DNA from: Rhodobacteraceae bacterium HLUCCA12
GTDB lineage: Bacteria > Pseudomonadota > Alphaproteobacteria > Rhodobacterales > Rhodobacteraceae
NCBI GenBank assembly: GCA_001314715.1
Contig: LJSV01000017.1
Span: 1 to 53,492, forward strand
Reading direction: 5' to 3'
Length of the DNA: 53,492 nucleotides
Part shown: positions 1 to 53,492 of the stretch, one piece after another
Layout of the letters: every line of letters begins with the position of its first letter
Numbering within the stretch: position 1 is the first letter of the stretch
Made by a program: the position numbers and the translations under genes
The notes under the pieces: model-generated
Told to the model about the DNA's origin: nothing
What the model saw: the letters and a program-made list of their open reading frames with translations, nothing else
Database searches by the model: none

Positions 1-29
1 ATCGCACCGTCCTTCTTCTCGTCAGCCAT
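1..29 (-). CDS. N-terminal fragment of a gene leaving the window on the left
   Basis: An ATG at 29 on the minus strand is preceded by a good ribosome-binding site (GGAAGGAG, then seven bases). It opens a frame reading MADEKKDGA before the window ends. The acidic/basic start resembles a soluble protein, but nine residues cannot identify a family. The gene would be transcribed in the same direction as the aldolase upstream of it and could be the last member of that operon, 186 bases further on. Confidence 0.45.
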
Positions 30-215
30 CCTTTCGCTCCTTCCGTCACTGTAGAAGGAGCCGTCAAATCTGAAAGTGCGAAAGATTCTTTACGTTATCA
101 GAGATTCGTTCATCAACCACGTTGCTAGCCCTCACGAATACGGCTGATTGGCGAGTCCGCGTGGCGCGGGAAAATCGTCCCACCTGTGGCGCGCGCCGTG
201 GCTGATTTAAGATGA

Positions 216-962
216 TTAGCCGAAGGCGCCGGAAAACCCGTTCGAGAGAACCGTGCTGTCCGAACCGCAGATTGCCAAGGCCACCCGACCATCATAGCGC
301 GCCAGATCAGGCATTGTCATGGTGAAGATCCCGCCAGCGCATTGCCTGTCTGCCGCTGCGTCCAGTACGCCGTCAATCGCGTGTTCAAGCGACATGGCGC
401 GGGCCGCGGCGGCAAGGCCCACCCCCAGATCCCCCGGACCGACGAAAGCCAGATCAATCCCCGGCACCGCGAGAATGGCGTCGAGCGCATCCAGCGCGTC
501 GACCGTTTCGATCTGAATGGCGACGACCGTCTGCGCGCGCGCGGCATCCAGGTAGTCCGGCAGATTGCGACCGTAGCCCGAGGCGCGGCAGGGTCCGAGC
601 CCACGCCGTCCTTCCGGCGGAAAGCGTGCGGCCGCGACCGCCGCGCGCGCTTCGTCGGCCGATGAGACGCGCGGCACAAGAACGCCCACCGCGCCAAAAT
701 CCAGCGCCTGCCCGATGGCAGCGGCGTCCGGCCCCGGCACGCGCACAAGCGCGGGCACATCCCAAAGCGCGGCGGCGCGGAGCATGTCTTCGGCCATGGT
801 GGGCGCGATCGGCCCGTGTTCCATGTCGATACAGACGAAGTCGGGCCGCGCCGCGCAGGCGATTTCTGTCACCATCGGCGATGGCACCGCCAGGAACGGT
901 CCGACCAGCGCGGGCCGTTCGCCAAGCCGGGCGCGGGCGATTTCCGAGCGAAGCGCGATCAT
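216..962 (-). CDS. HpcH/HpaI-family aldolase (2,4-dihydroxyhept-2-ene-1,7-dioate aldolase-like)
   Basis: A 248-residue TIM-barrel aldolase of the HpcH/HpaI family. Family members use a divalent metal to split (or form) a 2-keto-4-hydroxy acid into pyruvate or glyoxylate plus an aldehyde or acyl-CoA. Visible signatures are FVCIDMEHGP near residue 38 and GAVGVLVPRV near 85. The metal-ligand strand AIQIETVDALD lies near 145 and the second ligand segment IDLAFVGPGDLG near 165. The ATG at 962 is chosen because it overlaps the stop of the upstream FAD oxidase as ATGA. A longer open frame beginning at 1253 is only the antisense-like extension through that gene. It is the last gene of the GntR-LLM-FAD-aldolase unit, so it probably performs the terminal C-C cleavage. 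The substrate is unknown. Confidence 0.9.
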   Translation of the reverse strand: MIALRSEIARARLGERPALVGPFLAVPSPMVTEIACAARPDFVCIDMEHGPIAPTMAEDMLRAAALWDVPALVRVPGPDAAAIGQALDFGAVGVLVPRVSSADEARAAVAAARFPPEGRRGLGPCRASGYGRNLPDYLDAARAQTVVAIQIETVDALDALDAILAVPGIDLAFVGPGDLGVGLAAAARAMSLEHAIDGVLDAAADRQCAGGIFTMTMPDLARYDGRVALAICGSDSTVLSNGFSGAFG

Positions 963-2338
963 GGCGCGAATCCCTTTCCGGGGTTGAGAATGCCGCGCGG
1001 GTCGAGCGCGGATTTGAGCCGGCGCATGGCGCCGATCTCGGCCTCGGTGCGGCTGTAGCCAAGATAATCGCGCTTGATCGCGCCGATCCCGTGTTCGGCC
1101 GATATCGTGCCGCCGAGATCGCGGATCACGCCGTAGACGAAACTCTTGATCGCTGCCGCCGGCTGATCCTGCCCGGCTTTCGGCACGTTGACCACCAGAT
1201 GCAGGTTGCTGTCGCCCATGTGACCGTAGGATAGCGCGCGCGCATCGGGCCAACGCGCGGCAATGCCCGCTTCCAGCCGCGCAACGGCCTCGGCCATGCG
1301 CGCCAGCGGAACGCCCACGTCAAAGGCCGTCAGCGGCCCCAGGATGCGGCCGTATTCCGCCACCGCCTCGCGCACCGCCCAAAGCGCGCGTTCCTCGCGC
1401 GCCGAGGCGGCAAGGACGGCGTCCTTCAGCGCACCGGCCTCCATCGCGTCGGCAAGACAGGTCTCCAGCCGCGTTTGCAGCCCGTCGTCGAAGCCCCCGG
1501 CCTCGATGATGACATAGGCGCCATGCCGACCCGACAGCGGATGCGTCGCGTCGATGCCCGCGCGCATGAAGTCGTAGAAACTGGGCCACATCACCTCGAA
1601 CGAGATCAGCGCCGGGCCAAGCCCGGCGCGCGCGCGCGCCAGCAGCGCCAGCACCGCCGCCGTGTCGTCACAGCCGCAAAAGGCGGTCGCGCTGTGGGTC
1701 GGGCGCGGTTGCAGCCGCAACACGGCTTTTGTCACGACGCCCATCACCCCCTCGGTACCGATGAAGAGTTGCTTCAGATCCAGACCCGCGTTGTTCTTGA
1801 TCATGGTGTTCATCGAGTTCAGCACGGTGCCGTCGGCCAGAACGGCCTCCAGCCCCAGCACGTGATCGCGCGCCATGCCGTAGCGCAAGACCTGGTTGCC
1901 ACCGGCATTGGTGGCGATCACGCCGCCGATGGTGCATGAGCCGCGCGCGCCCAGATCGACCGCCAGCAACAGCCCGGCCTCCTGCGCCGCCTCCTGCGCG
2001 GTTTGCAGTACGCAGCCGGCCTCGGCGGTCAGGGTGGCGGTCTGTGGATCGACCGACAGCACACGGTTCATGCGCTCAAGCGACAGCGCCACGGCGCCCG
2101 CCACCGGATGCGCGCCGCCCGATATGCCGGTCAGACCACCCTGCGGCACCACGGGCGTGCCGGACTCATGGCAAAGCCTGAGCGCGGTTGCGACCTGTTC
2201 GGTCTCGCGCGGGCGGATCAGCGCCAGTGGCGCAACCGGCGGCAGGCCGGACCAGTCGTGGTGGTTGCGCTCGGGAATGTCGGTGGTGACCACATCGGCG
2301 CCAAGGGCGGCGGTCAGTCGCGCGGCAATATCGCTCAT
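959..2338 (-). CDS. FAD-binding oxidoreductase, D-lactate/glycolate/2-hydroxyglutarate dehydrogenase type
   Basis: A 459-residue GlcD-type flavoenzyme, typical family length. The N-terminal FAD_binding_4 domain shows VVPQGGLTGISGG near residue 65 and the pyrophosphate-binding stretch TIGGVIATNAGGNQVLRYG near 140. The C-terminal FAD-oxidase_C domain ends with SAEHGIGAIKRDYL and LDPRGILNPGKGF, both diagnostic. Members oxidise D-2-hydroxy acids to 2-keto acids and pass electrons to quinone or cytochrome c. The start overlaps the LLM gene stop by four bases, and the stop overlaps the aldolase start, so the three are translationally coupled. A 2-keto acid made here could feed the adjacent aldolase (inference). 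A specific substrate cannot be assigned. Confidence 0.9.
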   Translation of the reverse strand: MSDIAARLTAALGADVVTTDIPERNHHDWSGLPPVAPLALIRPRETEQVATALRLCHESGTPVVPQGGLTGISGGAHPVAGAVALSLERMNRVLSVDPQTATLTAEAGCVLQTAQEAAQEAGLLLAVDLGARGSCTIGGVIATNAGGNQVLRYGMARDHVLGLEAVLADGTVLNSMNTMIKNNAGLDLKQLFIGTEGVMGVVTKAVLRLQPRPTHSATAFCGCDDTAAVLALLARARAGLGPALISFEVMWPSFYDFMRAGIDATHPLSGRHGAYVIIEAGGFDDGLQTRLETCLADAMEAGALKDAVLAASAREERALWAVREAVAEYGRILGPLTAFDVGVPLARMAEAVARLEAGIAARWPDARALSYGHMGDSNLHLVVNVPKAGQDQPAAAIKSFVYGVIRDLGGTISAEHGIGAIKRDYLGYSRTEAEIGAMRRLKSALDPRGILNPGKGFAP

Positions 2339-3423
2339 CCGCGCAGCCCCGCGCGCGTCAGGATCGGCAGAACACCCTCGCAGAAATAGGGCAGCTCATT
2401 GAGGAAGTTGACAAAGCTCACGGTCGTTCCCGCAAAACCGGCGCGCGACATCGCCACCATCTGTTCGGCGATATCCTCGGGCGTGCCGATCAGCGGATAG
2501 GTGCCCGCCCCGCCGGCGAACCATTTCCGGCGCAGGCGATAGGTCTCCTCGTCATGGTTTTGCGAATTCGCGGCCTGGGTGCCGATCATGTAATCCAGCG
2601 CCGCATCGTCGGCCATGGTGACGGCGTAATGCTCGTAATAGTCTTCGGCCTCGGCCCGGCTGGGGCGGCAGACGACATGCGTGGTGGTATAGACCCCCAC
2701 CTGCCGCCCGGTCCGGGCGCTGCGCGCGGCGATATCGTCGATGGTGTCGCGGCCGGCGTCGATGCTCTTGAATGTGGTGAAAAGAAAATCGGCATGCGCC
2801 GCGGCAAAGGCCCGTCCCGGCGGCGAAAACGCCGCATTCAGCACGGGCGGGCGGGTGCCGCGCACCGGCTTGGGCGCCGTCGCCGCACCGCGAAGCTGGT
2901 AATACGTGCCGTCATGGTCGAAGGGCTCGGCCTCGGCATAAAGTCGTGAAACGATGTCGATCCACTCGCCAGCCTGATCATAGGGCGCATCGGCCTTGTT
3001 CACCCCGAACATGGCGAATTCGTCCGGGTTCCAGCCCGCGACGATATTGACCCCCGCCCGCCCGTTCGAGGCCTGATCGATGGTCGCCAGCGCCTTGGCG
3101 GCGAAGACAGGATGCACCATGGGCACATGCACGGTGGAAAAAAGCGCGATCCGCTCGGTCACTCCGGCAAGCGCGGCGGCGAAGGTGAAGGTCTCGTAGG
3201 AATGCTGACGCGCGTTGATCTCGCCGCCATACCCCTTCCAGCGCGCGATCGGCAGGAAGAATTCGATGCCGGCACGATCGGCGATCTGCGCGGCCTGCAC
3301 GATCTCGGACCAGCGGGCGGGCCAGCGCTCGGGCACCTTGGTTATCGTCAGACCGCCATCGGCATTGGCGGAAAAGACCCCGAGTTTGAAGCGGTTTGAA
3401 GAATGCATGGGATGCGGGGTCAT
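2335..3423 (-). CDS. LLM-class flavin-dependent monooxygenase
   Basis: A 362-residue luciferase-like monooxygenase of the SsuD/RutA-like branch, which uses FMNH2 and O2 to oxygenate small organic substrates. Characteristic segments are the N-terminal barrel strand KLGVFSANADGG, then AADRAGIEFFLPIARWKGYGG-type substrate-pocket residues. The core motif is SNGRAGVNIVAGWNPDEFAMFG. The ATG at 3423 is chosen because GAGG lies just upstream and the protein family begins near this point. A second ATG lies at 3408. The upstream open reading to 3525 overlaps the GntR gene and is not used. No flavin reductase gene is visible in this window, so the partner must be elsewhere. It is co-oriented with gntR (47-base gap) and coupled to the FAD oxidase. 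Confidence 0.9.
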   Translation of the reverse strand: MTPHPMHSSNRFKLGVFSANADGGLTITKVPERWPARWSEIVQAAQIADRAGIEFFLPIARWKGYGGEINARQHSYETFTFAAALAGVTERIALFSTVHVPMVHPVFAAKALATIDQASNGRAGVNIVAGWNPDEFAMFGVNKADAPYDQAGEWIDIVSRLYAEAEPFDHDGTYYQLRGAATAPKPVRGTRPPVLNAAFSPPGRAFAAAHADFLFTTFKSIDAGRDTIDDIAARSARTGRQVGVYTTTHVVCRPSRAEAEDYYEHYAVTMADDAALDYMIGTQAANSQNHDEETYRLRRKWFAGGAGTYPLIGTPEDIAEQMVAMSRAGFAGTTVSFVNFLNELPYFCEGVLPILTRAGLRG

Positions 3424-3470
3424 GGCTGCCTCGGTGTTGACGGTATGGGGCGCGGCGAAGGGTCGGTTGG

Positions 3471-4151
3471 TCAGTCCCGTGCTTCGATGTCGTCGGCGGT
3501 GGCACTGACCACCCGCTCGAACCACTGAAACGCGGCATCGATGAAATCTTCCATGATCTTGCGGGCCAATTGCGGATCGCGCGCCTCGAAGGCTGCGACC
3601 AGATCGCAGACACCCTTGGCAGCGGTCGCGCGGGCATCCGGATCCACCAGCGTGGCCCGGCGCACCAGAACCACCTGATCATCGAACTTGGCCAGCGTTT
3701 CCTGCAAACGTCGGTTGGGAATGCGCGACAGCCAGAGCGCGCGAAAGGCGATATTGGCGGCCGCGGACTCTTGCTGGCTTGTGGCGGCCAGCAGGCGATC
3801 GCGCCCGGCGACATAGCGCGCAAGATCGGCCTCGGTGACGTTGCGCGCGATGTCGGCGACCGCCTGCGGTTCCAGAAGGCGGCGGATCTGGAAGATCTCC
3901 TCGATGTCGCGCAGTGTCAGCGTGGGCACGACAAAGCGCCCGTCCTGTTGCTCGACCAGACCGTTCAGCGACAGCCGGAACAGCGCCTCGCGAACCGGGG
4001 TGCGCGATACCGACAGGCGCCGCGCCAGATCTTCCTCGATCATCCGGTCGCCGGGTTGAAACACATTGTCGAGCATCATCGTCCGTAGCCGGTCATAGAC
4101 CTGAAGGCTCAATGGCGGCTGTCGGCGGATGCTGAAATCGGTTTGGGTCAC
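3471..4151 (-). CDS. GntR-family regulator with FCD ligand-binding domain
   Basis: A 226-residue FadR-subfamily regulator. Residues 10-75 form the winged helix, with RLSVSRTPVREALFRLSLNG as recognition region. Residues 90-215 are the all-helical FCD domain that usually binds a carboxylate effector. The start is GTG at 4151, preceded by AGGAG at a good distance. A perfect palindrome, ACTGTATACAGT, lies 17 bases upstream of the start, and the same box precedes the TRAP transporter unit. That strongly suggests autoregulation plus control of substrate uptake. GntR repressors of this class are normally relieved by the substrate or an intermediate of the pathway they control, so the ligand is probably what the TRAP system imports (inference). 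Confidence 0.93.
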   Translation of the reverse strand: MTQTDFSIRRQPPLSLQVYDRLRTMMLDNVFQPGDRMIEEDLARRLSVSRTPVREALFRLSLNGLVEQQDGRFVVPTLTLRDIEEIFQIRRLLEPQAVADIARNVTEADLARYVAGRDRLLAATSQQESAAANIAFRALWLSRIPNRRLQETLAKFDDQVVLVRRATLVDPDARATAAKGVCDLVAAFEARDPQLARKIMEDFIDAAFQWFERVVSATADDIEARD

Positions 4152-4165
4152 GGAACTCTCCTGAA

Positions 4166-4181
4166 AATACTGTATACAGTG
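4166..4181. promoter_or_regulatory. Putative GntR operator, copy 1
   Basis: The 16-base sequence AATACTGTATACAGTG contains a perfect 12-base palindrome (4169-4180). It lies just ahead of the gntR start. An identical 16-mer, inverted, occurs at 7985-8000. The family typically binds short palindromes around a central TAC/GTA core, which fits the TGTATACA centre here. The assignment to this GntR protein is inferred from position and repetition. Confidence 0.7.
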
Positions 4182-4229
4182 CGCAGAAACCTGTCAATTC
4201 GGCTTCCTCCCAGAGGTTGCATCGCAGGC

Positions 4230-4916
4230 TCAGGGGCGCAAGTGTTCTGTCCACATCGGGTAATGGGCATTCCCCCCTTCGAACGGGGGAAAGCTGTGAA
4301 AATCGGCGCGCAATTCATGCCGGACCGGGGATTGCAGCGCCGCCGTCAGGGCCTCGGGGCCGTCGAACATGACCCGGTTACGCTGCATGTGGTCGGCCTT
4401 GGCATGGGGAAGATGGCTGACCCAGTCCACCCGTGTCAGGATCTCGATGCCGCGGATGCCGGGGAAGCGGCGAAACAGCGGCGGGTGGCCGGTCATGTAA
4501 TGGTCAAGCCAGGCGTTCAAATCGCGGGCCGGGCCGGGATAATGCACCACATACGAACAGGGCAGCGCCCCCGGCGGAGTTTGCAGCACGTTATCGTCGA
4601 CCGGGTATTCGCGCCGCCAGAAGGCCTGCGCTGTTGCCCGCGCTCCTGCCTGCGATGGCAAGGCTGAAGACAACGCCTGCAACGCGCCTTTGCGCCCGGC
4701 GGCGGCTTCGAGCCTTTCCAGTCGGCCGAAGTGAAGCTGAACAACCAGCGGCGGTGCGGCGCCGTCATCGACATAGAGATCCGTGGCCGTGGCCGGCGTG
4801 AAGATCAGCGCCTCTTCCAGCGCCGGCACATCTGCCAGCACCGACCGCAACGCCGCCAGTTCGTCGGCCGGCACGACCTCCGGCCCCTCGTGCGACAGCA
4901 CAAGTGCAAAGCTCAT
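4230..4916 (-). CDS. EthD-like dimeric alpha/beta-barrel protein
   Basis: A 228-residue soluble protein. The C-terminal half (about 120-225) resembles the EthD/ABM dimeric ferredoxin-like barrel: a strand (SYVVHYPGPA), then LNAWLDHYMTGHPPLFRRFPGIRGIEIL. In EthD proteins the H-x5-H-P-P-like segment belongs to a family used in degradative oxygenation or lactone chemistry. The N-terminal half is probably a second, diverged copy of the same fold, since two-barrel members exist. It starts one base after the dctM stop, making it the last gene of the TRAP unit. An enzymatic or accessory role next to the imported substrate is likely, but I cannot name a reaction. Confidence 0.7.
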   Translation of the reverse strand: MSFALVLSHEGPEVVPADELAALRSVLADVPALEEALIFTPATATDLYVDDGAAPPLVVQLHFGRLERLEAAAGRKGALQALSSALPSQAGARATAQAFWRREYPVDDNVLQTPPGALPCSYVVHYPGPARDLNAWLDHYMTGHPPLFRRFPGIRGIEILTRVDWVSHLPHAKADHMQRNRVMFDGPEALTAALQSPVRHELRADFHSFPPFEGGNAHYPMWTEHLRP

Positions 4917-4917
4917 C

Positions 4918-6240
4918 TCAGCGTCCCATCAGGCTGGGCAGATACAGCGCAAGCTGCGGTACCATCGCCACCAGGAAGATCAGGAACAGGGTCATCAGCA
5001 CATAGGGCATCGCCGCATAGGACATGGTGCGCAAGCTGGTGCCCTTTGGCGCCACCCCCAGCACGATGTAGAGCAACAGGCCGAACGGCGGCGTGGTAAA
5101 GCCCACCTCAAAGGCCAGAAGCAGCATCAGGCCGAACCAAACCGGATCGAACCCATAAAGATGGGCGATCGGCATGAACAAGGGCAGCGTGATGAGCATC
5201 ATCGACACCTGGTCCATGAACATGCCAAGCACGAGAATGATCACGATCATCATCAGCAAGATGCCATAGGGTCCGATATCCATCCCGGTGATCGAGGTGA
5301 TGAAACCGTTCGACGCGCCCGAGAAGGCGAATATCTGGCTGAACGTGGTCGAAGCCGTGATTATCAGGAAGGTCATCGCCGTGACCTTCATCGCGTCATC
5401 GAGCGATTTCCAAATCACGCTCCAGCTGAACTTGCGATAGACCAGCAAAAGTAACAGCACGCCCATGCAGCCAAGCCCCGCGCTTTCCGTCGGCGTGGCA
5501 ATGCCCATGATGATGGTGCCGACGACGCAGAAGATCAGAAAGCTCATCGGCAGGATGTTCGACGTCACGGCGACGAACTTTGCCCAGCCGCTGGCCGCGG
5601 GCACGGCGTATTGCGGTGCGGCGTCGGGGTCGATCTTGGTCTGAAAGAAGATCAGAAGGCCGAACAGCACCACCAGCACCAAACCTGGCAGAAACCCGGC
5701 GATCAGAAGCGCGCCGACATCGATCTGCGCAAGGCTTCCCAAAAGCACCCCCAGCGTCGACGGCGGGATGATCACCGCCAGGCTGCCAGCGCCCAGAATC
5801 GGGCCATAGGCCATGTGCGGCTTGTATTTGCGCTTGAGCATCTCGGGCGCCATCAGGCTGCCCATCATCCCGGCATTGGCAAGGCTGGAACCCGAAAGGG
5901 CCGCAAAGATCGACCCCGATCCCAGCGTGACGTAGGAAAGCCGCCCGCGCAGGTTGCCGATCGACAGATCGAGCGCGTGGATCACCCGCTCGCCAAGCCC
6001 GGAGCGAAAGAACAGGCTGCCCATGACCAGAAACATCGGCAGCGGGGCCAGCGAATAGGTGGTGATCGCCTCGGAAAAGTTGGACACCATCTGCGTGATG
6101 CCGCGCGCACCGCCGAAGAACAGGAACACCCCGGCGATATTGGTGGCAAAGAAGGCGAATGCGACGGGCAGCCCGATGCCCATCAGGAACAGGATGGAGG
6201 CGATCAGGAACGAGAAAGGGAAAAGCCAGTCCATGATCAA
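4918..6240 (-). CDS. dctM: TRAP transporter large permease (DctM family)
   Basis: About 440 residues with roughly a dozen hydrophobic helices. It is the Na+- or H+-coupled translocating subunit of a tripartite ATP-independent periplasmic transporter. Family signatures include SGSSLANAGMMGSLMAPEML and GPILGAGSLAVIIPPSTLGV in the first half. FMDQVSMMLITLPLFMPIA and FEVGFTTPPFGLLLYIVLGVAP lie in the second half. The first start, TTG at 6240, overlaps the dctQ stop as TTGA. An ATG six bases further on (6234) is equally plausible. It is cotranscribed with dctP, dctQ and the EthD-like gene from the operator at 7985. The cargo is probably an organic acid. Confidence 0.95.
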   Translation of the reverse strand: MIMDWLFPFSFLIASILFLMGIGLPVAFAFFATNIAGVFLFFGGARGITQMVSNFSEAITTYSLAPLPMFLVMGSLFFRSGLGERVIHALDLSIGNLRGRLSYVTLGSGSIFAALSGSSLANAGMMGSLMAPEMLKRKYKPHMAYGPILGAGSLAVIIPPSTLGVLLGSLAQIDVGALLIAGFLPGLVLVVLFGLLIFFQTKIDPDAAPQYAVPAASGWAKFVAVTSNILPMSFLIFCVVGTIIMGIATPTESAGLGCMGVLLLLLVYRKFSWSVIWKSLDDAMKVTAMTFLIITASTTFSQIFAFSGASNGFITSITGMDIGPYGILLMMIVIILVLGMFMDQVSMMLITLPLFMPIAHLYGFDPVWFGLMLLLAFEVGFTTPPFGLLLYIVLGVAPKGTSLRTMSYAAMPYVLMTLFLIFLVAMVPQLALYLPSLMGR

Positions 6241-6749
6241 TGCCCCAGGGTTTCAGCGGGATCGCTGTCATAGAAATCATCATGGCCAAGCAGGTATCGC
6301 AGCCATTCCAGCGCCGCCAGGAAGAAGGCCAGCACCATCGGCGCGAAGACCACCCATTTGGGAATGTCGAACGTGCGCATCTCGTAGGTGCCGCGCTCAA
6401 TCGCCAACATCAGGGAATTCAAGGCAATCCAGCCCAGGTACAGGCACAGGGCGATACAACCGAGATAGACGATTTTGGAAAGAACCTGACGCGCACCACC
6501 GGGCAGGACCACCCGCAGGAAGATCACGAACACATGCCCCTTTTTCCGCACCAGCCAGGGCATGGCCAGGAACGTGATGTAGAGCAGGAAGAATTCCGAT
6601 GTGTTGACCGCCCATGCCAGCGGCCTCAGCCCGGCATTGCGCACCGCAACATCCGTCACGACCAGCAAAACCAACGCCCCGATCAGCAAGCGCGCGATCA
6701 CGGCCAGAAACCAGCAAAGCCGGCCGGAAAGGTCAAAGACAAGGTTCAT
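6237..6749 (-). CDS. dctQ: TRAP transporter small permease (DctQ family)
   Basis: A 170-residue membrane protein with four hydrophobic helices (about residues 8-30, 42-62, 83-105 and 125-148). It carries the DctQ hallmark of an aromatic-rich second helix (NTSEFFLLYITFLAMPWLVRKKGHV). It scaffolds DctM to form the membrane part of the TRAP carrier. It lies between dctP and dctM and is coupled to dctM by overlapping stop and start. The ribosome-binding site is weak. The 116-base gap from dctP contains a strong hairpin. Confidence 0.92.
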   Translation of the reverse strand: MNLVFDLSGRLCWFLAVIARLLIGALVLLVVTDVAVRNAGLRPLAWAVNTSEFFLLYITFLAMPWLVRKKGHVFVIFLRVVLPGGARQVLSKIVYLGCIALCLYLGWIALNSLMLAIERGTYEMRTFDIPKWVVFAPMVLAFFLAALEWLRYLLGHDDFYDSDPAETLGH

Positions 6750-6826
6750 GAATCGTCCCTAATGTCAGTCAATTCAGATCGGCGGACCTTGGCCCAGCCG
6801 GGGTTCAGGCCATGACGCAGAGTGTC

Positions 6827-6858
6827 GGGGCGGGCCGCGGTTTGCGCGGGCCCGCCCC
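6827..6858. repeat. Intercistronic GC-rich hairpin between dctP and dctQ
   Basis: GGGGCGGGC (6827-6835) pairs with GCCCGCCCC (6850-6858) across a 14-base loop that can pair further. It begins eight bases past the dctP stop on the transcribed (minus) strand. No T-run follows it in that direction. A stabilising or attenuating stem-loop, rather than a full terminator, is the better reading. Such hairpins commonly keep periplasmic binding-protein mRNA more abundant than permease mRNA. Confidence 0.6.
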
Positions 6859-6865
6859 GGCCAGA

Positions 6866-7840
6866 TCACTCGAAGAGTTCGCGCAGGCGTTCGATATGGG
6901 TCGGATCGCGCGCTTCCATCCGCTCCCAGGCGGCGTCCGCGGCCATTTCCAGAAAGCGCTCGCGGCCCTCGCCCGTCATCTCGACGACGGTCTGGCCATC
7001 GTCGATCATCTCTTGCGCCAGACGGTCGTTCAGTTCTGCGGTCTCTTCGAAACTGCGGCGTTCGAACTCTTCCGAAACCTCAAGCACGATCTCCTGTGCC
7101 TCGGGCGAAAGCGCGTTGAATGCGTCCAGGTTCATCGAGATCAGCACGTCCATGCGGAAAAAGCCCGGATCGACGCGGTAGCGGGTGAACCGGTCCCAGC
7201 CGAACGAGGCATAGCCCAGAACCGGATAGGCATTGGCATTGATCACGCCGCGCTCCAGCGAGGTATAGACCTCGGGCGCGGGCTGAATCACCATCGTCGC
7301 GCCCAGGTTCTCGAACAGCTGGCGGTAAAGCGGGGACGCGCGGATCAGAATATCCGAGAAGTCCAGCATGCCGTCGTCACGCAGAGTTGGTTCGTCGACC
7401 GTCCAGATATGGAACCCGGCCGAGGCGTTCATATGCGCCAGAAGCATGGCATTGCCCTTGCTCTGGTAGATTTCATTGATGAAATCCCAGGCGCCGGTTT
7501 CGCGCGCTTCCATCGGCGTCACCGATGAGGCCGAAAGAACCTCGCCTTCGGGCACCAGTTCCAGATAAAGGCCCGCCGGCGTATGGATCATGTCCACCAG
7601 ACCATCTTGCTGCGCCGTGCCCAGTTGCGGGTTGGGGATCACCTCGGGGCCGCCGCGAACGTCGATGCGCACCACGCCTTCGCCGCGTTCGTTGACGGCA
7701 TCGACAAAGCGCAGGAATTCCTGCGTGAAATCGCTTGGCGTGGGTGCGAAATGCACCGCGTTGATGACATCCTCGGCACTGGCGGCACCGCCGAGCGCCG
7801 AAAGGACAGCGGCGAAAGCCGCGGTTTTCAGTTTTTGCAT
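6866..7840 (-). CDS. dctP: TRAP transporter periplasmic solute-binding protein (DctP family)
   Basis: 324 residues with a clear Sec signal peptide (MQKLKTAAFAAVLSALGGAASA, cleavage near residue 22). The DctP fold follows: FAPTPSDFTQEFLRFVDAVNERG at the N-terminus, the mid-protein strand GATMVIQPAPEVYTSLERGVINA, and a helical C-terminus. Most DctP proteins fix the ligand carboxylate with a conserved Arg in the central region. LIRASPLYRQLFENLGA near residue 165 carries candidate Arg residues. AGGAGAGG sits just upstream of the ATG. It is the first gene of the transporter unit and follows the palindromic operator by about 145 bases. The ligand is unknown. Confidence 0.94.
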   Translation of the reverse strand: MQKLKTAAFAAVLSALGGAASAEDVINAVHFAPTPSDFTQEFLRFVDAVNERGEGVVRIDVRGGPEVIPNPQLGTAQQDGLVDMIHTPAGLYLELVPEGEVLSASSVTPMEARETGAWDFINEIYQSKGNAMLLAHMNASAGFHIWTVDEPTLRDDGMLDFSDILIRASPLYRQLFENLGATMVIQPAPEVYTSLERGVINANAYPVLGYASFGWDRFTRYRVDPGFFRMDVLISMNLDAFNALSPEAQEIVLEVSEEFERRSFEETAELNDRLAQEMIDDGQTVVEMTGEGRERFLEMAADAAWERMEARDPTHIERLRELFE

Positions 7841-7984
7841 TTACCTCTCCTTGTCAGATGTAAGCCCTGCACCGCAAGCCGTTTGGCGGTGCCGGGGTTT
7901 GCGCAGTTTCGACGTGGAACAAGCCACTTCGGGCGCCCCCTTCAGGATGGGGGCAATCGTTTGACGGCCCTTGTTGTCATTGAA

Positions 7985-8000
7985 CACTGTATACAGTATT
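7985..8000. promoter_or_regulatory. Putative GntR operator, copy 2
   Basis: This carries the same 16-base sequence as the box ahead of gntR, in inverted orientation (reverse complement AATACTGTATACAGTG). It lies in the 263-base gap between the racemase stop and the dctP start, where the TRAP promoter should be. Sixteen identical bases at two promoter-proximal sites of one functional island are unlikely by chance. Confidence 0.7.
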
Positions 8001-8103
8001 CGACCCAGGGCGTCAACGAATCCGAGCACGCCGGAACCCCAGGGCAAGCCGGACATGATCAGGACGAATAAGGGCGGCGCGCCCGGCAAGACAGGATGCG
8101 CGT

Positions 8104-8889
8104 TCATGCCCCGCGTCCCTTTGCCACCAGCGCGCGAAAGTCATCGACCGCCTGTTTCGGCGCGCGCGCACAGAACGGGCCGCGCGCGGGTTCCAACCCG
8201 TTCAATCGCGCCAGCCGCACCTGCATCTCGGCCTGCATCAGCGTCACCGCCGCGCAATTGACGACCGGCGCGTGGCCCACTTTCAGGCCGTGTTCGCCCC
8301 CCACCAGCAGGCCCGGCAGCACGCCGGCGGGCACGATCACATCGGCCCCGCCCGTCACCATCGGCTCGGCCACCGCCCGGAACGCCGCGATCATCCGGTC
8401 CTTGGCGGCCGCGTCGCCGGCAAAGGCGGCCGAGAAATCGGACGGGTCGGCGTTCAACCCCGCGACATGCGAGATGCGCTGCGACAATCCGTAAAGATCG
8501 CCCTGTTCCAGATGCATGCTGCGAAACACATCGTCCAGCGTCACCAGCCCGATCCGCCGGCCCATCTGCGCCGCCAGATGCAGCGTGGCCTCTCCGGTGC
8601 CGACGACCTGGATGTCCACCGCCGACTTCAGCTCGTAAAGTCCCGGATCCTGAAAATGACCCATGACGACGGCGTCATATCCCGCCTCGGCGGCCGCGAT
8701 GCCGTTGTCGACGGCAATGATCGCGCAACGAAATTCCGACAGGCGACAGAACGCGCGGTCGGGCGGGCTGATGCCATGGACCTCGACAGTGGTGCCGGGG
8801 CTGGCGATGGTGTTCAGATACGCGGTCAGCCGCGCGATATAGGCCGCGCTCGCCGTCGCATCGATGAAGCTTTGCCAAAAGATCTTCAA
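8104..8889 (-). CDS. Aspartate/glutamate/hydantoin racemase-family protein
   Basis: About 261 residues. The fold family uses two Cys in cofactor-independent racemases and decarboxylases, and also includes maleate isomerases. Visible segments are CAIIAVDNGIAAAEAGYDAVVMGHFQDPGLYELKS-like early elements, GRRIGLVTLDD in the middle, and GADVIVPAGVLPGLLVG late. The usual first catalytic Cys (GC.sD-type loop) is not obvious, because the loop reads MGHFQDPG. VNCAAVTLMQAE keeps a late Cys. The start is inferred to be TTG at 8889, overlapping the cyclase stop as TTGA. The family alignment begins KIFWQSF right after it. It is the last gene of the acyl-CoA synthetase unit. Confidence 0.75.
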   Translation of the reverse strand: MKIFWQSFIDATASAAYIARLTAYLNTIASPGTTVEVHGISPPDRAFCRLSEFRCAIIAVDNGIAAAEAGYDAVVMGHFQDPGLYELKSAVDIQVVGTGEATLHLAAQMGRRIGLVTLDDVFRSMHLEQGDLYGLSQRISHVAGLNADPSDFSAAFAGDAAAKDRMIAAFRAVAEPMVTGGADVIVPAGVLPGLLVGGEHGLKVGHAPVVNCAAVTLMQAEMQVRLARLNGLEPARGPFCARAPKQAVDDFRALVAKGRGA

Positions 8890-9677
8890 GGCTTTTCCCC
8901 CTGTTCCGGCACCAATGCCAACACCCGCAACGGGCTGCCCGACCCCGCGTGCACCTTCAGAGGTGCTGCCATCACCAGCGCACCCTTTGGCGGCAGCAGG
9001 TGCAGGTTGGTCAGGCATTGCAGACCATAGCGTCCCGCCCCGTGCAGATAGTGATGCGCGGGAAAGGGCGGGTCGAAATGGTCGCACTGCCCGGCATCGG
9101 TGCCGATGGTTTCCGTGCCGAAGCCAAGTATGCCGCGCTCATGAACCAGCCAGTGAATCGCCTCGGCATCCGGGCCCGGCGTGTGCGCGCCGTCCGCGCG
9201 CAGGTTGGCGAACGCCGCGCCCTTTCGCTGCGACCAGTCGGTGCGCATCAGCACCCAGGCACCCGCGGGAATGCGGCCATGCGCGTTCTCCCAGGCATCG
9301 AGCGCCGCGCGGGTCAGCAGGAAATCATCGTCGCGGGCACTTTCGGCGGAACAGTCGATCACGCAGACCGGCGCGATCATGTGCTCGGGCGGCAGGGTGT
9401 CGACGGTGCCGCGCGGCTGGTCGCGGCCGGTGAACCAGTGTGCGGGCGCATCGAAATGAGTGCCGGTATGTTCGCCGAAACTGAGGTTGTTCCAGTACCA
9501 CGCAGGCCCCGCCGCATCATAGCGCGAGATCCGTTCGATCCGCACCGGGGCCGACGGCGCGAATTCGGGCGGCACCACGATCGTGGGGAAATCTTCGGTC
9601 AGGGTGTGGGTCAGGTCGACCACTCGCACCGCACCCGAAGCCAGCGCGCCACTCAGCATTTGCAGAACATCGGTCAT
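8886..9677 (-). CDS. Cyclase-family metal-dependent hydrolase (kynurenine formamidase-like)
   Basis: 263 residues of the Cyclase/KynB fold, which hydrolyses amides, lactones or formamides. The metal motif HTGTHFDAPAHW (about residue 75) matches the family HxGTHxDxPxH signature. VVDLTHTLTEDFPTI near the N-terminus and the late GTETIGTDAG strand are also typical. The ATG at 9677 follows GAGGG and starts 10 bases after the upstream stop. It is coupled downstream to the racemase. In this island it may open a lactone or amide intermediate before or after CoA activation (inference). Confidence 0.88.
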   Translation of the reverse strand: MTDVLQMLSGALASGAVRVVDLTHTLTEDFPTIVVPPEFAPSAPVRIERISRYDAAGPAWYWNNLSFGEHTGTHFDAPAHWFTGRDQPRGTVDTLPPEHMIAPVCVIDCSAESARDDDFLLTRAALDAWENAHGRIPAGAWVLMRTDWSQRKGAAFANLRADGAHTPGPDAEAIHWLVHERGILGFGTETIGTDAGQCDHFDPPFPAHHYLHGAGRYGLQCLTNLHLLPPKGALVMAAPLKVHAGSGSPLRVLALVPEQGEKP

Positions 9678-9687
9678 CGCGGCGCCC

Positions 9688-10935
9688 TCACAGCTTGCCC
9701 TGGGAAAGATCGCGTTCAACCGCCTTCGGGTTGTCCGCAAGCCGGGCCAGCAGGTCGCGCGCGACATCTCCCGCGACCACCTCTTCAAGACCCCGCATCA
9801 AGCCATCGACCACGGCTCCGGCCAGTGCCTTGCCGGTGACCTTGGGTTGCGGGGCAAGCTGGAACCAGGCGTCCTCGGTCGGCGCTGTCAGCACGGTCAT
9901 CAAGCGCACACCGCCGCCAGCCAACTGTGCCCGCAGGCTGTGCGACACCGAAAGCGCGGCGGCATGGGCGGCGCAATAGCCCGCCATTTCGGGCGCTGTT
10001 GCGCGGGCAAAGACTGACAGCACATTGACCCAGGCCACCGCCCCCGGCGCGTTTTCATCGCCGTCGGCGCCGCGCCCGGCCAGCACCGGGCCAAAGACGC
10101 GGGCCAGCCGCATGAGGCCAAAGGCCACGACCTCCATGGCCATGCGGGCATGCGTCGCGGCCGCCGGCGCCGACAGCCCGCCGGGGCGGGGGTGATCGGC
10201 GGTATTGATCAGGATTTCGACCTTGCCGCCGATCGCGCGCGCCAGATCCTCGACCGATCGGTCCGAACTCAGATCGAGCGCCACGAAGCGCAGCCCCGGC
10301 ACGGCCGCGAACTCGGCGCGGTTTTCCAGCGGTTTCCAGTCTTCGGGCAGACCCATGAAGATCTCCGCAGCCCCCGCCGCTGCCAGCTTGTGCGCCAGCG
10401 GCAGGGCTGCGACGTGGCGGGCATCGGTTATCAGCACCCGCCGCCCGCGCGGGTCGGCGACCATTTCCTGCCATTGCCTGTCGATGGTCATGTCGCCTCC
10501 GTTCTCGGGTCCCGCGTACAGCACGGCCTGCCCGGCGCGATCCAGCATGAGGGTCAGTCGCAGCCGATCACGCGGAACGGGAGCGGGATGCAGATGCACC
10601 AGCGCCATCGGCCCGGCATCCATCTGCACCAGCCCCACGCGCCACGGCGCGCGCTCGCGGAAATAGGGGTCGGCGGGCACCTCGGCGCGGGTCTCGGACA
10701 TGAGCACCGCCCCTGACGGGGCGTCAGCAGCCGTGATGTCGATGGACAGGCAGTTCGGGCAGGCCTCAGGCATCGGCCAGGCATAGGCGCCACAGGCGCC
10801 ACAGCGCGGCAGCGCAAAGCGGCCCTCGGCGGCGGCGGCGGTCAACAGATGCGCCTTGCGGCTGCACGCGGCGGGGGGCAGCAGCGGCTGTCGCGTGCGA
10901 CGAAGCGGGTTCTTGCGCGGGCGCCTGGGCGTCAT
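9688..10935 (-). CDS. DUF35 (OB-fold/zinc-ribbon) protein fused to a degenerate short-chain dehydrogenase
   Basis: 415 residues. Residues 30-150 are a DUF35 acyl-CoA-associated unit: the rubredoxin-like ribbon PRCGACGAYAWPMPEACPNC with two CxxC pairs, then an OB fold. Residues 160-415 have the length and rhythm of an SDR Rossmann domain. The cofactor motif is degenerate, however (ITDARHVAALPLA where TGxxxGxG is expected). The catalytic YxxxK reads YCAAH (about residue 317). The SDR half may therefore be structural or a pseudo-enzyme. Start and stop are coupled to thiolase (ATGA at 10932) and cyclase. DUF35 proteins such as ChsH2 bind SCP2-type thiolases to build an aldolase, and the thiolase next door fits that pairing. 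Confidence 0.8.
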   Translation of the reverse strand: MTPRRPRKNPLRRTRQPLLPPAACSRKAHLLTAAAAEGRFALPRCGACGAYAWPMPEACPNCLSIDITAADAPSGAVLMSETRAEVPADPYFRERAPWRVGLVQMDAGPMALVHLHPAPVPRDRLRLTLMLDRAGQAVLYAGPENGGDMTIDRQWQEMVADPRGRRVLITDARHVAALPLAHKLAAAGAAEIFMGLPEDWKPLENRAEFAAVPGLRFVALDLSSDRSVEDLARAIGGKVEILINTADHPRPGGLSAPAAATHARMAMEVVAFGLMRLARVFGPVLAGRGADGDENAPGAVAWVNVLSVFARATAPEMAGYCAAHAAALSVSHSLRAQLAGGGVRLMTVLTAPTEDAWFQLAPQPKVTGKALAGAVVDGLMRGLEEVVAGDVARDLLARLADNPKAVERDLSQGKL

Positions 10936-12098
10936 GCAGCCTCCAACACCATGGCGCCGGACCCAAGGCCGCGGTCGAAATTGATCATGCCGAAGCCCGA
11001 AACCAGCGCGCGCCGCGCCCCGGCCACCTGCCGGGGCCCGGCCGCGCCGGTCAGTTGGCGAATTGCCTCGACAATTCCAAGATGCCCGCCCGCGCAACCC
11101 GCCTGACCGCTTGACAACTGCCCGCCCGAGGTGTTGTGCGGCAAGCTGCCGGTCACGGTGAAATCGTGTCCGGCGATGAACTCGGCCAGCCCGCCCTTGG
11201 GACACAGCCCCAGATCCTCGAACTGCATCGCGCTGATGAACGGGTAGTCATCATATGTCTGCACCAGATCGATCGCGTCGGGACCAATGCCCGCCATCGA
11301 CCACAGCGTGTCGATATCGCGCGCCCAGCCGCCGCGCAGCATCACCGGATCGGCGGGAAAGGCGTTGTGGCGCTCGATCGCGGCGGTCAGACGGACAAAC
11401 GGCAAGCCCTGGGCGCGCGCCGTTTCCTCGCGCAGGATCAGAAACGCCTCGGCCCCGGCGCAGGGCAGGACGCAGTCAAACAGATGGATTGGCGGGGCAA
11501 TGGGACGCGAACCCAGATAGTCATCCAGCGAGAGCGGCTTTTTCATCAGCGCATGTGGGTTCTTCAGCGCGTTGTCCCGCTGGGCCACCGCGATCTTGCC
11601 GCAATGCGCGCGCGAAAGGCCGCTGGCCTCCATATAGGCCTGCGCGATCAGCGCAAAGCTGACATTTGGCCCGCCAGCCCCATAGGGATAAACCGCGTCT
11701 TGCGAGAATCGCGAGAAGTTTTCCAGCGACTGGCGAAAGCTCTGCGGCGCGTTGGTGTCAGCCGCGATACAGGCAACCATGTCGGCATCCCCGGCCTGCA
11801 CCGCCCGCGCTGCGCGGCGCACTGCCACCATCCCGGCCACACCGCCCAGAGGGACGAAATCCACGAACCGGGGCGACAGGCCGAAATGCTGGGTCAGGCC
11901 GATGGCACTGTCCGGCGCCATCGAGAAACTGGCGACCGACAGGCCGTCGAACGCAGGGTGCGGCACCCCGGCCCCCGCGGCCAGGCCGGCCAGCGCCCGG
12001 CCAAGCCACCACTGCGCGCTTTCGGGGGAATAGCGGGTATAGGGCACCGTCACCGGCACCGCCAGAACCACCCCGTCATATCCCATCGGAGTGGCCAT
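10932..12098 (-). CDS. SCP2-type thiolase-like protein lacking the nucleophilic Cys (lipid-transfer/retro-aldolase type)
   Basis: 388 residues with the SCP-x/nonspecific lipid-transfer thiolase fold. The C-terminal signature LPHNTSGGQLSSGQAGCAGG is intact. At the usual nucleophile loop it reads VPLGGVAGMVAV, so the thiolytic Cys is Gly or Ala. That is the state seen in Ltp2-like proteins, which act as side-chain retro-aldol lyases with a DUF35 partner rather than as thiolases (established family knowledge). The gene directly precedes and overlaps the DUF35-SDR fusion, supporting a two-subunit complex. Tyr residues in TYDDYPFISAMQFEDLG (about residue 280) are candidates for acid/base roles. 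Reaction on a CoA ester made by the upstream ligase is inferred. Confidence 0.85.
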   Translation of the reverse strand: MATPMGYDGVVLAVPVTVPYTRYSPESAQWWLGRALAGLAAGAGVPHPAFDGLSVASFSMAPDSAIGLTQHFGLSPRFVDFVPLGGVAGMVAVRRAARAVQAGDADMVACIAADTNAPQSFRQSLENFSRFSQDAVYPYGAGGPNVSFALIAQAYMEASGLSRAHCGKIAVAQRDNALKNPHALMKKPLSLDDYLGSRPIAPPIHLFDCVLPCAGAEAFLILREETARAQGLPFVRLTAAIERHNAFPADPVMLRGGWARDIDTLWSMAGIGPDAIDLVQTYDDYPFISAMQFEDLGLCPKGGLAEFIAGHDFTVTGSLPHNTSGGQLSSGQAGCAGGHLGIVEAIRQLTGAAGPRQVAGARRALVSGFGMINFDRGLGSGAMVLEAA

Positions 12099-12105
12099 GC
12101 CGTCC

Positions 12106-12531
12106 TCAGACCACGCTCAAGGTGACGTCGACATTCCCGCGCGTGGCATGCGAGTAAGGGCAGCGCTGGTGCGCGGCCTCGACGATTTCTTGCGCCTGGG
12201 CCGGTTCGATGCCCGGCAACGCGACGGCCAGGTCGACCGCCAGCGCATAACCCGGCTCCACCGGGCCAAGCCCGACGGTTGCGGTGACGGTCACATCGTC
12301 CCCCAGCGAAAGTTTGCGCTGCCGTCCCACCAGCTTGACGGCGCCCAGAAAACAGGCGGCATAGCCGGCAGCGAAAAGCTGCTCGGGGTTGGTTCCCGCG
12401 CCGCCCGGGCCGCCCAGCGCCTTCGGCACGCTCAGATCGAGCGCAAAGGCGCCGTCAGGGCTTTTCGCCGTTCCCTCACGCCCGCCAGTGGCAGTCATGG
12501 TCGCCGAGTACAGGATCTTTTCAGGCGTCAT
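12106..12531 (-). CDS. ohr: Organic hydroperoxide resistance protein (Ohr/OsmC family)
   Basis: 141 residues, the usual Ohr length. It reduces organic peroxides with two redox Cys. Both are present: AAGYAACFLGA (near residue 60) and HQRCPYSHATRGNVDV at the C-terminus, the latter the Ohr-specific signature. An excellent GGAGG lies upstream of the ATG at 12531. It sits between the ligase and thiolase genes with gaps of 12 and 7 bases, so it is cotranscribed. A peroxide defence gene fits a pathway that includes a flavin monooxygenase and an FAD oxidase. The regulator OhrR is not adjacent. Confidence 0.93.
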   Translation of the reverse strand: MTPEKILYSATMTATGGREGTAKSPDGAFALDLSVPKALGGPGGAGTNPEQLFAAGYAACFLGAVKLVGRQRKLSLGDDVTVTATVGLGPVEPGYALAVDLAVALPGIEPAQAQEIVEAAHQRCPYSHATRGNVDVTLSVV

Positions 12532-12543
12532 CGTTCCCCTCCT

Positions 12544-14166
12544 TCAGGATGTGGCGGCGCGCGCGGCGCCCTTGATCTGGCGAACATCCAGCGCATGTCC
12601 GTCGGCCAGCGCGGCTTCCGCGTTCCGCCGAATCTGGCCGCGTTGCAGCTTCTGCGTGGCCCCGAGCGGCAGTTCATCAACCACCAGCAGCCAGCCCGGC
12701 AGCTTGTGATAGGACAGGCGTTCGGCCAGCCGCGCCATCAGCGTCTGTGAGAACTGCGGGTTGGCGGTTTCAACAGGGTCGCCGGGGACGACAAAGGCGA
12801 ACACCTCTTCGCCCCGGATCGGGTCGGAGACCGGCGTCACGGCGGCGGCGCGCAAGGCGGGATCAGCCTGCAAGGCGGTCTCGACCTCAAGCGCCGAGAT
12901 GTTTTCACCCGCCCGGCGGATGATGCTTTTCCGGCGATCGATGAAATAGAACAGCCCCTGCGCATCAACCCTGACCACGTCGCCGGTGTGGAACCAGCCG
13001 CCCTCCCAGGCGGCCTCGGTCGCCGCCGGATCGCCCAGATAGCCGGAAAAGAACCCGCGGCGCGGATCGTCGCCCTGGCTGCGCACCAGCAACTCGCCCG
13101 GTGCGCCCGGTTCGACATCGCGGCCCGCCTCGTCAACGATGCGCCATTCCATCCCGGCACGCGGCCGGCCGATGCAACGCGGCCCCAGCGGCCCGGTCAG
13201 TCCGGCGGTATCGGTTATGGCGGCGCCGCCGGTTTCGGTCATCGCCCAGCCTTCGACAACCGGCAATCCGAACCGCGCCTCGAACGCCGCCTTGTGGTGG
13301 TCCTCGACGCCGGGACTGAAAATGAAACGCGCCCGATGACGGCGTTCATCCGGGCTTTCGGGAAGTTGCAGCAGGATCGCCGGAATCACCCCAAGCCCGT
13401 GCACGATGGTCGCGCCTGAATCGGCCACGGTGGCCCACCACCGGCTGGCGCTGAACCGGTCCAGCGGCACGATGGTGCCGCCGATCAGCATCATTCCCAG
13501 CGCCGTGCATCCCAGCGCGTTCATGTGGAAAAACGGCAGGGGCGTCAGCGAAACCTCGCAATCGGGGCGCATCGCCGCGATCCCCGGCATCGAGACATAC
13601 CATTGCGCCACGTTGATCAGGTAGTGGTTCGACAGGATGCAGGCCTTGGGCTTGCCCGTGCTGCCCGAGGTGAACAGAAGCGCCGCCTCGTCGTCGGGCA
13701 GGCCCGCGCGCGGCGGGCGGGGCGTGGCGGCGGGCGGCGGCGGCGCATCGAACGACGCCACCGGCACACCCGGCGGAAGGCCTGTGGCCAACAACGCCTC
13801 GAACCCTGGCACGGCAATCACCGCCTCGGCCTGCGAGACTTCCATCTGATGGCGCAACTCGTCGGGGCGCATATCACCGTTGAGCGGCACGACCGAGGCA
13901 CCGATGGCATTGAGCGCCAGCCAGTGCAGCAGAAATTCCGGGCGGTTCAGCAACAAAAGCGCCAGGCGCGATCCGGCGCCATAGCCCGCCGCGACATAGG
14001 CGTCACGCAAGGCCGCGATCTGCCGCGCCGCCGCGTCATAGGTGAGGGCATAGCCCGAAGGCGCCCAGGGAAGCGCGGCCGAGGCGGGCGCGCGCACGAA
14101 ATCCTGCGCCGGAAGACGCGCCGCACTGCGCGCAAATGCCTCGTATGGCGATGTGACCTGCGGCAT
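12544..14166 (-). CDS. Acyl-CoA synthetase (AMP-binding, ANL superfamily)
   Basis: 540 residues. It activates a carboxylate to acyl-AMP and then acyl-CoA. The P-loop LLFTSGSTGKPKACILSN lies near residue 165. The A5 motif GWAMTETGGAAI is near 310. The A7-A8 hinge includes GWFHTGDVVRVDAQGLFYFIDRRKSIIRRAGENIS-type residues near 395. The catalytic Lys region ELPLGATQKLQRGQI lies near the C-terminus. It is the first gene of the unit running to the racemase and is divergent from a LysR regulator across 105 bases. The long hydrophobic pocket cannot be read for substrate identity, and crotonobetaine/carnitine- or medium-chain-type acids are possible. Confidence 0.92.
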   Translation of the reverse strand: MPQVTSPYEAFARSAARLPAQDFVRAPASAALPWAPSGYALTYDAAARQIAALRDAYVAAGYGAGSRLALLLLNRPEFLLHWLALNAIGASVVPLNGDMRPDELRHQMEVSQAEAVIAVPGFEALLATGLPPGVPVASFDAPPPPAATPRPPRAGLPDDEAALLFTSGSTGKPKACILSNHYLINVAQWYVSMPGIAAMRPDCEVSLTPLPFFHMNALGCTALGMMLIGGTIVPLDRFSASRWWATVADSGATIVHGLGVIPAILLQLPESPDERRHRARFIFSPGVEDHHKAAFEARFGLPVVEGWAMTETGGAAITDTAGLTGPLGPRCIGRPRAGMEWRIVDEAGRDVEPGAPGELLVRSQGDDPRRGFFSGYLGDPAATEAAWEGGWFHTGDVVRVDAQGLFYFIDRRKSIIRRAGENISALEVETALQADPALRAAAVTPVSDPIRGEEVFAFVVPGDPVETANPQFSQTLMARLAERLSYHKLPGWLLVVDELPLGATQKLQRGQIRRNAEAALADGHALDVRQIKGAARAATS

Positions 14167-14271
14167 CCGATCTGCCCTCTTGCGTGCGTGTGGTCAGACG
14201 ATACGGTCCGAATCGAGACGTTTCCAATTCAAAACACTTGCAGGTTCCATATCACGCCGTTATCAAAAGTC

Positions 14272-15180
14272 ATGGAACTGAGACAAATTCACTATTTCGT
14301 CGCCATCGCCGAGGCCGAACATTTCGGCCGTGCCGCGCTGCGTCTGCACATCGCCCAGCCCGCGCTGAGCCGTCAGATGAAGCTTCTGGAGCGCGAAATG
14401 GGCGTCGCCCTGTTCGAGCGCCTGCCGCGTGGGGTTCGGCTGACGGCGGCGGGCCGGGTTTTTCTGAACGAAACCAGGGGCCTGCATGCCCAAATCGCCC
14501 GAGCCATAGATGCTGCGAAGGCGGCGGCGGCTGGGCAGCATGGCGCGCTGCGCCTGGGCTTCATCGAGGCTGCCGCATGGCACGGGCTGGTGCCGGATGC
14601 GCTTCGCAGTTTTCGGACTCGGTTTCCGGGGGTGGAATTGTCGCTGATGGCCATGCCCACCGCCGAACAACTGGCGGCGCTTCGCCAGGGCCAACTGGAC
14701 GCGGCGCTGGTCTACAACCCGTTGCCGGCCGATGACCTTACGACCGTGCCGCTGGTGCGCCATCCGGTGGTTCTTGCGGTGCCGGCGGAATCCCCGCTGG
14801 CCAGGCGGGACGCGGTGTCGCTGCTCGATCTTGCGGATCACCCCTTGATCGGCTTTCAGCGTCGTGCCAGCCCCCGGTTCTTTGATGACGTGCATTCACG
14901 CTTTCGGGCGGCAGCCTTCACACCGCGCTATATCGCCGAACTGATGACCGAAACCGACATTCTGGCGCTGGTCAGCACCGGGGCCGGCATTGCTCTGGCC
15001 AATTCCGCGCAGATGTGGCGCCCGCCGCATGGTGTCCGTTTCATCGAGGTGCAGGATCTGGGGGTCAGCCTGGAACTGTCCCTGGTCCATGCCCACGAGA
15101 ACGAGGCCCCGACCCTCCAGCAGTTCGCCGCGATCCTGTGTGCGTTGGCAAAGCAGGATGGTGAATTACCTCAGACCTGA
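14272..15180 (+). CDS. LysR-family transcriptional regulator
   Basis: 302 residues with the N-terminal winged HTH (MELRQIHYFVAIAEAEHFGR; AALRLHIAQPALSRQMKLLE) and a periplasmic-binding-fold effector domain from about 90. The ATG at 14272 is chosen because the family begins MELRQL/I here. The open frame continues far upstream, but that stretch is antisense to the ligase gene. It is divergent from the acyl-CoA synthetase by 105 bases, the standard LysR arrangement, so it probably activates that operon in response to a pathway metabolite and represses itself. No T-N11-A box could be fixed with confidence. Confidence 0.92.
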   Translation: MELRQIHYFVAIAEAEHFGRAALRLHIAQPALSRQMKLLEREMGVALFERLPRGVRLTAAGRVFLNETRGLHAQIARAIDAAKAAAAGQHGALRLGFIEAAAWHGLVPDALRSFRTRFPGVELSLMAMPTAEQLAALRQGQLDAALVYNPLPADDLTTVPLVRHPVVLAVPAESPLARRDAVSLLDLADHPLIGFQRRASPRFFDDVHSRFRAAAFTPRYIAELMTETDILALVSTGAGIALANSAQMWRPPHGVRFIEVQDLGVSLELSLVHAHENEAPTLQQFAAILCALAKQDGELPQT

Positions 15181-15231
15181 AGCGCCGCCTCTCGGCGCGT
15201 GGTCGCGCGAAACAACAAAGGGAATGCAGAC

Positions 15232-16173
15232 ATGAACGAGACGATGCGCGCCATCTGTTACGAAACTTATGGCGACCCCGAGGTGCTGCGCCTCGTCAGC
15301 TTGCCACGGCCCGTGCCCGGACCCGGTCAGGTTCTGGTCAAGCTCGCGGCCGCCGGGGTTGCGCCGCTGGACTGGAAATTGCGCGCGGGCATGCTGGCAC
15401 AGCATTTCACCCCCGCCTTTCCCAAGATTCCGGGGCGCGACGGCACCGGCACGGTGCTGGCCTGCGGGCCGGATGCTGCCGGTTTTGCCGATGGTGACCG
15501 GGTCGCCGTCATGGCGCCGCCCGCCGGCGCTGCGGGCACATGCGCCGAATACATCGCGGCCGATGCGTCGCTATGCGTGAAACTGCCGGACGCCGTCGAT
15601 CTGATCGACAGCGCTGCGCTTGTCAATTCCGGTCTGTCGGCCTGGATCGCAGCGGTGCGCACGGCGCAGGTGACGGCGGGCCAGAGGGTGCTGGTGCAGG
15701 CCGGCGCCGGGGCGGTCGGCGGGCTTTTGGTGCAGCTTTGCGCGCATTTCGGCGCCGAGGTCACGGCCACCTGCAACAGCCGCAATCTGGCGTATGTCCG
15801 CGGGCTTGGGGCGCATCGGGCGATTGCCTATGACAAGCCGTTTCCCACCGATCTGCCACCGCAGGATATCGTCTTTGACCTGATGGGCGGCGCGGTCCAT
15901 GATGCCTGCTATCCGCTTCTGGCGCCAGGTGGGCACCTGGTCTGGCTGACCGCCGCGCCGATCACCGAACGGGGCGACGAGTTCGGCGTCAGGGTCAGCC
16001 GGGCGATGATCTCAGACGACGCCACGGCCGTGGCCGAGGTGCTGGCGCTGGCCGCACGGGGCATCGTGCAGCCCCAGGTGGCGGGCCGCCTGCCACTGGC
16101 AGAGACCGCGCTGGCACACAGGCGCCTGGCCGAAGGTCAGGTGTCGCGCGGCAGGCTGCTGGTCCTTCCCTGA
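15232..16173 (+). CDS. NADPH:quinone oxidoreductase-like medium-chain dehydrogenase (MDR, zinc-free)
   Basis: 313 residues. The GroES-like N-terminal domain (MRAICYETYGDPEVLRLVSLP; GRDGTGTVLACGPDAAGFADGDRV) is followed by a Rossmann domain with VLVQAGAGAVGGLLVQLC near residue 155. The Cys/His zinc ligands of alcohol dehydrogenases are absent, placing it with QOR/YhdH-like enone reductases. The ATG at 15232 is preceded by AAAGGGAA. It begins 51 bases after lysR on the same strand and may be cotranscribed. It could reduce an unsaturated ketone or quinone. A link to the island is possible but unproven. Confidence 0.9.
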   Translation: MNETMRAICYETYGDPEVLRLVSLPRPVPGPGQVLVKLAAAGVAPLDWKLRAGMLAQHFTPAFPKIPGRDGTGTVLACGPDAAGFADGDRVAVMAPPAGAAGTCAEYIAADASLCVKLPDAVDLIDSAALVNSGLSAWIAAVRTAQVTAGQRVLVQAGAGAVGGLLVQLCAHFGAEVTATCNSRNLAYVRGLGAHRAIAYDKPFPTDLPPQDIVFDLMGGAVHDACYPLLAPGGHLVWLTAAPITERGDEFGVRVSRAMISDDATAVAEVLALAARGIVQPQVAGRLPLAETALAHRRLAEGQVSRGRLLVLP

Positions 16174-16257
16174 ACCGGCCTCTGCGGGCGGGCGATGCGG
16201 CCAGGCCTCCGGCGGCAATGCGCTTGTCCTTTGCGTGTTCCAGCGCGGCACGACCCC

Positions 16258-16998
16258 TTAGCCCGCCGGCCCGCGACCGATCGCCAGCGCAGCCGCAAGG
16301 ACCGCCAGCCCCAGCGTCAGCCCGGCCCAATCGGCCCATCCTGCCCGCGCTTGCGGCAAATAGCTCCGCTCTGCATGCGATCCCAGGCCACGGGCTTCGA
16401 ACGACAGCGCCGCGCGGCTGGCGCGGCGGATCGCATAGGCCAGAAGCGGGATCGCCAGGGCGATCACCTCGCCGGGCGCAGGAACGCGCCGCAGCGGACG
16501 GCCCAGCCGGATCGCGCGCGCCATGCGCAGCTGCAACATCTCGGCGCGCAGATCGGGCACCATATGCATGGCCTGCATCAAGGCAAAGCCGACGGATGCA
16601 GGCAGCCGCAAATGCTGCATCAGCGCCCGAACGAATTGCCCCGGATCCGTGGTCAGGGCGAACATCGCCGAGGTCATGCCGCAGGCCAGAACCCGGAAAA
16701 AGAGCACGAGGCCCGGCGCGACATCGGGTGCACCTCCCTGTTCCTGCGCCATTTGCACGGCAAAGCCCGACTCGGCGCGAAACAGCAGCGAGGTTGTCAG
16801 GAAGCCAAAGCCGAACAGCGCGAAGGGCACCATCAAAAGCAGCAGATGCCGCAAGGGCACGCGCGCGCCCAATGCCAGCAAGAGCGTGGCGCCCGCGAAC
16901 ACGGCGATCTGAAACGACAGATCAAAGATCGCCAGCGACGCCACGATCCAGGCCAGGCACAGCGCGAGCTTGAGCAACGGGTGAAACGCTCTCAGCAT
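16258..16998 (-). CDS. ykoC: ECF transporter transmembrane T-component (YkoC/EcfT type)
   Basis: 246 residues with about five hydrophobic helices and the two EcfT coupling signatures. RMARAIRLGRP lies near residue 165 and AALSFEARGLGS near 205. The Ala-Arg dipeptides in these segments transmit ATPase movement to the S-component. The start overlaps the fused ATPase stop by seven bases. It is the last gene of the TPP-riboswitch operon ykoF-E-D-C, so the transporter should carry thiamine or hydroxymethylpyrimidine. Confidence 0.88.
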   Translation of the reverse strand: MLRAFHPLLKLALCLAWIVASLAIFDLSFQIAVFAGATLLLALGARVPLRHLLLLMVPFALFGFGFLTTSLLFRAESGFAVQMAQEQGGAPDVAPGLVLFFRVLACGMTSAMFALTTDPGQFVRALMQHLRLPASVGFALMQAMHMVPDLRAEMLQLRMARAIRLGRPLRRVPAPGEVIALAIPLLAYAIRRASRAALSFEARGLGSHAERSYLPQARAGWADWAGLTLGLAVLAAALAIGRGPAG

Positions 16999-18566
16999 CC
17001 CGCCGTCTCCAGCCAGTCCAGAACCGGCGCGGCCTCGGGCGGCAACAATCCGGCCGCCGCAAGCCGGGCCGGGTCGCGCATCAGGGCACGGCAGGCGCCG
17101 TCGAACTGCACCGTTCCGCCGTGCAAAAGCACCGCGCGTTCCGCGACCGACAGCGCGAAATCCATATCGTGTGTGATGACGGCGATCCCGCGCCCTTCGC
17201 CGGCCAGCGCTCTGATCCGCTGCGCGAGCGCGGCCTCGCTGGCGCCATCCAGCCCGGCCGTGGGCTCATCAAGGATCAACAGGGGCCATCGGTCGCTCTC
17301 GGCCAGAAGTGCCAGCGCGAGGCGCCGTTTCTGACCTTGCGACAGGGTAAAGGGGTGCTGATCGGCGACGCGATCAAGCGACCAGCGGTTGAGGATTTGC
17401 GCCACCCCGTCCGGCGCAGTCGCCGTGCATTCGAGTTCCGCGCGAACGGAGTCCCGGCTGAAATGCGCCTCGGGGTTTTGAAACGCCACCGCACCGGCTG
17501 GACCCGTTCGTCGTCCCGCGCGGGGCGGCAGCAAGCCCGCAAGGCAGGCCGCAAGCGTGGATTTTCCGGCCCCGTTGGCCCCGAGAATGGCCACCACCTC
17601 GCCGGCGTGAAGCGTCAGCGATACGTCGCGCAGGACGACCGGCCCGAAGGGCGGCGCGCAGGCCGCGCCGTCCAGCGTTGCCAGCACCTCGCCGGTGCGG
17701 ATCGGGGCGGGCAAGAGCGCATCTTGCAGCCGGTGCCGGGCTTTGGGGGCGACGCCAATCAGGGCCTCGCGCAGGGGCAGGCGCGGGTCGATCAGGTCCG
17801 GAAGTGCGGCATGAAGCCGGGTTGCCAACGGCAGGGCGATACCGGCCTCGGCCAGCATCGGGCCGTGCCGCCGCATCACGTCGCGCGGTGCGCCCTCGAC
17901 CATCACGCGACCGTCACGGCCCAAGGCGATGCAACGATCGACATGATCAAGGATCGGGCCGGGCTTGTGCTCGACCACGATCGCGGTGCGGCCCGGCGCC
18001 AGCAGGCGCGCCGTCATCCGGCGTGCGGCCTCCGGGGCCAGACTGGCCGCGGGCTCATCGGCCAGCGTGATCGCGGCCGCCTGCGCCAGAAGCGCGGCCA
18101 GCGCCACGCATTGCCGCTCCCCGCCAGACAGCATGTTGATGCGCCGATCCGCCCAGGTTTGCGGAACGCCGGCACGCCTCATCGCCTTGGCAACGATCTC
18201 AGGAAGGCGCGCGGCCGCGACGCCCAGGTTTTCAGGGCCGAACGCGATCTCGTCGCGCACCGCAAAGCCCGCCAGCGTCTGTCCCGCGTCTTGAAACAGA
18301 TAGCCGCAGGTGTCGGCCCAGTCCGCCGGCGTTCGGCTTTCGACCGGGCATCCGTGCAGCGAAATCGCACCCCGGCGGTCGCCCGGGATCGATTGCGGGA
18401 ACAGCCCCGTCGCGGCGTGAAGAAGCGTGGATTTCCCCACACCCGACGCCCCCATCAAAAGGACACGCTCGCCCACGCGCAGGTTGAACGAGATGGGCCC
18501 GACGGCATCGACCGACGCCGCATCGTGGCGCAGCGACACTCGGTCATAGGACAGCGCGTCAGGCAC
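16992..18566 (-). CDS. ykoD: Fused two-domain ECF ATPase (YkoD/EcfA-EcfA' type)
   Basis: About 524 residues containing two ABC ATPase domains. Half one has Walker A GASGVGKST, signature LSGGERQ and Walker B ITLADEP. Half two has GANGAGKST, LSQGQKR and LLILDEPTAGLD. It energises uptake with the YkoC T-component and YkoE S-component. The start is inferred as GTG at 18566, eight bases inside the end of ykoE. The open frame runs on to 18722, but that part overlaps ykoE and is not ATPase-like. Domain 1 appears slightly degenerate in its Walker B (AITLADEPAASL), as is common in such fusions. Confidence 0.88.
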   Translation of the reverse strand: MPDALSYDRVSLRHDAASVDAVGPISFNLRVGERVLLMGASGVGKSTLLHAATGLFPQSIPGDRRGAISLHGCPVESRTPADWADTCGYLFQDAGQTLAGFAVRDEIAFGPENLGVAAARLPEIVAKAMRRAGVPQTWADRRINMLSGGERQCVALAALLAQAAAITLADEPAASLAPEAARRMTARLLAPGRTAIVVEHKPGPILDHVDRCIALGRDGRVMVEGAPRDVMRRHGPMLAEAGIALPLATRLHAALPDLIDPRLPLREALIGVAPKARHRLQDALLPAPIRTGEVLATLDGAACAPPFGPVVLRDVSLTLHAGEVVAILGANGAGKSTLAACLAGLLPPRAGRRTGPAGAVAFQNPEAHFSRDSVRAELECTATAPDGVAQILNRWSLDRVADQHPFTLSQGQKRRLALALLAESDRWPLLILDEPTAGLDGASEAALAQRIRALAGEGRGIAVITHDMDFALSVAERAVLLHGGTVQFDGACRALMRDPARLAAAGLLPPEAAPVLDWLETAGC

Positions 18567-19134
18567 GGGTGGCGCGGTCGATCGCAAGACCGGAAAGAAC
18601 GCCGGTGCGATAGAGCGCCTTGACGATATAGTGCCCAAGCACCCCGCCCAGAATCGCCCCCGACGCCAGCCGCAGCACGAACATCGTGACCAGAAGCCCC
18701 GGTGCGAGGCTGCCGTAATCAAAGCGAATCCACGTATAAACGAACGAAAAGACGGCAGCGCCCATACCGGCGGCCATCAACACCGCCAGGGAATAGCGCC
18801 GCCACCGGGTCGCGGCAAAGACGGCCTCGGCGCCCGCGCCCTGCACCAGCCCTGTCAGCAACAGAAGAAGCCCCGCCGGGCTGCCAAGCAGGACCTGCAA
18901 GGCCGAGGCCATGACCTCGGAGACAAGCGCGACACCGGGCTTGCGGATGATGGCCGCAGCGATGATCGAGACGATGAACCAAAAGCCCATGACGACATCC
19001 ATGCTCACAGGCCCGAAGACCGCTTGCAGCACCAGCCAGACCTGCACCCAGCCCAGATACAGCACGCCGAATACGGCGCCCAACGCAGCGACGATCAATG
19101 TTTCACGAAGAGTCCAGACGGATGGATTGGGCAT
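18559..19134 (-). CDS. ykoE: ECF transporter substrate-binding S-component, YkoE type
   Basis: 191 residues with six hydrophobic helices, including TLIVAALGAVFGVLYLGWVQV, MGFWFIVSIIAAAIIRKPG and GLLLLLTGLVQGAGAEAVFAA. The ECF S-component length and a Trp/aromatic-rich first helix fit YkoE, the thiamine/HMP-specific component. The ATG at 19134 follows GGAGG. The upstream frame to 19188 lacks membrane character. It is co-operonic with ykoF and the ATPase and under the TPP riboswitch. The substrate is therefore vitamin B1 or its pyrimidine precursor rather than another vitamin. Confidence 0.88.
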   Translation of the reverse strand: MPNPSVWTLRETLIVAALGAVFGVLYLGWVQVWLVLQAVFGPVSMDVVMGFWFIVSIIAAAIIRKPGVALVSEVMASALQVLLGSPAGLLLLLTGLVQGAGAEAVFAATRWRRYSLAVLMAAGMGAAVFSFVYTWIRFDYGSLAPGLLVTMFVLRLASGAILGGVLGHYIVKALYRTGVLSGLAIDRATRA

Positions 19135-19192
19135 GTCAGCCTCCTGAATTGGCAAGGGTGTCTTGTGGAACGGCGGGCCGGCCGCCAAGGGC

Positions 19193-19801
19193 TCAGCGCG
19201 CGCTCGGCGAATTGGCCGATACGGTCACATCCATGGCGAGGTGCCCGGCCTCGGCCCCGAAGCCGGTAAAGGCCTGGCTCAGGGTCTCGAACACCGGGCC
19301 GGCATCGCCGCGCAGCGCGGTGCAGAAATTCTTGGACCGATCGAACGTGCCCGAGTCCTTGAGGAACGCGATGCAGCCGTAGATCTCGTCCATATGGTGC
19401 CCGACCCCAAGCGGGTAGAGCGACAGTTGCGCCGCGATGTCCTGCTTCAGGCGGGGCGCAGCGGCGACCGCGTCGCGACCCAGTGCCACCCGGTCTGCAA
19501 GCGGCAGGTTCCGCGGCTGCCCGGCACGTGGCGTGCAAATGGGATCGTCCGGCTCCCCCGGACAGCCGCGCGAGACGGTGGCATGCATCGTGGTGTGCAC
19601 GCCCGTTCGCGCAGCGGCGCAAAACAGATCTCGCATTGCTGGAAAGAGAACCTCTGGCGGCCCGACCATCAGCGTCGAAAGCGAGTCGGTCTCAAGCCTC
19701 AACCGGTCGCGCCAGGGGTCCAGCGCCTCAAGCGCGCCAATAATGATGCCGACGAAATCGTCCGACATCGGATATAGTGAGACTTGCGCTCCAGAAAACA
19801 T
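19193..19801 (-). CDS. ykoF: YkoF-family thiamine/hydroxymethylpyrimidine-binding protein
   Basis: About 202 residues made of two repeated ferredoxin-like halves (about 5-85 and 110-195). Both begin with the same motif: GAQVSLYPMSDDF and AAQLSLYPLGVGHHMDEIYG. In YkoF each half binds one thiamine or pyrimidine molecule (family knowledge). No signal peptide is seen, so it is cytoplasmic and may bind imported vitamin. The ATG at 19801 or a GTG two codons earlier are both possible. The ribosome-binding site GAGGTGA forms part of the riboswitch 3' end. It is the first gene of the ykoF-E-D-C operon. Confidence 0.9.
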   Translation of the reverse strand: MFSGAQVSLYPMSDDFVGIIIGALEALDPWRDRLRLETDSLSTLMVGPPEVLFPAMRDLFCAAARTGVHTTMHATVSRGCPGEPDDPICTPRAGQPRNLPLADRVALGRDAVAAAPRLKQDIAAQLSLYPLGVGHHMDEIYGCIAFLKDSGTFDRSKNFCTALRGDAGPVFETLSQAFTGFGAEAGHLAMDVTVSANSPSAR

Positions 19802-19806
19802 GGTCA

Positions 19807-19900
19807 CCTCGCTCCGCTGGCATTACCCAGATCAGCTCAAGGGTGCGAGGATTTGCATCCTTCATCTCAGCCCCGGCACTACGGAGCCCCCCTGTATGAC
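19807..19900 (-). promoter_or_regulatory. TPP (thiamine pyrophosphate) riboswitch
   Basis: Reading the minus strand, the leader contains GGGGGGCTCC, then GGGGCTGAGATGAAGG, CACCCTTGAGCTGATCTGGG and TAATGCCAGCGGAGCGAGG. These match the THI-box landmarks CTGAGA, ACCC-TGA-CTGATC-GGG-TAATGCCAGCG in order. The 3' strand runs directly into the ykoF ribosome-binding site. A short complement (GGTCA/TGACC) could extend P1 over the Shine-Dalgarno region, implying translational shut-off when TPP is bound. Confidence 0.93.
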
Positions 19901-20286
19901 CTCTCCCTATTTTAGGGCGCGGGGAAAAGTCAAGCGTTCGTCGCAGGTGCGGTGGACCGACGTTGCAAGCCCGCCGGCGCCTGGGCCGGGAACACGACAG
20001 CGAGAGGCGCAGCCAGTGGGTGCGGTCTTGCCGCCGTCATCGCGCGGATGGGACAGGTTTGCGGGCGGCCAGACTGTTTCCGGGCTGTGCCAAAGGACCC
20101 GTTCGCCGACTGGATGGCAAACTTAAGCGGCAGTTGCCTGTTAATTGGGCAGAACGCCAGTGCATGGCTATTATTGCAGCAGGGCTGCGGCGTGGTGCGT
20201 GCGGATCGCGGTCTTCGGATTGCGCGCGCGGTCCTCGTGCCTAGCATCGGAATCGCCGCAACACGTCAAGTCGTCCCACGCCCCCA
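19901..20286. other. Intergenic region between ykoF and ureD
   Basis: 386 bases that should hold both divergent promoters (ykoF leader to the left, urease to the right). No convincing small gene, terminator or operator was seen. GC drops slightly at 20120-20180 (TTAATTGGGC, TATTATTGCAG), the likeliest urease promoter zone. Confidence 0.5.
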
Positions 20287-21114
20287 ATGACCCTTCACGC
20301 ACCGATCCAACAACGCGCACAACGCAGCCACGGCCGCACGATCCTGCGTTTGGATGGGGGCGAGCGGGTCATCGAATTGCATCAGTCGGGGTGTTCCAAG
20401 CTGTTTCTTCTGCGTGGCCACGGGGCACCGCGCGAGGCCGTGTTCGTCAATACCGCAGGCGGGTTGACCGGCGGCGATACCTTGCACGCGCGGGTCGCGC
20501 TTGGCAGCGGCGCGGCGCTGGCCTGCACCACCCAGGCGGCCGAGCGCATCTATCGCAGCGCGGGCGGCGCGGCCTGCGTGAGCACCGAACTTGAACTCGG
20601 CAGGGGCGCAACGCTTGCCTCGCTCCCGCAGGAGACGATCCTGTTCGACGCAAGCAGGCTCGAGCGTCGCCTGCGCGTCGAGATGGCCGAGGATGCCAAG
20701 CTTGTGCTGGTCGAGATGCTGACGCTCGGTCGCGCGGCGATGGGCGAGCGCGCGATCAGCGCGGCCGTGAACGACGGCCGCATGATCCGCCGGGGCGGGC
20801 GCCTTATCACCCATGACGTGCAGCGGCTGACCTTGCCCCTCCCGGCCGACCCGGCGCTGCTTGGCGATGGCACGGCACTGGCCACGATGATGGTCGTGGC
20901 CCCGGATGCCGAGGACCGTGCCGTGCGGCTGCGCGCCGCGCTGTCGTCTGACGGGGTCGAGGCTGCGCTGTCGGCCTGGGACGGGCGGCTGGTCGCGCGC
21001 CTGCTTTCGCCCGCGCCCCACCTTCTGCGGCGGGCGCTTGCACGCGGCTTGCACGCGATCAGCCCGCACAACTTGCCACGCACCTGGGCCATTCAGCAGG
21101 AAGAGACCGCATGA
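20287..21114 (+). CDS. ureD: Urease accessory protein UreD
   Basis: 275 residues, usual UreD length. UreD scaffolds UreF and UreG on apo-urease during nickel insertion. Typical segments are [18 protein letters not shown] near residue 55, [11 protein letters not shown] near 83, and GRAAMGE near 150. The stop overlaps the ureA start as ATGA, and the gene leads the operon ureD-A-hupE-B-C-orf-E-F-G. The start is the first ATG in frame, seven bases downstream of a run of Cs and without a strong ribosome-binding site, so the exact start is slightly uncertain. Confidence 0.95.
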
Positions 21115-21413
21115 ACCTGTCACCCCGTGAAAAGGACAAGCTGCTGGTCAGCCTCGCTGCCATGGTCGCGCGCGGGCGGCTGGCGCGAGGTGTCCGGCTC
21201 AACCATCCCGAGGCCATCGCGCTGATCACCGATTTCGTCGTCGAGGGCGCGCGCGACGGCCGCTCGGTCGCCGATCTGATGCAGGCCGCGGGCACGGTCG
21301 TCACGCGCGAGCAATGCATGGACGGCATCCCCGAGATCGTGACCGAGGTCCAGGTCGAGGCCACATTTCCTGACGGCACCAAGCTCGTCACCGTTCACGA
21401 CCCGATCCGATGA
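21111..21413 (+). CDS. ureA: Urease gamma subunit
   Basis: 100 residues, exactly the size of the separate bacterial gamma subunit. The sequence [20 protein letters not shown] and the C-terminal stretch [20 protein letters not shown] are diagnostic. It forms (UreABC)3 with the beta and alpha chains in the cytoplasm. It overlaps ureD upstream, and its stop abuts the hupE leader codons. Confidence 0.97.
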
Positions 21414-21424
21414 AGGAGCCCCAT

Positions 21425-21994
21425 ATGCGCCACATACCGCTTGCCCTGTTGTCGCTGCTGCCCGCCGCCGCATGGGCGCATCCGAACTCTGATGATCACG
21501 CCCACGGTACGGGTTTCGTGGATGGCCTGCTGCATCCGCTTGGCGGCGCGGATCACCTGGCCGCGATGGTTGCGGTCGGATTGTGGGCCGCGCTCACGGG
21601 CGGGCGGGCGCTCTGGGCCTATCCGCTGGCATTTGTGGCCGCGATGGTCTTGGCCGGGCTGGCGGGCGTGGGGCAGGCACCCTTACCGGGCATGGAGCAG
21701 GCGATCCTGGCCTCGGTGATCGTTGTCGGCGCGGCGGCGGCGCTGGCGCTGCGCCCGCCGATGGCGGCCGCGCTGGCGGCGCTGGCGCTGTTTGGCGCCG
21801 CGCATGGCTATGCCCACGGGGTCGAGGGGCTGGCGGGGGCCGGCTATCCGGCGGGCTTCACGCTTGCCACGCTGGCGCTGCACGCGGTGGGGCTGGTCAT
21901 CGGCCTCATGGCGATGCATGTGCAGCGGCCGGTGATCACGCGCGGCGCCGCCGCCATCACCGCGATTGCCGGGGCATGGATGGCGTTGACATGA
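21425..21994 (+). CDS. hupE: HupE/UreJ-family nickel permease-like membrane protein
   Basis: 189 residues: signal-like N-terminus ([23 protein letters not shown]), then six hydrophobic helices. The family metal motif [20 protein letters not shown] lies near residue 35, and the late H-rich helix [14 protein letters not shown] near 120. HupE/UreJ proteins import Ni2+ for urease or hydrogenase. The ATG at 21425 is chosen because AAGGAG sits seven bases before it; the earlier ATG at 21410 contains that site. It lies between ureA and ureB and overlaps ureB as ATGA, so nickel uptake is co-expressed with the enzyme. Confidence 0.92.
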
Positions 21995-22292
21995 TACCGG
22001 GCGAGGTATTCCCCCGCGCGGGCAGTATCACCCTGAACGCGGGCCGCGACGCGATCACGCTGGAGGTCGCCAACACCGGCGACCGCCCCGTGCAGGTCGG
22101 CAGCCACTATCATTTCGCCGAAACCAACCCCGCGCTGGATTTCGACCGCGCCGCCGCGCGCGGGTTGCGCCTTGATATCGCGGCGGGCACGGCGGTCCGA
22201 TTTGAACCCGGCCAAACCCGCGAGGTGCGCCTGATCGCCTATGCCGGAGCGCGGCGGATCTTTGGTTTCAACCAGCAAGTGATGGGCGACCT

Positions 22293-22296
<4 letters not shown>
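21991..22296 (+). CDS. ureB: Urease beta subunit
   Basis: 101 residues. [20 protein letters not shown] opens the chain, and [20 protein letters not shown] is the hallmark beta-subunit segment. Separate gamma, beta and alpha genes are usual in alphaproteobacteria. The start overlaps hupE, and the stop overlaps ureC as ATGA. A longer frame from 21583 is a shadow inside hupE. Confidence 0.96.
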
Positions 22297-24002
<1,706 letters not shown>

Positions 24003-24021
24003 CGCAAGAAAGGGTGCCGCG

Positions 24022-24141
24022 ATGCAGCACGATATCCAAGCGGGCCTCCCGCAGTTTGAATGGCAGGAAAGCCGGCCAACAAACCCGTCATCTCTGACGC
24101 AGCCGGCGCGGTTCTTGGGCGCTTTTCGGGGGGCGCAATGA
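24022..24141 (+). CDS. Small ORF (39 aa) between ureC and ureE
   Basis: ATG at 24022 is preceded by AAGAAAGGG and opens a 39-residue frame (begins MQHDIQAGLPQFEWQESRP, ends FRGAQ). Its TGA overlaps the ureE start as ATGA, the same coupling used throughout the operon. No known domain or membrane segment is seen. It may be a true microprotein, a translational coupler for ureE, or the remnant of an insertion between ureC and ureE. Confidence 0.45.
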   Translation: MQHDIQAGLPQFEWQESRPTNPSSLTQPARFLGAFRGAQ

Positions 24142-24602
24142 CCAATCCGAAAAGCCATATCCTGCACCGCGCCGGACACTGGACCGACGCGCAGGCGATG
24201 ATCGCGCTTGATTACGAGGCGCGCTTTTTGCGCCGCAAGCGCCTTCAGACCGGTTGCGGCCTGGCCTTTTTCGTCGATCTGGCCGAAACCGTCAGTGTGA
24301 ACGAGGGCGATGCCTTCGAACTGACCGACGGGCGGCTTGTCGCTGTGCAGGCCGCGCCCGAGCCCCTACTGGCGGTGCGCGGTGACACCCTTGCCCGGCT
24401 GGCCTGGCATGTCGGCAACCGGCATACGCCCTGCCAGATCGGGGCCGACCACTTGCTGATCCGGCGCGATCCGGTGCTTGCCGACATGCTGCGCAAGCTG
24501 GGGGCCGAGCTGCGCGAGATCGAAGCGCCCTTCACGCCCGAGGGCGGCGCCTATGGCCATGGCCGCACCATGGGTCACGACCACACCCACCATGACCACT
24601 GA
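24138..24602 (+). CDS. ureE: Urease accessory nickel chaperone UreE
   Basis: 154 residues. The N-terminal half is the UreE peptide-binding domain (LDYEARFLRRKRLQTGCGLAFF). The C-terminal half is the metal-binding ferredoxin-like domain with AWHVGNRHTPCQI, containing the dimer-interface His. The tail ends HDHTHHDH, a short His-rich nickel store. It delivers Ni2+ to the UreG-UreF-UreD-urease complex. It is coupled upstream to the 39-aa frame and followed by ureF after nine bases. Confidence 0.94.
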   Translation: MTNPKSHILHRAGHWTDAQAMIALDYEARFLRRKRLQTGCGLAFFVDLAETVSVNEGDAFELTDGRLVAVQAAPEPLLAVRGDTLARLAWHVGNRHTPCQIGADHLLIRRDPVLADMLRKLGAELREIEAPFTPEGGAYGHGRTMGHDHTHHDH

Positions 24603-24611
24603 ACCCGCACA

Positions 24612-25274
24612 ATGAGGGGCGAGGCGCCACCATATCCGCCCCCGTGCGGGGATCTTCTCGACCTGGTGCAATGGCTTTCGCCCGCGTTCCCGGTGGGCGG
24701 TTTCGCCTATTCGCACGGGCTGGAATGGGCCATCGCCGAGCGCGAGGTAATCTGCGCTGCCAGCTTGCAACGCTGGCTTGAGGCCGCGCTGCAACACGGC
24801 GCGGGGCGCAACGATGCGATCCTGTGCAGCCTTGCCATGCGCGGGCACGACCCCGTCGAACTTGCCGAATTGGCCGAGGCACTCGCGCCCACGCGCGAAC
24901 GCCTTGAAGAGGTGCGCGCCATGGGGGCGGCCTTTACCCGCACGCTGAACGCGCTGAGCGGGCGCGCGCTTGCCCCGATGGCGGTTCCGGTCGCGCTTGG
25001 GGTGCTGGGGCGCGAGATGGCGCTGCCACCGGCAGTGATCATCGCGCTGCTGCTTCAGGCCTTTGCCGGCAATCTGGTCACGATCGCGGTGCGCTTTGTC
25101 CCGCTTGGCCAGACCGAGGGGCAGCAGGTTCTGGCCGCCTTGCATGCGACCATCCGCGATACCGCGACCTTCGCGGGCAACGCGACACGCGACGATCTGG
25201 GCGGCGCGTTCTTTCGCGGCGACATGGCCTCGGCCTGGCACGAAACAAAGGAAACAAGGATATTTCGCACATGA
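24612..25274 (+). CDS. ureF: Urease accessory protein UreF
   Basis: 220 residues, all-helical Ure[25 protein letters not shown] near residue 18 is the diagnostic motif. It acts as an activation-complex partner gating UreG GTPase. The first in-frame ATG is used. A weak ribosome-binding site in the ureE stop region suggests coupling. The stop overlaps ureG as ATGA. Confidence 0.94.
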
Positions 25275-25903
25275 CCTCCCCCAACGGCCCCCTGCGCGTC
25301 GGAATCGGCGGGCCCGTCGGCGCGGGCAAGACGACATTGACCGAAAGGCTCTGCCGCGCGATGCGCGACCGCTACGAGATCGCGGTCATCACGAACGATA
25401 TCTACACCCGCGAGGATGCCGAGGCGCTGGTACGCGCGCAGGTCTTGCCCGCCGCGCGCATTCGCGGCATCGAGACCGGCGGTTGCCCGCATACGGCGAT
25501 TCGCGAGGACGCCTCCATCAACCTTGCCGCGCTGGCCGACCTGACCGCAAGCTTTCCCGCTCTCGATGTCGTGTTCATCGAATCCGGGGGCGACAACCTC
25601 GCCGCGACGTTTTCACCCGAGCTTGCGGATCTGACCATCTATCTCATCGACACGGCGGCCGGTCAGGATATTCCGCGCAAGCGCGGCCCCGGCGTCGCGC
25701 GCTCGGACATTCTGGTGATCAACAAGATCGACCTCGCGCCCCATGTCGGCGTGTGCGTCCAGCAGCTCGCAGCGGACGCGCGCACCGCACGCGCGCGCAA
25801 ACCCTTTGTCCTGGCGGATCTGGCCCGTCACCAGGGGGTCGAGGAAATCGTCAGCCTGATCGAGGAACTGGGCGGGCTTGTCGCCGCACACCCGGCGACC
25901 TGA
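25271..25903 (+). CDS. ureG: Urease accessory GTPase UreG
   Basis: 210 residues. P-loop [17 protein letters not shown], the Cys-Pro-His nickel motif [34 protein letters not shown], and the guanine-specificity motif VINKIDLAP are all intact. GTP hydrolysis drives nickel insertion into UreC. It is the last gene of the operon. No clear rho-independent terminator follows. Confidence 0.97.
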
Positions 25904-26253
25904 CCGCGGCGTGCGGGCAGGGAAGGTCACTTGGACATTCCGGGTTGGCGCAAGGGCAAGTGGCGGAGGGGACGCGACCGGGATCGCACGTTCTCCACTT
26001 CTCAAGCCGTTGTTATCATAAAAATAGAATGCAGTTGGATCGGGCGCTCAATCAATCGCGACTGGCAGCGAAAACGGTGAACTGTGGGAGTGACAGCGTC
26101 TTGCGGAATAGGATTGACCCGTCCGGCGCGGCACCGTGCACCTGGTGCAGGCTCTTTGCGAGACAGGTGTGGATTATGGTAACCTCGCTTGGCATATTAC
26201 GACGCCGTCAGGGGAGAGTGGCATCCAACTCTCCAGACGCTGCGCGGGGTCTT
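25904..26253. other. Intergenic region downstream of ureG
   Basis: 350 bases between two convergent genes. No small gene with a credible ribosome-binding site and no strong hairpin was seen. A-T rich patches at 26013-26030 stand out but carry no recognisable element. Confidence 0.4.
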
Positions 26254-27903
26254 TTATTGCACGCCAGCGCGGCGCAGCCCGTCGATGAAAAGGTTCAAAT
26301 GCGCGGGGTCGCGAACGTAGAATAGCCGGGATCGCGCGAAATCGCAGGAAAAACCGGGACGTGCCCGCATGAGTGCCGGCACGTTTGCGCGCGCTTCGTC
26401 GAGATTGCCGGACTGAGCTAGCCAAGCGGTCAACATGGCGCGCGCCCAGTAATGCGCGTTGGGCACTAGCGCCGCGCTGCGCGCCCAGCGCACGGCCTCC
26501 ACATGGTCGCCGAGGAAAATGTGCGCGAGCGAGCGATAGGACATGAAGGCCCAGCGAAAGGGATCATGCGGACTGAGCGCGAGCGCTCGCTCGAAACTGG
26601 GGATGGCGACTTCGGGACGGCCATCCGAGACAAGCGAGTCTCCCAGGCCACAGTGCGACAGAGCGTGGCAGGGATTGAGGTCGAGCGCGGTCTCGAGTGC
26701 GTCGATCGCTCGCCCGTATTCGCCGCGCGCCAGCTGCACGCGTCCCAATGCGAAGAAGGTGTTGGCCTCCTGCTCGTCGAGTGCCGTGGCACATTCAGCC
26801 AGCCGCAGCGCCTCGCCGAGGTGGGCCTCGTCCGTCGGCCCGTCGAAATAGACGCTTTCAAGCACCATCGCATAGGCCAGCCGGGCATAGGGTTCCGCGA
26901 AGTCGGGCGCGAGGCTCAGAGACTGACGCATCAGTTCCTGGCAGCGCCGGTTGCCCTCGCCGGTGAAGCGGTAGAACTCTCCCGTACCAAGCTGGTAGAG
27001 TTCCCAGGCGCCCAGGCTGGAGGGCCTGAGCCGCGCGGCGCGCTTCTGTTCACTGATGCCGAGCTGGCTGGCGATGCGGGCGGCGACAAGGCCCGAAAGC
27101 TCGTCCTGGAGATCGAAGATGTCCCTGAGCCTGCGGTCGAACCGGTCTGACCAGATGCAGCGCAATCCAAGCGTGTCGGTCATCTGGATCGAGACTCGGA
27201 CACGATCCCCGGCAAGGCGCACGCTGCCCGTGACGGCATAGTCGGCGCCGAGCTGCTTCAGGATCTCGTCGAGCGGTTCGCCCGAGCGCCCCAATGCAAA
27301 TGCGGAGTTGCGGGTGACCACGCGCATCCAGCGATTGCGTGCAAGCGCGTTGATGAGATCCTCGGTCAGCCCCCCGGCGATCACCGCGCCGCGTCCGTCG
27401 TCGCCGGGCGTGGCACAGGGCAGCACGGCAACGCAGGGGGCCGGGTCATCGCGCGCGTCCGGCGCGTCCGGAGTTTCCGGCGCGGGGTCAGGCGCGGCGG
27501 GGGCAAAGGGGCCGTTGCGCAGGCGGAAGCCGCGGCCATGCACCGTGGCGATGACCGCCTGCCGCTTGCCATCGTCGCCCAGCGCCTTGCGGGCCGAGCG
27601 GATTTGGCTGCTGAGGGCCGCGTCCGAGACAAAGCGCCCGTGCCAGAGCACGCTGAAGATCTCGTCGCGCGTCACGGTGCGGCCACGGTTGCGAGCAAGC
27701 AGCACCAGCAGATCGAAGGTGCGCGGCTCCACCGCCACGGGCATGCCCTGGACGCGAAGCTCATAGCGGTCGAAATCGAGCTCGAACGGGCCGAAACGCA
27801 GCAGTCTGCCGGTGTCATCCAGCGCGTTCGACCCTGGGGCACGCGCCGCATCCTCCGGTGTGCGCCCGACGATGTCCGTATCTGCGGCCGCTCGCGACGC
27901 CAT
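26254..27903 (-). CDS. Winged-helix (OmpR/CadC-type) regulator with TolB-like and TPR domains
   Basis: About 549 residues. Residues 35-130 form a Trans_reg_C winged helix (FELDFDRYELRVQG; LSSQIRSARKALGDDGKRQ; VHGRGFRLRN). Residues 150-290 resemble the TolB-N/adenylate-cyclase-associated region (VAVLPCATPGDD; GLTEDLINALARNRWMRVV; GADYAVTGSVRLAGDRVRV). The remainder is TPR-like (ALDEQEANTFFALGRVQLARGE; LNPCHALSHCGLGDSLVSDG). No transmembrane helix is seen, so it is a cytoplasmic member. The start at 27903 follows AGAGGAG; ATG at 27948 is an alternative. It follows the methyltransferase gene on the same strand and may control it or the divergent trio beyond. Confidence 0.85.
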   Translation of the reverse strand: MASRAAADTDIVGRTPEDAARAPGSNALDDTGRLLRFGPFELDFDRYELRVQGMPVAVEPRTFDLLVLLARNRGRTVTRDEIFSVLWHGRFVSDAALSSQIRSARKALGDDGKRQAVIATVHGRGFRLRNGPFAPAAPDPAPETPDAPDARDDPAPCVAVLPCATPGDDGRGAVIAGGLTEDLINALARNRWMRVVTRNSAFALGRSGEPLDEILKQLGADYAVTGSVRLAGDRVRVSIQMTDTLGLRCIWSDRFDRRLRDIFDLQDELSGLVAARIASQLGISEQKRAARLRPSSLGAWELYQLGTGEFYRFTGEGNRRCQELMRQSLSLAPDFAEPYARLAYAMVLESVYFDGPTDEAHLGEALRLAECATALDEQEANTFFALGRVQLARGEYGRAIDALETALDLNPCHALSHCGLGDSLVSDGRPEVAIPSFERALALSPHDPFRWAFMSYRSLAHIFLGDHVEAVRWARSAALVPNAHYWARAMLTAWLAQSGNLDEARANVPALMRARPGFSCDFARSRLFYVRDPAHLNLFIDGLRRAGVQ

Positions 27904-28024
27904 CGCTCCTCTGCTTCCGCGGCCCGACCGGGTGCGCCCGCGCCGCATCTCTGTTGGGGCCGGTATTTTAACAGATCGGGGGCCGCCGCTCAACGCCCGC
28001 ACCGTATTGTCGTCCCACGCGCGC

Positions 28025-28915
28025 TCAGTCGCCCGGGTTGCGCGCGCTGATCACCCAGGAGGAACTGTCGATCACGATGCCGTCCGCGTCGCGCACCTGG
28101 GCGTCGATGGCTTCGGCCAGCGCCGCCTCAATTTCGGGCCGCTTCGCTTCAGCAAGGTCGCCCGCCTCGCGGAAAACCTCGCCAGCCGGGCCGATGGCAA
28201 GCTGGAAGGCGATGGCGTCCTGGACATCGTCGCCCACCCGCACCGGCGCGTCAACACGCTCGAATTGGATGTCCGTATAGCCCGCGACCTCCATCATCTT
28301 GCGCACAGTTGCCTCGTCGGACATCGAGAACGGCCCGGGACCGCAGGTGCGCGCATCCTCACCTGGCGCCGGCAGATAGCGCAGCACGATGTCCTTGGCC
28401 ATCGATAGCCAAGGATTGTCAGCCCGGTCGCGCCAGACGATATGGACCATCCGCCCGCCCGGACGCAGCGCCCGACGCATGTTGCGTAAGCCTGCCACAG
28501 GATTGGCAAAGAACATGGTGCCGAAGCGCGAGAAGACGAAGTCGAACGAACCCTCGGGTAGCGCTACCTCGGCGTCGCCACGCAGGAAGGTCACGTTCGT
28601 CAGGTCCGTCCTGGCCAGATCCGTCTTTGCATCTGCAAGAAACGCGTCGCAGCAGTCGATGCCCACCACCTCGCCATCCGGTCCGACGATCCGCGCAAGC
28701 TTCACCGCCGTGTCGCCCCAGCCGCAGCCCACGTCGAGCACGCGGTCGCCTGCCTTCACCGGCAGCTTCGGGAACACCGCCTCGCTGTGATAGGTGAGCC
28801 CGCCCACCAGGACATGGCGAAAGCGGGTAAATTTCGGTGCCAGAACGTCATTCCAGAAGCGGACGAATTCAGTGTCTTCGCGCGGCGCGTCGGTTGCGGT
28901 GTCGGCCATGCCCAT
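28025..28915 (-). CDS. SAM-dependent class I methyltransferase
   Basis: 296 residues with motif I VLDVGCGWGDTAVKLA (near residue 62), motif II acidic residue VVGIDCCDAF, and motif IV-like FDFVFSRFGTMFF near 127. It belongs to the Methyltransf_11/25 group (UbiE-like). AAGGAG lies eight bases before ATG 28915, which is chosen over an upstream in-frame ATG at 28957. No membrane segment is present. The substrate is unknown. The gene is divergent from the DUF302-DsrE set and precedes the TPR regulator. Confidence 0.88.
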   Translation of the reverse strand: MGMADTATDAPREDTEFVRFWNDVLAPKFTRFRHVLVGGLTYHSEAVFPKLPVKAGDRVLDVGCGWGDTAVKLARIVGPDGEVVGIDCCDAFLADAKTDLARTDLTNVTFLRGDAEVALPEGSFDFVFSRFGTMFFANPVAGLRNMRRALRPGGRMVHIVWRDRADNPWLSMAKDIVLRYLPAPGEDARTCGPGPFSMSDEATVRKMMEVAGYTDIQFERVDAPVRVGDDVQDAIAFQLAIGPAGEVFREAGDLAEAKRPEIEAALAEAIDAQVRDADGIVIDSSSWVISARNPGD

Positions 28916-29193
28916 GATCGGTTCTCCTTGCTGAAAGACCTCAAGCCGCCGGGTCACGGGATGCCCGAGGCGGTGCCACCTTTCTATCCCGGCCGCGCGC
29001 CGCGGTGCTTGGGGGAGTTGTGGGGATTTCCTGAGGATGGGCAGCCGCCGGACATCGGCGAACTGCCGCCATGTCTGCGCGTCGCGACACCCTCAGGACA
29101 TGCCCAGCCAATCCTCAGGAAAACCTCAAGCTCCGTTCGATAAGCTTCACTACCTTCGGAATGCACCACAAGCACGACGGAGTACCAGATCCC

Positions 29194-29637
29194 ATGAAAC
29201 ACCCGATCATGCTGACCGGTCTGGCCGCGGCCCTGGCGCTTGCGACCAGTGCTGCAAGCGCCGACGAGATGTTCATCACACATCAGCTGGACATGGACCG
29301 CGCCGAGGCCGTCGCCGCAATCCGTGACCATGTCGCGGCCGAGGAGGACTGGCTTTTTCTCGCCGAGTTCGGACTTGCGGACGGTGCCGTCATGGCGCTG
29401 AAGGTCTGCTACCTGCCGCTCGGTCCCGATATCGTCGAGGCCGGGCTGCATGTCATGGCGATGATGCCCTGCGGCAACATGGCCTTTTACGAAACCGACG
29501 ACGGCGGCACCGAGATGTCCATGCTTGACCTCGCCTTCATGTCGGAACTGTCCGATGCGCCGAGCCTCGAAAGGGCCGTGGACACCGGCAGGCCGGCCTT
29601 CGCCGCGCTGCTGTCGGACACACTCGGCGTGGAGTGA
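29194..29637 (+). CDS. Secreted DUF302-family protein
   Basis: 147 residues. A Sec signal peptide (MKHPIMLTGLAAALALATSAASA) precedes a compact domain. It shows the DUF302 pattern: a central Cys strand ALKVCYLPLGPDIVEAGLHV followed by MMPCGNMAFYETDDGGTEMS. The PC dipeptide before the V/M-x-V/F-Y-E strand is typical of the family. Function of DUF302 is not established, though links to redox and sulfur proteins are common. It heads a three-gene plus-strand unit with dsrE-like and membrane genes. Confidence 0.7.
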   Translation: MKHPIMLTGLAAALALATSAASADEMFITHQLDMDRAEAVAAIRDHVAAEEDWLFLAEFGLADGAVMALKVCYLPLGPDIVEAGLHVMAMMPCGNMAFYETDDGGTEMSMLDLAFMSELSDAPSLERAVDTGRPAFAALLSDTLGVE

Positions 29638-29661
29638 AACGAACAGACAAGGAGAGACCAA

Positions 29662-30021
29662 ATGGCAAAGGAACTGGTTGCACTCATGAGCCACGGCCCG
29701 ACGGACGAGCGCGCGTCGGTGGGGTTCACCATCGTCAATGGCGGGCTCACGGCGGGACTGAGCGCCTCGGTCTTCCTGACCGCCGACGCGGTGGACATCG
29801 CGCGGCGTGGCGCGGCCGATCTGGTTCACGCGCATCCGATGGAGCCGCTGAAGGACCTGCTCGCCGACTTCCTGTCGCGAGGTGGGACGCTCTGGGCCTG
29901 CCCGCCTTGCGTCAAGGCGCGGGGATACGGGACGGAGGATCTGATAGACGGTGTCGAGATCGTCGGTGCAAGCGCGATGCACGCGCGCATAAAGGCGGGG
30001 GCTGCCGCGCTGAGCTTCTGA
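29662..30021 (+). CDS. DsrE-family protein
   Basis: 119 residues of the DsrE/TusD-like alpha/beta fold, usually sulfur-transfer or peroxide-linked proteins. The pattern is LVALMSHGPTDERASVGFTIVNGGL, then ASVFLTADAVDIARRG, and a late WACPPCVKARGYGTED. That last segment holds a CPPC motif (near residue 85) at the position where catalytic Cys occur in DsrE proteins. It follows DUF302 by 24 bases with AAGGAGAGAC before the ATG, clearly cotranscribed. Confidence 0.85.
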   Translation: MAKELVALMSHGPTDERASVGFTIVNGGLTAGLSASVFLTADAVDIARRGAADLVHAHPMEPLKDLLADFLSRGGTLWACPPCVKARGYGTEDLIDGVEIVGASAMHARIKAGAAALSF

Positions 30022-30045
30022 TCATCGTCGCTCGGGGGAACGCAC

Positions 30046-30417
30046 ATGAAACGATTGGACGGAACGGCCGTCGGTCCGGACTGGATCGGCCTCGCTGCGA
30101 GCGGTCTGGCATTCGCAAGCTGCTACGGCACGCTGGCAGTGGTGATGGCCCTGTCGGCGGCAGGGATCGCCCTGAACCTCGACAAGGGCATCTGGGCTGC
30201 GGCCATCGCGCTGTTCGCTCTGCTGGCGGTTGCTGCCGTGGTGCCGGGAATACGGCGTCACGGCAATGTCGGGCCTGCCGTGCTGGGGGCGGCCGGCCTC
30301 GGTCTCATCGTCTGGACACTGTTTGGCGACTACAGCCTTGCGGTCGAGATCGCCGGCTTCGCGGCGCTCGTTGCGGGGGCCGCCTGGGATTGGCGGCTCA
30401 GGCGCGCGAGAGCGTGA
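30046..30417 (+). CDS. Small inner-membrane protein, unknown function
   Basis: 123 residues with four hydrophobic helices (about 10-35, 41-62, 68-87 and 90-112). The C-terminus is short and Arg-rich (DWRLRRARA), favouring an inside C-terminus. No family is recognised, but the helical-hairpin layout resembles small DUF-type membrane partners. It closes the DUF302-DsrE unit, 24 bases after the dsrE-like stop, and is probably functionally tied to it. Confidence 0.75.
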   Translation: MKRLDGTAVGPDWIGLAASGLAFASCYGTLAVVMALSAAGIALNLDKGIWAAAIALFALLAVAAVVPGIRRHGNVGPAVLGAAGLGLIVWTLFGDYSLAVEIAGFAALVAGAAWDWRLRRARA

Positions 30418-30501
30418 GGCGAAGGCTCGAAAGACCTGAACGCTTTGAAAGATATGCATGCCGTGTAAACAAACTGCTGTCGACGCGCCCGCCCGTCGGG
30501 A

Positions 30502-31368
30502 TCAAGCAAGTTCGACAGCGACATGCACATTCATTCCGAGTAGGTCGTCGGGTCGGCCCCGAAAGCTGCCCGTCACCGGAGCTACCTGGCTGATGTGGCG
30601 AGCAGCCGCGACGGGGATCAGGTTCGCTGAGCCCATGGCGCGGTTTGTCGGGTCGAATGCGATCCAGCCCGCGCCGGGCACGAAGACCTCGACCCAGGCG
30701 TGGGTGGAGCCAGTGCCGGCCGAGCCGACGAGGTCACGGGAGCCGTCGAACAGATAGCCGGAGGCAATGCGCGCGCCAAAACCAAGCGTTCGGGCGGCTT
30801 CGGCGAACAGTACTGCGATGTCACGGCACGACCCCCAGCCGCGGTCCAGCGTCTCAAGCGGGCCCTGGGTGCCTTCGACCTCTCGGCTTTGATAATTGAT
30901 CTGCAGAGACACGCCGTTCGCGACATCCTGAAGCAGCGACAAGGTGTCGGTCGGTCGTGCCATCACAAAGTTCTCGACCCAGTCGGACAGCCTGCCGGCC
31001 ACATCGACATATTGTGGGCGGGCCAACGCGCCAAGGTCGATCCAGTCTTCGTGGGAATAGCGGAACGGATACTGCTGCGCCGCTTCCGCGATGTCGAACA
31101 CCGGCCAGTCCTGCGCGCCGAGCTCGACGGTCATCCGGCTTTCGAATGCCAGGGCGTCGGCCAGTCCCGCGAAACTGGCGATCGCGACCGAGTTGCCGGC
31201 CACGTCATGGGACCACGTCAGAACCGCGTCTTGCGAGACGATGAGATCGAAAGACAGCAGACGCAGTTCTCGCGTCTCGCGCGGGCGCAACATCAGACGG
31301 TGCGGCCCGGGTGCGACAGGACGTGCATACCGGTATTCGGTCCGGTGGGTGATGTTCAGAATTCGCAT
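30502..31368 (-). CDS. Transglutaminase-like cysteine protease-fold protein (1)
   Basis: 288 residues: an N-terminal bacterial transglutaminase beta domain (RILNITHRTEYRYARPV; HRLMLRPRE) and a Transglut_core. The triad is visible: Cys in RGWGSCRDIAVLFAEAAR (near residue 172), His in GSTHAWVEVFVPGAGW, and Asp in AFDPTNRAMG. Such proteins are predicted peptidases or transamidases, often paired with alpha-E/circularly permuted ATP-grasp genes, which are not seen here. The start ATG 31368 is taken because homologues begin MR.L.I.H.T.Y. It is the last of several same-strand genes. Confidence 0.88.
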   Translation of the reverse strand: MRILNITHRTEYRYARPVAPGPHRLMLRPRETRELRLLSFDLIVSQDAVLTWSHDVAGNSVAIASFAGLADALAFESRMTVELGAQDWPVFDIAEAAQQYPFRYSHEDWIDLGALARPQYVDVAGRLSDWVENFVMARPTDTLSLLQDVANGVSLQINYQSREVEGTQGPLETLDRGWGSCRDIAVLFAEAARTLGFGARIASGYLFDGSRDLVGSAGTGSTHAWVEVFVPGAGWIAFDPTNRAMGSANLIPVAAARHISQVAPVTGSFRGRPDDLLGMNVHVAVELA

Positions 31369-31383
31369 GGCCGTCATCCCCTT

Positions 31384-31587
31384 CTACCTGGCCGAGCGGC
31401 GACCCGAACCGCTATTGGCGGACGGGATCGCGCTTTTCCATGCAGCTTGCGCCTTGCATCGCTTGCAGATCCGCTCGCCGAATCCTTCGCTCCAGAAGAC
31501 GGCGCTGCAGCGCAGGCAACGCCGTTCCGCGGGCGCGTCGCCGCGCGCAGTTTTGACGATAGACGGGTTCAGATCGCTATCATTCAT
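31384..31587 (-). CDS. Small zinc-ribbon protein
   Basis: 67 residues. A CxxC-x-15-CxxC arrangement (ERRCLRCSAVFWSEGFGERI, then CKRC) predicts one bound zinc. The tail is basic and Ser-rich. AAGGAG stands before ATG 31587. It sits 15 bases before the transglutaminase gene (1) and may be cotranscribed. Function unknown; similar microproteins are annotated as hypothetical. Confidence 0.7.
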   Translation of the reverse strand: MNDSDLNPSIVKTARGDAPAERRCLRCSAVFWSEGFGERICKRCKAQAAWKSAIPSANSGSGRRSAR

Positions 31588-31988
31588 TATTTCGCTCCTT
31601 GCGTTGGATCTGGCGTAGCAAACCGTATTGCGCACGCCGGATCAGGTTCAGCATCAGTTCGTCATGTCCTTCGGGCGCCTGCGTAAAACGACCAAGCAAG
31701 AAACGAGTCCGGGTCGCAGACTCGGTCCAGATGACGGCCGGGCGCGCCAGTAGCGCGGGACGCGGGTCGATATGCCTGACCGGATTCCCGACGCCTGTGA
31801 CACTTCAAGCCATCTGGGATGCTCTGCGGGTTGTTGGCACAACCCGCTCGTCTGGGCATCGCGCCGTGGCACATGCCGACGAAAGGTTCCCCGTCCGAGG
31901 CTTCCGAGATCGGACCGATGGCGATACCGCGTCGACGCGCGAGACCCATGGCGCCGACTGAGGCGCGTTGCGCAGGAAGTTCCCGCCG
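31588..31988. other. Region without a convincing gene between two transglutaminase genes
   Basis: 401 bases open in several frames, but none has a good start and a recognisable protein. A minus-strand frame at 31662-31949 (95 residues, with GIAIGPISEASDGEPFVGM) is the most protein-like and could be a decayed or very diverged gene. It has no ribosome-binding site that I trust. Confidence 0.4.
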
Positions 31989-32825
31989 TCATCTCGCAAC
32001 GTCGCGCGACAGGTCGTCTGCTTCAACTTCGTCGGTCCAGACCTCGAACTCCGTCATCACATGCGCCCCGAAGGACTGGGTCAGCGGCACATCGGCTGCG
32101 TCGCGACCGCGGGCGATCAATATCCTGCCGATACGCGGCTTGTGGTTGCGCGGGTCGAATACCCACCACCGACCCTCGAGATACACCTCCATCCAGGCGG
32201 CGAAGTCGCCGGGTGCGTGGGGTAGGGGCTCGCCGATGTCGCCGAGATATCCGGTGCAGTAACGGGCGGGAATGTTCAGGCAGCGGCAAAGCGCGATCGC
32301 AAGATGCGCGAAGTCGCGGCAGACACCGCGGCCTTCGGACAGCGCCTGCGCGGCGGTCCGCGTGGCGCATGCATGGTGGTAGCCGAAGCTCAGATGCGCA
32401 TGAACGAAATCGCACACCGCCTGAACGCGCGACCATCCCGGCTCGGTCTGGCCAAAGCGGCGCCAGGCTTCGTCGGAAAGAAGATCGGTGTCGCAATAAC
32501 GGCTGCCCAGCAGATAGACAAGCGTCTCGTCGGGCAGGTCTTGCACCGCCGTCTGCCGGGCGGTCGGCACCACCGGGTCGGGCAGTCCAGTATCGCGGAC
32601 CACCACGTCCATGGACAGAACAAATGCCCCCGCCGGGGCGGTCAACCGCGTGCACCAGTTGCCGAAGCCGTCGCGGTAGCCCGCGAACGGCAGGACCGGT
32701 GATGTCACCAACGCGTCCGTCCGCATCAGGTCGCGATGTCGGCTCTGATGAACGCTGAGCATTGCGATCAGCGGTGTCGGCTGGGGCAGGTACAGCTGCA
32801 TGCGGCACCCCGCCCGGATCAGCAT
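31989..32825 (-). CDS. Transglutaminase-like protein (2)
   Basis: 278 residues. N-terminal beta region (LYLPQPTPLIAMLSVHQSR) and Transglut_core with Cys in GRGVCRDFAHLAIALCRCL (near residue 178). The late region DFAAWMEVYLEGRWWVFDPRNHKPRIGR keeps the FDPRN Asp. At the usual His position it has Ala (FAAW instead of HAW). IARGRDAADVPLTQSFG is typical of this subfamily. ATG 32825 is preferred over 32801 because the family includes the preceding L-I-R. It may be a ligand-binding or peptidase relative. Its partner protein (1) lies downstream on the same strand. Confidence 0.85.
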   Translation of the reverse strand: MLIRAGCRMQLYLPQPTPLIAMLSVHQSRHRDLMRTDALVTSPVLPFAGYRDGFGNWCTRLTAPAGAFVLSMDVVVRDTGLPDPVVPTARQTAVQDLPDETLVYLLGSRYCDTDLLSDEAWRRFGQTEPGWSRVQAVCDFVHAHLSFGYHHACATRTAAQALSEGRGVCRDFAHLAIALCRCLNIPARYCTGYLGDIGEPLPHAPGDFAAWMEVYLEGRWWVFDPRNHKPRIGRILIARGRDAADVPLTQSFGAHVMTEFEVWTDEVEADDLSRDVAR

Positions 32826-32963
32826 GAAACATGCCCCCGCGCTTGGGCCGGTGGCGCGAGCGCGCTCAGCGTAACAAGATACATCGACTTCCTCCAACAA
32901 TTGAGAATCCCGGTTGCGGTGTCCGCAATGGCCGTTGCGGTCGGGACGGGCTTTCGACGATCC

Positions 32964-33467
32964 TCAACGAGGTCGCGTTGGCATCCCTTCATTCTCGGCG
33001 ACCTGCACAGCGGCCCTGTCCTGTCCGGCCAGGGGCGGCGGGACCTGAATGCTGCTTTGATCCGGCTCAGTATCCGAGGCGTCCGGTTGCCGGTTTCGTG
33101 CATAGGTCGTGCGGATCTCCGCCTCCGAGACCCGATCAGCCCGCATCACGAGCCGGACCATGGGATCGGCAAGCATCTCTTCAACGAAGAAATCCACGAT
33201 CGCGCCGCCCGTGAACTTGTCTCGTGCTAATGCATTCTCGAGGTCAGACAGCGGAATCGTGAGACTGCGCGCGAGACCTGGATGTGAGTTGCGTGGATGC
33301 AATCGCACCAGAACCGAGGCCTTCCAACGCTCCGGGCATTTATGGTCAGGAGGCGTCGAAATCTCGGTTTCAAGATCGTACTCACCAGCCGGCAGGGTTT
33401 CGTCAAAGCCCGCGATGACGAAAGGTCGACAGAAGACAGCCGTGGTTTTGATTGTCGGCGGTTGCAT
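32964..33467 (-). CDS. Conserved hypothetical protein of the TIKTTAVFCRPFVI type
   Basis: 167 residues, soluble. It opens MQPPTIKTTAVFCRPFVIAG and continues DETLPAGEYDLETEISTPPD. Short proteins with this opening recur in alphaproteobacteria, but I know no function. A central helix-rich segment is followed by a disordered tail (SIQVPPPLAGQDRAA). It has no signal peptide. It may start the transglutaminase gene group on the minus strand. Confidence 0.75.
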   Translation of the reverse strand: MQPPTIKTTAVFCRPFVIAGFDETLPAGEYDLETEISTPPDHKCPERWKASVLVRLHPRNSHPGLARSLTIPLSDLENALARDKFTGGAIVDFFVEEMLADPMVRLVMRADRVSEAEIRTTYARNRQPDASDTEPDQSSIQVPPPLAGQDRAAVQVAENEGMPTRPR

Positions 33468-33592
33468 GGTGTTGCTTCCTTGTGTCCGAAGTTCGGTGTC
33501 GTTTTGGTGGGCCAGACGGATGTCGTTGAGAGGCCGAACTCGACATCACCGCTCGGGGCTGCGCGTGCAGTGACGTAACTTAGATCCTGCGC

Positions 33593-34063
33593 TCAACAGA
33601 TGCTCAGCCTAACCACGGCCGCTGCGGCCTCTGCATGTTCGCGCTCCTGATAGTCTCCTCGAAAGACGCCATCGACAGTGACGGTCCAGATCCCGTTTCT
33701 TCTTCTGGTCTGGACGCGCTCCGCAGAACCTGCCGGTGAAGGAACAAGCGTTGCGTCATTCGAAGCATTGATCTTGGGGGAAAGCGGACCCAGCCCAGCG
33801 CGATTGCGTCCAGGTTCTGTGTCGCCCTGGGCCACAACCGCGCGGATGAATTCCTCGGCATAGTCATCGCTGCCGGTATAGTCGTGCTCGCGCCGGACCA
33901 TCGCCAAGGGTTCGACAAAAGTCTTGCTCATGTGATCAAGAAAGCGTGGCTCGGTTGCCGATATGTACGCGATGAGCGATTTCAGGATGCGTTCATGCGC
34001 CAGAACCCGACGTTCGAGATCGGTTGTTTCCGGTGGCGTAAGCGGTGTTGAGTACTGTTCCAT
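33593..34063 (-). CDS. Hypothetical soluble protein
   Basis: 156 residues with two parts: a helical N-terminus (residues 10-75, ERRVLAHERILKSLIAYISA) and a small beta C-terminus. The latter reads GIWTVTVDGVFRGDYQEREH followed by an Ala-rich helix and resembles DUF2188-type repeats that read a query residue pattern. The middle third is low in structure. The ATG 34063 lacks a strong ribosome-binding site. Function is not recognisable. Confidence 0.65.
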   Translation of the reverse strand: MEQYSTPLTPPETTDLERRVLAHERILKSLIAYISATEPRFLDHMSKTFVEPLAMVRREHDYTGSDDYAEEFIRAVVAQGDTEPGRNRAGLGPLSPKINASNDATLVPSPAGSAERVQTRRRNGIWTVTVDGVFRGDYQEREHAEAAAAVVRLSIC

Positions 34064-34469
34064 ATCCTCTTTTCCGAATCTCCGTGCACCAGAAAACGTC
34101 CCGACAGGATTATTCCGGATTGAGGCTGGCGCAGTGTTTCACAGGTGACCCTGCCCGAGCCAGCTGCCATGATCGTCACTGGGCGCGTCTGGGCGGCGGG
34201 GTCGTTGGCGGTTTTGCGGCGCGTGGCCAAAGCACTACGCCATATCGGGAAGACCCTACAACGGCAGGGGCGAGTCGGGACTGATTGGTGTTAGCCTTGC
34301 ACCGAACAACGCCCGCCAGCACAAGCGCACCACCACACTGATCAGGATCAGCGGGGGGGCACCCTTTGCCGGGGTATGGTGCCGTCCGTGCGCCAGGTGA
34401 AACGTGCGCAGCAGCGCGCCCAAGGCGCCACAGCCAGTGTCTGCCTCGCGACAAAGAAAGGACCATGCC
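34064..34469. other. Intergenic region (406 bases)
   Basis: Lies between a minus-strand and a plus-strand gene, so it should hold divergent promoters. No structural RNA, hairpin of note or protein-like frame was found. Confidence 0.4.
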
Positions 34470-34892
34470 ATGCCCACAATGGACAACATACATCAGAGCG
34501 GAACACCCTTCGATCCGTTTCTTTTTGCCACGGTTGGCAAGGATCTGAACGACAATTCAGTGACAGTGCTGTCCACCCTGGCCCGGCTGGGGCTGGAACC
34601 CTGGGAGGCGGCGTCTGATTTGGCCAGCGTGACCCGCGATGAGGCGCGCAGCCGCCTGGGTGGCATTCTTGCCCGCTTCAGTGATGTCCCGGCGCTCAAG
34701 GCCGATCATATCGCGATCACCGATCGACTGATCGAACTCTTGCCTGCGGCCGGCTGCCATCGGTCCGGTAGCGCGATGGATGGAGGGTCATCTGTCAACA
34801 AGAAGAGCATCGGCCCGATCATCGGCATCGTGCTGCTGGTTCTATTTCTCGTCCAGACCCTGCTGCTCGGGGCGGACGAAAACGGAAACTGA
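34470..34892 (+). CDS. Small protein with C-terminal membrane anchor
   Basis: 140 residues. The N-terminal helical domain is soluble (DPFLFATVGKDLNDNSVTVL; ARLGLEPWEAASDLASV). A single C-terminal hydrophobic helix (SIGPIIGIVLLVLFLVQTLL) ends six residues from the terminus, predicting a tail-anchored inner-membrane protein. AAAGGA lies before ATG 34470. No family assignment is possible; it fits the small envelope proteins that crowd this part of the window. Confidence 0.7.
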   Translation: MPTMDNIHQSGTPFDPFLFATVGKDLNDNSVTVLSTLARLGLEPWEAASDLASVTRDEARSRLGGILARFSDVPALKADHIAITDRLIELLPAAGCHRSGSAMDGGSSVNKKSIGPIIGIVLLVLFLVQTLLLGADENGN

Positions 34893-34918
34893 AATGTCTT
34901 GGCATAAAGTGGCGTTTG

Positions 34919-35176
34919 ATGAACAAGCCTGGCAACGATGACCTGTGGCGGCTCGAAGAAGCGTTCTGGACCAGCGGTCGAGACAGTGCGCGGGCAACCA
35001 CAGCTACGGGGGCGATCGTGATCTTTCCCTACCCGCCTGGAATTCTGCACGGCGATACGATCTGGACCCACCCGATGGCGGCGGATACCGGTTGGCATCT
35101 GATCGACATGGATGACCGAAGGGTCGTGCGTCATGGCGCAGTCGCGATCCTTGCCTATCGTGTCCGGGCACAGTAG
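34919..35176 (+). CDS. Small protein with NTF2/DUF4440-like features
   Basis: 85 residues. The pattern LWRLEEAFWTSGRDS, IVIFPYPPGILHGDTIW, then strands HLIDMDDRRVVRHGAVAILAYR recalls a small NTF2/SnoaL (DUF4440-type) cone fold. The ligand is not deducible. ATG 34919 is used; a TTG one codon earlier is possible. It lies 26 bases after the anchored protein and is likely cotranscribed. Confidence 0.65.
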   Translation: MNKPGNDDLWRLEEAFWTSGRDSARATTATGAIVIFPYPPGILHGDTIWTHPMAADTGWHLIDMDDRRVVRHGAVAILAYRVRAQ

Positions 35177-35393
35177 AATGGAAACACGCAGCACGAGGCG
35201 CTTTGCGCCTTGACCTGGCTGAACGACGCAGGGCGGTGGCTGCGCCTGTAACATCAGCAGACACCGGTGACATGAACCGTGCGGCCACGCGGCTCAGCAA
35301 TTAGCCGCGAACTGCCGCAACTCTCGGCAAGTCGGCTGCCGCCGTCTGACTGGCATCCGGGAACCGCGACGCGGCCCCCGGAAGCGCAAGTCG

Positions 35394-35606
35394 TCAGGTC
35401 CGGACGGATCCCCGATAGAGCAGCCCAGCGCCGGCTACGATGGCGACGATCCCGCCCAGAAGATACCACATGGTATTGCCAGTGAAGCGGCCAGTCAGGG
35501 CCTCCGACATCTGGTCCATCGGCGCCTGGGAGGCGCGCCAGGCGAAGAAGAGCAGCACCGCGCCGAGGACAAGCGCCACAAGGCCGATGATGTTTGTCTG
35601 TGTCAT
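35394..35606 (-). CDS. DUF3185-family small membrane protein
   Basis: 70 residues with two hydrophobic helices (IIGLVALVLGAVLLFFAW; MWYLLGGIVAIVAGAGLLY) separated by QAPMDQMSEALTGRFTGNT, the standard DUF3185 loop. Family members are small stress-associated inner-membrane proteins of unknown role. The start 35606 is the family start MTQTNIIG. Much longer open reading upstream (to 35924) is not protein-like. Confidence 0.88.
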   Translation of the reverse strand: MTQTNIIGLVALVLGAVLLFFAWRASQAPMDQMSEALTGRFTGNTMWYLLGGIVAIVAGAGLLYRGSVRT

Positions 35607-36128
35607 GGTCAATCTCGCTTTCGATTGGGGCCGGCGGGCAGGTTTTCGCCGGGCAATACTCCGGACTCCAGACATTGTGCCGCCGCAAGACGCGCACCAG
35701 ACCTTGCTGAATTCCTGGCGTGCGGCACTTACATGGATCAGTCTGCCCGCCTTGACATTGTTGCGTGCGCCGGGGTCGGCACGCCCGGCCGTGCCGTTGA
35801 TGCGAGGGCGCGAGGATGCGCCGACTGCATATCCTCGTGGCTTTGTGCAAAGCGGTCGTGATTGTTGCCTGTGCAACGTCGTTCTTGTCCCGTGCAAGGG
35901 CAACCGTCGCGAGAGCGAAGGCAACGAATTGCGAGAGACAAACCTAAATCAGTCTCGAAACCGGTGTTCCAGAGTAACCGTATCATGAGATGCGATAGCT
36001 GTCGCGCGCTTGCCTCGGCGCCGCAACTGTCAAAGGCGTAGTTCCCGGACCAGACGTCAGACCCGGCGGTCTCTGTCGGCGACAATGGTTCCTCAGGGCC
36101 ACTGCAATAATCCACGAAAGGTATTTCA
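35607..36128. other. Intergenic region (522 bases) before the large OmpA gene
   Basis: Divergent promoters for DUF3185 and the OmpA-domain gene are expected here. Codon patterns are poor in all frames. No repeat, IS remnant or regulatory RNA was recognised. Confidence 0.4.
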
Positions 36129-37925
36129 ATGACCTCCCAATCTCTGAAGGCAACCACCGCCGCCGTCGCCGTGCTATCGTTCTTGCAGCCACTTCCGGCT
36201 TTGGCGCAATCGAGTGTCGGCGGCGGAGCGAACGCCTCGGCGACAGGGCAGATCAATCGCTTGGAGAACGCCGATTCGCGCTCGTTCGATGAGATTTGCG
36301 CCGAGGCCATGATCCAAGACGCTGCCGCCTGCGAGCTTCATGTTCAGGCGCTTCAATCCGAAGCGCAGGCCGAGGCTGCGGCTGAGGCCGCCGCACAGGC
36401 CGCGATCGAGGCCGAGGCCGCGCAACAAGCGGCTTTGGAAGCCGATGACGCGATGAAGGCCGAGGCTGAGGCCGAGGCCGCCGAACTGGCACGGGTTGCG
36501 ACGGAATCCGAAGCGGAGGCTGCGGAAGCGGCTGAAACCGCCGCCCGCCTCGCACAGCAGGTCGAGGCGGCGGAACAGGCGGCGACTGAAGCGCAAGCTC
36601 GGGCCGAGGCCGAAGCCGAGTCAACCGCACAAGCTGAGGCTGAGGCCGATGCTGAAGCTGAAGCCGACGCCCAAGCTGAAGCCGACTTCGAGGCCAGCGC
36701 CGACGCCGAAGGCGAAGACGAGGGCGGCGCTGCCGCCACAGCCGAAACATCTTCACCATCGAGACCCATCGCCGAAGACTGCCCGGCCGAAGTTGTCAGT
36801 CCCGAGGGTGTCCTCACCTGCGTCAATACGCTTAGCTCTGACGGTTCCCCCGTCGTCGCTGCCCAGGCCGAGTCAGAGGCCGAGGCGGAGCCCGATGTAT
36901 CCACCGAGACCGTTACGCAAGACGATCGCCGCTCAAGCAGCGAGGAGTTCCGCGAATGGCGCCGGGACGATGACCCAGAGGACGAGGCGCAGCCCGACCC
37001 TGAAACCGGCGAACGGACCAGAAGGCGACGCGACACCGGGTTAAGCGATCTCGAAAGTGCCGGCCTGATAGCGTTGGGCGCGGTAGTCGTCGGTGCGATT
37101 CTTTCCGGCGGCGAGCAGGTAGAAGCCAATACCGGCGACCGGGTGATCGTGGTCGACGACGAGGGCAACTACCGCGTTCTCAAGGACGATGATGCGCTGC
37201 TACGCCAGCCCGGGTCAGAGGTTCGCGCCGAACGTTTCAATGACGGATCGACCCGCACCACGGTTACCCGCGAAGATGGCACCCAGATCATCACCATCCG
37301 CGACTCCACCGGCCGCGCGCTGCGCCGCCTGCGCATCGAACCGGACGGGCGCGAATATCTGTTGATCGACGACACCCGCAGGTTCGAGCCAGTGATCGTG
37401 CGCGACCTGCCGACGCCCGCCTATGACGACTTCGACTACCGCGCGGCGACCGATCGCGAAAGCCTGCGGCAGGCCCTTTTGGCCGCTGAAAGACGCGATC
37501 TCGGCCGCAGTTTCAGCCTGCGACAGGTGCGCGATTATATTGAAGTCCGAGAATTGACACCTGTGATCAACCTTTCAGGCATCACCTTCGCCACCAACTC
37601 CGCCGCGATTCAATCATCCCAGGCAGAGCAATTGCGTGAGATGGGTCTGTTGATGCGCGATTTCATCAGTGACGATCCGACCGAGTTGTTCCTTATCGAG
37701 GGCCATACCGATGCGGTCGGATCTGCCAGTGACAACCTGATTCTTTCCGATCGCCGGGCTGAGTCCGTGGCGTTGGCGCTCACAGAGTATTTCGGCGTTC
37801 TGCCGGAAAACATAGTCGTGCAGGGATATGGCGAGCGCCATCTCGAGATCGCGACACAGGAGGCCGAGCGCCTGAACCGGCGGGTCGCCGTGCGCCGGAT
37901 CACACCGCTGCTACGGTCCAACTGA
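36129..37925 (+). CDS. Large OmpA-domain protein with Ala/Glu-rich helical region
   Basis: 598 residues. Signal peptide to about residue 27 (LQPLPALAQS). A highly repetitive Ala/Glu-rich, coiled-coil-like rod spans about 70-205 (blocks such as AEAAAEAAAQAAIEAEAAQQ). Residues 208-290 are charged and linker-like. A short hydrophobic segment GLIALGAVVVGAILSGG lies near 310. The RcnB/PepSY-like beta region around 335-450 includes GSTRTTVTREDGTQIITI. OmpA C-terminal peptidoglycan-binding domain follows from about 476 (GITFATNSAAI; EGHTDAVGSASDNL; RRAESVALALTEYF). It links the outer layers to the cell wall. AAAGG precedes the ATG. A strong terminator follows. Confidence 0.85.
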   Translation: MTSQSLKATTAAVAVLSFLQPLPALAQSSVGGGANASATGQINRLENADSRSFDEICAEAMIQDAAACELHVQALQSEAQAEAAAEAAAQAAIEAEAAQQAALEADDAMKAEAEAEAAELARVATESEAEAAEAAETAARLAQQVEAAEQAATEAQARAEAEAESTAQAEAEADAEAEADAQAEADFEASADAEGEDEGGAAATAETSSPSRPIAEDCPAEVVSPEGVLTCVNTLSSDGSPVVAAQAESEAEAEPDVSTETVTQDDRRSSSEEFREWRRDDDPEDEAQPDPETGERTRRRRDTGLSDLESAGLIALGAVVVGAILSGGEQVEANTGDRVIVVDDEGNYRVLKDDDALLRQPGSEVRAERFNDGSTRTTVTREDGTQIITIRDSTGRALRRLRIEPDGREYLLIDDTRRFEPVIVRDLPTPAYDDFDYRAATDRESLRQALLAAERRDLGRSFSLRQVRDYIEVRELTPVINLSGITFATNSAAIQSSQAEQLREMGLLMRDFISDDPTELFLIEGHTDAVGSASDNLILSDRRAESVALALTEYFGVLPENIVVQGYGERHLEIATQEAERLNRRVAVRRITPLLRSN

Positions 37926-37975
37926 ATATACCGAGGGCGCCCATATCGAGCCTTGAAATCATCGCATCCTTAGAG

Positions 37976-38011
37976 AACACCCCTGGTCACGCTTGCGACC
38001 AGGGGTGTTTT
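37976..38011 (+). terminator. Rho-independent terminator of the OmpA-domain gene
   Basis: A 13-bp stem, AACACCCCTGGTC with GACCAGGGGTGTT, around the loop ACGCTTGC, followed by TTTTCG. It lies 51 bases past the stop. Confidence 0.9.
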
Positions 38012-38192
38012 CGTTGCGAACTTGGAACAGCCCCGCATGGGGTTTGGCCACCCGGATTTTCGACCTGGCGGTGCCAGGCAGGCCAGAATACCGGGGCGCG
38101 ATAGCACGAGTTTTCTGGCCGCGGGGGTAAAGGTTGCAGCACCCGCAGGAGCCTGTTCATTCTAGGTTATGGCCCCTGCACCGGCACATATG

Positions 38193-38224
38193 ATGGCGGC
38201 CCCGGAACATTCCGGGGCCGCCAT
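38193..38224. terminator. Probable terminator hairpin between convergent genes
   Basis: Near-perfect palindrome ATGGCGGCCCCGGAA / TTCCGGGGCCGCCAT with a two- to four-base loop, followed on the plus strand by TTCTC. It lies between the converging OmpA and SH3/DUF1236 genes, so it may stop read-through in both directions. The missing T-run on the minus side makes that direction less sure. Confidence 0.65.
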
Positions 38225-38269
38225 TTCTCAAGGGACATATCGGCGTGTCTAATCCGCTCGGCGGGAACC

Positions 38270-38911
38270 TCAGCGCACGATGTAGACGACTTGACGGGTG
38301 TCGCGCTCTACGAGGACCCGAACGCCGTTGATGTAGGCATAGTGATATTCGCTTTCCGGCACTTCAGCCAGGGGAACGGTCTCGGGGAGACCCGCGCCAA
38401 CCACGACTTCGCCGTCCAGATAGACCGGATCGACAGGGTTGCTTCGGACATAGGTCGTCACGCGCTCGTCTGGTGTGATCGCTGCGCCGGCACCCATGCC
38501 GATTGCCGCGCCGATAAGTGCACCGACCGGACCTCCGACAATGGCGCCGGCAATCGCGCCGGCGGCGCCGCCGCCAATCGTGCTGTTCGGGCTCCGTTCA
38601 TAGGTGATGGATTGCACATCCAGCCGTTCGCGATTGCTGGCGATCGGCGCTTCGACCATGGCGGTCAGATAATCGCCAGAGGCCCATCCGCTGACGTCAC
38701 CATGCATGACGCGACACCAGTTGGATTCGTCAAGGCATCCGTCAACGGTTACGCTTTGTGCGGCCGGGATCACCGCGACCACATCATAAGAAATGCTTGG
38801 CCCGGCGCGAAGATTCAGATCGGTCCATGCGGTGGCTGTCGTTTCGGCCTGCGCAGTCGTGGCAAGAAGCAGACCCGCGACAGTCGCACCAAGTGTGAGC
38901 TTAAAGTTCAT
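38270..38911 (-). CDS. Secreted SH3-like / DUF1236 protein
   Basis: 213 residues. Signal peptide MNFKLTLGATVAGLLLATTAQA. Residues 25-85 form a bacterial SH3 domain (LNLRAGPSISYDVVAVIP; CRVMHGDVSGWASGDYL). A Gly/Ala-rich glycine-zipper-like stretch near 115-150 (GGPVGALIGAAIGMGAGAAI) is followed by DUF1236 at the end (VYLDGEVVVGAGLPETVPL; YHYAYINGVRVLVERDTRQV). The domains imply binding to the cell wall or membrane. AAAGGA is before ATG 38911. Confidence 0.9.
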   Translation of the reverse strand: MNFKLTLGATVAGLLLATTAQAETTATAWTDLNLRAGPSISYDVVAVIPAAQSVTVDGCLDESNWCRVMHGDVSGWASGDYLTAMVEAPIASNRERLDVQSITYERSPNSTIGGGAAGAIAGAIVGGPVGALIGAAIGMGAGAAITPDERVTTYVRSNPVDPVYLDGEVVVGAGLPETVPLAEVPESEYHYAYINGVRVLVERDTRQVVYIVR

Positions 38912-39307
38912 GACATTATCCTTTGGCGGCGTGTTCGAGAGTCTCGAAGCACAGAAATCCGAGACAGACCACGAACGGGCCTGCCCTGTACTTTTCCGAT
39001 TTCGGGAACATGCGCTTTCGCGAACGAGGATTCGTTCGCCAGGTTTCATCTTGCCCCAACGCCGTCCTGGCCACGCTAATGCAGATCAGTCATGGGCACA
39101 CGTATTGTGAGGGGCCTGTGTGCCTGGCTAATTTTTGGGTTCCGGCGCGACCTTTTGCAAAGGGGCTGAGGCCAGTCATGGACAGCAAGGGCCTTCCTGT
39201 CCAGGCGCGAGCCGGCACTGATCCATGTTGTCGCACGTTCTCGTCAAAAGGCCAGTGTGGGGTTGATTGACGTCCTTTGGTCGACGTCTTGAAAAAACGA
39301 GGAAGCG
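38912..39307. other. Intergenic region (396 bases)
   Basis: Divergent promoter region between the DUF1236 gene and the small membrane protein at 39308. No gene, hairpin or repeat seen. Confidence 0.4.
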
Positions 39308-39382
39308 ATGAACCAGATCATATGGATAGTCGGACTGATCGTGATCGTCCTGTTCGTACTAGGCTACTTTGGATTGCGCTGA
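39308..39382 (+). CDS. 24-residue hydrophobic membrane microprotein
   Basis: ATG at 39308 follows GAGGAAGC and encodes 24 residues that are almost wholly one hydrophobic helix (IIWIVGLIVIVLFVLGYFGL) with a final Arg. Very short conserved proteins of this form (MNQIIWIVG...) are frequent next to stress genes in Rhodobacterales, as I recall. It is too short for standard gene finders. The role is unknown; it may modulate a nearby membrane complex. Confidence 0.65.
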   Translation: MNQIIWIVGLIVIVLFVLGYFGLR

Positions 39383-39515
39383 ACGGCACCCACGCAGTTG
39401 CCTGCAGCATAACCACGGAACCCGAAACGACCGGCACCAGCCAGGATTGACGGGCGGGCGCCGATGTGAGCCCCGGCACGATCCGGGGCAATCGAGACAT
39501 TCCTGGAGTTTCAGA

Positions 39516-39791
39516 ATGAACGCCCCTCTTAAGTCGAATCCGAAAGCCGACCCATCACCGGATGATCTCAGCCAACAGATCGAAGCGTTGCGCGGGGATC
39601 TGGTGAAGATTGCCGCAACCGTTTCGGGCGAAGTATCCGAGGGGATCGAGAAGGCCGGACATCAGATCGGCCAAACCGGTCGCGACGCTCGCGAAACAGC
39701 CGTCAATGCAGTGATCGGCCACCCCCTCACGGCGATCGGGATTGCCGCGGGCATCGGGCTTTTGCTCGGAATGATGGCAAGGAAAAGCTGA
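39516..39791 (+). CDS. DUF883/ElaB/YqjD-like membrane-anchored protein
   Basis: 91 residues. A helical amphipathic N-terminus (DLSQQIEALRGDLVKIAATV) is followed by a single C-terminal hydrophobic segment LTAIGIAAGIGLLLGMMARKS. The composition and layout fit the DUF883 (ElaB/YqjD) family of C-tail-anchored, ribosome- or stress-associated proteins. TGGAG precedes the ATG. It lies 133 bases after the 24-residue microprotein. Confidence 0.85.
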   Translation: MNAPLKSNPKADPSPDDLSQQIEALRGDLVKIAATVSGEVSEGIEKAGHQIGQTGRDARETAVNAVIGHPLTAIGIAAGIGLLLGMMARKS

Positions 39792-39864
39792 TCCGCCTTG
39801 GCGCTGCCGTTTCTCCACACACTTCAAGTCTTGCCTGCGGAAAATGCTCCCCGAGGTTCGACCG

Positions 39865-41046
39865 CTACTGCCGTTTGCGGCTCTCATCGTTGCGTTTTGG
39901 CTTGCGCAGCGGCGGTGACAGGTGCGCGGCGGCGTTGAGCCGTCGCGCGAAAGCCACCGCGACGATCAGCGTCGGCGTCGCCACCAACGCGCCGGCGGCA
40001 CCCCATAGCCAGGCGCCGAAGGCGATGCCAGCAAAGACGGCGATGGGGGCGATCCGAATGCGTGCGCCGACCACCATCGGCGTGACCACCTGACTTTCGA
40101 TCATGTTCAGTGCCACCACGACCAAGAAAGGCGCGGCGGCGACAAGCGGACTGTCGAATGTCACGATGCCGACACTCAGCGCGACGAGCGCCATGATGGC
40201 CACGCCGATAAAGGGCATGAAGTTGGCAACCGCCGCAACAACACCCCACAACGGGGCGTTCGCCACGCCGAGCAACTGGAACGCCACTCCGATGCAGAAC
40301 CCGAGCCCCAGATTGACCGCTGTGATCGCAAGCAGGTAGCGCGCGACATCGGTGCGCACATCGCGCATCGCCCGTCCGACCGCGCGACGTGCCGAAGCGC
40401 CCGGGACAAGGGACATTCCCCAACGGGCCAGCATCACGCGGTCACGCAGCAGAAAGAACGTCAACATCGCCCAGAACGCCGCCCCCGCGACCCGCCTCGG
40501 GGCGCCGATCACCCAATCCGCCAAAAGGCGCTGTCCCCCCTGCACCAGCCTGCCCACAGCATCATCGTCCGAAGTTGTAGCAGGTTCGTCCACCTGCGAG
40601 CCACGTTCGACAGCGAGGGGATCGTCGACACCGGCCTCGAACGCATTGAACATTCCCGCCAGGATCTCGCGCGTGCGGCGTTCCATCTCGCGCAGGATCT
40701 GGGGCGCCCGTTCGTTCCACGCTTCGGCCGAGGGGGCAAGCGCGTAAACGGTGGTGGCCGCCCCCAACAGCAATCCCCCGACGACCAGTGCGGCGCAGAG
40801 CGATGCGGGCGCGCCGGTGCGTTCCAGCGAACGGACGGCCGGCGCTAGGGCGATGGCACAAAGAACCGCCAACACCACCGGTATCGCGATCAAGTTAGCG
40901 GCATTCAGGGCCGCAAGGAAGGTCACCCCAGCGATGACCCCAAGAAACACGGTCTGCAGCCCGCCGCGATCGAGCGTGGAAAACCACCCCAGGGATGGTG
41001 CAGCGCGCGGCGGCGCGGCTTTGATGTGTGAGTGACCTTCCGGCAT
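39865..41046 (-). CDS. AI-2E-family (PerM/TqsA-type) transporter
   Basis: 393 residues with about eight membrane helices. Early elements are FLGVIAGVTFLAALNAANLIAIPVVLAVLCAIALAPAV. The periplasmic region is followed by WAMLTFFLLRDRVMLARWG and LGVANAPLWGVVAAVANFMPFIGVAIMAL, which includes the family P-x-(I/V)-G helix. Then comes IESQVVTPMVVGARIRIAPI. Substrates in this family range from AI-2 to Na+/H+ exchange, so none is assigned. The start 41046 (MPEGHSHIK) is preferred; the longer frame to 41145 has a non-membrane leader. Confidence 0.88.
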   Translation of the reverse strand: MPEGHSHIKAAPPRAAPSLGWFSTLDRGGLQTVFLGVIAGVTFLAALNAANLIAIPVVLAVLCAIALAPAVRSLERTGAPASLCAALVVGGLLLGAATTVYALAPSAEAWNERAPQILREMERRTREILAGMFNAFEAGVDDPLAVERGSQVDEPATTSDDDAVGRLVQGGQRLLADWVIGAPRRVAGAAFWAMLTFFLLRDRVMLARWGMSLVPGASARRAVGRAMRDVRTDVARYLLAITAVNLGLGFCIGVAFQLLGVANAPLWGVVAAVANFMPFIGVAIMALVALSVGIVTFDSPLVAAAPFLVVVALNMIESQVVTPMVVGARIRIAPIAVFAGIAFGAWLWGAAGALVATPTLIVAVAFARRLNAAAHLSPPLRKPKRNDESRKRQ

Positions 41047-41321
41047 GTTGAATGGCAGCCTTCGCGAACCGATCAGCGGACAAGACATCTGTCCCGTGGC
41101 GGCCAATCCCGAGCGGATCGGAGCGCGCCTGGAGTTTCGCAGCACGTAGAGGCACCTGGCGCGGACGCATCGGTCGTGCCCGACGATATCATCCGCGCCG
41201 GTGAGTTTTGCTGATGCATGTTAGGGCCGCACGGTCGGCGAACTGCGATAGTAACGTTCACGGTGCCGTCCGGTCGCGCAAGTGGGCGGACCATAAGCGG
41301 CGCCTTTCTCCAGCCGAAGGA

Positions 41322-41504
41322 GTGAGGAAGATCGACAAGAACCGCATCAAGGGAGCCGTCAAGCAGGCCGAAGGAACCGTCAAGGAGCAGGTCGGCAAGC
41401 TTGCCGGGAACCCGACCCTGGAAGCCGAAGGCAAGTTCAAGAAAGCCGAGGGGGCAATTCAGAGGTCCATCGGCAATGCCAGGGACTCACTGCGCAAAAG
41501 CTGA
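41322..41504 (+). CDS. CsbD-like stress protein
   Basis: About 60 residues, highly charged and Lys/Glu-rich: KNRIKGAVKQAEGTVKEQVG, then GKFKKAEGAIQRSIGNARDS. This is the CsbD pattern of a small stress-induced soluble helical protein. The start is proposed as GTG at 41322. The ribosome-binding AAGGAG partly overlaps it, so the true start may differ slightly. It is the first of three tiny plus-strand genes in a row. Confidence 0.75.
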   Translation: MRKIDKNRIKGAVKQAEGTVKEQVGKLAGNPTLEAEGKFKKAEGAIQRSIGNARDSLRKS

Positions 41505-41541
41505 CTGCAACGTCATGCAGCAAAAGCAAGAGGACGAACCG

Positions 41542-41703
41542 ATGGAAAAGAACAAGAAGAAGAAACCCGGCGCCGGGGCGCCCAAGGGCGCCAAGGTCCC
41601 GAGTGAATACAAGTCCCGCGCCGCAGAAGGCAAAACCAGCCAGACCGACGCGGCATTCCACAAGGCACCCGGCAAGGCGAAGGATGCGGCCCGAAAGGGC
41701 TGA
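41542..41703 (+). CDS. Small basic (Lys-rich) protein
   Basis: 53 residues dominated by Lys, Ala, Pro and Gly (EKNKKKKPGAGAPKGAKVPS; KAPGKAKDAARKG). The composition suggests a disordered nucleic-acid- or membrane-associated stress protein. AGAGGA precedes ATG 41542; ATG 41515 is in frame and also possible. Follows the CsbD-like gene by 37 bases. No family recognised. Confidence 0.6.
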   Translation: MEKNKKKKPGAGAPKGAKVPSEYKSRAAEGKTSQTDAAFHKAPGKAKDAARKG

Positions 41704-41784
41704 CTCCCCTGCCGGATGGCCCCGCCGCGACGTCCCTCGCGCGGCGGGGTCGATTAAAGTGCAATCGAAGCCAGGAACCGCATC

Positions 41785-41940
41785 ATGCTGGGCACCATTC
41801 TGATCGTCATTCTCGTGCTGTTCCTGCTGGGCGTCCTGCCGACCTGGGAGCACAGCCGGTCTTGGGGCTACGGACCCAGCGGCACCGCCGGCCTGATCCT
41901 GGTGGTGCTGGTTGTTCTTGTGCTGACAGAGCGTTTGTAA
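41785..41940 (+). CDS. DUF3309-family small membrane protein
   Basis: 51 residues. One helix at the start (MLGTILIVILVLFLLGVLP), the conserved loop TWEHSRSWGYGPSG, then a second helix (GLILVVLVVLVLTERL). This is the DUF3309 architecture of two-helix stress-linked membrane proteins. A CAGGAACC ribosome-binding site is present. Probably part of the CsbD-like unit. Confidence 0.85.
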   Translation: MLGTILIVILVLFLLGVLPTWEHSRSWGYGPSGTAGLILVVLVVLVLTERL

Positions 41941-41995
41941 AGCGCGTGCGCACGGCCGAACAGCCTGCAAACCCCATCTGCGTGTTTGCCTGCCT

Positions 41996-42229
41996 TCAGC
42001 GGCGGCGCACCGAATTCCCGCCTGCAAGGATTCCGTTGATCAGCGCCGCAACCGCGGCGTTCAACGCCTCCTTGCCGTCATTCGGCGCATTTTCATGTGC
42101 CGCTGCGGCGTCCTTGAGAACTCCGACAATCTCGCGTTCCGGCAAGATCTTGTGATCGTTCAGCGCAAGCAAAAGCGATTCGCAGATGGCGAGCGCTGCG
42201 GTTCCGGCAATGTCATTTGGAGCGGTCAT
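41996..42229 (-). CDS. Small hypothetical helical protein
   Basis: 77 residues, helical (NDIAGTAALAICESLLLALN; VLKDAAAAHENAPNDGKEAL). It has no signal or membrane segment. The ATG 42229 lacks a strong ribosome-binding site, and ATG 42247 is in frame. Similar short proteins are annotated as hypothetical in Rhodobacterales, to my memory. It converges with the small gene at 41785. Confidence 0.6.
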   Translation of the reverse strand: MTAPNDIAGTAALAICESLLLALNDHKILPEREIVGVLKDAAAAHENAPNDGKEALNAAVAALINGILAGGNSVRRR

Positions 42230-42401
42230 GGTCAGCTGAGCCTTCATACTGGGGACAAGAGTCCCGCCCAACTCCGGCCGGAACATCTCGCGATTATAGG
42301 CCTGATCTGGTATTCTTGACTGATACAGAGTAGCCTTACACCGCTCTTTTCAGGGTATCTCGGTCTTCGAACGGGCCGTTGCAGACCCGATTGGAATATA
42401 C

Positions 42402-43133
42402 ATGCTGAACGAGTCGAGCCCACTCACTCGCAAACTCTCGACCTTCGTCGCCCTGTCGGACGCTGACCTTGGGACGCTGGCCCGCTTTGACCGGCGCCGC
42501 CGGAACTTTCTGCCGGGGCACGAGATGATCCATGAGGGGCAGACGGGCTCATCGGCCTTTGTTCTGTCGAAAGGCTGGGCTTGTTCTTACAAGCTACTGC
42601 CTGACGGTGAACGGCAGATCGTGGACTTCCAGATTCCGGGCGACTTCCTGGGATTGCGCAGTATCCTGTTCCGGACCTCGGACCACAGCATCGAGGCTGT
42701 CACCCGGATCGAGGCGTCCGAGGTGCTCCCCTCCGATATTCTCGATGCTTTCACGCGGGCTCCGCGGCTGGCCACCGCTGTCTTGTGGGCGGCCTCGCGC
42801 GATGAAGCGATGGTCGTGGAACATCTGGTCAATCTGGGGCGGCGTTCGGCCGAGGAACGCATGGCCCATTTCCTGCTGGAACTGGGTGCGCGACTAACCC
42901 TTGTCGGGCTCGGCGATCGCAAGGGCTATGACTGCCCGCTGACACAGTATCATCTCGCCGATGTGTTGGGCTTGAGCGCGGTGCATGTGAACCGCGTCCT
43001 GCGCCATCTGCGCGAAGAGGGGCTCGTCACGTTCCGGCAGGGGCACGTCATCTTCGATGATTTCGCGCGCCTCAAGACACTCGCCGCTTTCGACACGGCC
43101 TATCTTGATCAAGAGGGGCCGCTTCTGCCCTGA
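42402..43133 (+). CDS. Crp/Fnr-family transcriptional regulator
   Basis: 243 residues. N-terminal cyclic-nucleotide-binding-fold sensor domain (FLPGHEMIHEGQTGSSAFVL; GERQIVDFQIPGDFLGLRS). It is followed by an HTH_Crp domain with QYHLADVLGLSAVHVNRVLR as recognition helix. No cluster of Cys that would bind an Fe-S group appears, so it is not an oxygen-sensing Fnr. The C-terminus is short after the HTH. It may control the adjacent stress genes. Confidence 0.9.
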   Translation: MLNESSPLTRKLSTFVALSDADLGTLARFDRRRRNFLPGHEMIHEGQTGSSAFVLSKGWACSYKLLPDGERQIVDFQIPGDFLGLRSILFRTSDHSIEAVTRIEASEVLPSDILDAFTRAPRLATAVLWAASRDEAMVVEHLVNLGRRSAEERMAHFLLELGARLTLVGLGDRKGYDCPLTQYHLADVLGLSAVHVNRVLRHLREEGLVTFRQGHVIFDDFARLKTLAAFDTAYLDQEGPLLP

Positions 43134-43184
43134 TGCCCCCCCGGCGGGTCTTGCCGGAGAGGGTATTTTCATCGCAGAAGGTGG

Positions 43185-43379
43185 TTACGCCAGCGCTTTG
43201 GTCGCAGCGTCAAGCTCGCGGCTGCACTCGCCATCGTGCTTTGCGGCCATCGCCTTCTCGGCTGCCTGGTAATGCTTCAGCGCTGCATCTTTCTTGGGTC
43301 CGGCCGGCGCCTTGTCCCATGCCGCCTTGACGGACTTCATTTTCTCGTTGGTCGTCGGCATCTGGGATTTCGCTTCCAT
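43185..43379 (-). CDS. Small Lys/Ala-rich helical protein
   Basis: 64 residues, Lys/Ala/Glu-rich: NEKMKSVKAAWDKAPAGPKK, then AALKHYQAAEKAMAAKHDGE. The pattern suggests a helical hairpin of three short helices. No signal peptide or known family. AAAGGACC precedes ATG 43379. Convergent with the Crp/Fnr gene. Confidence 0.65.
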   Translation of the reverse strand: MEAKSQMPTTNEKMKSVKAAWDKAPAGPKKDAALKHYQAAEKAMAAKHDGECSRELDAATKALA

Positions 43380-43603
43380 GGGCTTGGTCCTTTTTTTGTC
43401 TGTTCGAATTGACGAAGCCTTCCCGCCGGGTCGAAACGATGCCCGGTTGCCGAACGGGAAAGCTTCGCCATCACTCGTTACAAACGACTGACGGCGGAAT
43501 ACGTTGCCGTCCCGGAAACCTTATCGGCGATCACCGTGAAAAAGACTGATGCAAGTTGGCATTTCAAGAAATACTTCCGCCAAGCCCCGAGCGGCGCATC
43601 AAT

Positions 43604-43639
43604 GAAAAGGACGGGCGCGGGGTTTGGTCCCGGCCCGTC
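43604..43639 (-). terminator. Rho-independent terminator of the OmpA-type lipoprotein gene
   Basis: On the minus strand GACGGGC-CGGG is followed by a short loop and a CCCG-C-GCCCGTC return arm, then CTTTT. It begins 27 bases after the stop of the minus-strand OmpA gene. Confidence 0.75.
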
Positions 43640-43665
43640 GCATCTCTTGGTGACACCGACTGCGC

Positions 43666-44310
43666 TTAGTTCGTCGGTGTGATGATGATTTCCACCCTGC
43701 GGTTCTCGGCTCGTCCGGCCTCGCTCGCGTTCGACGCGATCGGCTCGTTCAGGCCGCGTCCAGAAACGGTGATCCGGCCGGCGGACGTGCCGGTCGCGAT
43801 CAGTTCCCGCGCGACGGCCATCGCCCGCTGCTGGCTGAGTTGGTCATTATAGGCCGGCGAGCCGACATTGTCCGTGTGCCCGATCACCCGGACAGTCGAG
43901 TTCGGATATTGTCGCAGGCTTTCCGATACGGTGCGCAGCGCGGGGCGGAATCCGGGATCGACCACTGACGATGCGGTTCGGAAGGTCACCGATTCCGGCA
44001 GGTTGACCAGCAGATGCGAGCCCGTATTTGTGACATTGACGCCCGTTCCCGCCAGCGACTGACGCAACTCCCGCTCTTGTGCGGCCATCCGTGCCCCGAT
44101 CGTGCCGCCGACGGCCGCCCCGATCGCGCCGCCAATCAAGGTTGCCCTCGTGTCGCCGCCGATCACCTGTCCGGCCGCCGCCCCCGTCAAACCGCCAATG
44201 ATCGCGCCGGTGCCAGTCTGATTGCTTGTTCCGTCAGGATTCGCACATCCCGCAATCGCCAGCGATGCCGCTGTTACCACGACCGCGATCGTTTTGCCTC
44301 GGTTGCCCAT
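43666..44310 (-). CDS. OmpA-family outer-membrane lipoprotein with glycine-zipper segment
   Basis: 214 residues. A lipoprotein signal with lipobox LAIAGC (Cys near residue 22). A Gly-zipper region (GAIIGGLTGAAAGQVIGGDT; GGAIGAAVGGTIGARM) inserts or packs in membrane. OmpA C-terminal domain from about 110: TNTGSHLLVNLPESVTFRT, VIGHTDNVGSPAYND and RGLNEPIASNASEAGRAENR. GAGAGGA precedes ATG 44310. It is a Pal/YiaD-like peptidoglycan linker. Confidence 0.92.
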   Translation of the reverse strand: MGNRGKTIAVVVTAASLAIAGCANPDGTSNQTGTGAIIGGLTGAAAGQVIGGDTRATLIGGAIGAAVGGTIGARMAAQERELRQSLAGTGVNVTNTGSHLLVNLPESVTFRTASSVVDPGFRPALRTVSESLRQYPNSTVRVIGHTDNVGSPAYNDQLSQQRAMAVARELIATGTSAGRITVSGRGLNEPIASNASEAGRAENRRVEIIITPTN

Positions 44311-44524
44311 CTTGAATGTCCTCTCATGGGGTGCACCCACAAAGCAAATGCCCGGCGGTCCCCCGAATGAAACTGACAATAGCAGGACCGGCCAAAAGCT
44401 ATGCTGATCTGCGTCAGCACTATGTGCCAATCGGCGCAAACACTGGTCCGATCCCCGCACACTGGACCGTTTGAAGCTGGAGTTTTCCGCTACGACTTCC
44501 TGGCTGGGAGAGGAGTAAAATCAC

Positions 44525-44680
44525 ATAAAGGCATCGAAGTTTTCGGACACGCAGAAGGCGCTCATGTTCAAGCAGGGCGAGGAGGGCACGCCGGTGGCTG
44601 AGATCTGCCGCAAGGCTGGGATCAGTCAGGCGACCTACTTCAACTGGAAGGAGAAGTATGCGGGTTCACTTCGTCCCGAG
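44525..44680 (+). pseudogene. IS3-family transposase OrfA fragment
   Basis: Reads KASKFSDTQKALMFKQGEEG, then TPVAEICRKAGISQATYFNW and KEKYAG. This is the N-terminal HTH region of IS3-type OrfA. The codon where family members start is ATA instead of ATG. Homology ends abruptly near 44665-44680, before the leucine-zipper part, and no OrfB follows. The 60 bases upstream (AAGCTGGAGTTTTC) look like the element's left end. Confidence 0.8.
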
Positions 44681-44713
44681 AACCAGCCCGAACAACAGCC
44701 TGCTTACGATGTT

Positions 44714-45325
44714 TCATGCGGGTCTCTCCTGGCTCCGCAGGCTGGACAAACCGGCAACGACCTCATCAACCGAGCGGACGTCGCCGATAAGGGAGAGGTT
44801 GTCCATCGTAGCCTGATGCAAGCGCGGATCACGGCAGGAACAAGCATCCGCTGCGATCGTGATTTCCCATCCCAGATCCACCGCATGCGCTGCCGTAGTC
44901 ACGACCACCGAGTTGGTTGCCACCCCGGCGATGATGAGATGCCCAACCTCCAGTGCCTTCAGGATCTCTGCCAGCGGCGAGCCGGTGAAGGCACTGATCC
45001 TGGTATGATGGACCACGAATTCGCCGGGTTCTGGTTCCAGCCCTTCGACGAATTCCGTGCCCCAGGTTCCCTCGATCATCGCACCGGCCGCAACGACATT
45101 GCGAAAGATCGGTGCATTGCAAATGACCTCGGCATGGTCGGGCCGGAACGCAATGCGCACCGAGATCACGGGAATGCCCGCGTTCCTGGCACCGTCCAGA
45201 AGTGTGCGGGCTGCGGTGACGACCCTGCCGGAGGCGTCGCCATCACGCGCGACACCAAGCGCGATGCGCCCCTCGGGATGAAGCACCTCGTTTTGGTAGT
45301 GCAGGGCGAGCAGCGCGGTTTTCAT
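44714..45325 (-). CDS. Isochorismatase-fold hydrolase lacking the catalytic triad
   Basis: 203 residues of the isochorismatase/cysteine-hydrolase fold. The Asp of the usual LLxIDxQNxF start is His (LLALHYQNEVLHP). The catalytic Lys position reads His (EFVVHHTRISAFTG versus K-R-x-S-A-F). The nucleophile loop GVATNSVVVTTA has Val for Cys. All three triad residues are gone, so normal amidase chemistry is not expected. It is coupled by ATGA to the MBL-fold gene and is the last gene of the liv operon. A binding or altered catalytic role is inferred. Confidence 0.85.
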   Translation of the reverse strand: MKTALLALHYQNEVLHPEGRIALGVARDGDASGRVVTAARTLLDGARNAGIPVISVRIAFRPDHAEVICNAPIFRNVVAAGAMIEGTWGTEFVEGLEPEPGEFVVHHTRISAFTGSPLAEILKALEVGHLIIAGVATNSVVVTTAAHAVDLGWEITIAADACSCRDPRLHQATMDNLSLIGDVRSVDEVVAGLSSLRSQERPA

Positions 45326-46212
45326 GGCTGCGTGTCGATATGATAGCGGATGGCAAAGCCGATCCATTCGGGGAAATGCCAGTCGGGGTGCGCGGCGCGG
45401 ATCTGTGGCTCCAGTTCGGCCACGATCGCCTCGGCGTCCTTGCCGGCGGCCTTGGCCGCGGCCACCTTTGCACCGACGGTTTCGATGTAGCGCCGCACGT
45501 CGTCGACGATTTTCACGCCGCCGATCTCGCCGTGACCGGGCACCACGATTTTCGGATTCAGCGCCATGCAATCCGTTAGCGCCTTGATCCAGTTCGCTGC
45601 ATTGATGTCGGTGTCGTCGGGCGGAAACCATGGAAAGATCGGGAAGGTCCTTTCCTCGGCGAGATCGCCGGTGAACAGCACTCCGGTATCGGGCAGCCAG
45701 ATGATCTGGTCGCCGCGGGTATGGGCCATGCCCCAGTTTCGCAGCACGGCCTTGCGGCCACCAAGGTCGATTTCGTGCACGGCGCCGTCATAGAGCGTGT
45801 CTGCCGCGACAAGTTCGGTGCCGTCCAGCGCCTCGGCGATTTCCGGCGCCATCCCGCGAAACATCTCAAGGTAACCCATGCCCTTGGTCGCCAGATCCTC
45901 GCCCTGCGCACGGTTGTAGAGGATGTGCGCCTTGCCCTTGAACGGAGCCGCGCCAAAGCCGTGTTCAGGATGGAAATGGGTGAGTGTCAGAACAAGACGT
46001 CGATCGCCGGCCAACGCCTGCGCGGCATCCAGCACGGCAGCCCCGTTGCGCGGCCCCATTCCGGTATCGACGACAAGCGCGGTGTGCTCGCCCAGAACGA
46101 TACCGATATTCGGCACCAGTGGAACACGATGATCGGGAATGACAAAAACCCCCGATGCGATTTCGTGGCGGGTTGCTGCATCGACAATGGGTGCGGGAAC
46201 GGTTTCGGTCAT
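45322..46212 (-). CDS. Metallo-beta-lactamase-fold hydrolase
   Basis: 296 residues. VVDTGMGPRNGAAVLDAAQA leads to the metal motif LTLTHFHPEHGFGA (near residue 78), where HxHxEH replaces the canonical HxHxDH. Later come GDLAEERTFPI (Asp ligand) and VVPGHGEIGG (His ligand). TAGGAGAA lies before ATG 46212. The substrate is unknown. It lies 29 bases after livM and is coupled to the isochorismatase-fold gene. Confidence 0.9.
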   Translation of the reverse strand: MTETVPAPIVDAATRHEIASGVFVIPDHRVPLVPNIGIVLGEHTALVVDTGMGPRNGAAVLDAAQALAGDRRLVLTLTHFHPEHGFGAAPFKGKAHILYNRAQGEDLATKGMGYLEMFRGMAPEIAEALDGTELVAADTLYDGAVHEIDLGGRKAVLRNWGMAHTRGDQIIWLPDTGVLFTGDLAEERTFPIFPWFPPDDTDINAANWIKALTDCMALNPKIVVPGHGEIGGVKIVDDVRRYIETVGAKVAAAKAAGKDAEAIVAELEPQIRAAHPDWHFPEWIGFAIRYHIDTQP

Positions 46213-46241
46213 CGTGTTCTCCTAAAAGTTGCGTTTCGTTT

Positions 46242-47306
46242 TCAACCGCGCAGGCCGCGCAGCGTGATCTCGCGTCCACCCGTGATGCCTTGCGAACGAA
46301 ACAGGATAATTCCCAGCATTAGCCCCGCGAGGACCACATCGCCGAGGCCGGCGGGCGCCCTGAGCGTGATCTCCAGTCCGGGCAGGCGCGCGCCGACCTC
46401 AAGCAGTCGTAGCAACTCGGTCAGGGTAGAGATGACGATGACACCTAGCACCGCCCCGGTCAGGCTGCGCATGCCGCCCACGACCAGCATCGTGATGTAG
46501 AGAAAGGTCGGATCGAGGTAGAAGTTCTCAACCCGTAATGTTCCCAGAAAATGACCATAGAACACCCCGGCGATGCCGCAGATAAACGCGCCCAGAACAA
46601 AGGCCGTCAGCCGCTCTCGAACGACGCGGACCCCGACTGCCCGCGCAGCCACCTCGTCCTCGCGCGAGGCGCGCAGCGCCAGGCACGACCGCGATTCCTG
46701 GTAGACAAAGGCCAGCACGATCGCGCCAATCGCCGCGAGCCCCGCGTTCCATATCGTGACATAGGTTGGCAGTCCCATCAGCGAGCGCTGGCCACCTGTA
46801 ACCCCCGACCAGTTTCCGAGCACGATGTAGAATATGATCAGGATCGACAGCGTCGCGATGCCCGCGCCGATTCCGGAAAGCCGCATGATCGGCAGACCGA
46901 CCGCAAGTGCGATCAGTGCCGCCGCAACACCGCCTGCCAGGGCGCCGAGAACCGGATCGAGCTGGGCTTCTGCCAGCCAGCCGGGCAGATCTTGCAGAAA
47001 GGTCGCCTTGACCTGTGGACGCATCGTCAGAAGTGCCGAGACATAGGCACCGATGGCCATGAACCCGACCGACGAAAAGTTGAGCACGCCGGAATTACCC
47101 ATGAAAACATAAAGCCCCACAACCGACATCAGGCTGATGAACGCCAGTGTGACCCGGCGCTGCTGGACGATGCCGAACTGGCTGGACAGCAGCATGATGC
47201 CCGCAACCGCCGCAACGAGTAGCAGCAGCGGCACAAGGCGCTCAAGCCGCGCCAGCATCGGCCGGGCACGCGCGGTTTGCGCTGAATGCGTATAGGGCCG
47301 CGTCAT
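46242..47306 (-). CDS. livM: Branched-chain-type ABC permease (LivM family)
   Basis: 354 residues with about nine membrane helices. LivM-type markers are LYVFMGNSGVLNFSSVGFMAIGAYVSALL, GLPIMRLSGIGAGIATLSIL and LRASREDEVAARAVGVRV, which is the cytoplasmic EAA-like loop contacting the ATPases. FICGIAGVFYGHFLGTL and VVGGMRSLTGAVLG also fit. Coupled to livH by ATGA at 47303. Confidence 0.93.
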   Translation of the reverse strand: MTRPYTHSAQTARARPMLARLERLVPLLLLVAAVAGIMLLSSQFGIVQQRRVTLAFISLMSVVGLYVFMGNSGVLNFSSVGFMAIGAYVSALLTMRPQVKATFLQDLPGWLAEAQLDPVLGALAGGVAAALIALAVGLPIMRLSGIGAGIATLSILIIFYIVLGNWSGVTGGQRSLMGLPTYVTIWNAGLAAIGAIVLAFVYQESRSCLALRASREDEVAARAVGVRVVRERLTAFVLGAFICGIAGVFYGHFLGTLRVENFYLDPTFLYITMLVVGGMRSLTGAVLGVIVISTLTELLRLLEVGARLPGLEITLRAPAGLGDVVLAGLMLGIILFRSQGITGGREITLRGLRG

Positions 47307-48190
47307 ATCCGCTCCTTCAGGCCGCGCGCCGGGAACAGGCCCTGTGGGCGGAACAACAGCACGAGGATGACGATGAAGAACACAAACGCCTCGCGGAACG
47401 GGCGCAGGTCAGGCGGAAGAAAGGTCTGCAACAGGGTCGAGACCACGCCAACCAGGAAGCCGCCAACCGCCGCACCAACCAGATTGCCCAGACCGCCGAT
47501 CACGGTGGCCACGAAGGCAATGATGACGATCTGCAAACCAAAACGCGGGTGAACGAAACCGGTCTGGGCGGAAAACAGCAATGCGACGACCGCAGCCAGC
47601 AAGGCTGAAAGGACAAACGCCATGGCGATCACGCGATTGGCACGAACCCCCAGCAGGCGCGACATGGTGAAATCCTCTGCCGCGGCGCGCATCTCCAAGC
47701 CAAAGCGGGTAAATTTAAGAAACACGGTCAGGGCGACCAGCAGCACCAGGCAGGTCATCACGGTTGCAAGCTTCAACAGGTTGAGATCGGCTCCGAGAAG
47801 AGTGAGCGAACCGTCCAGGAAAGCCAGGGGATCGACCGGCTTTATCCGGCTGTCGAAGGCAAACACCAGCAGGCGCTGCAAGAACATGCTGACAGCGAAC
47901 GAGGCAATCAGCATGGTCGCAGGATCGATGCCGCGCAGAGGACGGAAGGCCACGCGCTCGGTCATGAGGGCCAGGACCACCGCGACCAGAACCGAGAAGG
48001 CGATCGCCATGATCACCGGGTGTCCGGACAGCACGAAAAGCGCGTAAGCCGGCATCGTGACGAATTCGGCATGCGCGAAATTGGCAAGCCGCATGACCGA
48101 GAAGATTAGGCCAATACCAAGCGCGGTGAGAGCGTAGAGCCCGCCTACGCTAAACGCGTCGATCAGAACAGCGATCACGGAACTACTCAT
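47303..48190 (-). CDS. livH: Branched-chain-type ABC permease (LivH family)
   Basis: 295 residues, about eight helices. Opens VLIDAFSVGGLYALTALGIG and continues with MRLANFAHAEFVTMPAYALF, a LivH hallmark. The coupling loop MRAAAEDFTMSRLLGVRANR and VIGGLGNLVGAAVGGFLVGV also match. Overlaps livF by eight bases and livM by four. Confidence 0.94.
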   Translation of the reverse strand: MSSSVIAVLIDAFSVGGLYALTALGIGLIFSVMRLANFAHAEFVTMPAYALFVLSGHPVIMAIAFSVLVAVVLALMTERVAFRPLRGIDPATMLIASFAVSMFLQRLLVFAFDSRIKPVDPLAFLDGSLTLLGADLNLLKLATVMTCLVLLVALTVFLKFTRFGLEMRAAAEDFTMSRLLGVRANRVIAMAFVLSALLAAVVALLFSAQTGFVHPRFGLQIVIIAFVATVIGGLGNLVGAAVGGFLVGVVSTLLQTFLPPDLRPFREAFVFFIVILVLLFRPQGLFPARGLKERI

Positions 48191-48914
48191 TTCGGACAGT
48201 CCTCAAACCGAAATAGGCGACCTCGAAATCCGGATCGTTCGACAGGGTTTCCGCGGTTCCCGACAGGCGAATGACCCCACTGTTGAGCACATGTGTCCGA
48301 TCGGCCACGGCAAGCGCCCTTCGGGCGTTCTGCTCGACCACCAGAACGGTGACGCCGCTTTCGCGGGTGGCCTTGATCATGTCATAGACCTGTTCGACGA
48401 TGCGCGGCGCCAGGCCCAGCGACGGCTCGTCCAGCATCAGCAACGTCGGCCGGGACATGAGCGCCCTGGCGATCACCAGCATCTGCTGTTCCCCGCCCGA
48501 AAGCCGGCCCGCTGGCTCATCGCGCCGCTCGTGCAAAATCGGAAAGGCATCCAGAAACCGTTCGAGATCGTTTCGGATACCAGCGGCATCATTGCGGATC
48601 GTCGCGCCAAGCTTCAGGTTCTCCAGAACGGTCAATCCTGGCAGCACGTGCCGCCCCTCGGGCACAAGCGCGATGCCCTTGCGCACGGCCTCTTCCATCG
48701 GAAGGCTGAGAATATCATCGCCCCTGAACGTGATCGTGCCGCTTGTGACGGGAACGACCCCAGCGATCGCGCTGAGAAAGGACGTCTTGCCAGCCCCGTT
48801 CGGGCCGATGATCGCGACGATTTCGTCTTCGCCGACATCCAGCCCGACCTCCGAAAGCGCGGTGATTTGGCCATACCGAACCTTCAGCCCACGAACCTCC
48901 AGCAAGGCACTCAT
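48183..48914 (-). CDS. livF: Branched-chain-type ABC ATP-binding protein (LivF family)
   Basis: 243 residues. Walker A GPNGAGKTSFLSAI, signature LSGGEQQMLVIARAL, Walker B LLMLDEPSLGLAP, H-loop VLVVEQNARRAL. The VRYGQITALSEV start is typical of LivF. Coupled to livG by ATGA at 48911. Confidence 0.95.
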   Translation of the reverse strand: MSALLEVRGLKVRYGQITALSEVGLDVGEDEIVAIIGPNGAGKTSFLSAIAGVVPVTSGTITFRGDDILSLPMEEAVRKGIALVPEGRHVLPGLTVLENLKLGATIRNDAAGIRNDLERFLDAFPILHERRDEPAGRLSGGEQQMLVIARALMSRPTLLMLDEPSLGLAPRIVEQVYDMIKATRESGVTVLVVEQNARRALAVADRTHVLNSGVIRLSGTAETLSNDPDFEVAYFGLRTVRNE

Positions 48915-49627
48915 GCTTCGGCCCCTAGGTAAGCGTTGATGAAGGCAGGTTCGGCCATGACCTCTGCCGGCGTGCCTTCGACAAGCGTCATCCCGGTCGC
49001 CAGCACATGGAGACGCTCACAAAGATCCCTGACAAGGGCCATGTTGTGTTCGATCACCAGGATGCCGCAGCCGAAATCGTTCGGTATTCGGGCAATTGTC
49101 TGCCCCAATTCCTGGGCCTCGCCGATGTTCAGCCCGGCGGCGGGTTCGTCAAGCAACAAGAACTTTGGCTCCATCGCAAGCGCTCGCGCGATCCCGACGC
49201 GGCGCTCGTCGCCGTAGTTCAATCCATTTGCTGGGGTATCGGCGCGTTCCGACAAATGCAGATAGGCCAGGATGTCGCGCGCATGCGCACGGGCGGCCGA
49301 TCTGTCTGCTCCGGTCGACAGAAGGGCGGTTTCGACGTTTTCCGCGACCGTGAGGCCCTGGAACAGGCGCACGGCCTGAAACGTGCGCACCACACCGTGG
49401 CGGGCCATGGCATCAGGGCTCCAGCCCGTCACATCATCCCCGGCCAATCGGATCTGCCCGCTCCGCGGCTTTTGAAACCCGCTGAGCGCGTTCACGAGTG
49501 TTGTCTTCCCCGCACCGTTCGGCCCGATGAGACCGATGATCTCTTGTCTGCCAAGGCGCAGCGACACGTCCTCCACCGCACGGATCCCGCCAAACCGGAC
49601 CGTAACCTGCGAAGCCTCAAGTTCCAT
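48911..49627 (-). CDS. livG: Branched-chain-type ABC ATP-binding protein (LivG family)
   Basis: 238 residues. Walker A GPNGAGKTTLVNALSGF, signature region reads LNYGDERRVGIARAL (usual for LivG, which has L-x-Y-G-x-x-R-R), Walker B LLLDEPAAGLN, switch VIEHNM. ATG 49627 is chosen because the family begins MELE.. here; the earlier frame to 49708 overlaps the binding-protein gene. Confidence 0.95.
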   Translation of the reverse strand: MELEASQVTVRFGGIRAVEDVSLRLGRQEIIGLIGPNGAGKTTLVNALSGFQKPRSGQIRLAGDDVTGWSPDAMARHGVVRTFQAVRLFQGLTVAENVETALLSTGADRSAARAHARDILAYLHLSERADTPANGLNYGDERRVGIARALAMEPKFLLLDEPAAGLNIGEAQELGQTIARIPNDFGCGILVIEHNMALVRDLCERLHVLATGMTLVEGTPAEVMAEPAFINAYLGAEA

Positions 49628-49652
49628 GCCGCTGCCGCCCTTGCGATCTGGG

Positions 49653-50822
49653 TCAGTCCAGTTGGACAGTTTCCGGGGCATAAGTCCCCAGCGCGCTGAA
49701 TTCACCATCCTGAGCCTGCATGATGGTCATCGGCCGCGTCGTCGCGATGTGAAGCTCGGGCGTGAACGTTGTCGGTCCGATCGCAAGGGGTTCGTTGTCG
49801 AACTGGTCGAGCTCGGCGGCAACGGCCTCGGCATCGAACGAACCGGCGCGCTCTGCCGCTAGGGCCCATGCCTGGAAAAGCGAATACCCGCGGATGCCGT
49901 AGGATACGTCAGGCTGACGGTCATAGGTTTCCTCGTAGCGCTCGAAGAAGGCATTGACGTCAGGGTTGGGGTCATCGCCGACATAGGAGCCATAATTGGC
50001 GACGTAAAAGTCACTCAACTCGGGAACCGCACCGATCCAGTAGTTTCCGTCCAATGACTCACCTGTCATGATCGGCTGGTCCAGCCCCTCTGCACGCAAC
50101 TGCCGGATCGCACTGGGCCCGCCTGGCGCATAGGAACACAACATGATGGCATCGGGTGCTTCATCAAGCCCATTGATGCGCGTAACCTGGGAGGAAATGG
50201 TGGGGTCGTCATTGCGAAACGTGTCCGATCCCAGAAGTCCATCGTCGCCTGCCAACTCGTTCCAGCGACGATCGAAAGCTTCGCAGAGCGAGTTGGTGAA
50301 CGCGATCGTCGTGTCCAGAAGCGTATAGGCCGTGCGCCAGCCCATCTCGTTATATGCCCATTCCGCAAGGATCGCGCCCTGCGACTGGGCCGCGTTCGAG
50401 ATCGAATAGGCAAATGAACCGATGCCATCCACGCCGAAGTTTGGGTCCGACGCGCCGGAGAGCGATATCACCCCTGCCTCCTGCGCGATGAAGGCCCCAG
50501 GGGCCCCAAAGTCGAAATCACTCGGAAAGAGAATCGCGACCGCGCCCTGGTCGATGGCTTCCAGTGCACCATCGGCGCCGAGCGCCGGCTCGGAGCGGTT
50601 GTCAAAACTGACCACCTCAACCTGGCGCCCAAGGACGCCCCCGTCCGCATTGATATCGTCGATCGCAAGCATTGCTCCACGGATGGTGCTTGCATCGATA
50701 GGCTCGAACCAGCCGCTGTAGGACATGACGAACCCGACCTTGACGATCTCCTGGGCCGAGGCCGGCGCTGTCATCACAAGTGCGGCCACCGCGGCAGTCG
50801 CAAGCAATTGTCTTCTGAGCAT
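49653..50822 (-). CDS. livK: Periplasmic substrate-binding protein of the liv-type transporter
   Basis: 389 residues. A signal peptide (LLATAAVAALVMTAPASAQE) precedes a Peripla_BP_6/LivK-type fold: VGFVMSYSGWFEPIDASTIR, GGVLGRQVEVVSFDNRSEP and GVISLSGASDPNFGV. The ligand is uncertain. The family spans branched amino acids, amides, urea and short aliphatic acids. It is the first gene of the operon and divergent from a MarR regulator. Confidence 0.93.
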   Translation of the reverse strand: MLRRQLLATAAVAALVMTAPASAQEIVKVGFVMSYSGWFEPIDASTIRGAMLAIDDINADGGVLGRQVEVVSFDNRSEPALGADGALEAIDQGAVAILFPSDFDFGAPGAFIAQEAGVISLSGASDPNFGVDGIGSFAYSISNAAQSQGAILAEWAYNEMGWRTAYTLLDTTIAFTNSLCEAFDRRWNELAGDDGLLGSDTFRNDDPTISSQVTRINGLDEAPDAIMLCSYAPGGPSAIRQLRAEGLDQPIMTGESLDGNYWIGAVPELSDFYVANYGSYVGDDPNPDVNAFFERYEETYDRQPDVSYGIRGYSLFQAWALAAERAGSFDAEAVAAELDQFDNEPLAIGPTTFTPELHIATTRPMTIMQAQDGEFSALGTYAPETVQLD

Positions 50823-50924
50823 GGCGTTCTTCCCCCTGTTTGGCCGGCTTGCGAAAGTCAGCTTCCGCGTTCCGGAAAGCATTCGGGCGTGTCAAACGAC
50901 ATGAGTTCAATCGCCCGAATCTAA

Positions 50925-50948
50925 TTCGTTTATTTACGAACGAATAAA
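50925..50948. promoter_or_regulatory. Putative MarR operator in the livK-marR divergent gap
   Basis: The A-T rich stretch TTCGTTTATTTACGAACGAA holds nested inverted repeats: TTCGTT (50925-50930) with AACGAA (50939-50944), and TTTATT (50929) with AATAAA (50943). It sits about 100 bases upstream of livK and 155 of marR, in a locally AT-rich island, fitting a divergent promoter with a dimeric regulator. Confidence 0.5.
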
Positions 50949-51102
50949 TCGTATCGTTGTGAACATGGATTCGCAAGATTATTAACTGAGATTCGATTGA
51001 ACAGACTGCAGAATGGTCCCATGGACAGCGGTCGTTGCACAGATGCCAAGGTCCGGCTAGGAGACGACGCGGCACAAGTCGTGGCGGGATTGCAGAGGTC
51101 TG

Positions 51103-51612
51103 ATGGATTTCGATATTCGGGAAACCGACGAGAACGACAGCAAGCTGCTGCCTTTGGGCAGCAGTTTTGGTAATCTGGTTCGTCACGTCAATCGACTGAT
51201 ACAGCGCGATCTGGGGGAACGGATCGCACCATTGGGGATCACCCTCGGCCAATGGTATGCGCTACGCACCCTTTGGGTGTCGGATGGCATAACCCAGATC
51301 GAGGTCGCGCAGCGCTCGGGAATTGCCGGCGCGGCCATGGTCAGCGCAATCCGGTCGCTGATTTCGATGGGGCTGGTGTCGCGGAAAGTGGATCCAAAAG
51401 ATCGGCGCAAATACGTCATCTCGCTGACCGAACGCGGACGATCCTTGGAAAAACCTGCGCTTCAAGCCGCGATCGATGCCAATGTCGCGGCGATGAACGG
51501 GATCTCGAAGTCTGATCGTGACCTTTGCCTGAGTGTTCTGCGCCGTGCCCATCAGAACCTGATATCGAAGGAAAACGAGGAACCTGCCCGCGATGAGCGC
51601 CTAGATCTCTGA
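51103..51612 (+). CDS. MarR-family transcriptional regulator
   Basis: 169 residues. The winged-helix dimer core is clear: GITLGQWYALRTLWVSDGIT, then EVAQRSGIAGAAMVSAIRSL as recognition helix region and VDPKDRRKYVISLTERGR as the wing. Divergent from livK across 280 bases. It probably responds to an aromatic or amide-type ligand and controls the liv operon (inference from position). Confidence 0.92.
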   Translation: MDFDIRETDENDSKLLPLGSSFGNLVRHVNRLIQRDLGERIAPLGITLGQWYALRTLWVSDGITQIEVAQRSGIAGAAMVSAIRSLISMGLVSRKVDPKDRRKYVISLTERGRSLEKPALQAAIDANVAAMNGISKSDRDLCLSVLRRAHQNLISKENEEPARDERLDL

Positions 51613-51709
51613 GGCGCGAGGCCTTCACCTGCTGAACGAGGGAATGGTGCGGCTAGGTTGTGCAGCGAGTTTACCCTTTCTTAGTTGGAAGGGAGAGTTG
51701 CCGCAATCG

Positions 51710-51985
51710 AACCGACGCCCCAAATACGCCTGCCGCTGCTGTTCGCAGGTTGTCGCCCAGGCGCATGCCTCTGAACATGTCTTGCCCGGCTGGCTACCCA
51801 CCGAACTGTTCATCGCCTGAATCATCGTCTCTAAATTCGGCGATCATCTGCCGTTCTACCGCTAGGCCGAGATCTTCAAGCGGCGGGGCATTTGCCTTGA
51901 CCGCGGCACGCTCGGCAAACCAGTTCGGCCGCGCTTGTTGCCACCTCATGCCGGTCCTCAGTCACATGCGCCCCCATCTGCGCGG
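51710..51985 (+). pseudogene. IS66-family transposase (TnpC) remnant
   Basis: The frame from 51710 reads RRPKYACRCCSQVVAQAHAS, then LPGWLPTELFIA, a stop, IIVSKFGDHLPFYR, a stop, and AEIFKRRGICLDRGTLG. A frameshift follows into FGRACCHLMPVLSHMRPHL. This order matches the IS66 TnpC zinc-finger and catalytic entry region. Two in-frame stops, a frameshift and missing ends show it is dead. It sits directly beside the VapE-like fragment. Confidence 0.8.
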
Positions 51986-51993
51986 CGCGGTAC

Positions 51994-52107
51994 GTCGAGG
52001 ATCAGCATGGGGTCGGCCTTCACGCCGGGGCGGTAGATGCGGGCGACGGCCGAGATCCGCCAGATCGCGCCGATGGTGTGATGGAACGCCCTAGGCTCGG
52101 TTCCCAT
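51994..52107 (-). pseudogene. Virulence-associated E (VapE)-like protein fragment
   Basis: Minus-strand frame with RAFHHTIGAIWRISAVARIY, then RPGVKADPMLIL. This is close to the stretch before the P-loop in VapE/phage-plasmid primase-like proteins (typically ISAVARI.RPG.KAD..LILEGPQG.GKST). The reading breaks down at the P-loop, so the fragment has lost its nucleotide site. It indicates a decayed prophage, plasmid or genomic-island edge next to the IS66 remnant. Confidence 0.65.
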
Positions 52108-52456
52108 CTCTTCGCTCGCAACATCAAGCTCCTGTTGAGAGAAAAATCCACCTATCCCGGCTATCCAGTTTTCCGGAATCACCTCTCGGGAACAAATCGG
52201 TGTTTTGGCAAACCTAGGGCGGCAGGCGCGGGGCAGGTCGAAAGAAAGTGATCGTCTGTGAGGGTGCCAAGCGGATAGGCGTGTTTCAGGCATCTTTCTG
52301 CGGTAATTTTGTCATAGCGAAGACTCGCCGCTTGGCGGGTTTCCGCCGCAGGGCGGTGCGCGCGGGGACGGGCGCTGGTGTCAGGCGTTGCCAATGTGGC
52401 ATTCGAAATGATGCCGCGCCTTGTTGAGGACGGAAGAATCAGGGAAAGGAACCGAA

Positions 52457-53239
52457 ATGACCCATGTCATCAGATCCATGCTTGTAACGGCCAGTGTTTC
52501 GGCCATGGCACTTGTCCCGTTGTCTGCCGGGGTGGTGATGCTTTCATCCGATACCGTTGCCGCACAGGGGCAGGGCGGTGGCGCTGGTGGAAACGGCGGC
52601 GGTAACGGCGGTGGCAATGCCGGCGGGAACGCTGGCGGCAATGCCGGTGGAAACGCTGGTGGAAACGCTGGCGGGAATGCTGGCGCGAATGCGGGCGGCG
52701 TGGCCGCGCAGGGACGCGGCGATGGGCAGGCGATGGCCGATGGCGCGCAGCCGGGCGGGCTGGGCGCCCTGCGCTCTGAACTACAGGGGCTGAACGCGGC
52801 GAATGCCGCGCCGCAGGCCTTTGAGAATGCGGCACCCAACAGTCAGGTCGGCCGCATCGCCGCCTATTACGATGCGGCCGAGGATGCCGAAGACGCCGCC
52901 GCCGAAGCCGAGGCCGAGATCGCCGCCCTGGAAGCAGCCTACGACGGCCGCGCGACCGGCGCGATCGAGGCCGATATCGAGGCGGTCGAGGCTGAAATCG
53001 ACGCGCTTGGCGAAACCGATGCCGATGCGCGGGCCGAATTGGAGGCCCAGCACGACGCCCTGACCACAGAGTTGGACGCCGCAGCGGCGCATGAGTCCGA
53101 TATTGCCGAGCTGGAGGCCGTGATCGACGCCTATGCCGAGGCACAAGAGACCGAGAATGCTGCGCTTCTGGAGGCCGCGAACGGGCGCGACCTGTCGCCC
53201 GAGGCGCGGACGGAGCTGGATGCTATGCTGGGGCTTTGA
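52457..53239 (+). CDS. Secreted low-complexity protein with NAGG repeats
   Basis: 260 residues. A long signal-like N-terminus (MTHVIRSMLVTASVSAMALV) leads into Gly/Asn repeats (about residues 38-81; units GGN and NAGG). Then comes a helical Ala/Glu-rich half (AEDAEDAAAEAEAEIAALEA; ADARAELEAQHDALTTELDA), probably coiled coil. AAAGGA precedes ATG 52457. It has no known domain. The Asn-Gly repeat resembles surface or biofilm-type proteins, but that is only a compositional guess. A strong terminator follows. Confidence 0.75.
   Translation: MTHVIRSMLVTASVSAMALVPLSAGVVMLSSDTVAAQGQGGGAGGNGGGNGGGNAGGNAGGNAGGNAGGNAGGNAGANAGGVAAQGRGDGQAMADGAQPGGLGALRSELQGLNAANAAPQAFENAAPNSQVGRIAAYYDAAEDAEDAAAEAEAEIAALEAAYDGRATGAIEADIEAVEAEIDALGETDADARAELEAQHDALTTELDAAAAHESDIAELEAVIDAYAEAQETENAALLEAANGRDLSPEARTELDAMLGL
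52616..52699 (+). repeat. 12-base coding repeat encoding NAGG
   Basis: About seven tandem copies of a 12-base unit (AAYGCYGGYGGM) encode Asn-Ala-Gly-Gly inside the secreted protein, preceded by GGN-type units from 52568. Third positions vary between copies, so the repeat is old or under codon drift rather than freshly expanded. Confidence 0.8.
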
Positions 53240-53260
53240 CCCGACACAAATCGCAGAGTG

Positions 53261-53287
53261 GGGCCGGGCGGTAACGCCCGGCCCTTT
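53261..53287 (+). terminator. Rho-independent terminator of the NAGG-repeat gene
   Basis: Perfect 10-bp stem GGGCCGGGCG / CGCCCGGCCC with a GTAA tetraloop, followed by TTTCT. It begins 21 bases after the stop codon. Confidence 0.92.
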
Positions 53288-53381
53288 CTAGTAAAAAGAG
53301 CTGGCTCCAGAAAACTGAACAGCCGGGACAAGTGGATTTTCCGCGCAACGTCGGCATGATGCTGCGAGCGAGGAGAAGAGC

Positions 53382-53492
53382 ATGGCGAGACGACCACGGC
53401 GGAACCACAGCCCGGCATTCAAGGCGAAAGTGGCGGTGGCTGCTATCAAGGACGAGAAGACGTTGATCGAGCTGGCGCAGGCATTCGACGTC
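53382..53492 (+). mobile_element. IS3-family transposase OrfA, cut by the right edge
   Basis: ATG 53382 follows GAGGAGAAGAG and opens MARRPRRNHSPAFKAKVAVA, then AIKDEKTLIELAQAFDV, the standard HTH start of an IS3-group OrfA. It differs from the OrfA trace at 44.5 kb, so it is a second IS type. The 80 bases upstream (TGAACAGCCGGGACAAG) probably contain the left end. No defects are visible in what is shown; the element may be active. Confidence 0.88.

Follow-up and report, generated by a model that had tools for sequence, protein, structure and literature searches.

The gene island at positions 216 to 14166 of a contig from Rhodobacteraceae bacterium HLUCCA12 (LJSV01000017.1, assembly GCA_001314715.1) appears to encode the lower half of the iad pathway of auxin breakdown, without the usual first oxygenase and with an added uptake and oxidation module. 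Judged by its sequence, the locus is a variant of this known pathway; its core corresponds to one already described, and the module and the missing oxygenase set it apart. With moderate confidence, we propose that unit 1 of the island encodes the lower, isatin-forming part of the iad pathway and is supplied by units 2 and 3. The window is the whole stretch of 53,492 nt that was analyzed.

Organization of the island

All of the families named in the sequence-only reading were found in the island by profile matches on the minus strand (Table 1). Three further island genes had gone unlisted (an OsmC/Ohr peroxiredoxin, an EthD-like protein, and a GntR regulator), as had a zinc-type dehydrogenase gene that adjoins LysR outside the island. 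Homologues of this dehydrogenase lie by LysR in L006, L008 (Gemmobacter nectariphilus DSM 15620), L010, L011, and L066/L108 and near LysR in L013 and L014. Island genes are tightly spaced, with 4-base overlaps at the LLM/GlcD, GlcD/HpcH, DctQ/DctM, and thiolase/SDR junctions, and the TTG start of the racemase-fold gene, as read by eye, overlaps the stop of the preceding gene. Spacing and operators delimit the three same-strand units that had been proposed (unit 1, 14166 to 8104; unit 2, 7840 to 4230; unit 3, 4151 to 216), and their status as transcripts is a prediction.

The operator thought to be shared by these units stands for units 2 and 3, where ACTGTATACAGT precedes the DctP and GntR genes, but none is found at unit 1. 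An exact search across the 3.73-Mb genome returned these two copies and no others. The rarity of ACTGTATACAGT rests on this genome-wide search because 2.51 matches are expected by chance in the window at ≤3 mismatches, at which no extra match was found. Unit 1 is more likely regulated by the divergent LysR than by the operator. No MarR regulator occurs among the island genes, which have LysR and GntR instead; the genome does have a MarR gene on another contig, beside IorAB. Open reading frame picks in GC-rich loci include antisense frames, and all counts across loci were taken from tblastn layouts only.

Table 1. Features of the island and its flank in the window
Feature	Position	Strand	Basis
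AMP-forming acyl-CoA ligase, iadF position	12544..14166	-	Pfam; tree
OsmC/Ohr-type peroxiredoxin	12106..12531	-	Pfam; NCBIfam TIGR03561 above cut-off
Cys-less thiolase-fold protein, IadG position; proposed retro-aldolase	10932..12098	-	Gly86; Tyr282-Asp-Asp-Tyr285
DUF35 (C4 zinc ribbon + OB fold) fused to degenerate SDR, IadH position; proposed aldolase partner subunit	9688..10935	-	Pfam, motif counts
Predicted isatin hydrolase, cyclase family, IadI position	8886..9677	-	5nnb, E 2.9e-111
Asp/Glu/hydantoin-racemase-fold protein without two catalytic Cys	8104..8889	-	family match, alignment
Palindromic operator ACTGTATACAGT, upstream of dctP	7986..7997	.	one of two genome copies
TRAP solute-binding protein DctP	6866..7840	-	nearest solved relatives 4mnc/4mni
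TRAP small permease DctQ	6237..6749	-	family match
TRAP large permease DctM	4918..6240	-	family match
EthD-like protein	4230..4916	-	profile match below cut-off; structure model
Palindromic operator ACTGTATACAGT, upstream of GntR gene	4169..4180	.	second genome copy
GntR-FCD regulator	3471..4151	-	family match
Luciferase-like (SfnG/RutA-group) flavin monooxygenase (LLM)	2335..3423	-	family match, solved relatives
GlcD-type FAD 2-hydroxyacid oxidase/dehydrogenase	959..2338	-	family match
HpcH/HpaI-type aldolase	216..962	-	family match
LysR regulator, divergent	14272..15180	+	retained next to unit 1 at related loci without the oxygenase
Zinc-type alcohol dehydrogenase-like protein beside LysR	15199..16173	+	Pfam; homologue layouts

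Unit 1 and the iad pathway

No named pathway with this exact gene set was known to the sequence-only reading, which does not hold for unit 1: by family and order, its core parallels iadF-G-H-I in the aerobic pathway for indole-3-acetic acid, in which ligase, thiolase, DUF35/SDR, and cyclase genes follow one another (PMC12633357; gene numbers in PMC10374108). This likeness was judged from descriptions of families and gene order rather than from named Variovorax sequences. As in the iad loci of Variovorax paradoxus CL14/CL014, Bradyrhizobium, and Ruegeria pomeroyi, the ligase, thiolase, dehydrogenase-annotated, and isatin-hydrolase-type genes share the same order, and, as in iad systems, the genome has an IorAB pair. 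In contrast to the iad locus, IadCDE, IadJ, and MarR are missing, whereas LysR, GntR, a TRAP importer, LLM, GlcD, HpcH, and EthD-like genes are present. No Rieske oxygenase alpha or beta gene occurs among the island genes, and an IadD-type query and PF00848 detected no ring-hydroxylating oxygenase in the 99.9% complete genome. We recognized no oxygenase-less iad locus, indole-lactate aldolase, or auxin TRAP importer in the open-licence literature.

The core is widely kept together. Among loci of 15 kb or more, the SDR and cyclase genes are both found no more than about 10 kb from the thiolase gene at 43/47 GTDB loci and 31/33 family-genome loci, and an IadD-type oxygenase accompanies the thiolase at 28/47 and 26/33, respectively; these tallies overlap because four locus pairs (L066/L108, L015/L110, L043/L131, and L055/L133), each on contigs of equal length, seem to be the same contigs. 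Some thiolase loci have no cyclase or ligase (a cyclase is present at 63 of 69), in part because contigs end. The window's ligase falls in a clade apart from the ligases of oxygenase-bearing loci in a midpoint-rooted tree without support values. Two genomes, G263 and G358, carry a full oxygenase-bearing locus and a second thiolase-ligase pair (L144 and L145); both lineages occur in these genomes, and therefore the lineages may differ in substrate. A second related ligase gene of HLUCCA12 lies on contig C14 amid glyoxalase-type, PEP-mutase, isochorismatase, and LysR genes, and no iad partner was detected around it.

The Cys-less thiolase and the proteins encoded beside it

Loss of the nucleophilic Cys, as called from the sequence alone, is borne out by alignment to L004 and L005, two ordinary thiolases that this genome also encodes: their Cys lies opposite Gly86 and their catalytic His opposite Tyr282. 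The YDDY motif and a Gly in place of the nucleophile were found in 103/103 aligned sequences (the window included; 5 of 107 loci omitted as partial), and Asn and Gly positions are likewise invariant. The best solved relative, CtSal (9myr; E 7.3e-47), is a proven DUF35-bound retro-aldolase whose catalytic base is Tyr302 in YDCY. Like Ltp2-ChsH2(DUF35) and Sal-Shy(DUF35), the window's protein joins a thiolase fold without a Cys nucleophile to a Tyr in a YDxY/F motif and a DUF35 partner, here encoded by the next gene in what is a predicted complex. Unlike those systems, the motif is YDDY rather than YDHF or YDCY, the DUF35 domain is fused to a degenerate SDR rather than to MaoC as in steroid systems, and the context is an isatin rather than a steroid locus. 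Counting against the likeness, alignment places Asp284 at the site of CtSal Cys304 and Gly334 at that of Ltp2 Tyr344, leaving neither known proton donor in the window's thiolase. The protein is probably a C-C-bond-cleaving aldolase that releases isatin.

The DUF35-SDR fusion is real: zinc-ribbon and adh_short models score above their cut-offs, and the OB-fold reaches 25.3 bits against a cut-off of 27.1. Its second half belongs to the SDR family, but the Gly-rich dinucleotide motif is missing. Across the DUF35-SDR set, the zinc ribbon is kept in 98/98 sequences and TGxxxGxG in 0/98, versus 55/57 for the latter in an IadJ-type set; the SDR Tyr-Lys pair at strict spacing occurs in 4/98 versus 17/57, and this pair makes no clean control. 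The SDR half is probably a scaffold and not a dehydrogenase.

The family call of a cyclase-type hydrolase can be narrowed to an isatin-hydrolase orthologue. E values are 2.9e-111 to 2.4e-107 for its matches to three solved isatin-hydrolase sequences and 3.3e-83 for a fourth, and the alignment to 5nnb covers residues 4 to 258 of 263, including the HTGTHFDAP metal-binding region. The match is near full length, with this same region, for the isatin hydrolases of Labrenzia aggregata and Ralstonia solanacearum (excerpt of PMC6117287); unlike them, the window's gene shares its locus with a CoA ligase gene, and its activity is predicted. Contig C27 encodes another isatin hydrolase along with IorAB (IorA, 62%). 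For the racemase-family protein, the fold family stands, but both catalytic Cys positions are gone, being His and Ala/Gly in 22/22 sequences (some repeats). Racemization of oxindole-3-acetate was rejected on the loss of both positions, and identity as an AMDase was set aside, the first position being His here versus Gly in AMDases (excerpt of PMC4996985).

Uptake and oxidation genes

The EthD-like protein scores 28.0 bits against a model cut-off of 30.5, and its predicted structure is a tandem ferredoxin-like barrel. The DctP relatives 4mnc and 4mni have as ligand what we take to be benzoylformate, a smaller aryl keto acid. Like the SfnG/RutA group, the window's flavin monooxygenase is of the LLM family, with 8t0u and RutA as its closest solved relatives, and it scores far under the SfnG and RutA model cut-offs; unlike that group, it occurs with GlcD and HpcH genes. 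The aldolase matches the HpcH/HpaI family profile.

The claim that all units form one pathway is supported in part. In the Gemmobacter loci L013 and L014, genes of units 2 and 3 accompany unit 1 in a different order (the HpcH match there spans residues 19 to 185 of 248, and GntR is unmatched), but elsewhere they are often not adjacent. LLM and EthD are strongly enriched in thiolase genomes: the thiolase is present in 7/8 genomes with an LLM orthologue and 6/6 with EthD, versus 38/394 overall. G040 has LLM without the thiolase, and G448, from the class search, has EthD without it; that search found EthD in 4/384 other genomes, three of them with the thiolase and all of one genus. In L174, L178, and L203, no more than 8 kb separates an LLM homologue from a cyclase homologue; the L174 cyclase is confirmed as isatin-hydrolase type, and those of L178 and L203 were judged solely by 52% identity to the window's. 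A Pfam search of neighbors in L172, L173, L175, and L176 found no indole-specific family near stand-alone LLM genes. The EthD gene adjoins Rieske genes in L199 and L200 and lies about 3 kb from them in L201; because of this proximity, EthD may not replace Rieske enzymes, and its candidacy as a replacement oxygenase is weakened. No IadD/E match was found near EthD in the class-search loci.

Proposed route and alternatives

From the observed sequence relationships, motifs, gene order, and co-occurrence, we infer all reactions, the substrate, and the roles of the unit 2 and 3 genes. The ligase would couple dioxindole-3-acetate (3-hydroxy-2-oxindole-3-acetate) to CoA as a thioester. Bound by the DUF35 domain, with the SDR half probably in a scaffold role, the Cys-less thiolase would not thiolyze dioxindole-3-acetyl-CoA; Tyr282 would deprotonate the tertiary beta-hydroxyl, and retro-aldol cleavage, modeled on Ltp2 and Sal with steroid side chains, would give isatin and acetyl-CoA. 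The hydrolase would convert isatin to isatinate, which the IorAB oxidoreductase, encoded on another contig, would probably take to the anthranilate level. The TRAP importer may take up an indolic or aryl carboxylate that feeds unit 1, and the flavin monooxygenase and/or EthD-like protein may oxygenate in place of the absent IadCDE and IadJ. Counting against isatin release, Variovorax without iadI accumulates a C8H7NO2 compound (the dioxindole formula) and not isatin (C8H5NO2), and the authors took the side-chain step as reductive (PMC12633357). A bolder and rather unlikely extension is a third aerobic indolic-acid route with isatin as the shared product of two retro-aldol steps: thiolase/DUF35 would yield acetyl-CoA, GlcD and HpcH acting on dioxindolyl-lactate/pyruvate would yield pyruvate, and the flavin monooxygenase, alone or together with the EthD-like protein, would hydroxylate the ring in place of Rieske enzymes. 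Support for this route beyond the window comes from G233 (L174), where the GlcD-HpcH-LLM-GntR genes are faced by genes for an aminotransferase and an isatin-hydrolase-type protein.

Other readings were weighed against the isatin-forming one. The missing nucleophile would also fit a thiolase that is a scaffold without catalysis, which we consider very improbable given that the YDDY, Asn, and Gly positions do not vary and that a catalytically proven relative has the same Tyr. The same core chemistry could serve a non-indole substrate, with another tertiary beta-hydroxyacyl-CoA cleaved to a ketone and another cyclic amide opened by the hydrolase. We hold this to be unlikely: the hydrolase matches solved isatin hydrolases (E 2.9e-111 to 3.3e-83) and the genome has a second isatin hydrolase and IorAB, although the best solved thiolase relatives are steroid-acting, the ligase clade differs from that of oxygenase-bearing loci, and both lineages occur together in G263 and G358.

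Units 2 and 3, with their own operator and regulator, might instead be a separate aryl-carboxylate pathway that lies beside unit 1 by chance, and LLM indeed occurs with GlcD but without unit 1 alongside in L172 to L176. Such an accident seems somewhat unlikely when most of the genes lie beside unit 1, in changed order, in L013 and L014 and when unlinked cases still co-occur with the thiolase (LLM, 4/5, P 2.6e-4; EthD, 4/4, P 6e-5; kinship ignored). The host may also perform no oxygenation of its own, with TRAP importing pre-oxidized catabolites (oxindole- or dioxindole-acetate) and LLM doing another job. This is a possibility of some weight, if still doubtful: no ring-hydroxylating oxygenase was detected in the genome (IadD-type query, PF00848), and a minimal locus (L009) has LysR-ligase-thiolase-DUF35/SDR-cyclase alone among the tested genes, but LLM co-occurs with the core, and DctP relatives 4mnc and 4mni presumably bind a smaller aryl keto acid.

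Implications for auxin catabolism

A published survey gathered auxin loci by adjacent homologues of Rieske-type iacC and iacD, as described in an excerpt of PMC9613470, and oxygenase-less loci would escape it because of this design. Degraders of auxin catabolites are therefore perhaps undercounted. The retro-aldolase reading would supply a mechanism for the side-chain step that was inferred from annotation in PMC12633357; under this reading, the IadH-type protein is predicted not to act as a dehydrogenase.

Gene content and correspondence to the iad pathway

The gene families named in the sequence-only reading are all present on the minus strand between 14166 and 216, and neighbors inside the blocks are spaced from a 4-base overlap up to a 116-base gap, with the racemase-fold start taken as 8889. 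ARAGORN also predicts a tRNA-Trp inside the acyl-CoA ligase frame (12931-13025, minus strand), probably a false positive. Elsewhere in the window, a urease alpha subunit gene (22293-24002, plus strand) and a branched-chain-type ABC permease with a periplasmic binding protein (46242-50882, minus strand) possibly point to urea or amide uptake.

Layout of the island, its flank, and the second isatin-hydrolase cluster
Feature	Position	Strand	Genes, in order
Unit 1	from 14166	minus	acyl-CoA ligase, OsmC/Ohr, Cys-less thiolase, DUF35-SDR fusion, cyclase-family hydrolase, racemase-fold protein
Unit 2	within 14166-216	minus	DctP, DctQ, DctM, EthD-like protein
Unit 3	to 216	minus	GntR-FCD, LLM monooxygenase, GlcD, HpcH
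LysR gene	from 14272	divergent from island	
Zinc-type dehydrogenase gene	next after LysR		
Second isatin-hydrolase cluster	L146 (G000 contig C27), 8824-15401		isatin hydrolase B type, FAD amine-oxidase family, MarR, IorA, IorB

The earlier view that no named pathway matches this gene set has to be given up for the core, which corresponds by order and families to the iad genes for indole-3-acetic acid. Relatives of the thiolase numbered 70 among GTDB contigs, and 38 of the 394 family genomes searched contained one at E 1e-100 or better. With queries taken from the window and from distant loci, the most frequent layout was IadD-IadE-ligase-thiolase-DUF35/SDR-isatin hydrolase-SDR, often with IorAB. 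Among loci of at least 15 kb in the GTDB and family-genome sets, which overlap each other, an IadD-type oxygenase occurred in 28/47 and 26/33, respectively, and DUF35-SDR together with the cyclase in 43/47 and 31/33. Pfam searches on one representative each confirmed the Rieske alpha and ring-hydroxylating beta families, and the best solved relatives of the cyclase are isatin hydrolases (2.9e-111). The commonest layout equals the iadD-E-F-G-H-I-J order assigned in PMC12633357; gene numbers in PMC10374108 are consistent with iadD-J, and PMC9613470 reports R. pomeroyi, here contig L056, as a carrier of the locus. The putative link of unit 1 to iad is drawn from gene order, families, and this R. 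pomeroyi contig.

A candidate retro-aldolase

The thiolase does lack its nucleophile, as had been claimed: Gly86 and Tyr282 stand opposite the nucleophilic Cys and catalytic His, respectively, of L004 and L005, two ordinary thiolases encoded in the same genome. Gly86 and Tyr282-Asp-Asp-Tyr are kept in 103/103 aligned sequences, counting the window's (5/107 loci were excluded as partial). Two other same-genome homologues (L002 and L003) are also Cys-less but carry the motif YDSF. Among solved structures, the window thiolase's closest relative is 9myr (CtSal with the DUF35 of CtShy); CtSal is described in PMC12329534 as a bile-acid retro-aldolase with Tyr302 as base and Cys304 as acid. Asp284 replaces Cys304 in the window thiolase and Gly334 stands at Tyr344 of Ltp2 (6ok1), so the proton donor of neither Sal nor Ltp2 is kept. 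The partner has a C4 zinc ribbon in 98/98 DUF35-SDR sequences and a dinucleotide motif in 0/98, versus 55/57 IadJ-type SDRs.

From the thiolase motif, the kinship with CtSal, and a DUF35-SDR without the dinucleotide motif, we infer that dioxindole-3-acetyl-CoA would yield isatin by redox-neutral retro-aldol cleavage. Against retro-aldol cleavage counts the C8H7NO2, isatin plus two hydrogens, seen in a Variovorax iadI deletion according to PMC12633357, which could be explained by cellular reduction of isatin. The main text of that paper contains no occurrence of "aldol."

A variant locus without the usual oxygenase

The window's genome is 99.9% complete, and neither an IadD-type query nor PF00848 found a match in it; the same family search was positive in 4/14 control genomes. 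In a midpoint-rooted tree displayed without support values, the window ligase falls in a clade composed solely of loci without IadD, and the second ligase of many related loci likewise clades only with IadD-less loci. This second ligase is absent from the window locus and from L009, L012, and L109; its nearest copy in the window's genome is on contig C14. In the thiolase tree, the sequences from IadD-less loci grouped together, with L016 and L111 adjacent. Diverged thiolase-ligase pairs (L144 and L145) occur in G263 and G358, which also carry a full oxygenase-bearing iad locus; these pairs suggest a second substrate.

On C27, the second isatin hydrolase is accompanied by IorA (62%), IorB, a MarR gene, and an FAD amine-oxidase-family protein. 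An LLM paralogue (46%) lies on C27 about 85 kb from this cluster. In G104 (L178) and G234 (L203), too, LLM paralogues have gene sets of a similar kind nearby.

Linkage of units 2 and 3

The proposal that the units form one pathway stood in part. Nearly the whole set (ligase, OsmC, thiolase, DUF35-SDR, cyclase, racemase-fold, LLM, GlcD, DctPQM, EthD, and a partial HpcH match) occurs together in L013 and L014, reordered and without GntR. LLM and GlcD lie away from unit 1 in L172-L176, with HpcH in 4/5 of these. In L006, L007, L008, and L066/L108, unit 1 and the second ligase are followed, as far as those pieces extend, by unit 2 and then the beginning of unit 3; the pieces end with no HpcH seen.

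LLM orthologues (E below 1e-130) were found in 8/394 genomes, 7 of them thiolase-positive, and EthD (E below 1e-30) in 6/394, all thiolase-positive. Excluding linked cases left 4/5 (P 2.6e-4) and 4/4 (P 6e-5), respectively, values uncorrected for shared ancestry, though the draw took roughly one genome from each genus. In the class draw, 3/4 EthD genomes were thiolase-positive, all one genus. LLM homologues are close to cyclase homologues in L174, L178, and L203; in L174, an aminotransferase gene separates the LLM side from a cyclase of isatin-hydrolase type. EthD-like genes also adjoin a divergent Rieske alpha/beta pair in L199 and L200, with TRAP genes nearby, and lie about 3 kb from such a pair in L201, near cyclase and ligase genes.

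The sequence ACTGTATACAGT precedes both DctP and GntR, its only exact copies genome-wide (reversed control, 0). At one mismatch or fewer, it recurs at one or both sites in L006, L007, L008, L066/L108, and L011; it was not found in the other 17 loci scanned at up to two mismatches. Of these 17, one (L177) belongs to the genome of the window itself, and several stop short of DctP or do not have it. Because the operator precedes DctP and GntR and has no copy upstream of unit 1, a common regulator seems to serve units 2 and 3, with unit 1 outside its control; the suggested common operator thus survives for two units of three.

The predicted DctP model (mean pLDDT, 88.6) best matches 4mni and 4mnc in fold and 4mnc in sequence; the ligand of both is taken to be benzoylformate. 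For the EthD-like protein, the model (pLDDT, 90.2) shows a tandem ferredoxin-like barrel, matched weakly by chalcone isomerase, putative monooxygenases, and an anthrone-oxidase-like protein, among others. In the racemase-fold family (8104-8889), a conserved HFQ motif occupies the position of the first catalytic Cys in 22/22 sequences; homologues also occur in Bradyrhizobium iad loci L051, L054, L059, and L060.

The core is part of a known pathway, placed in a new setting. What is new and open to testing is how its proposed aldol step proceeds and which oxygenation replaces the usual one.
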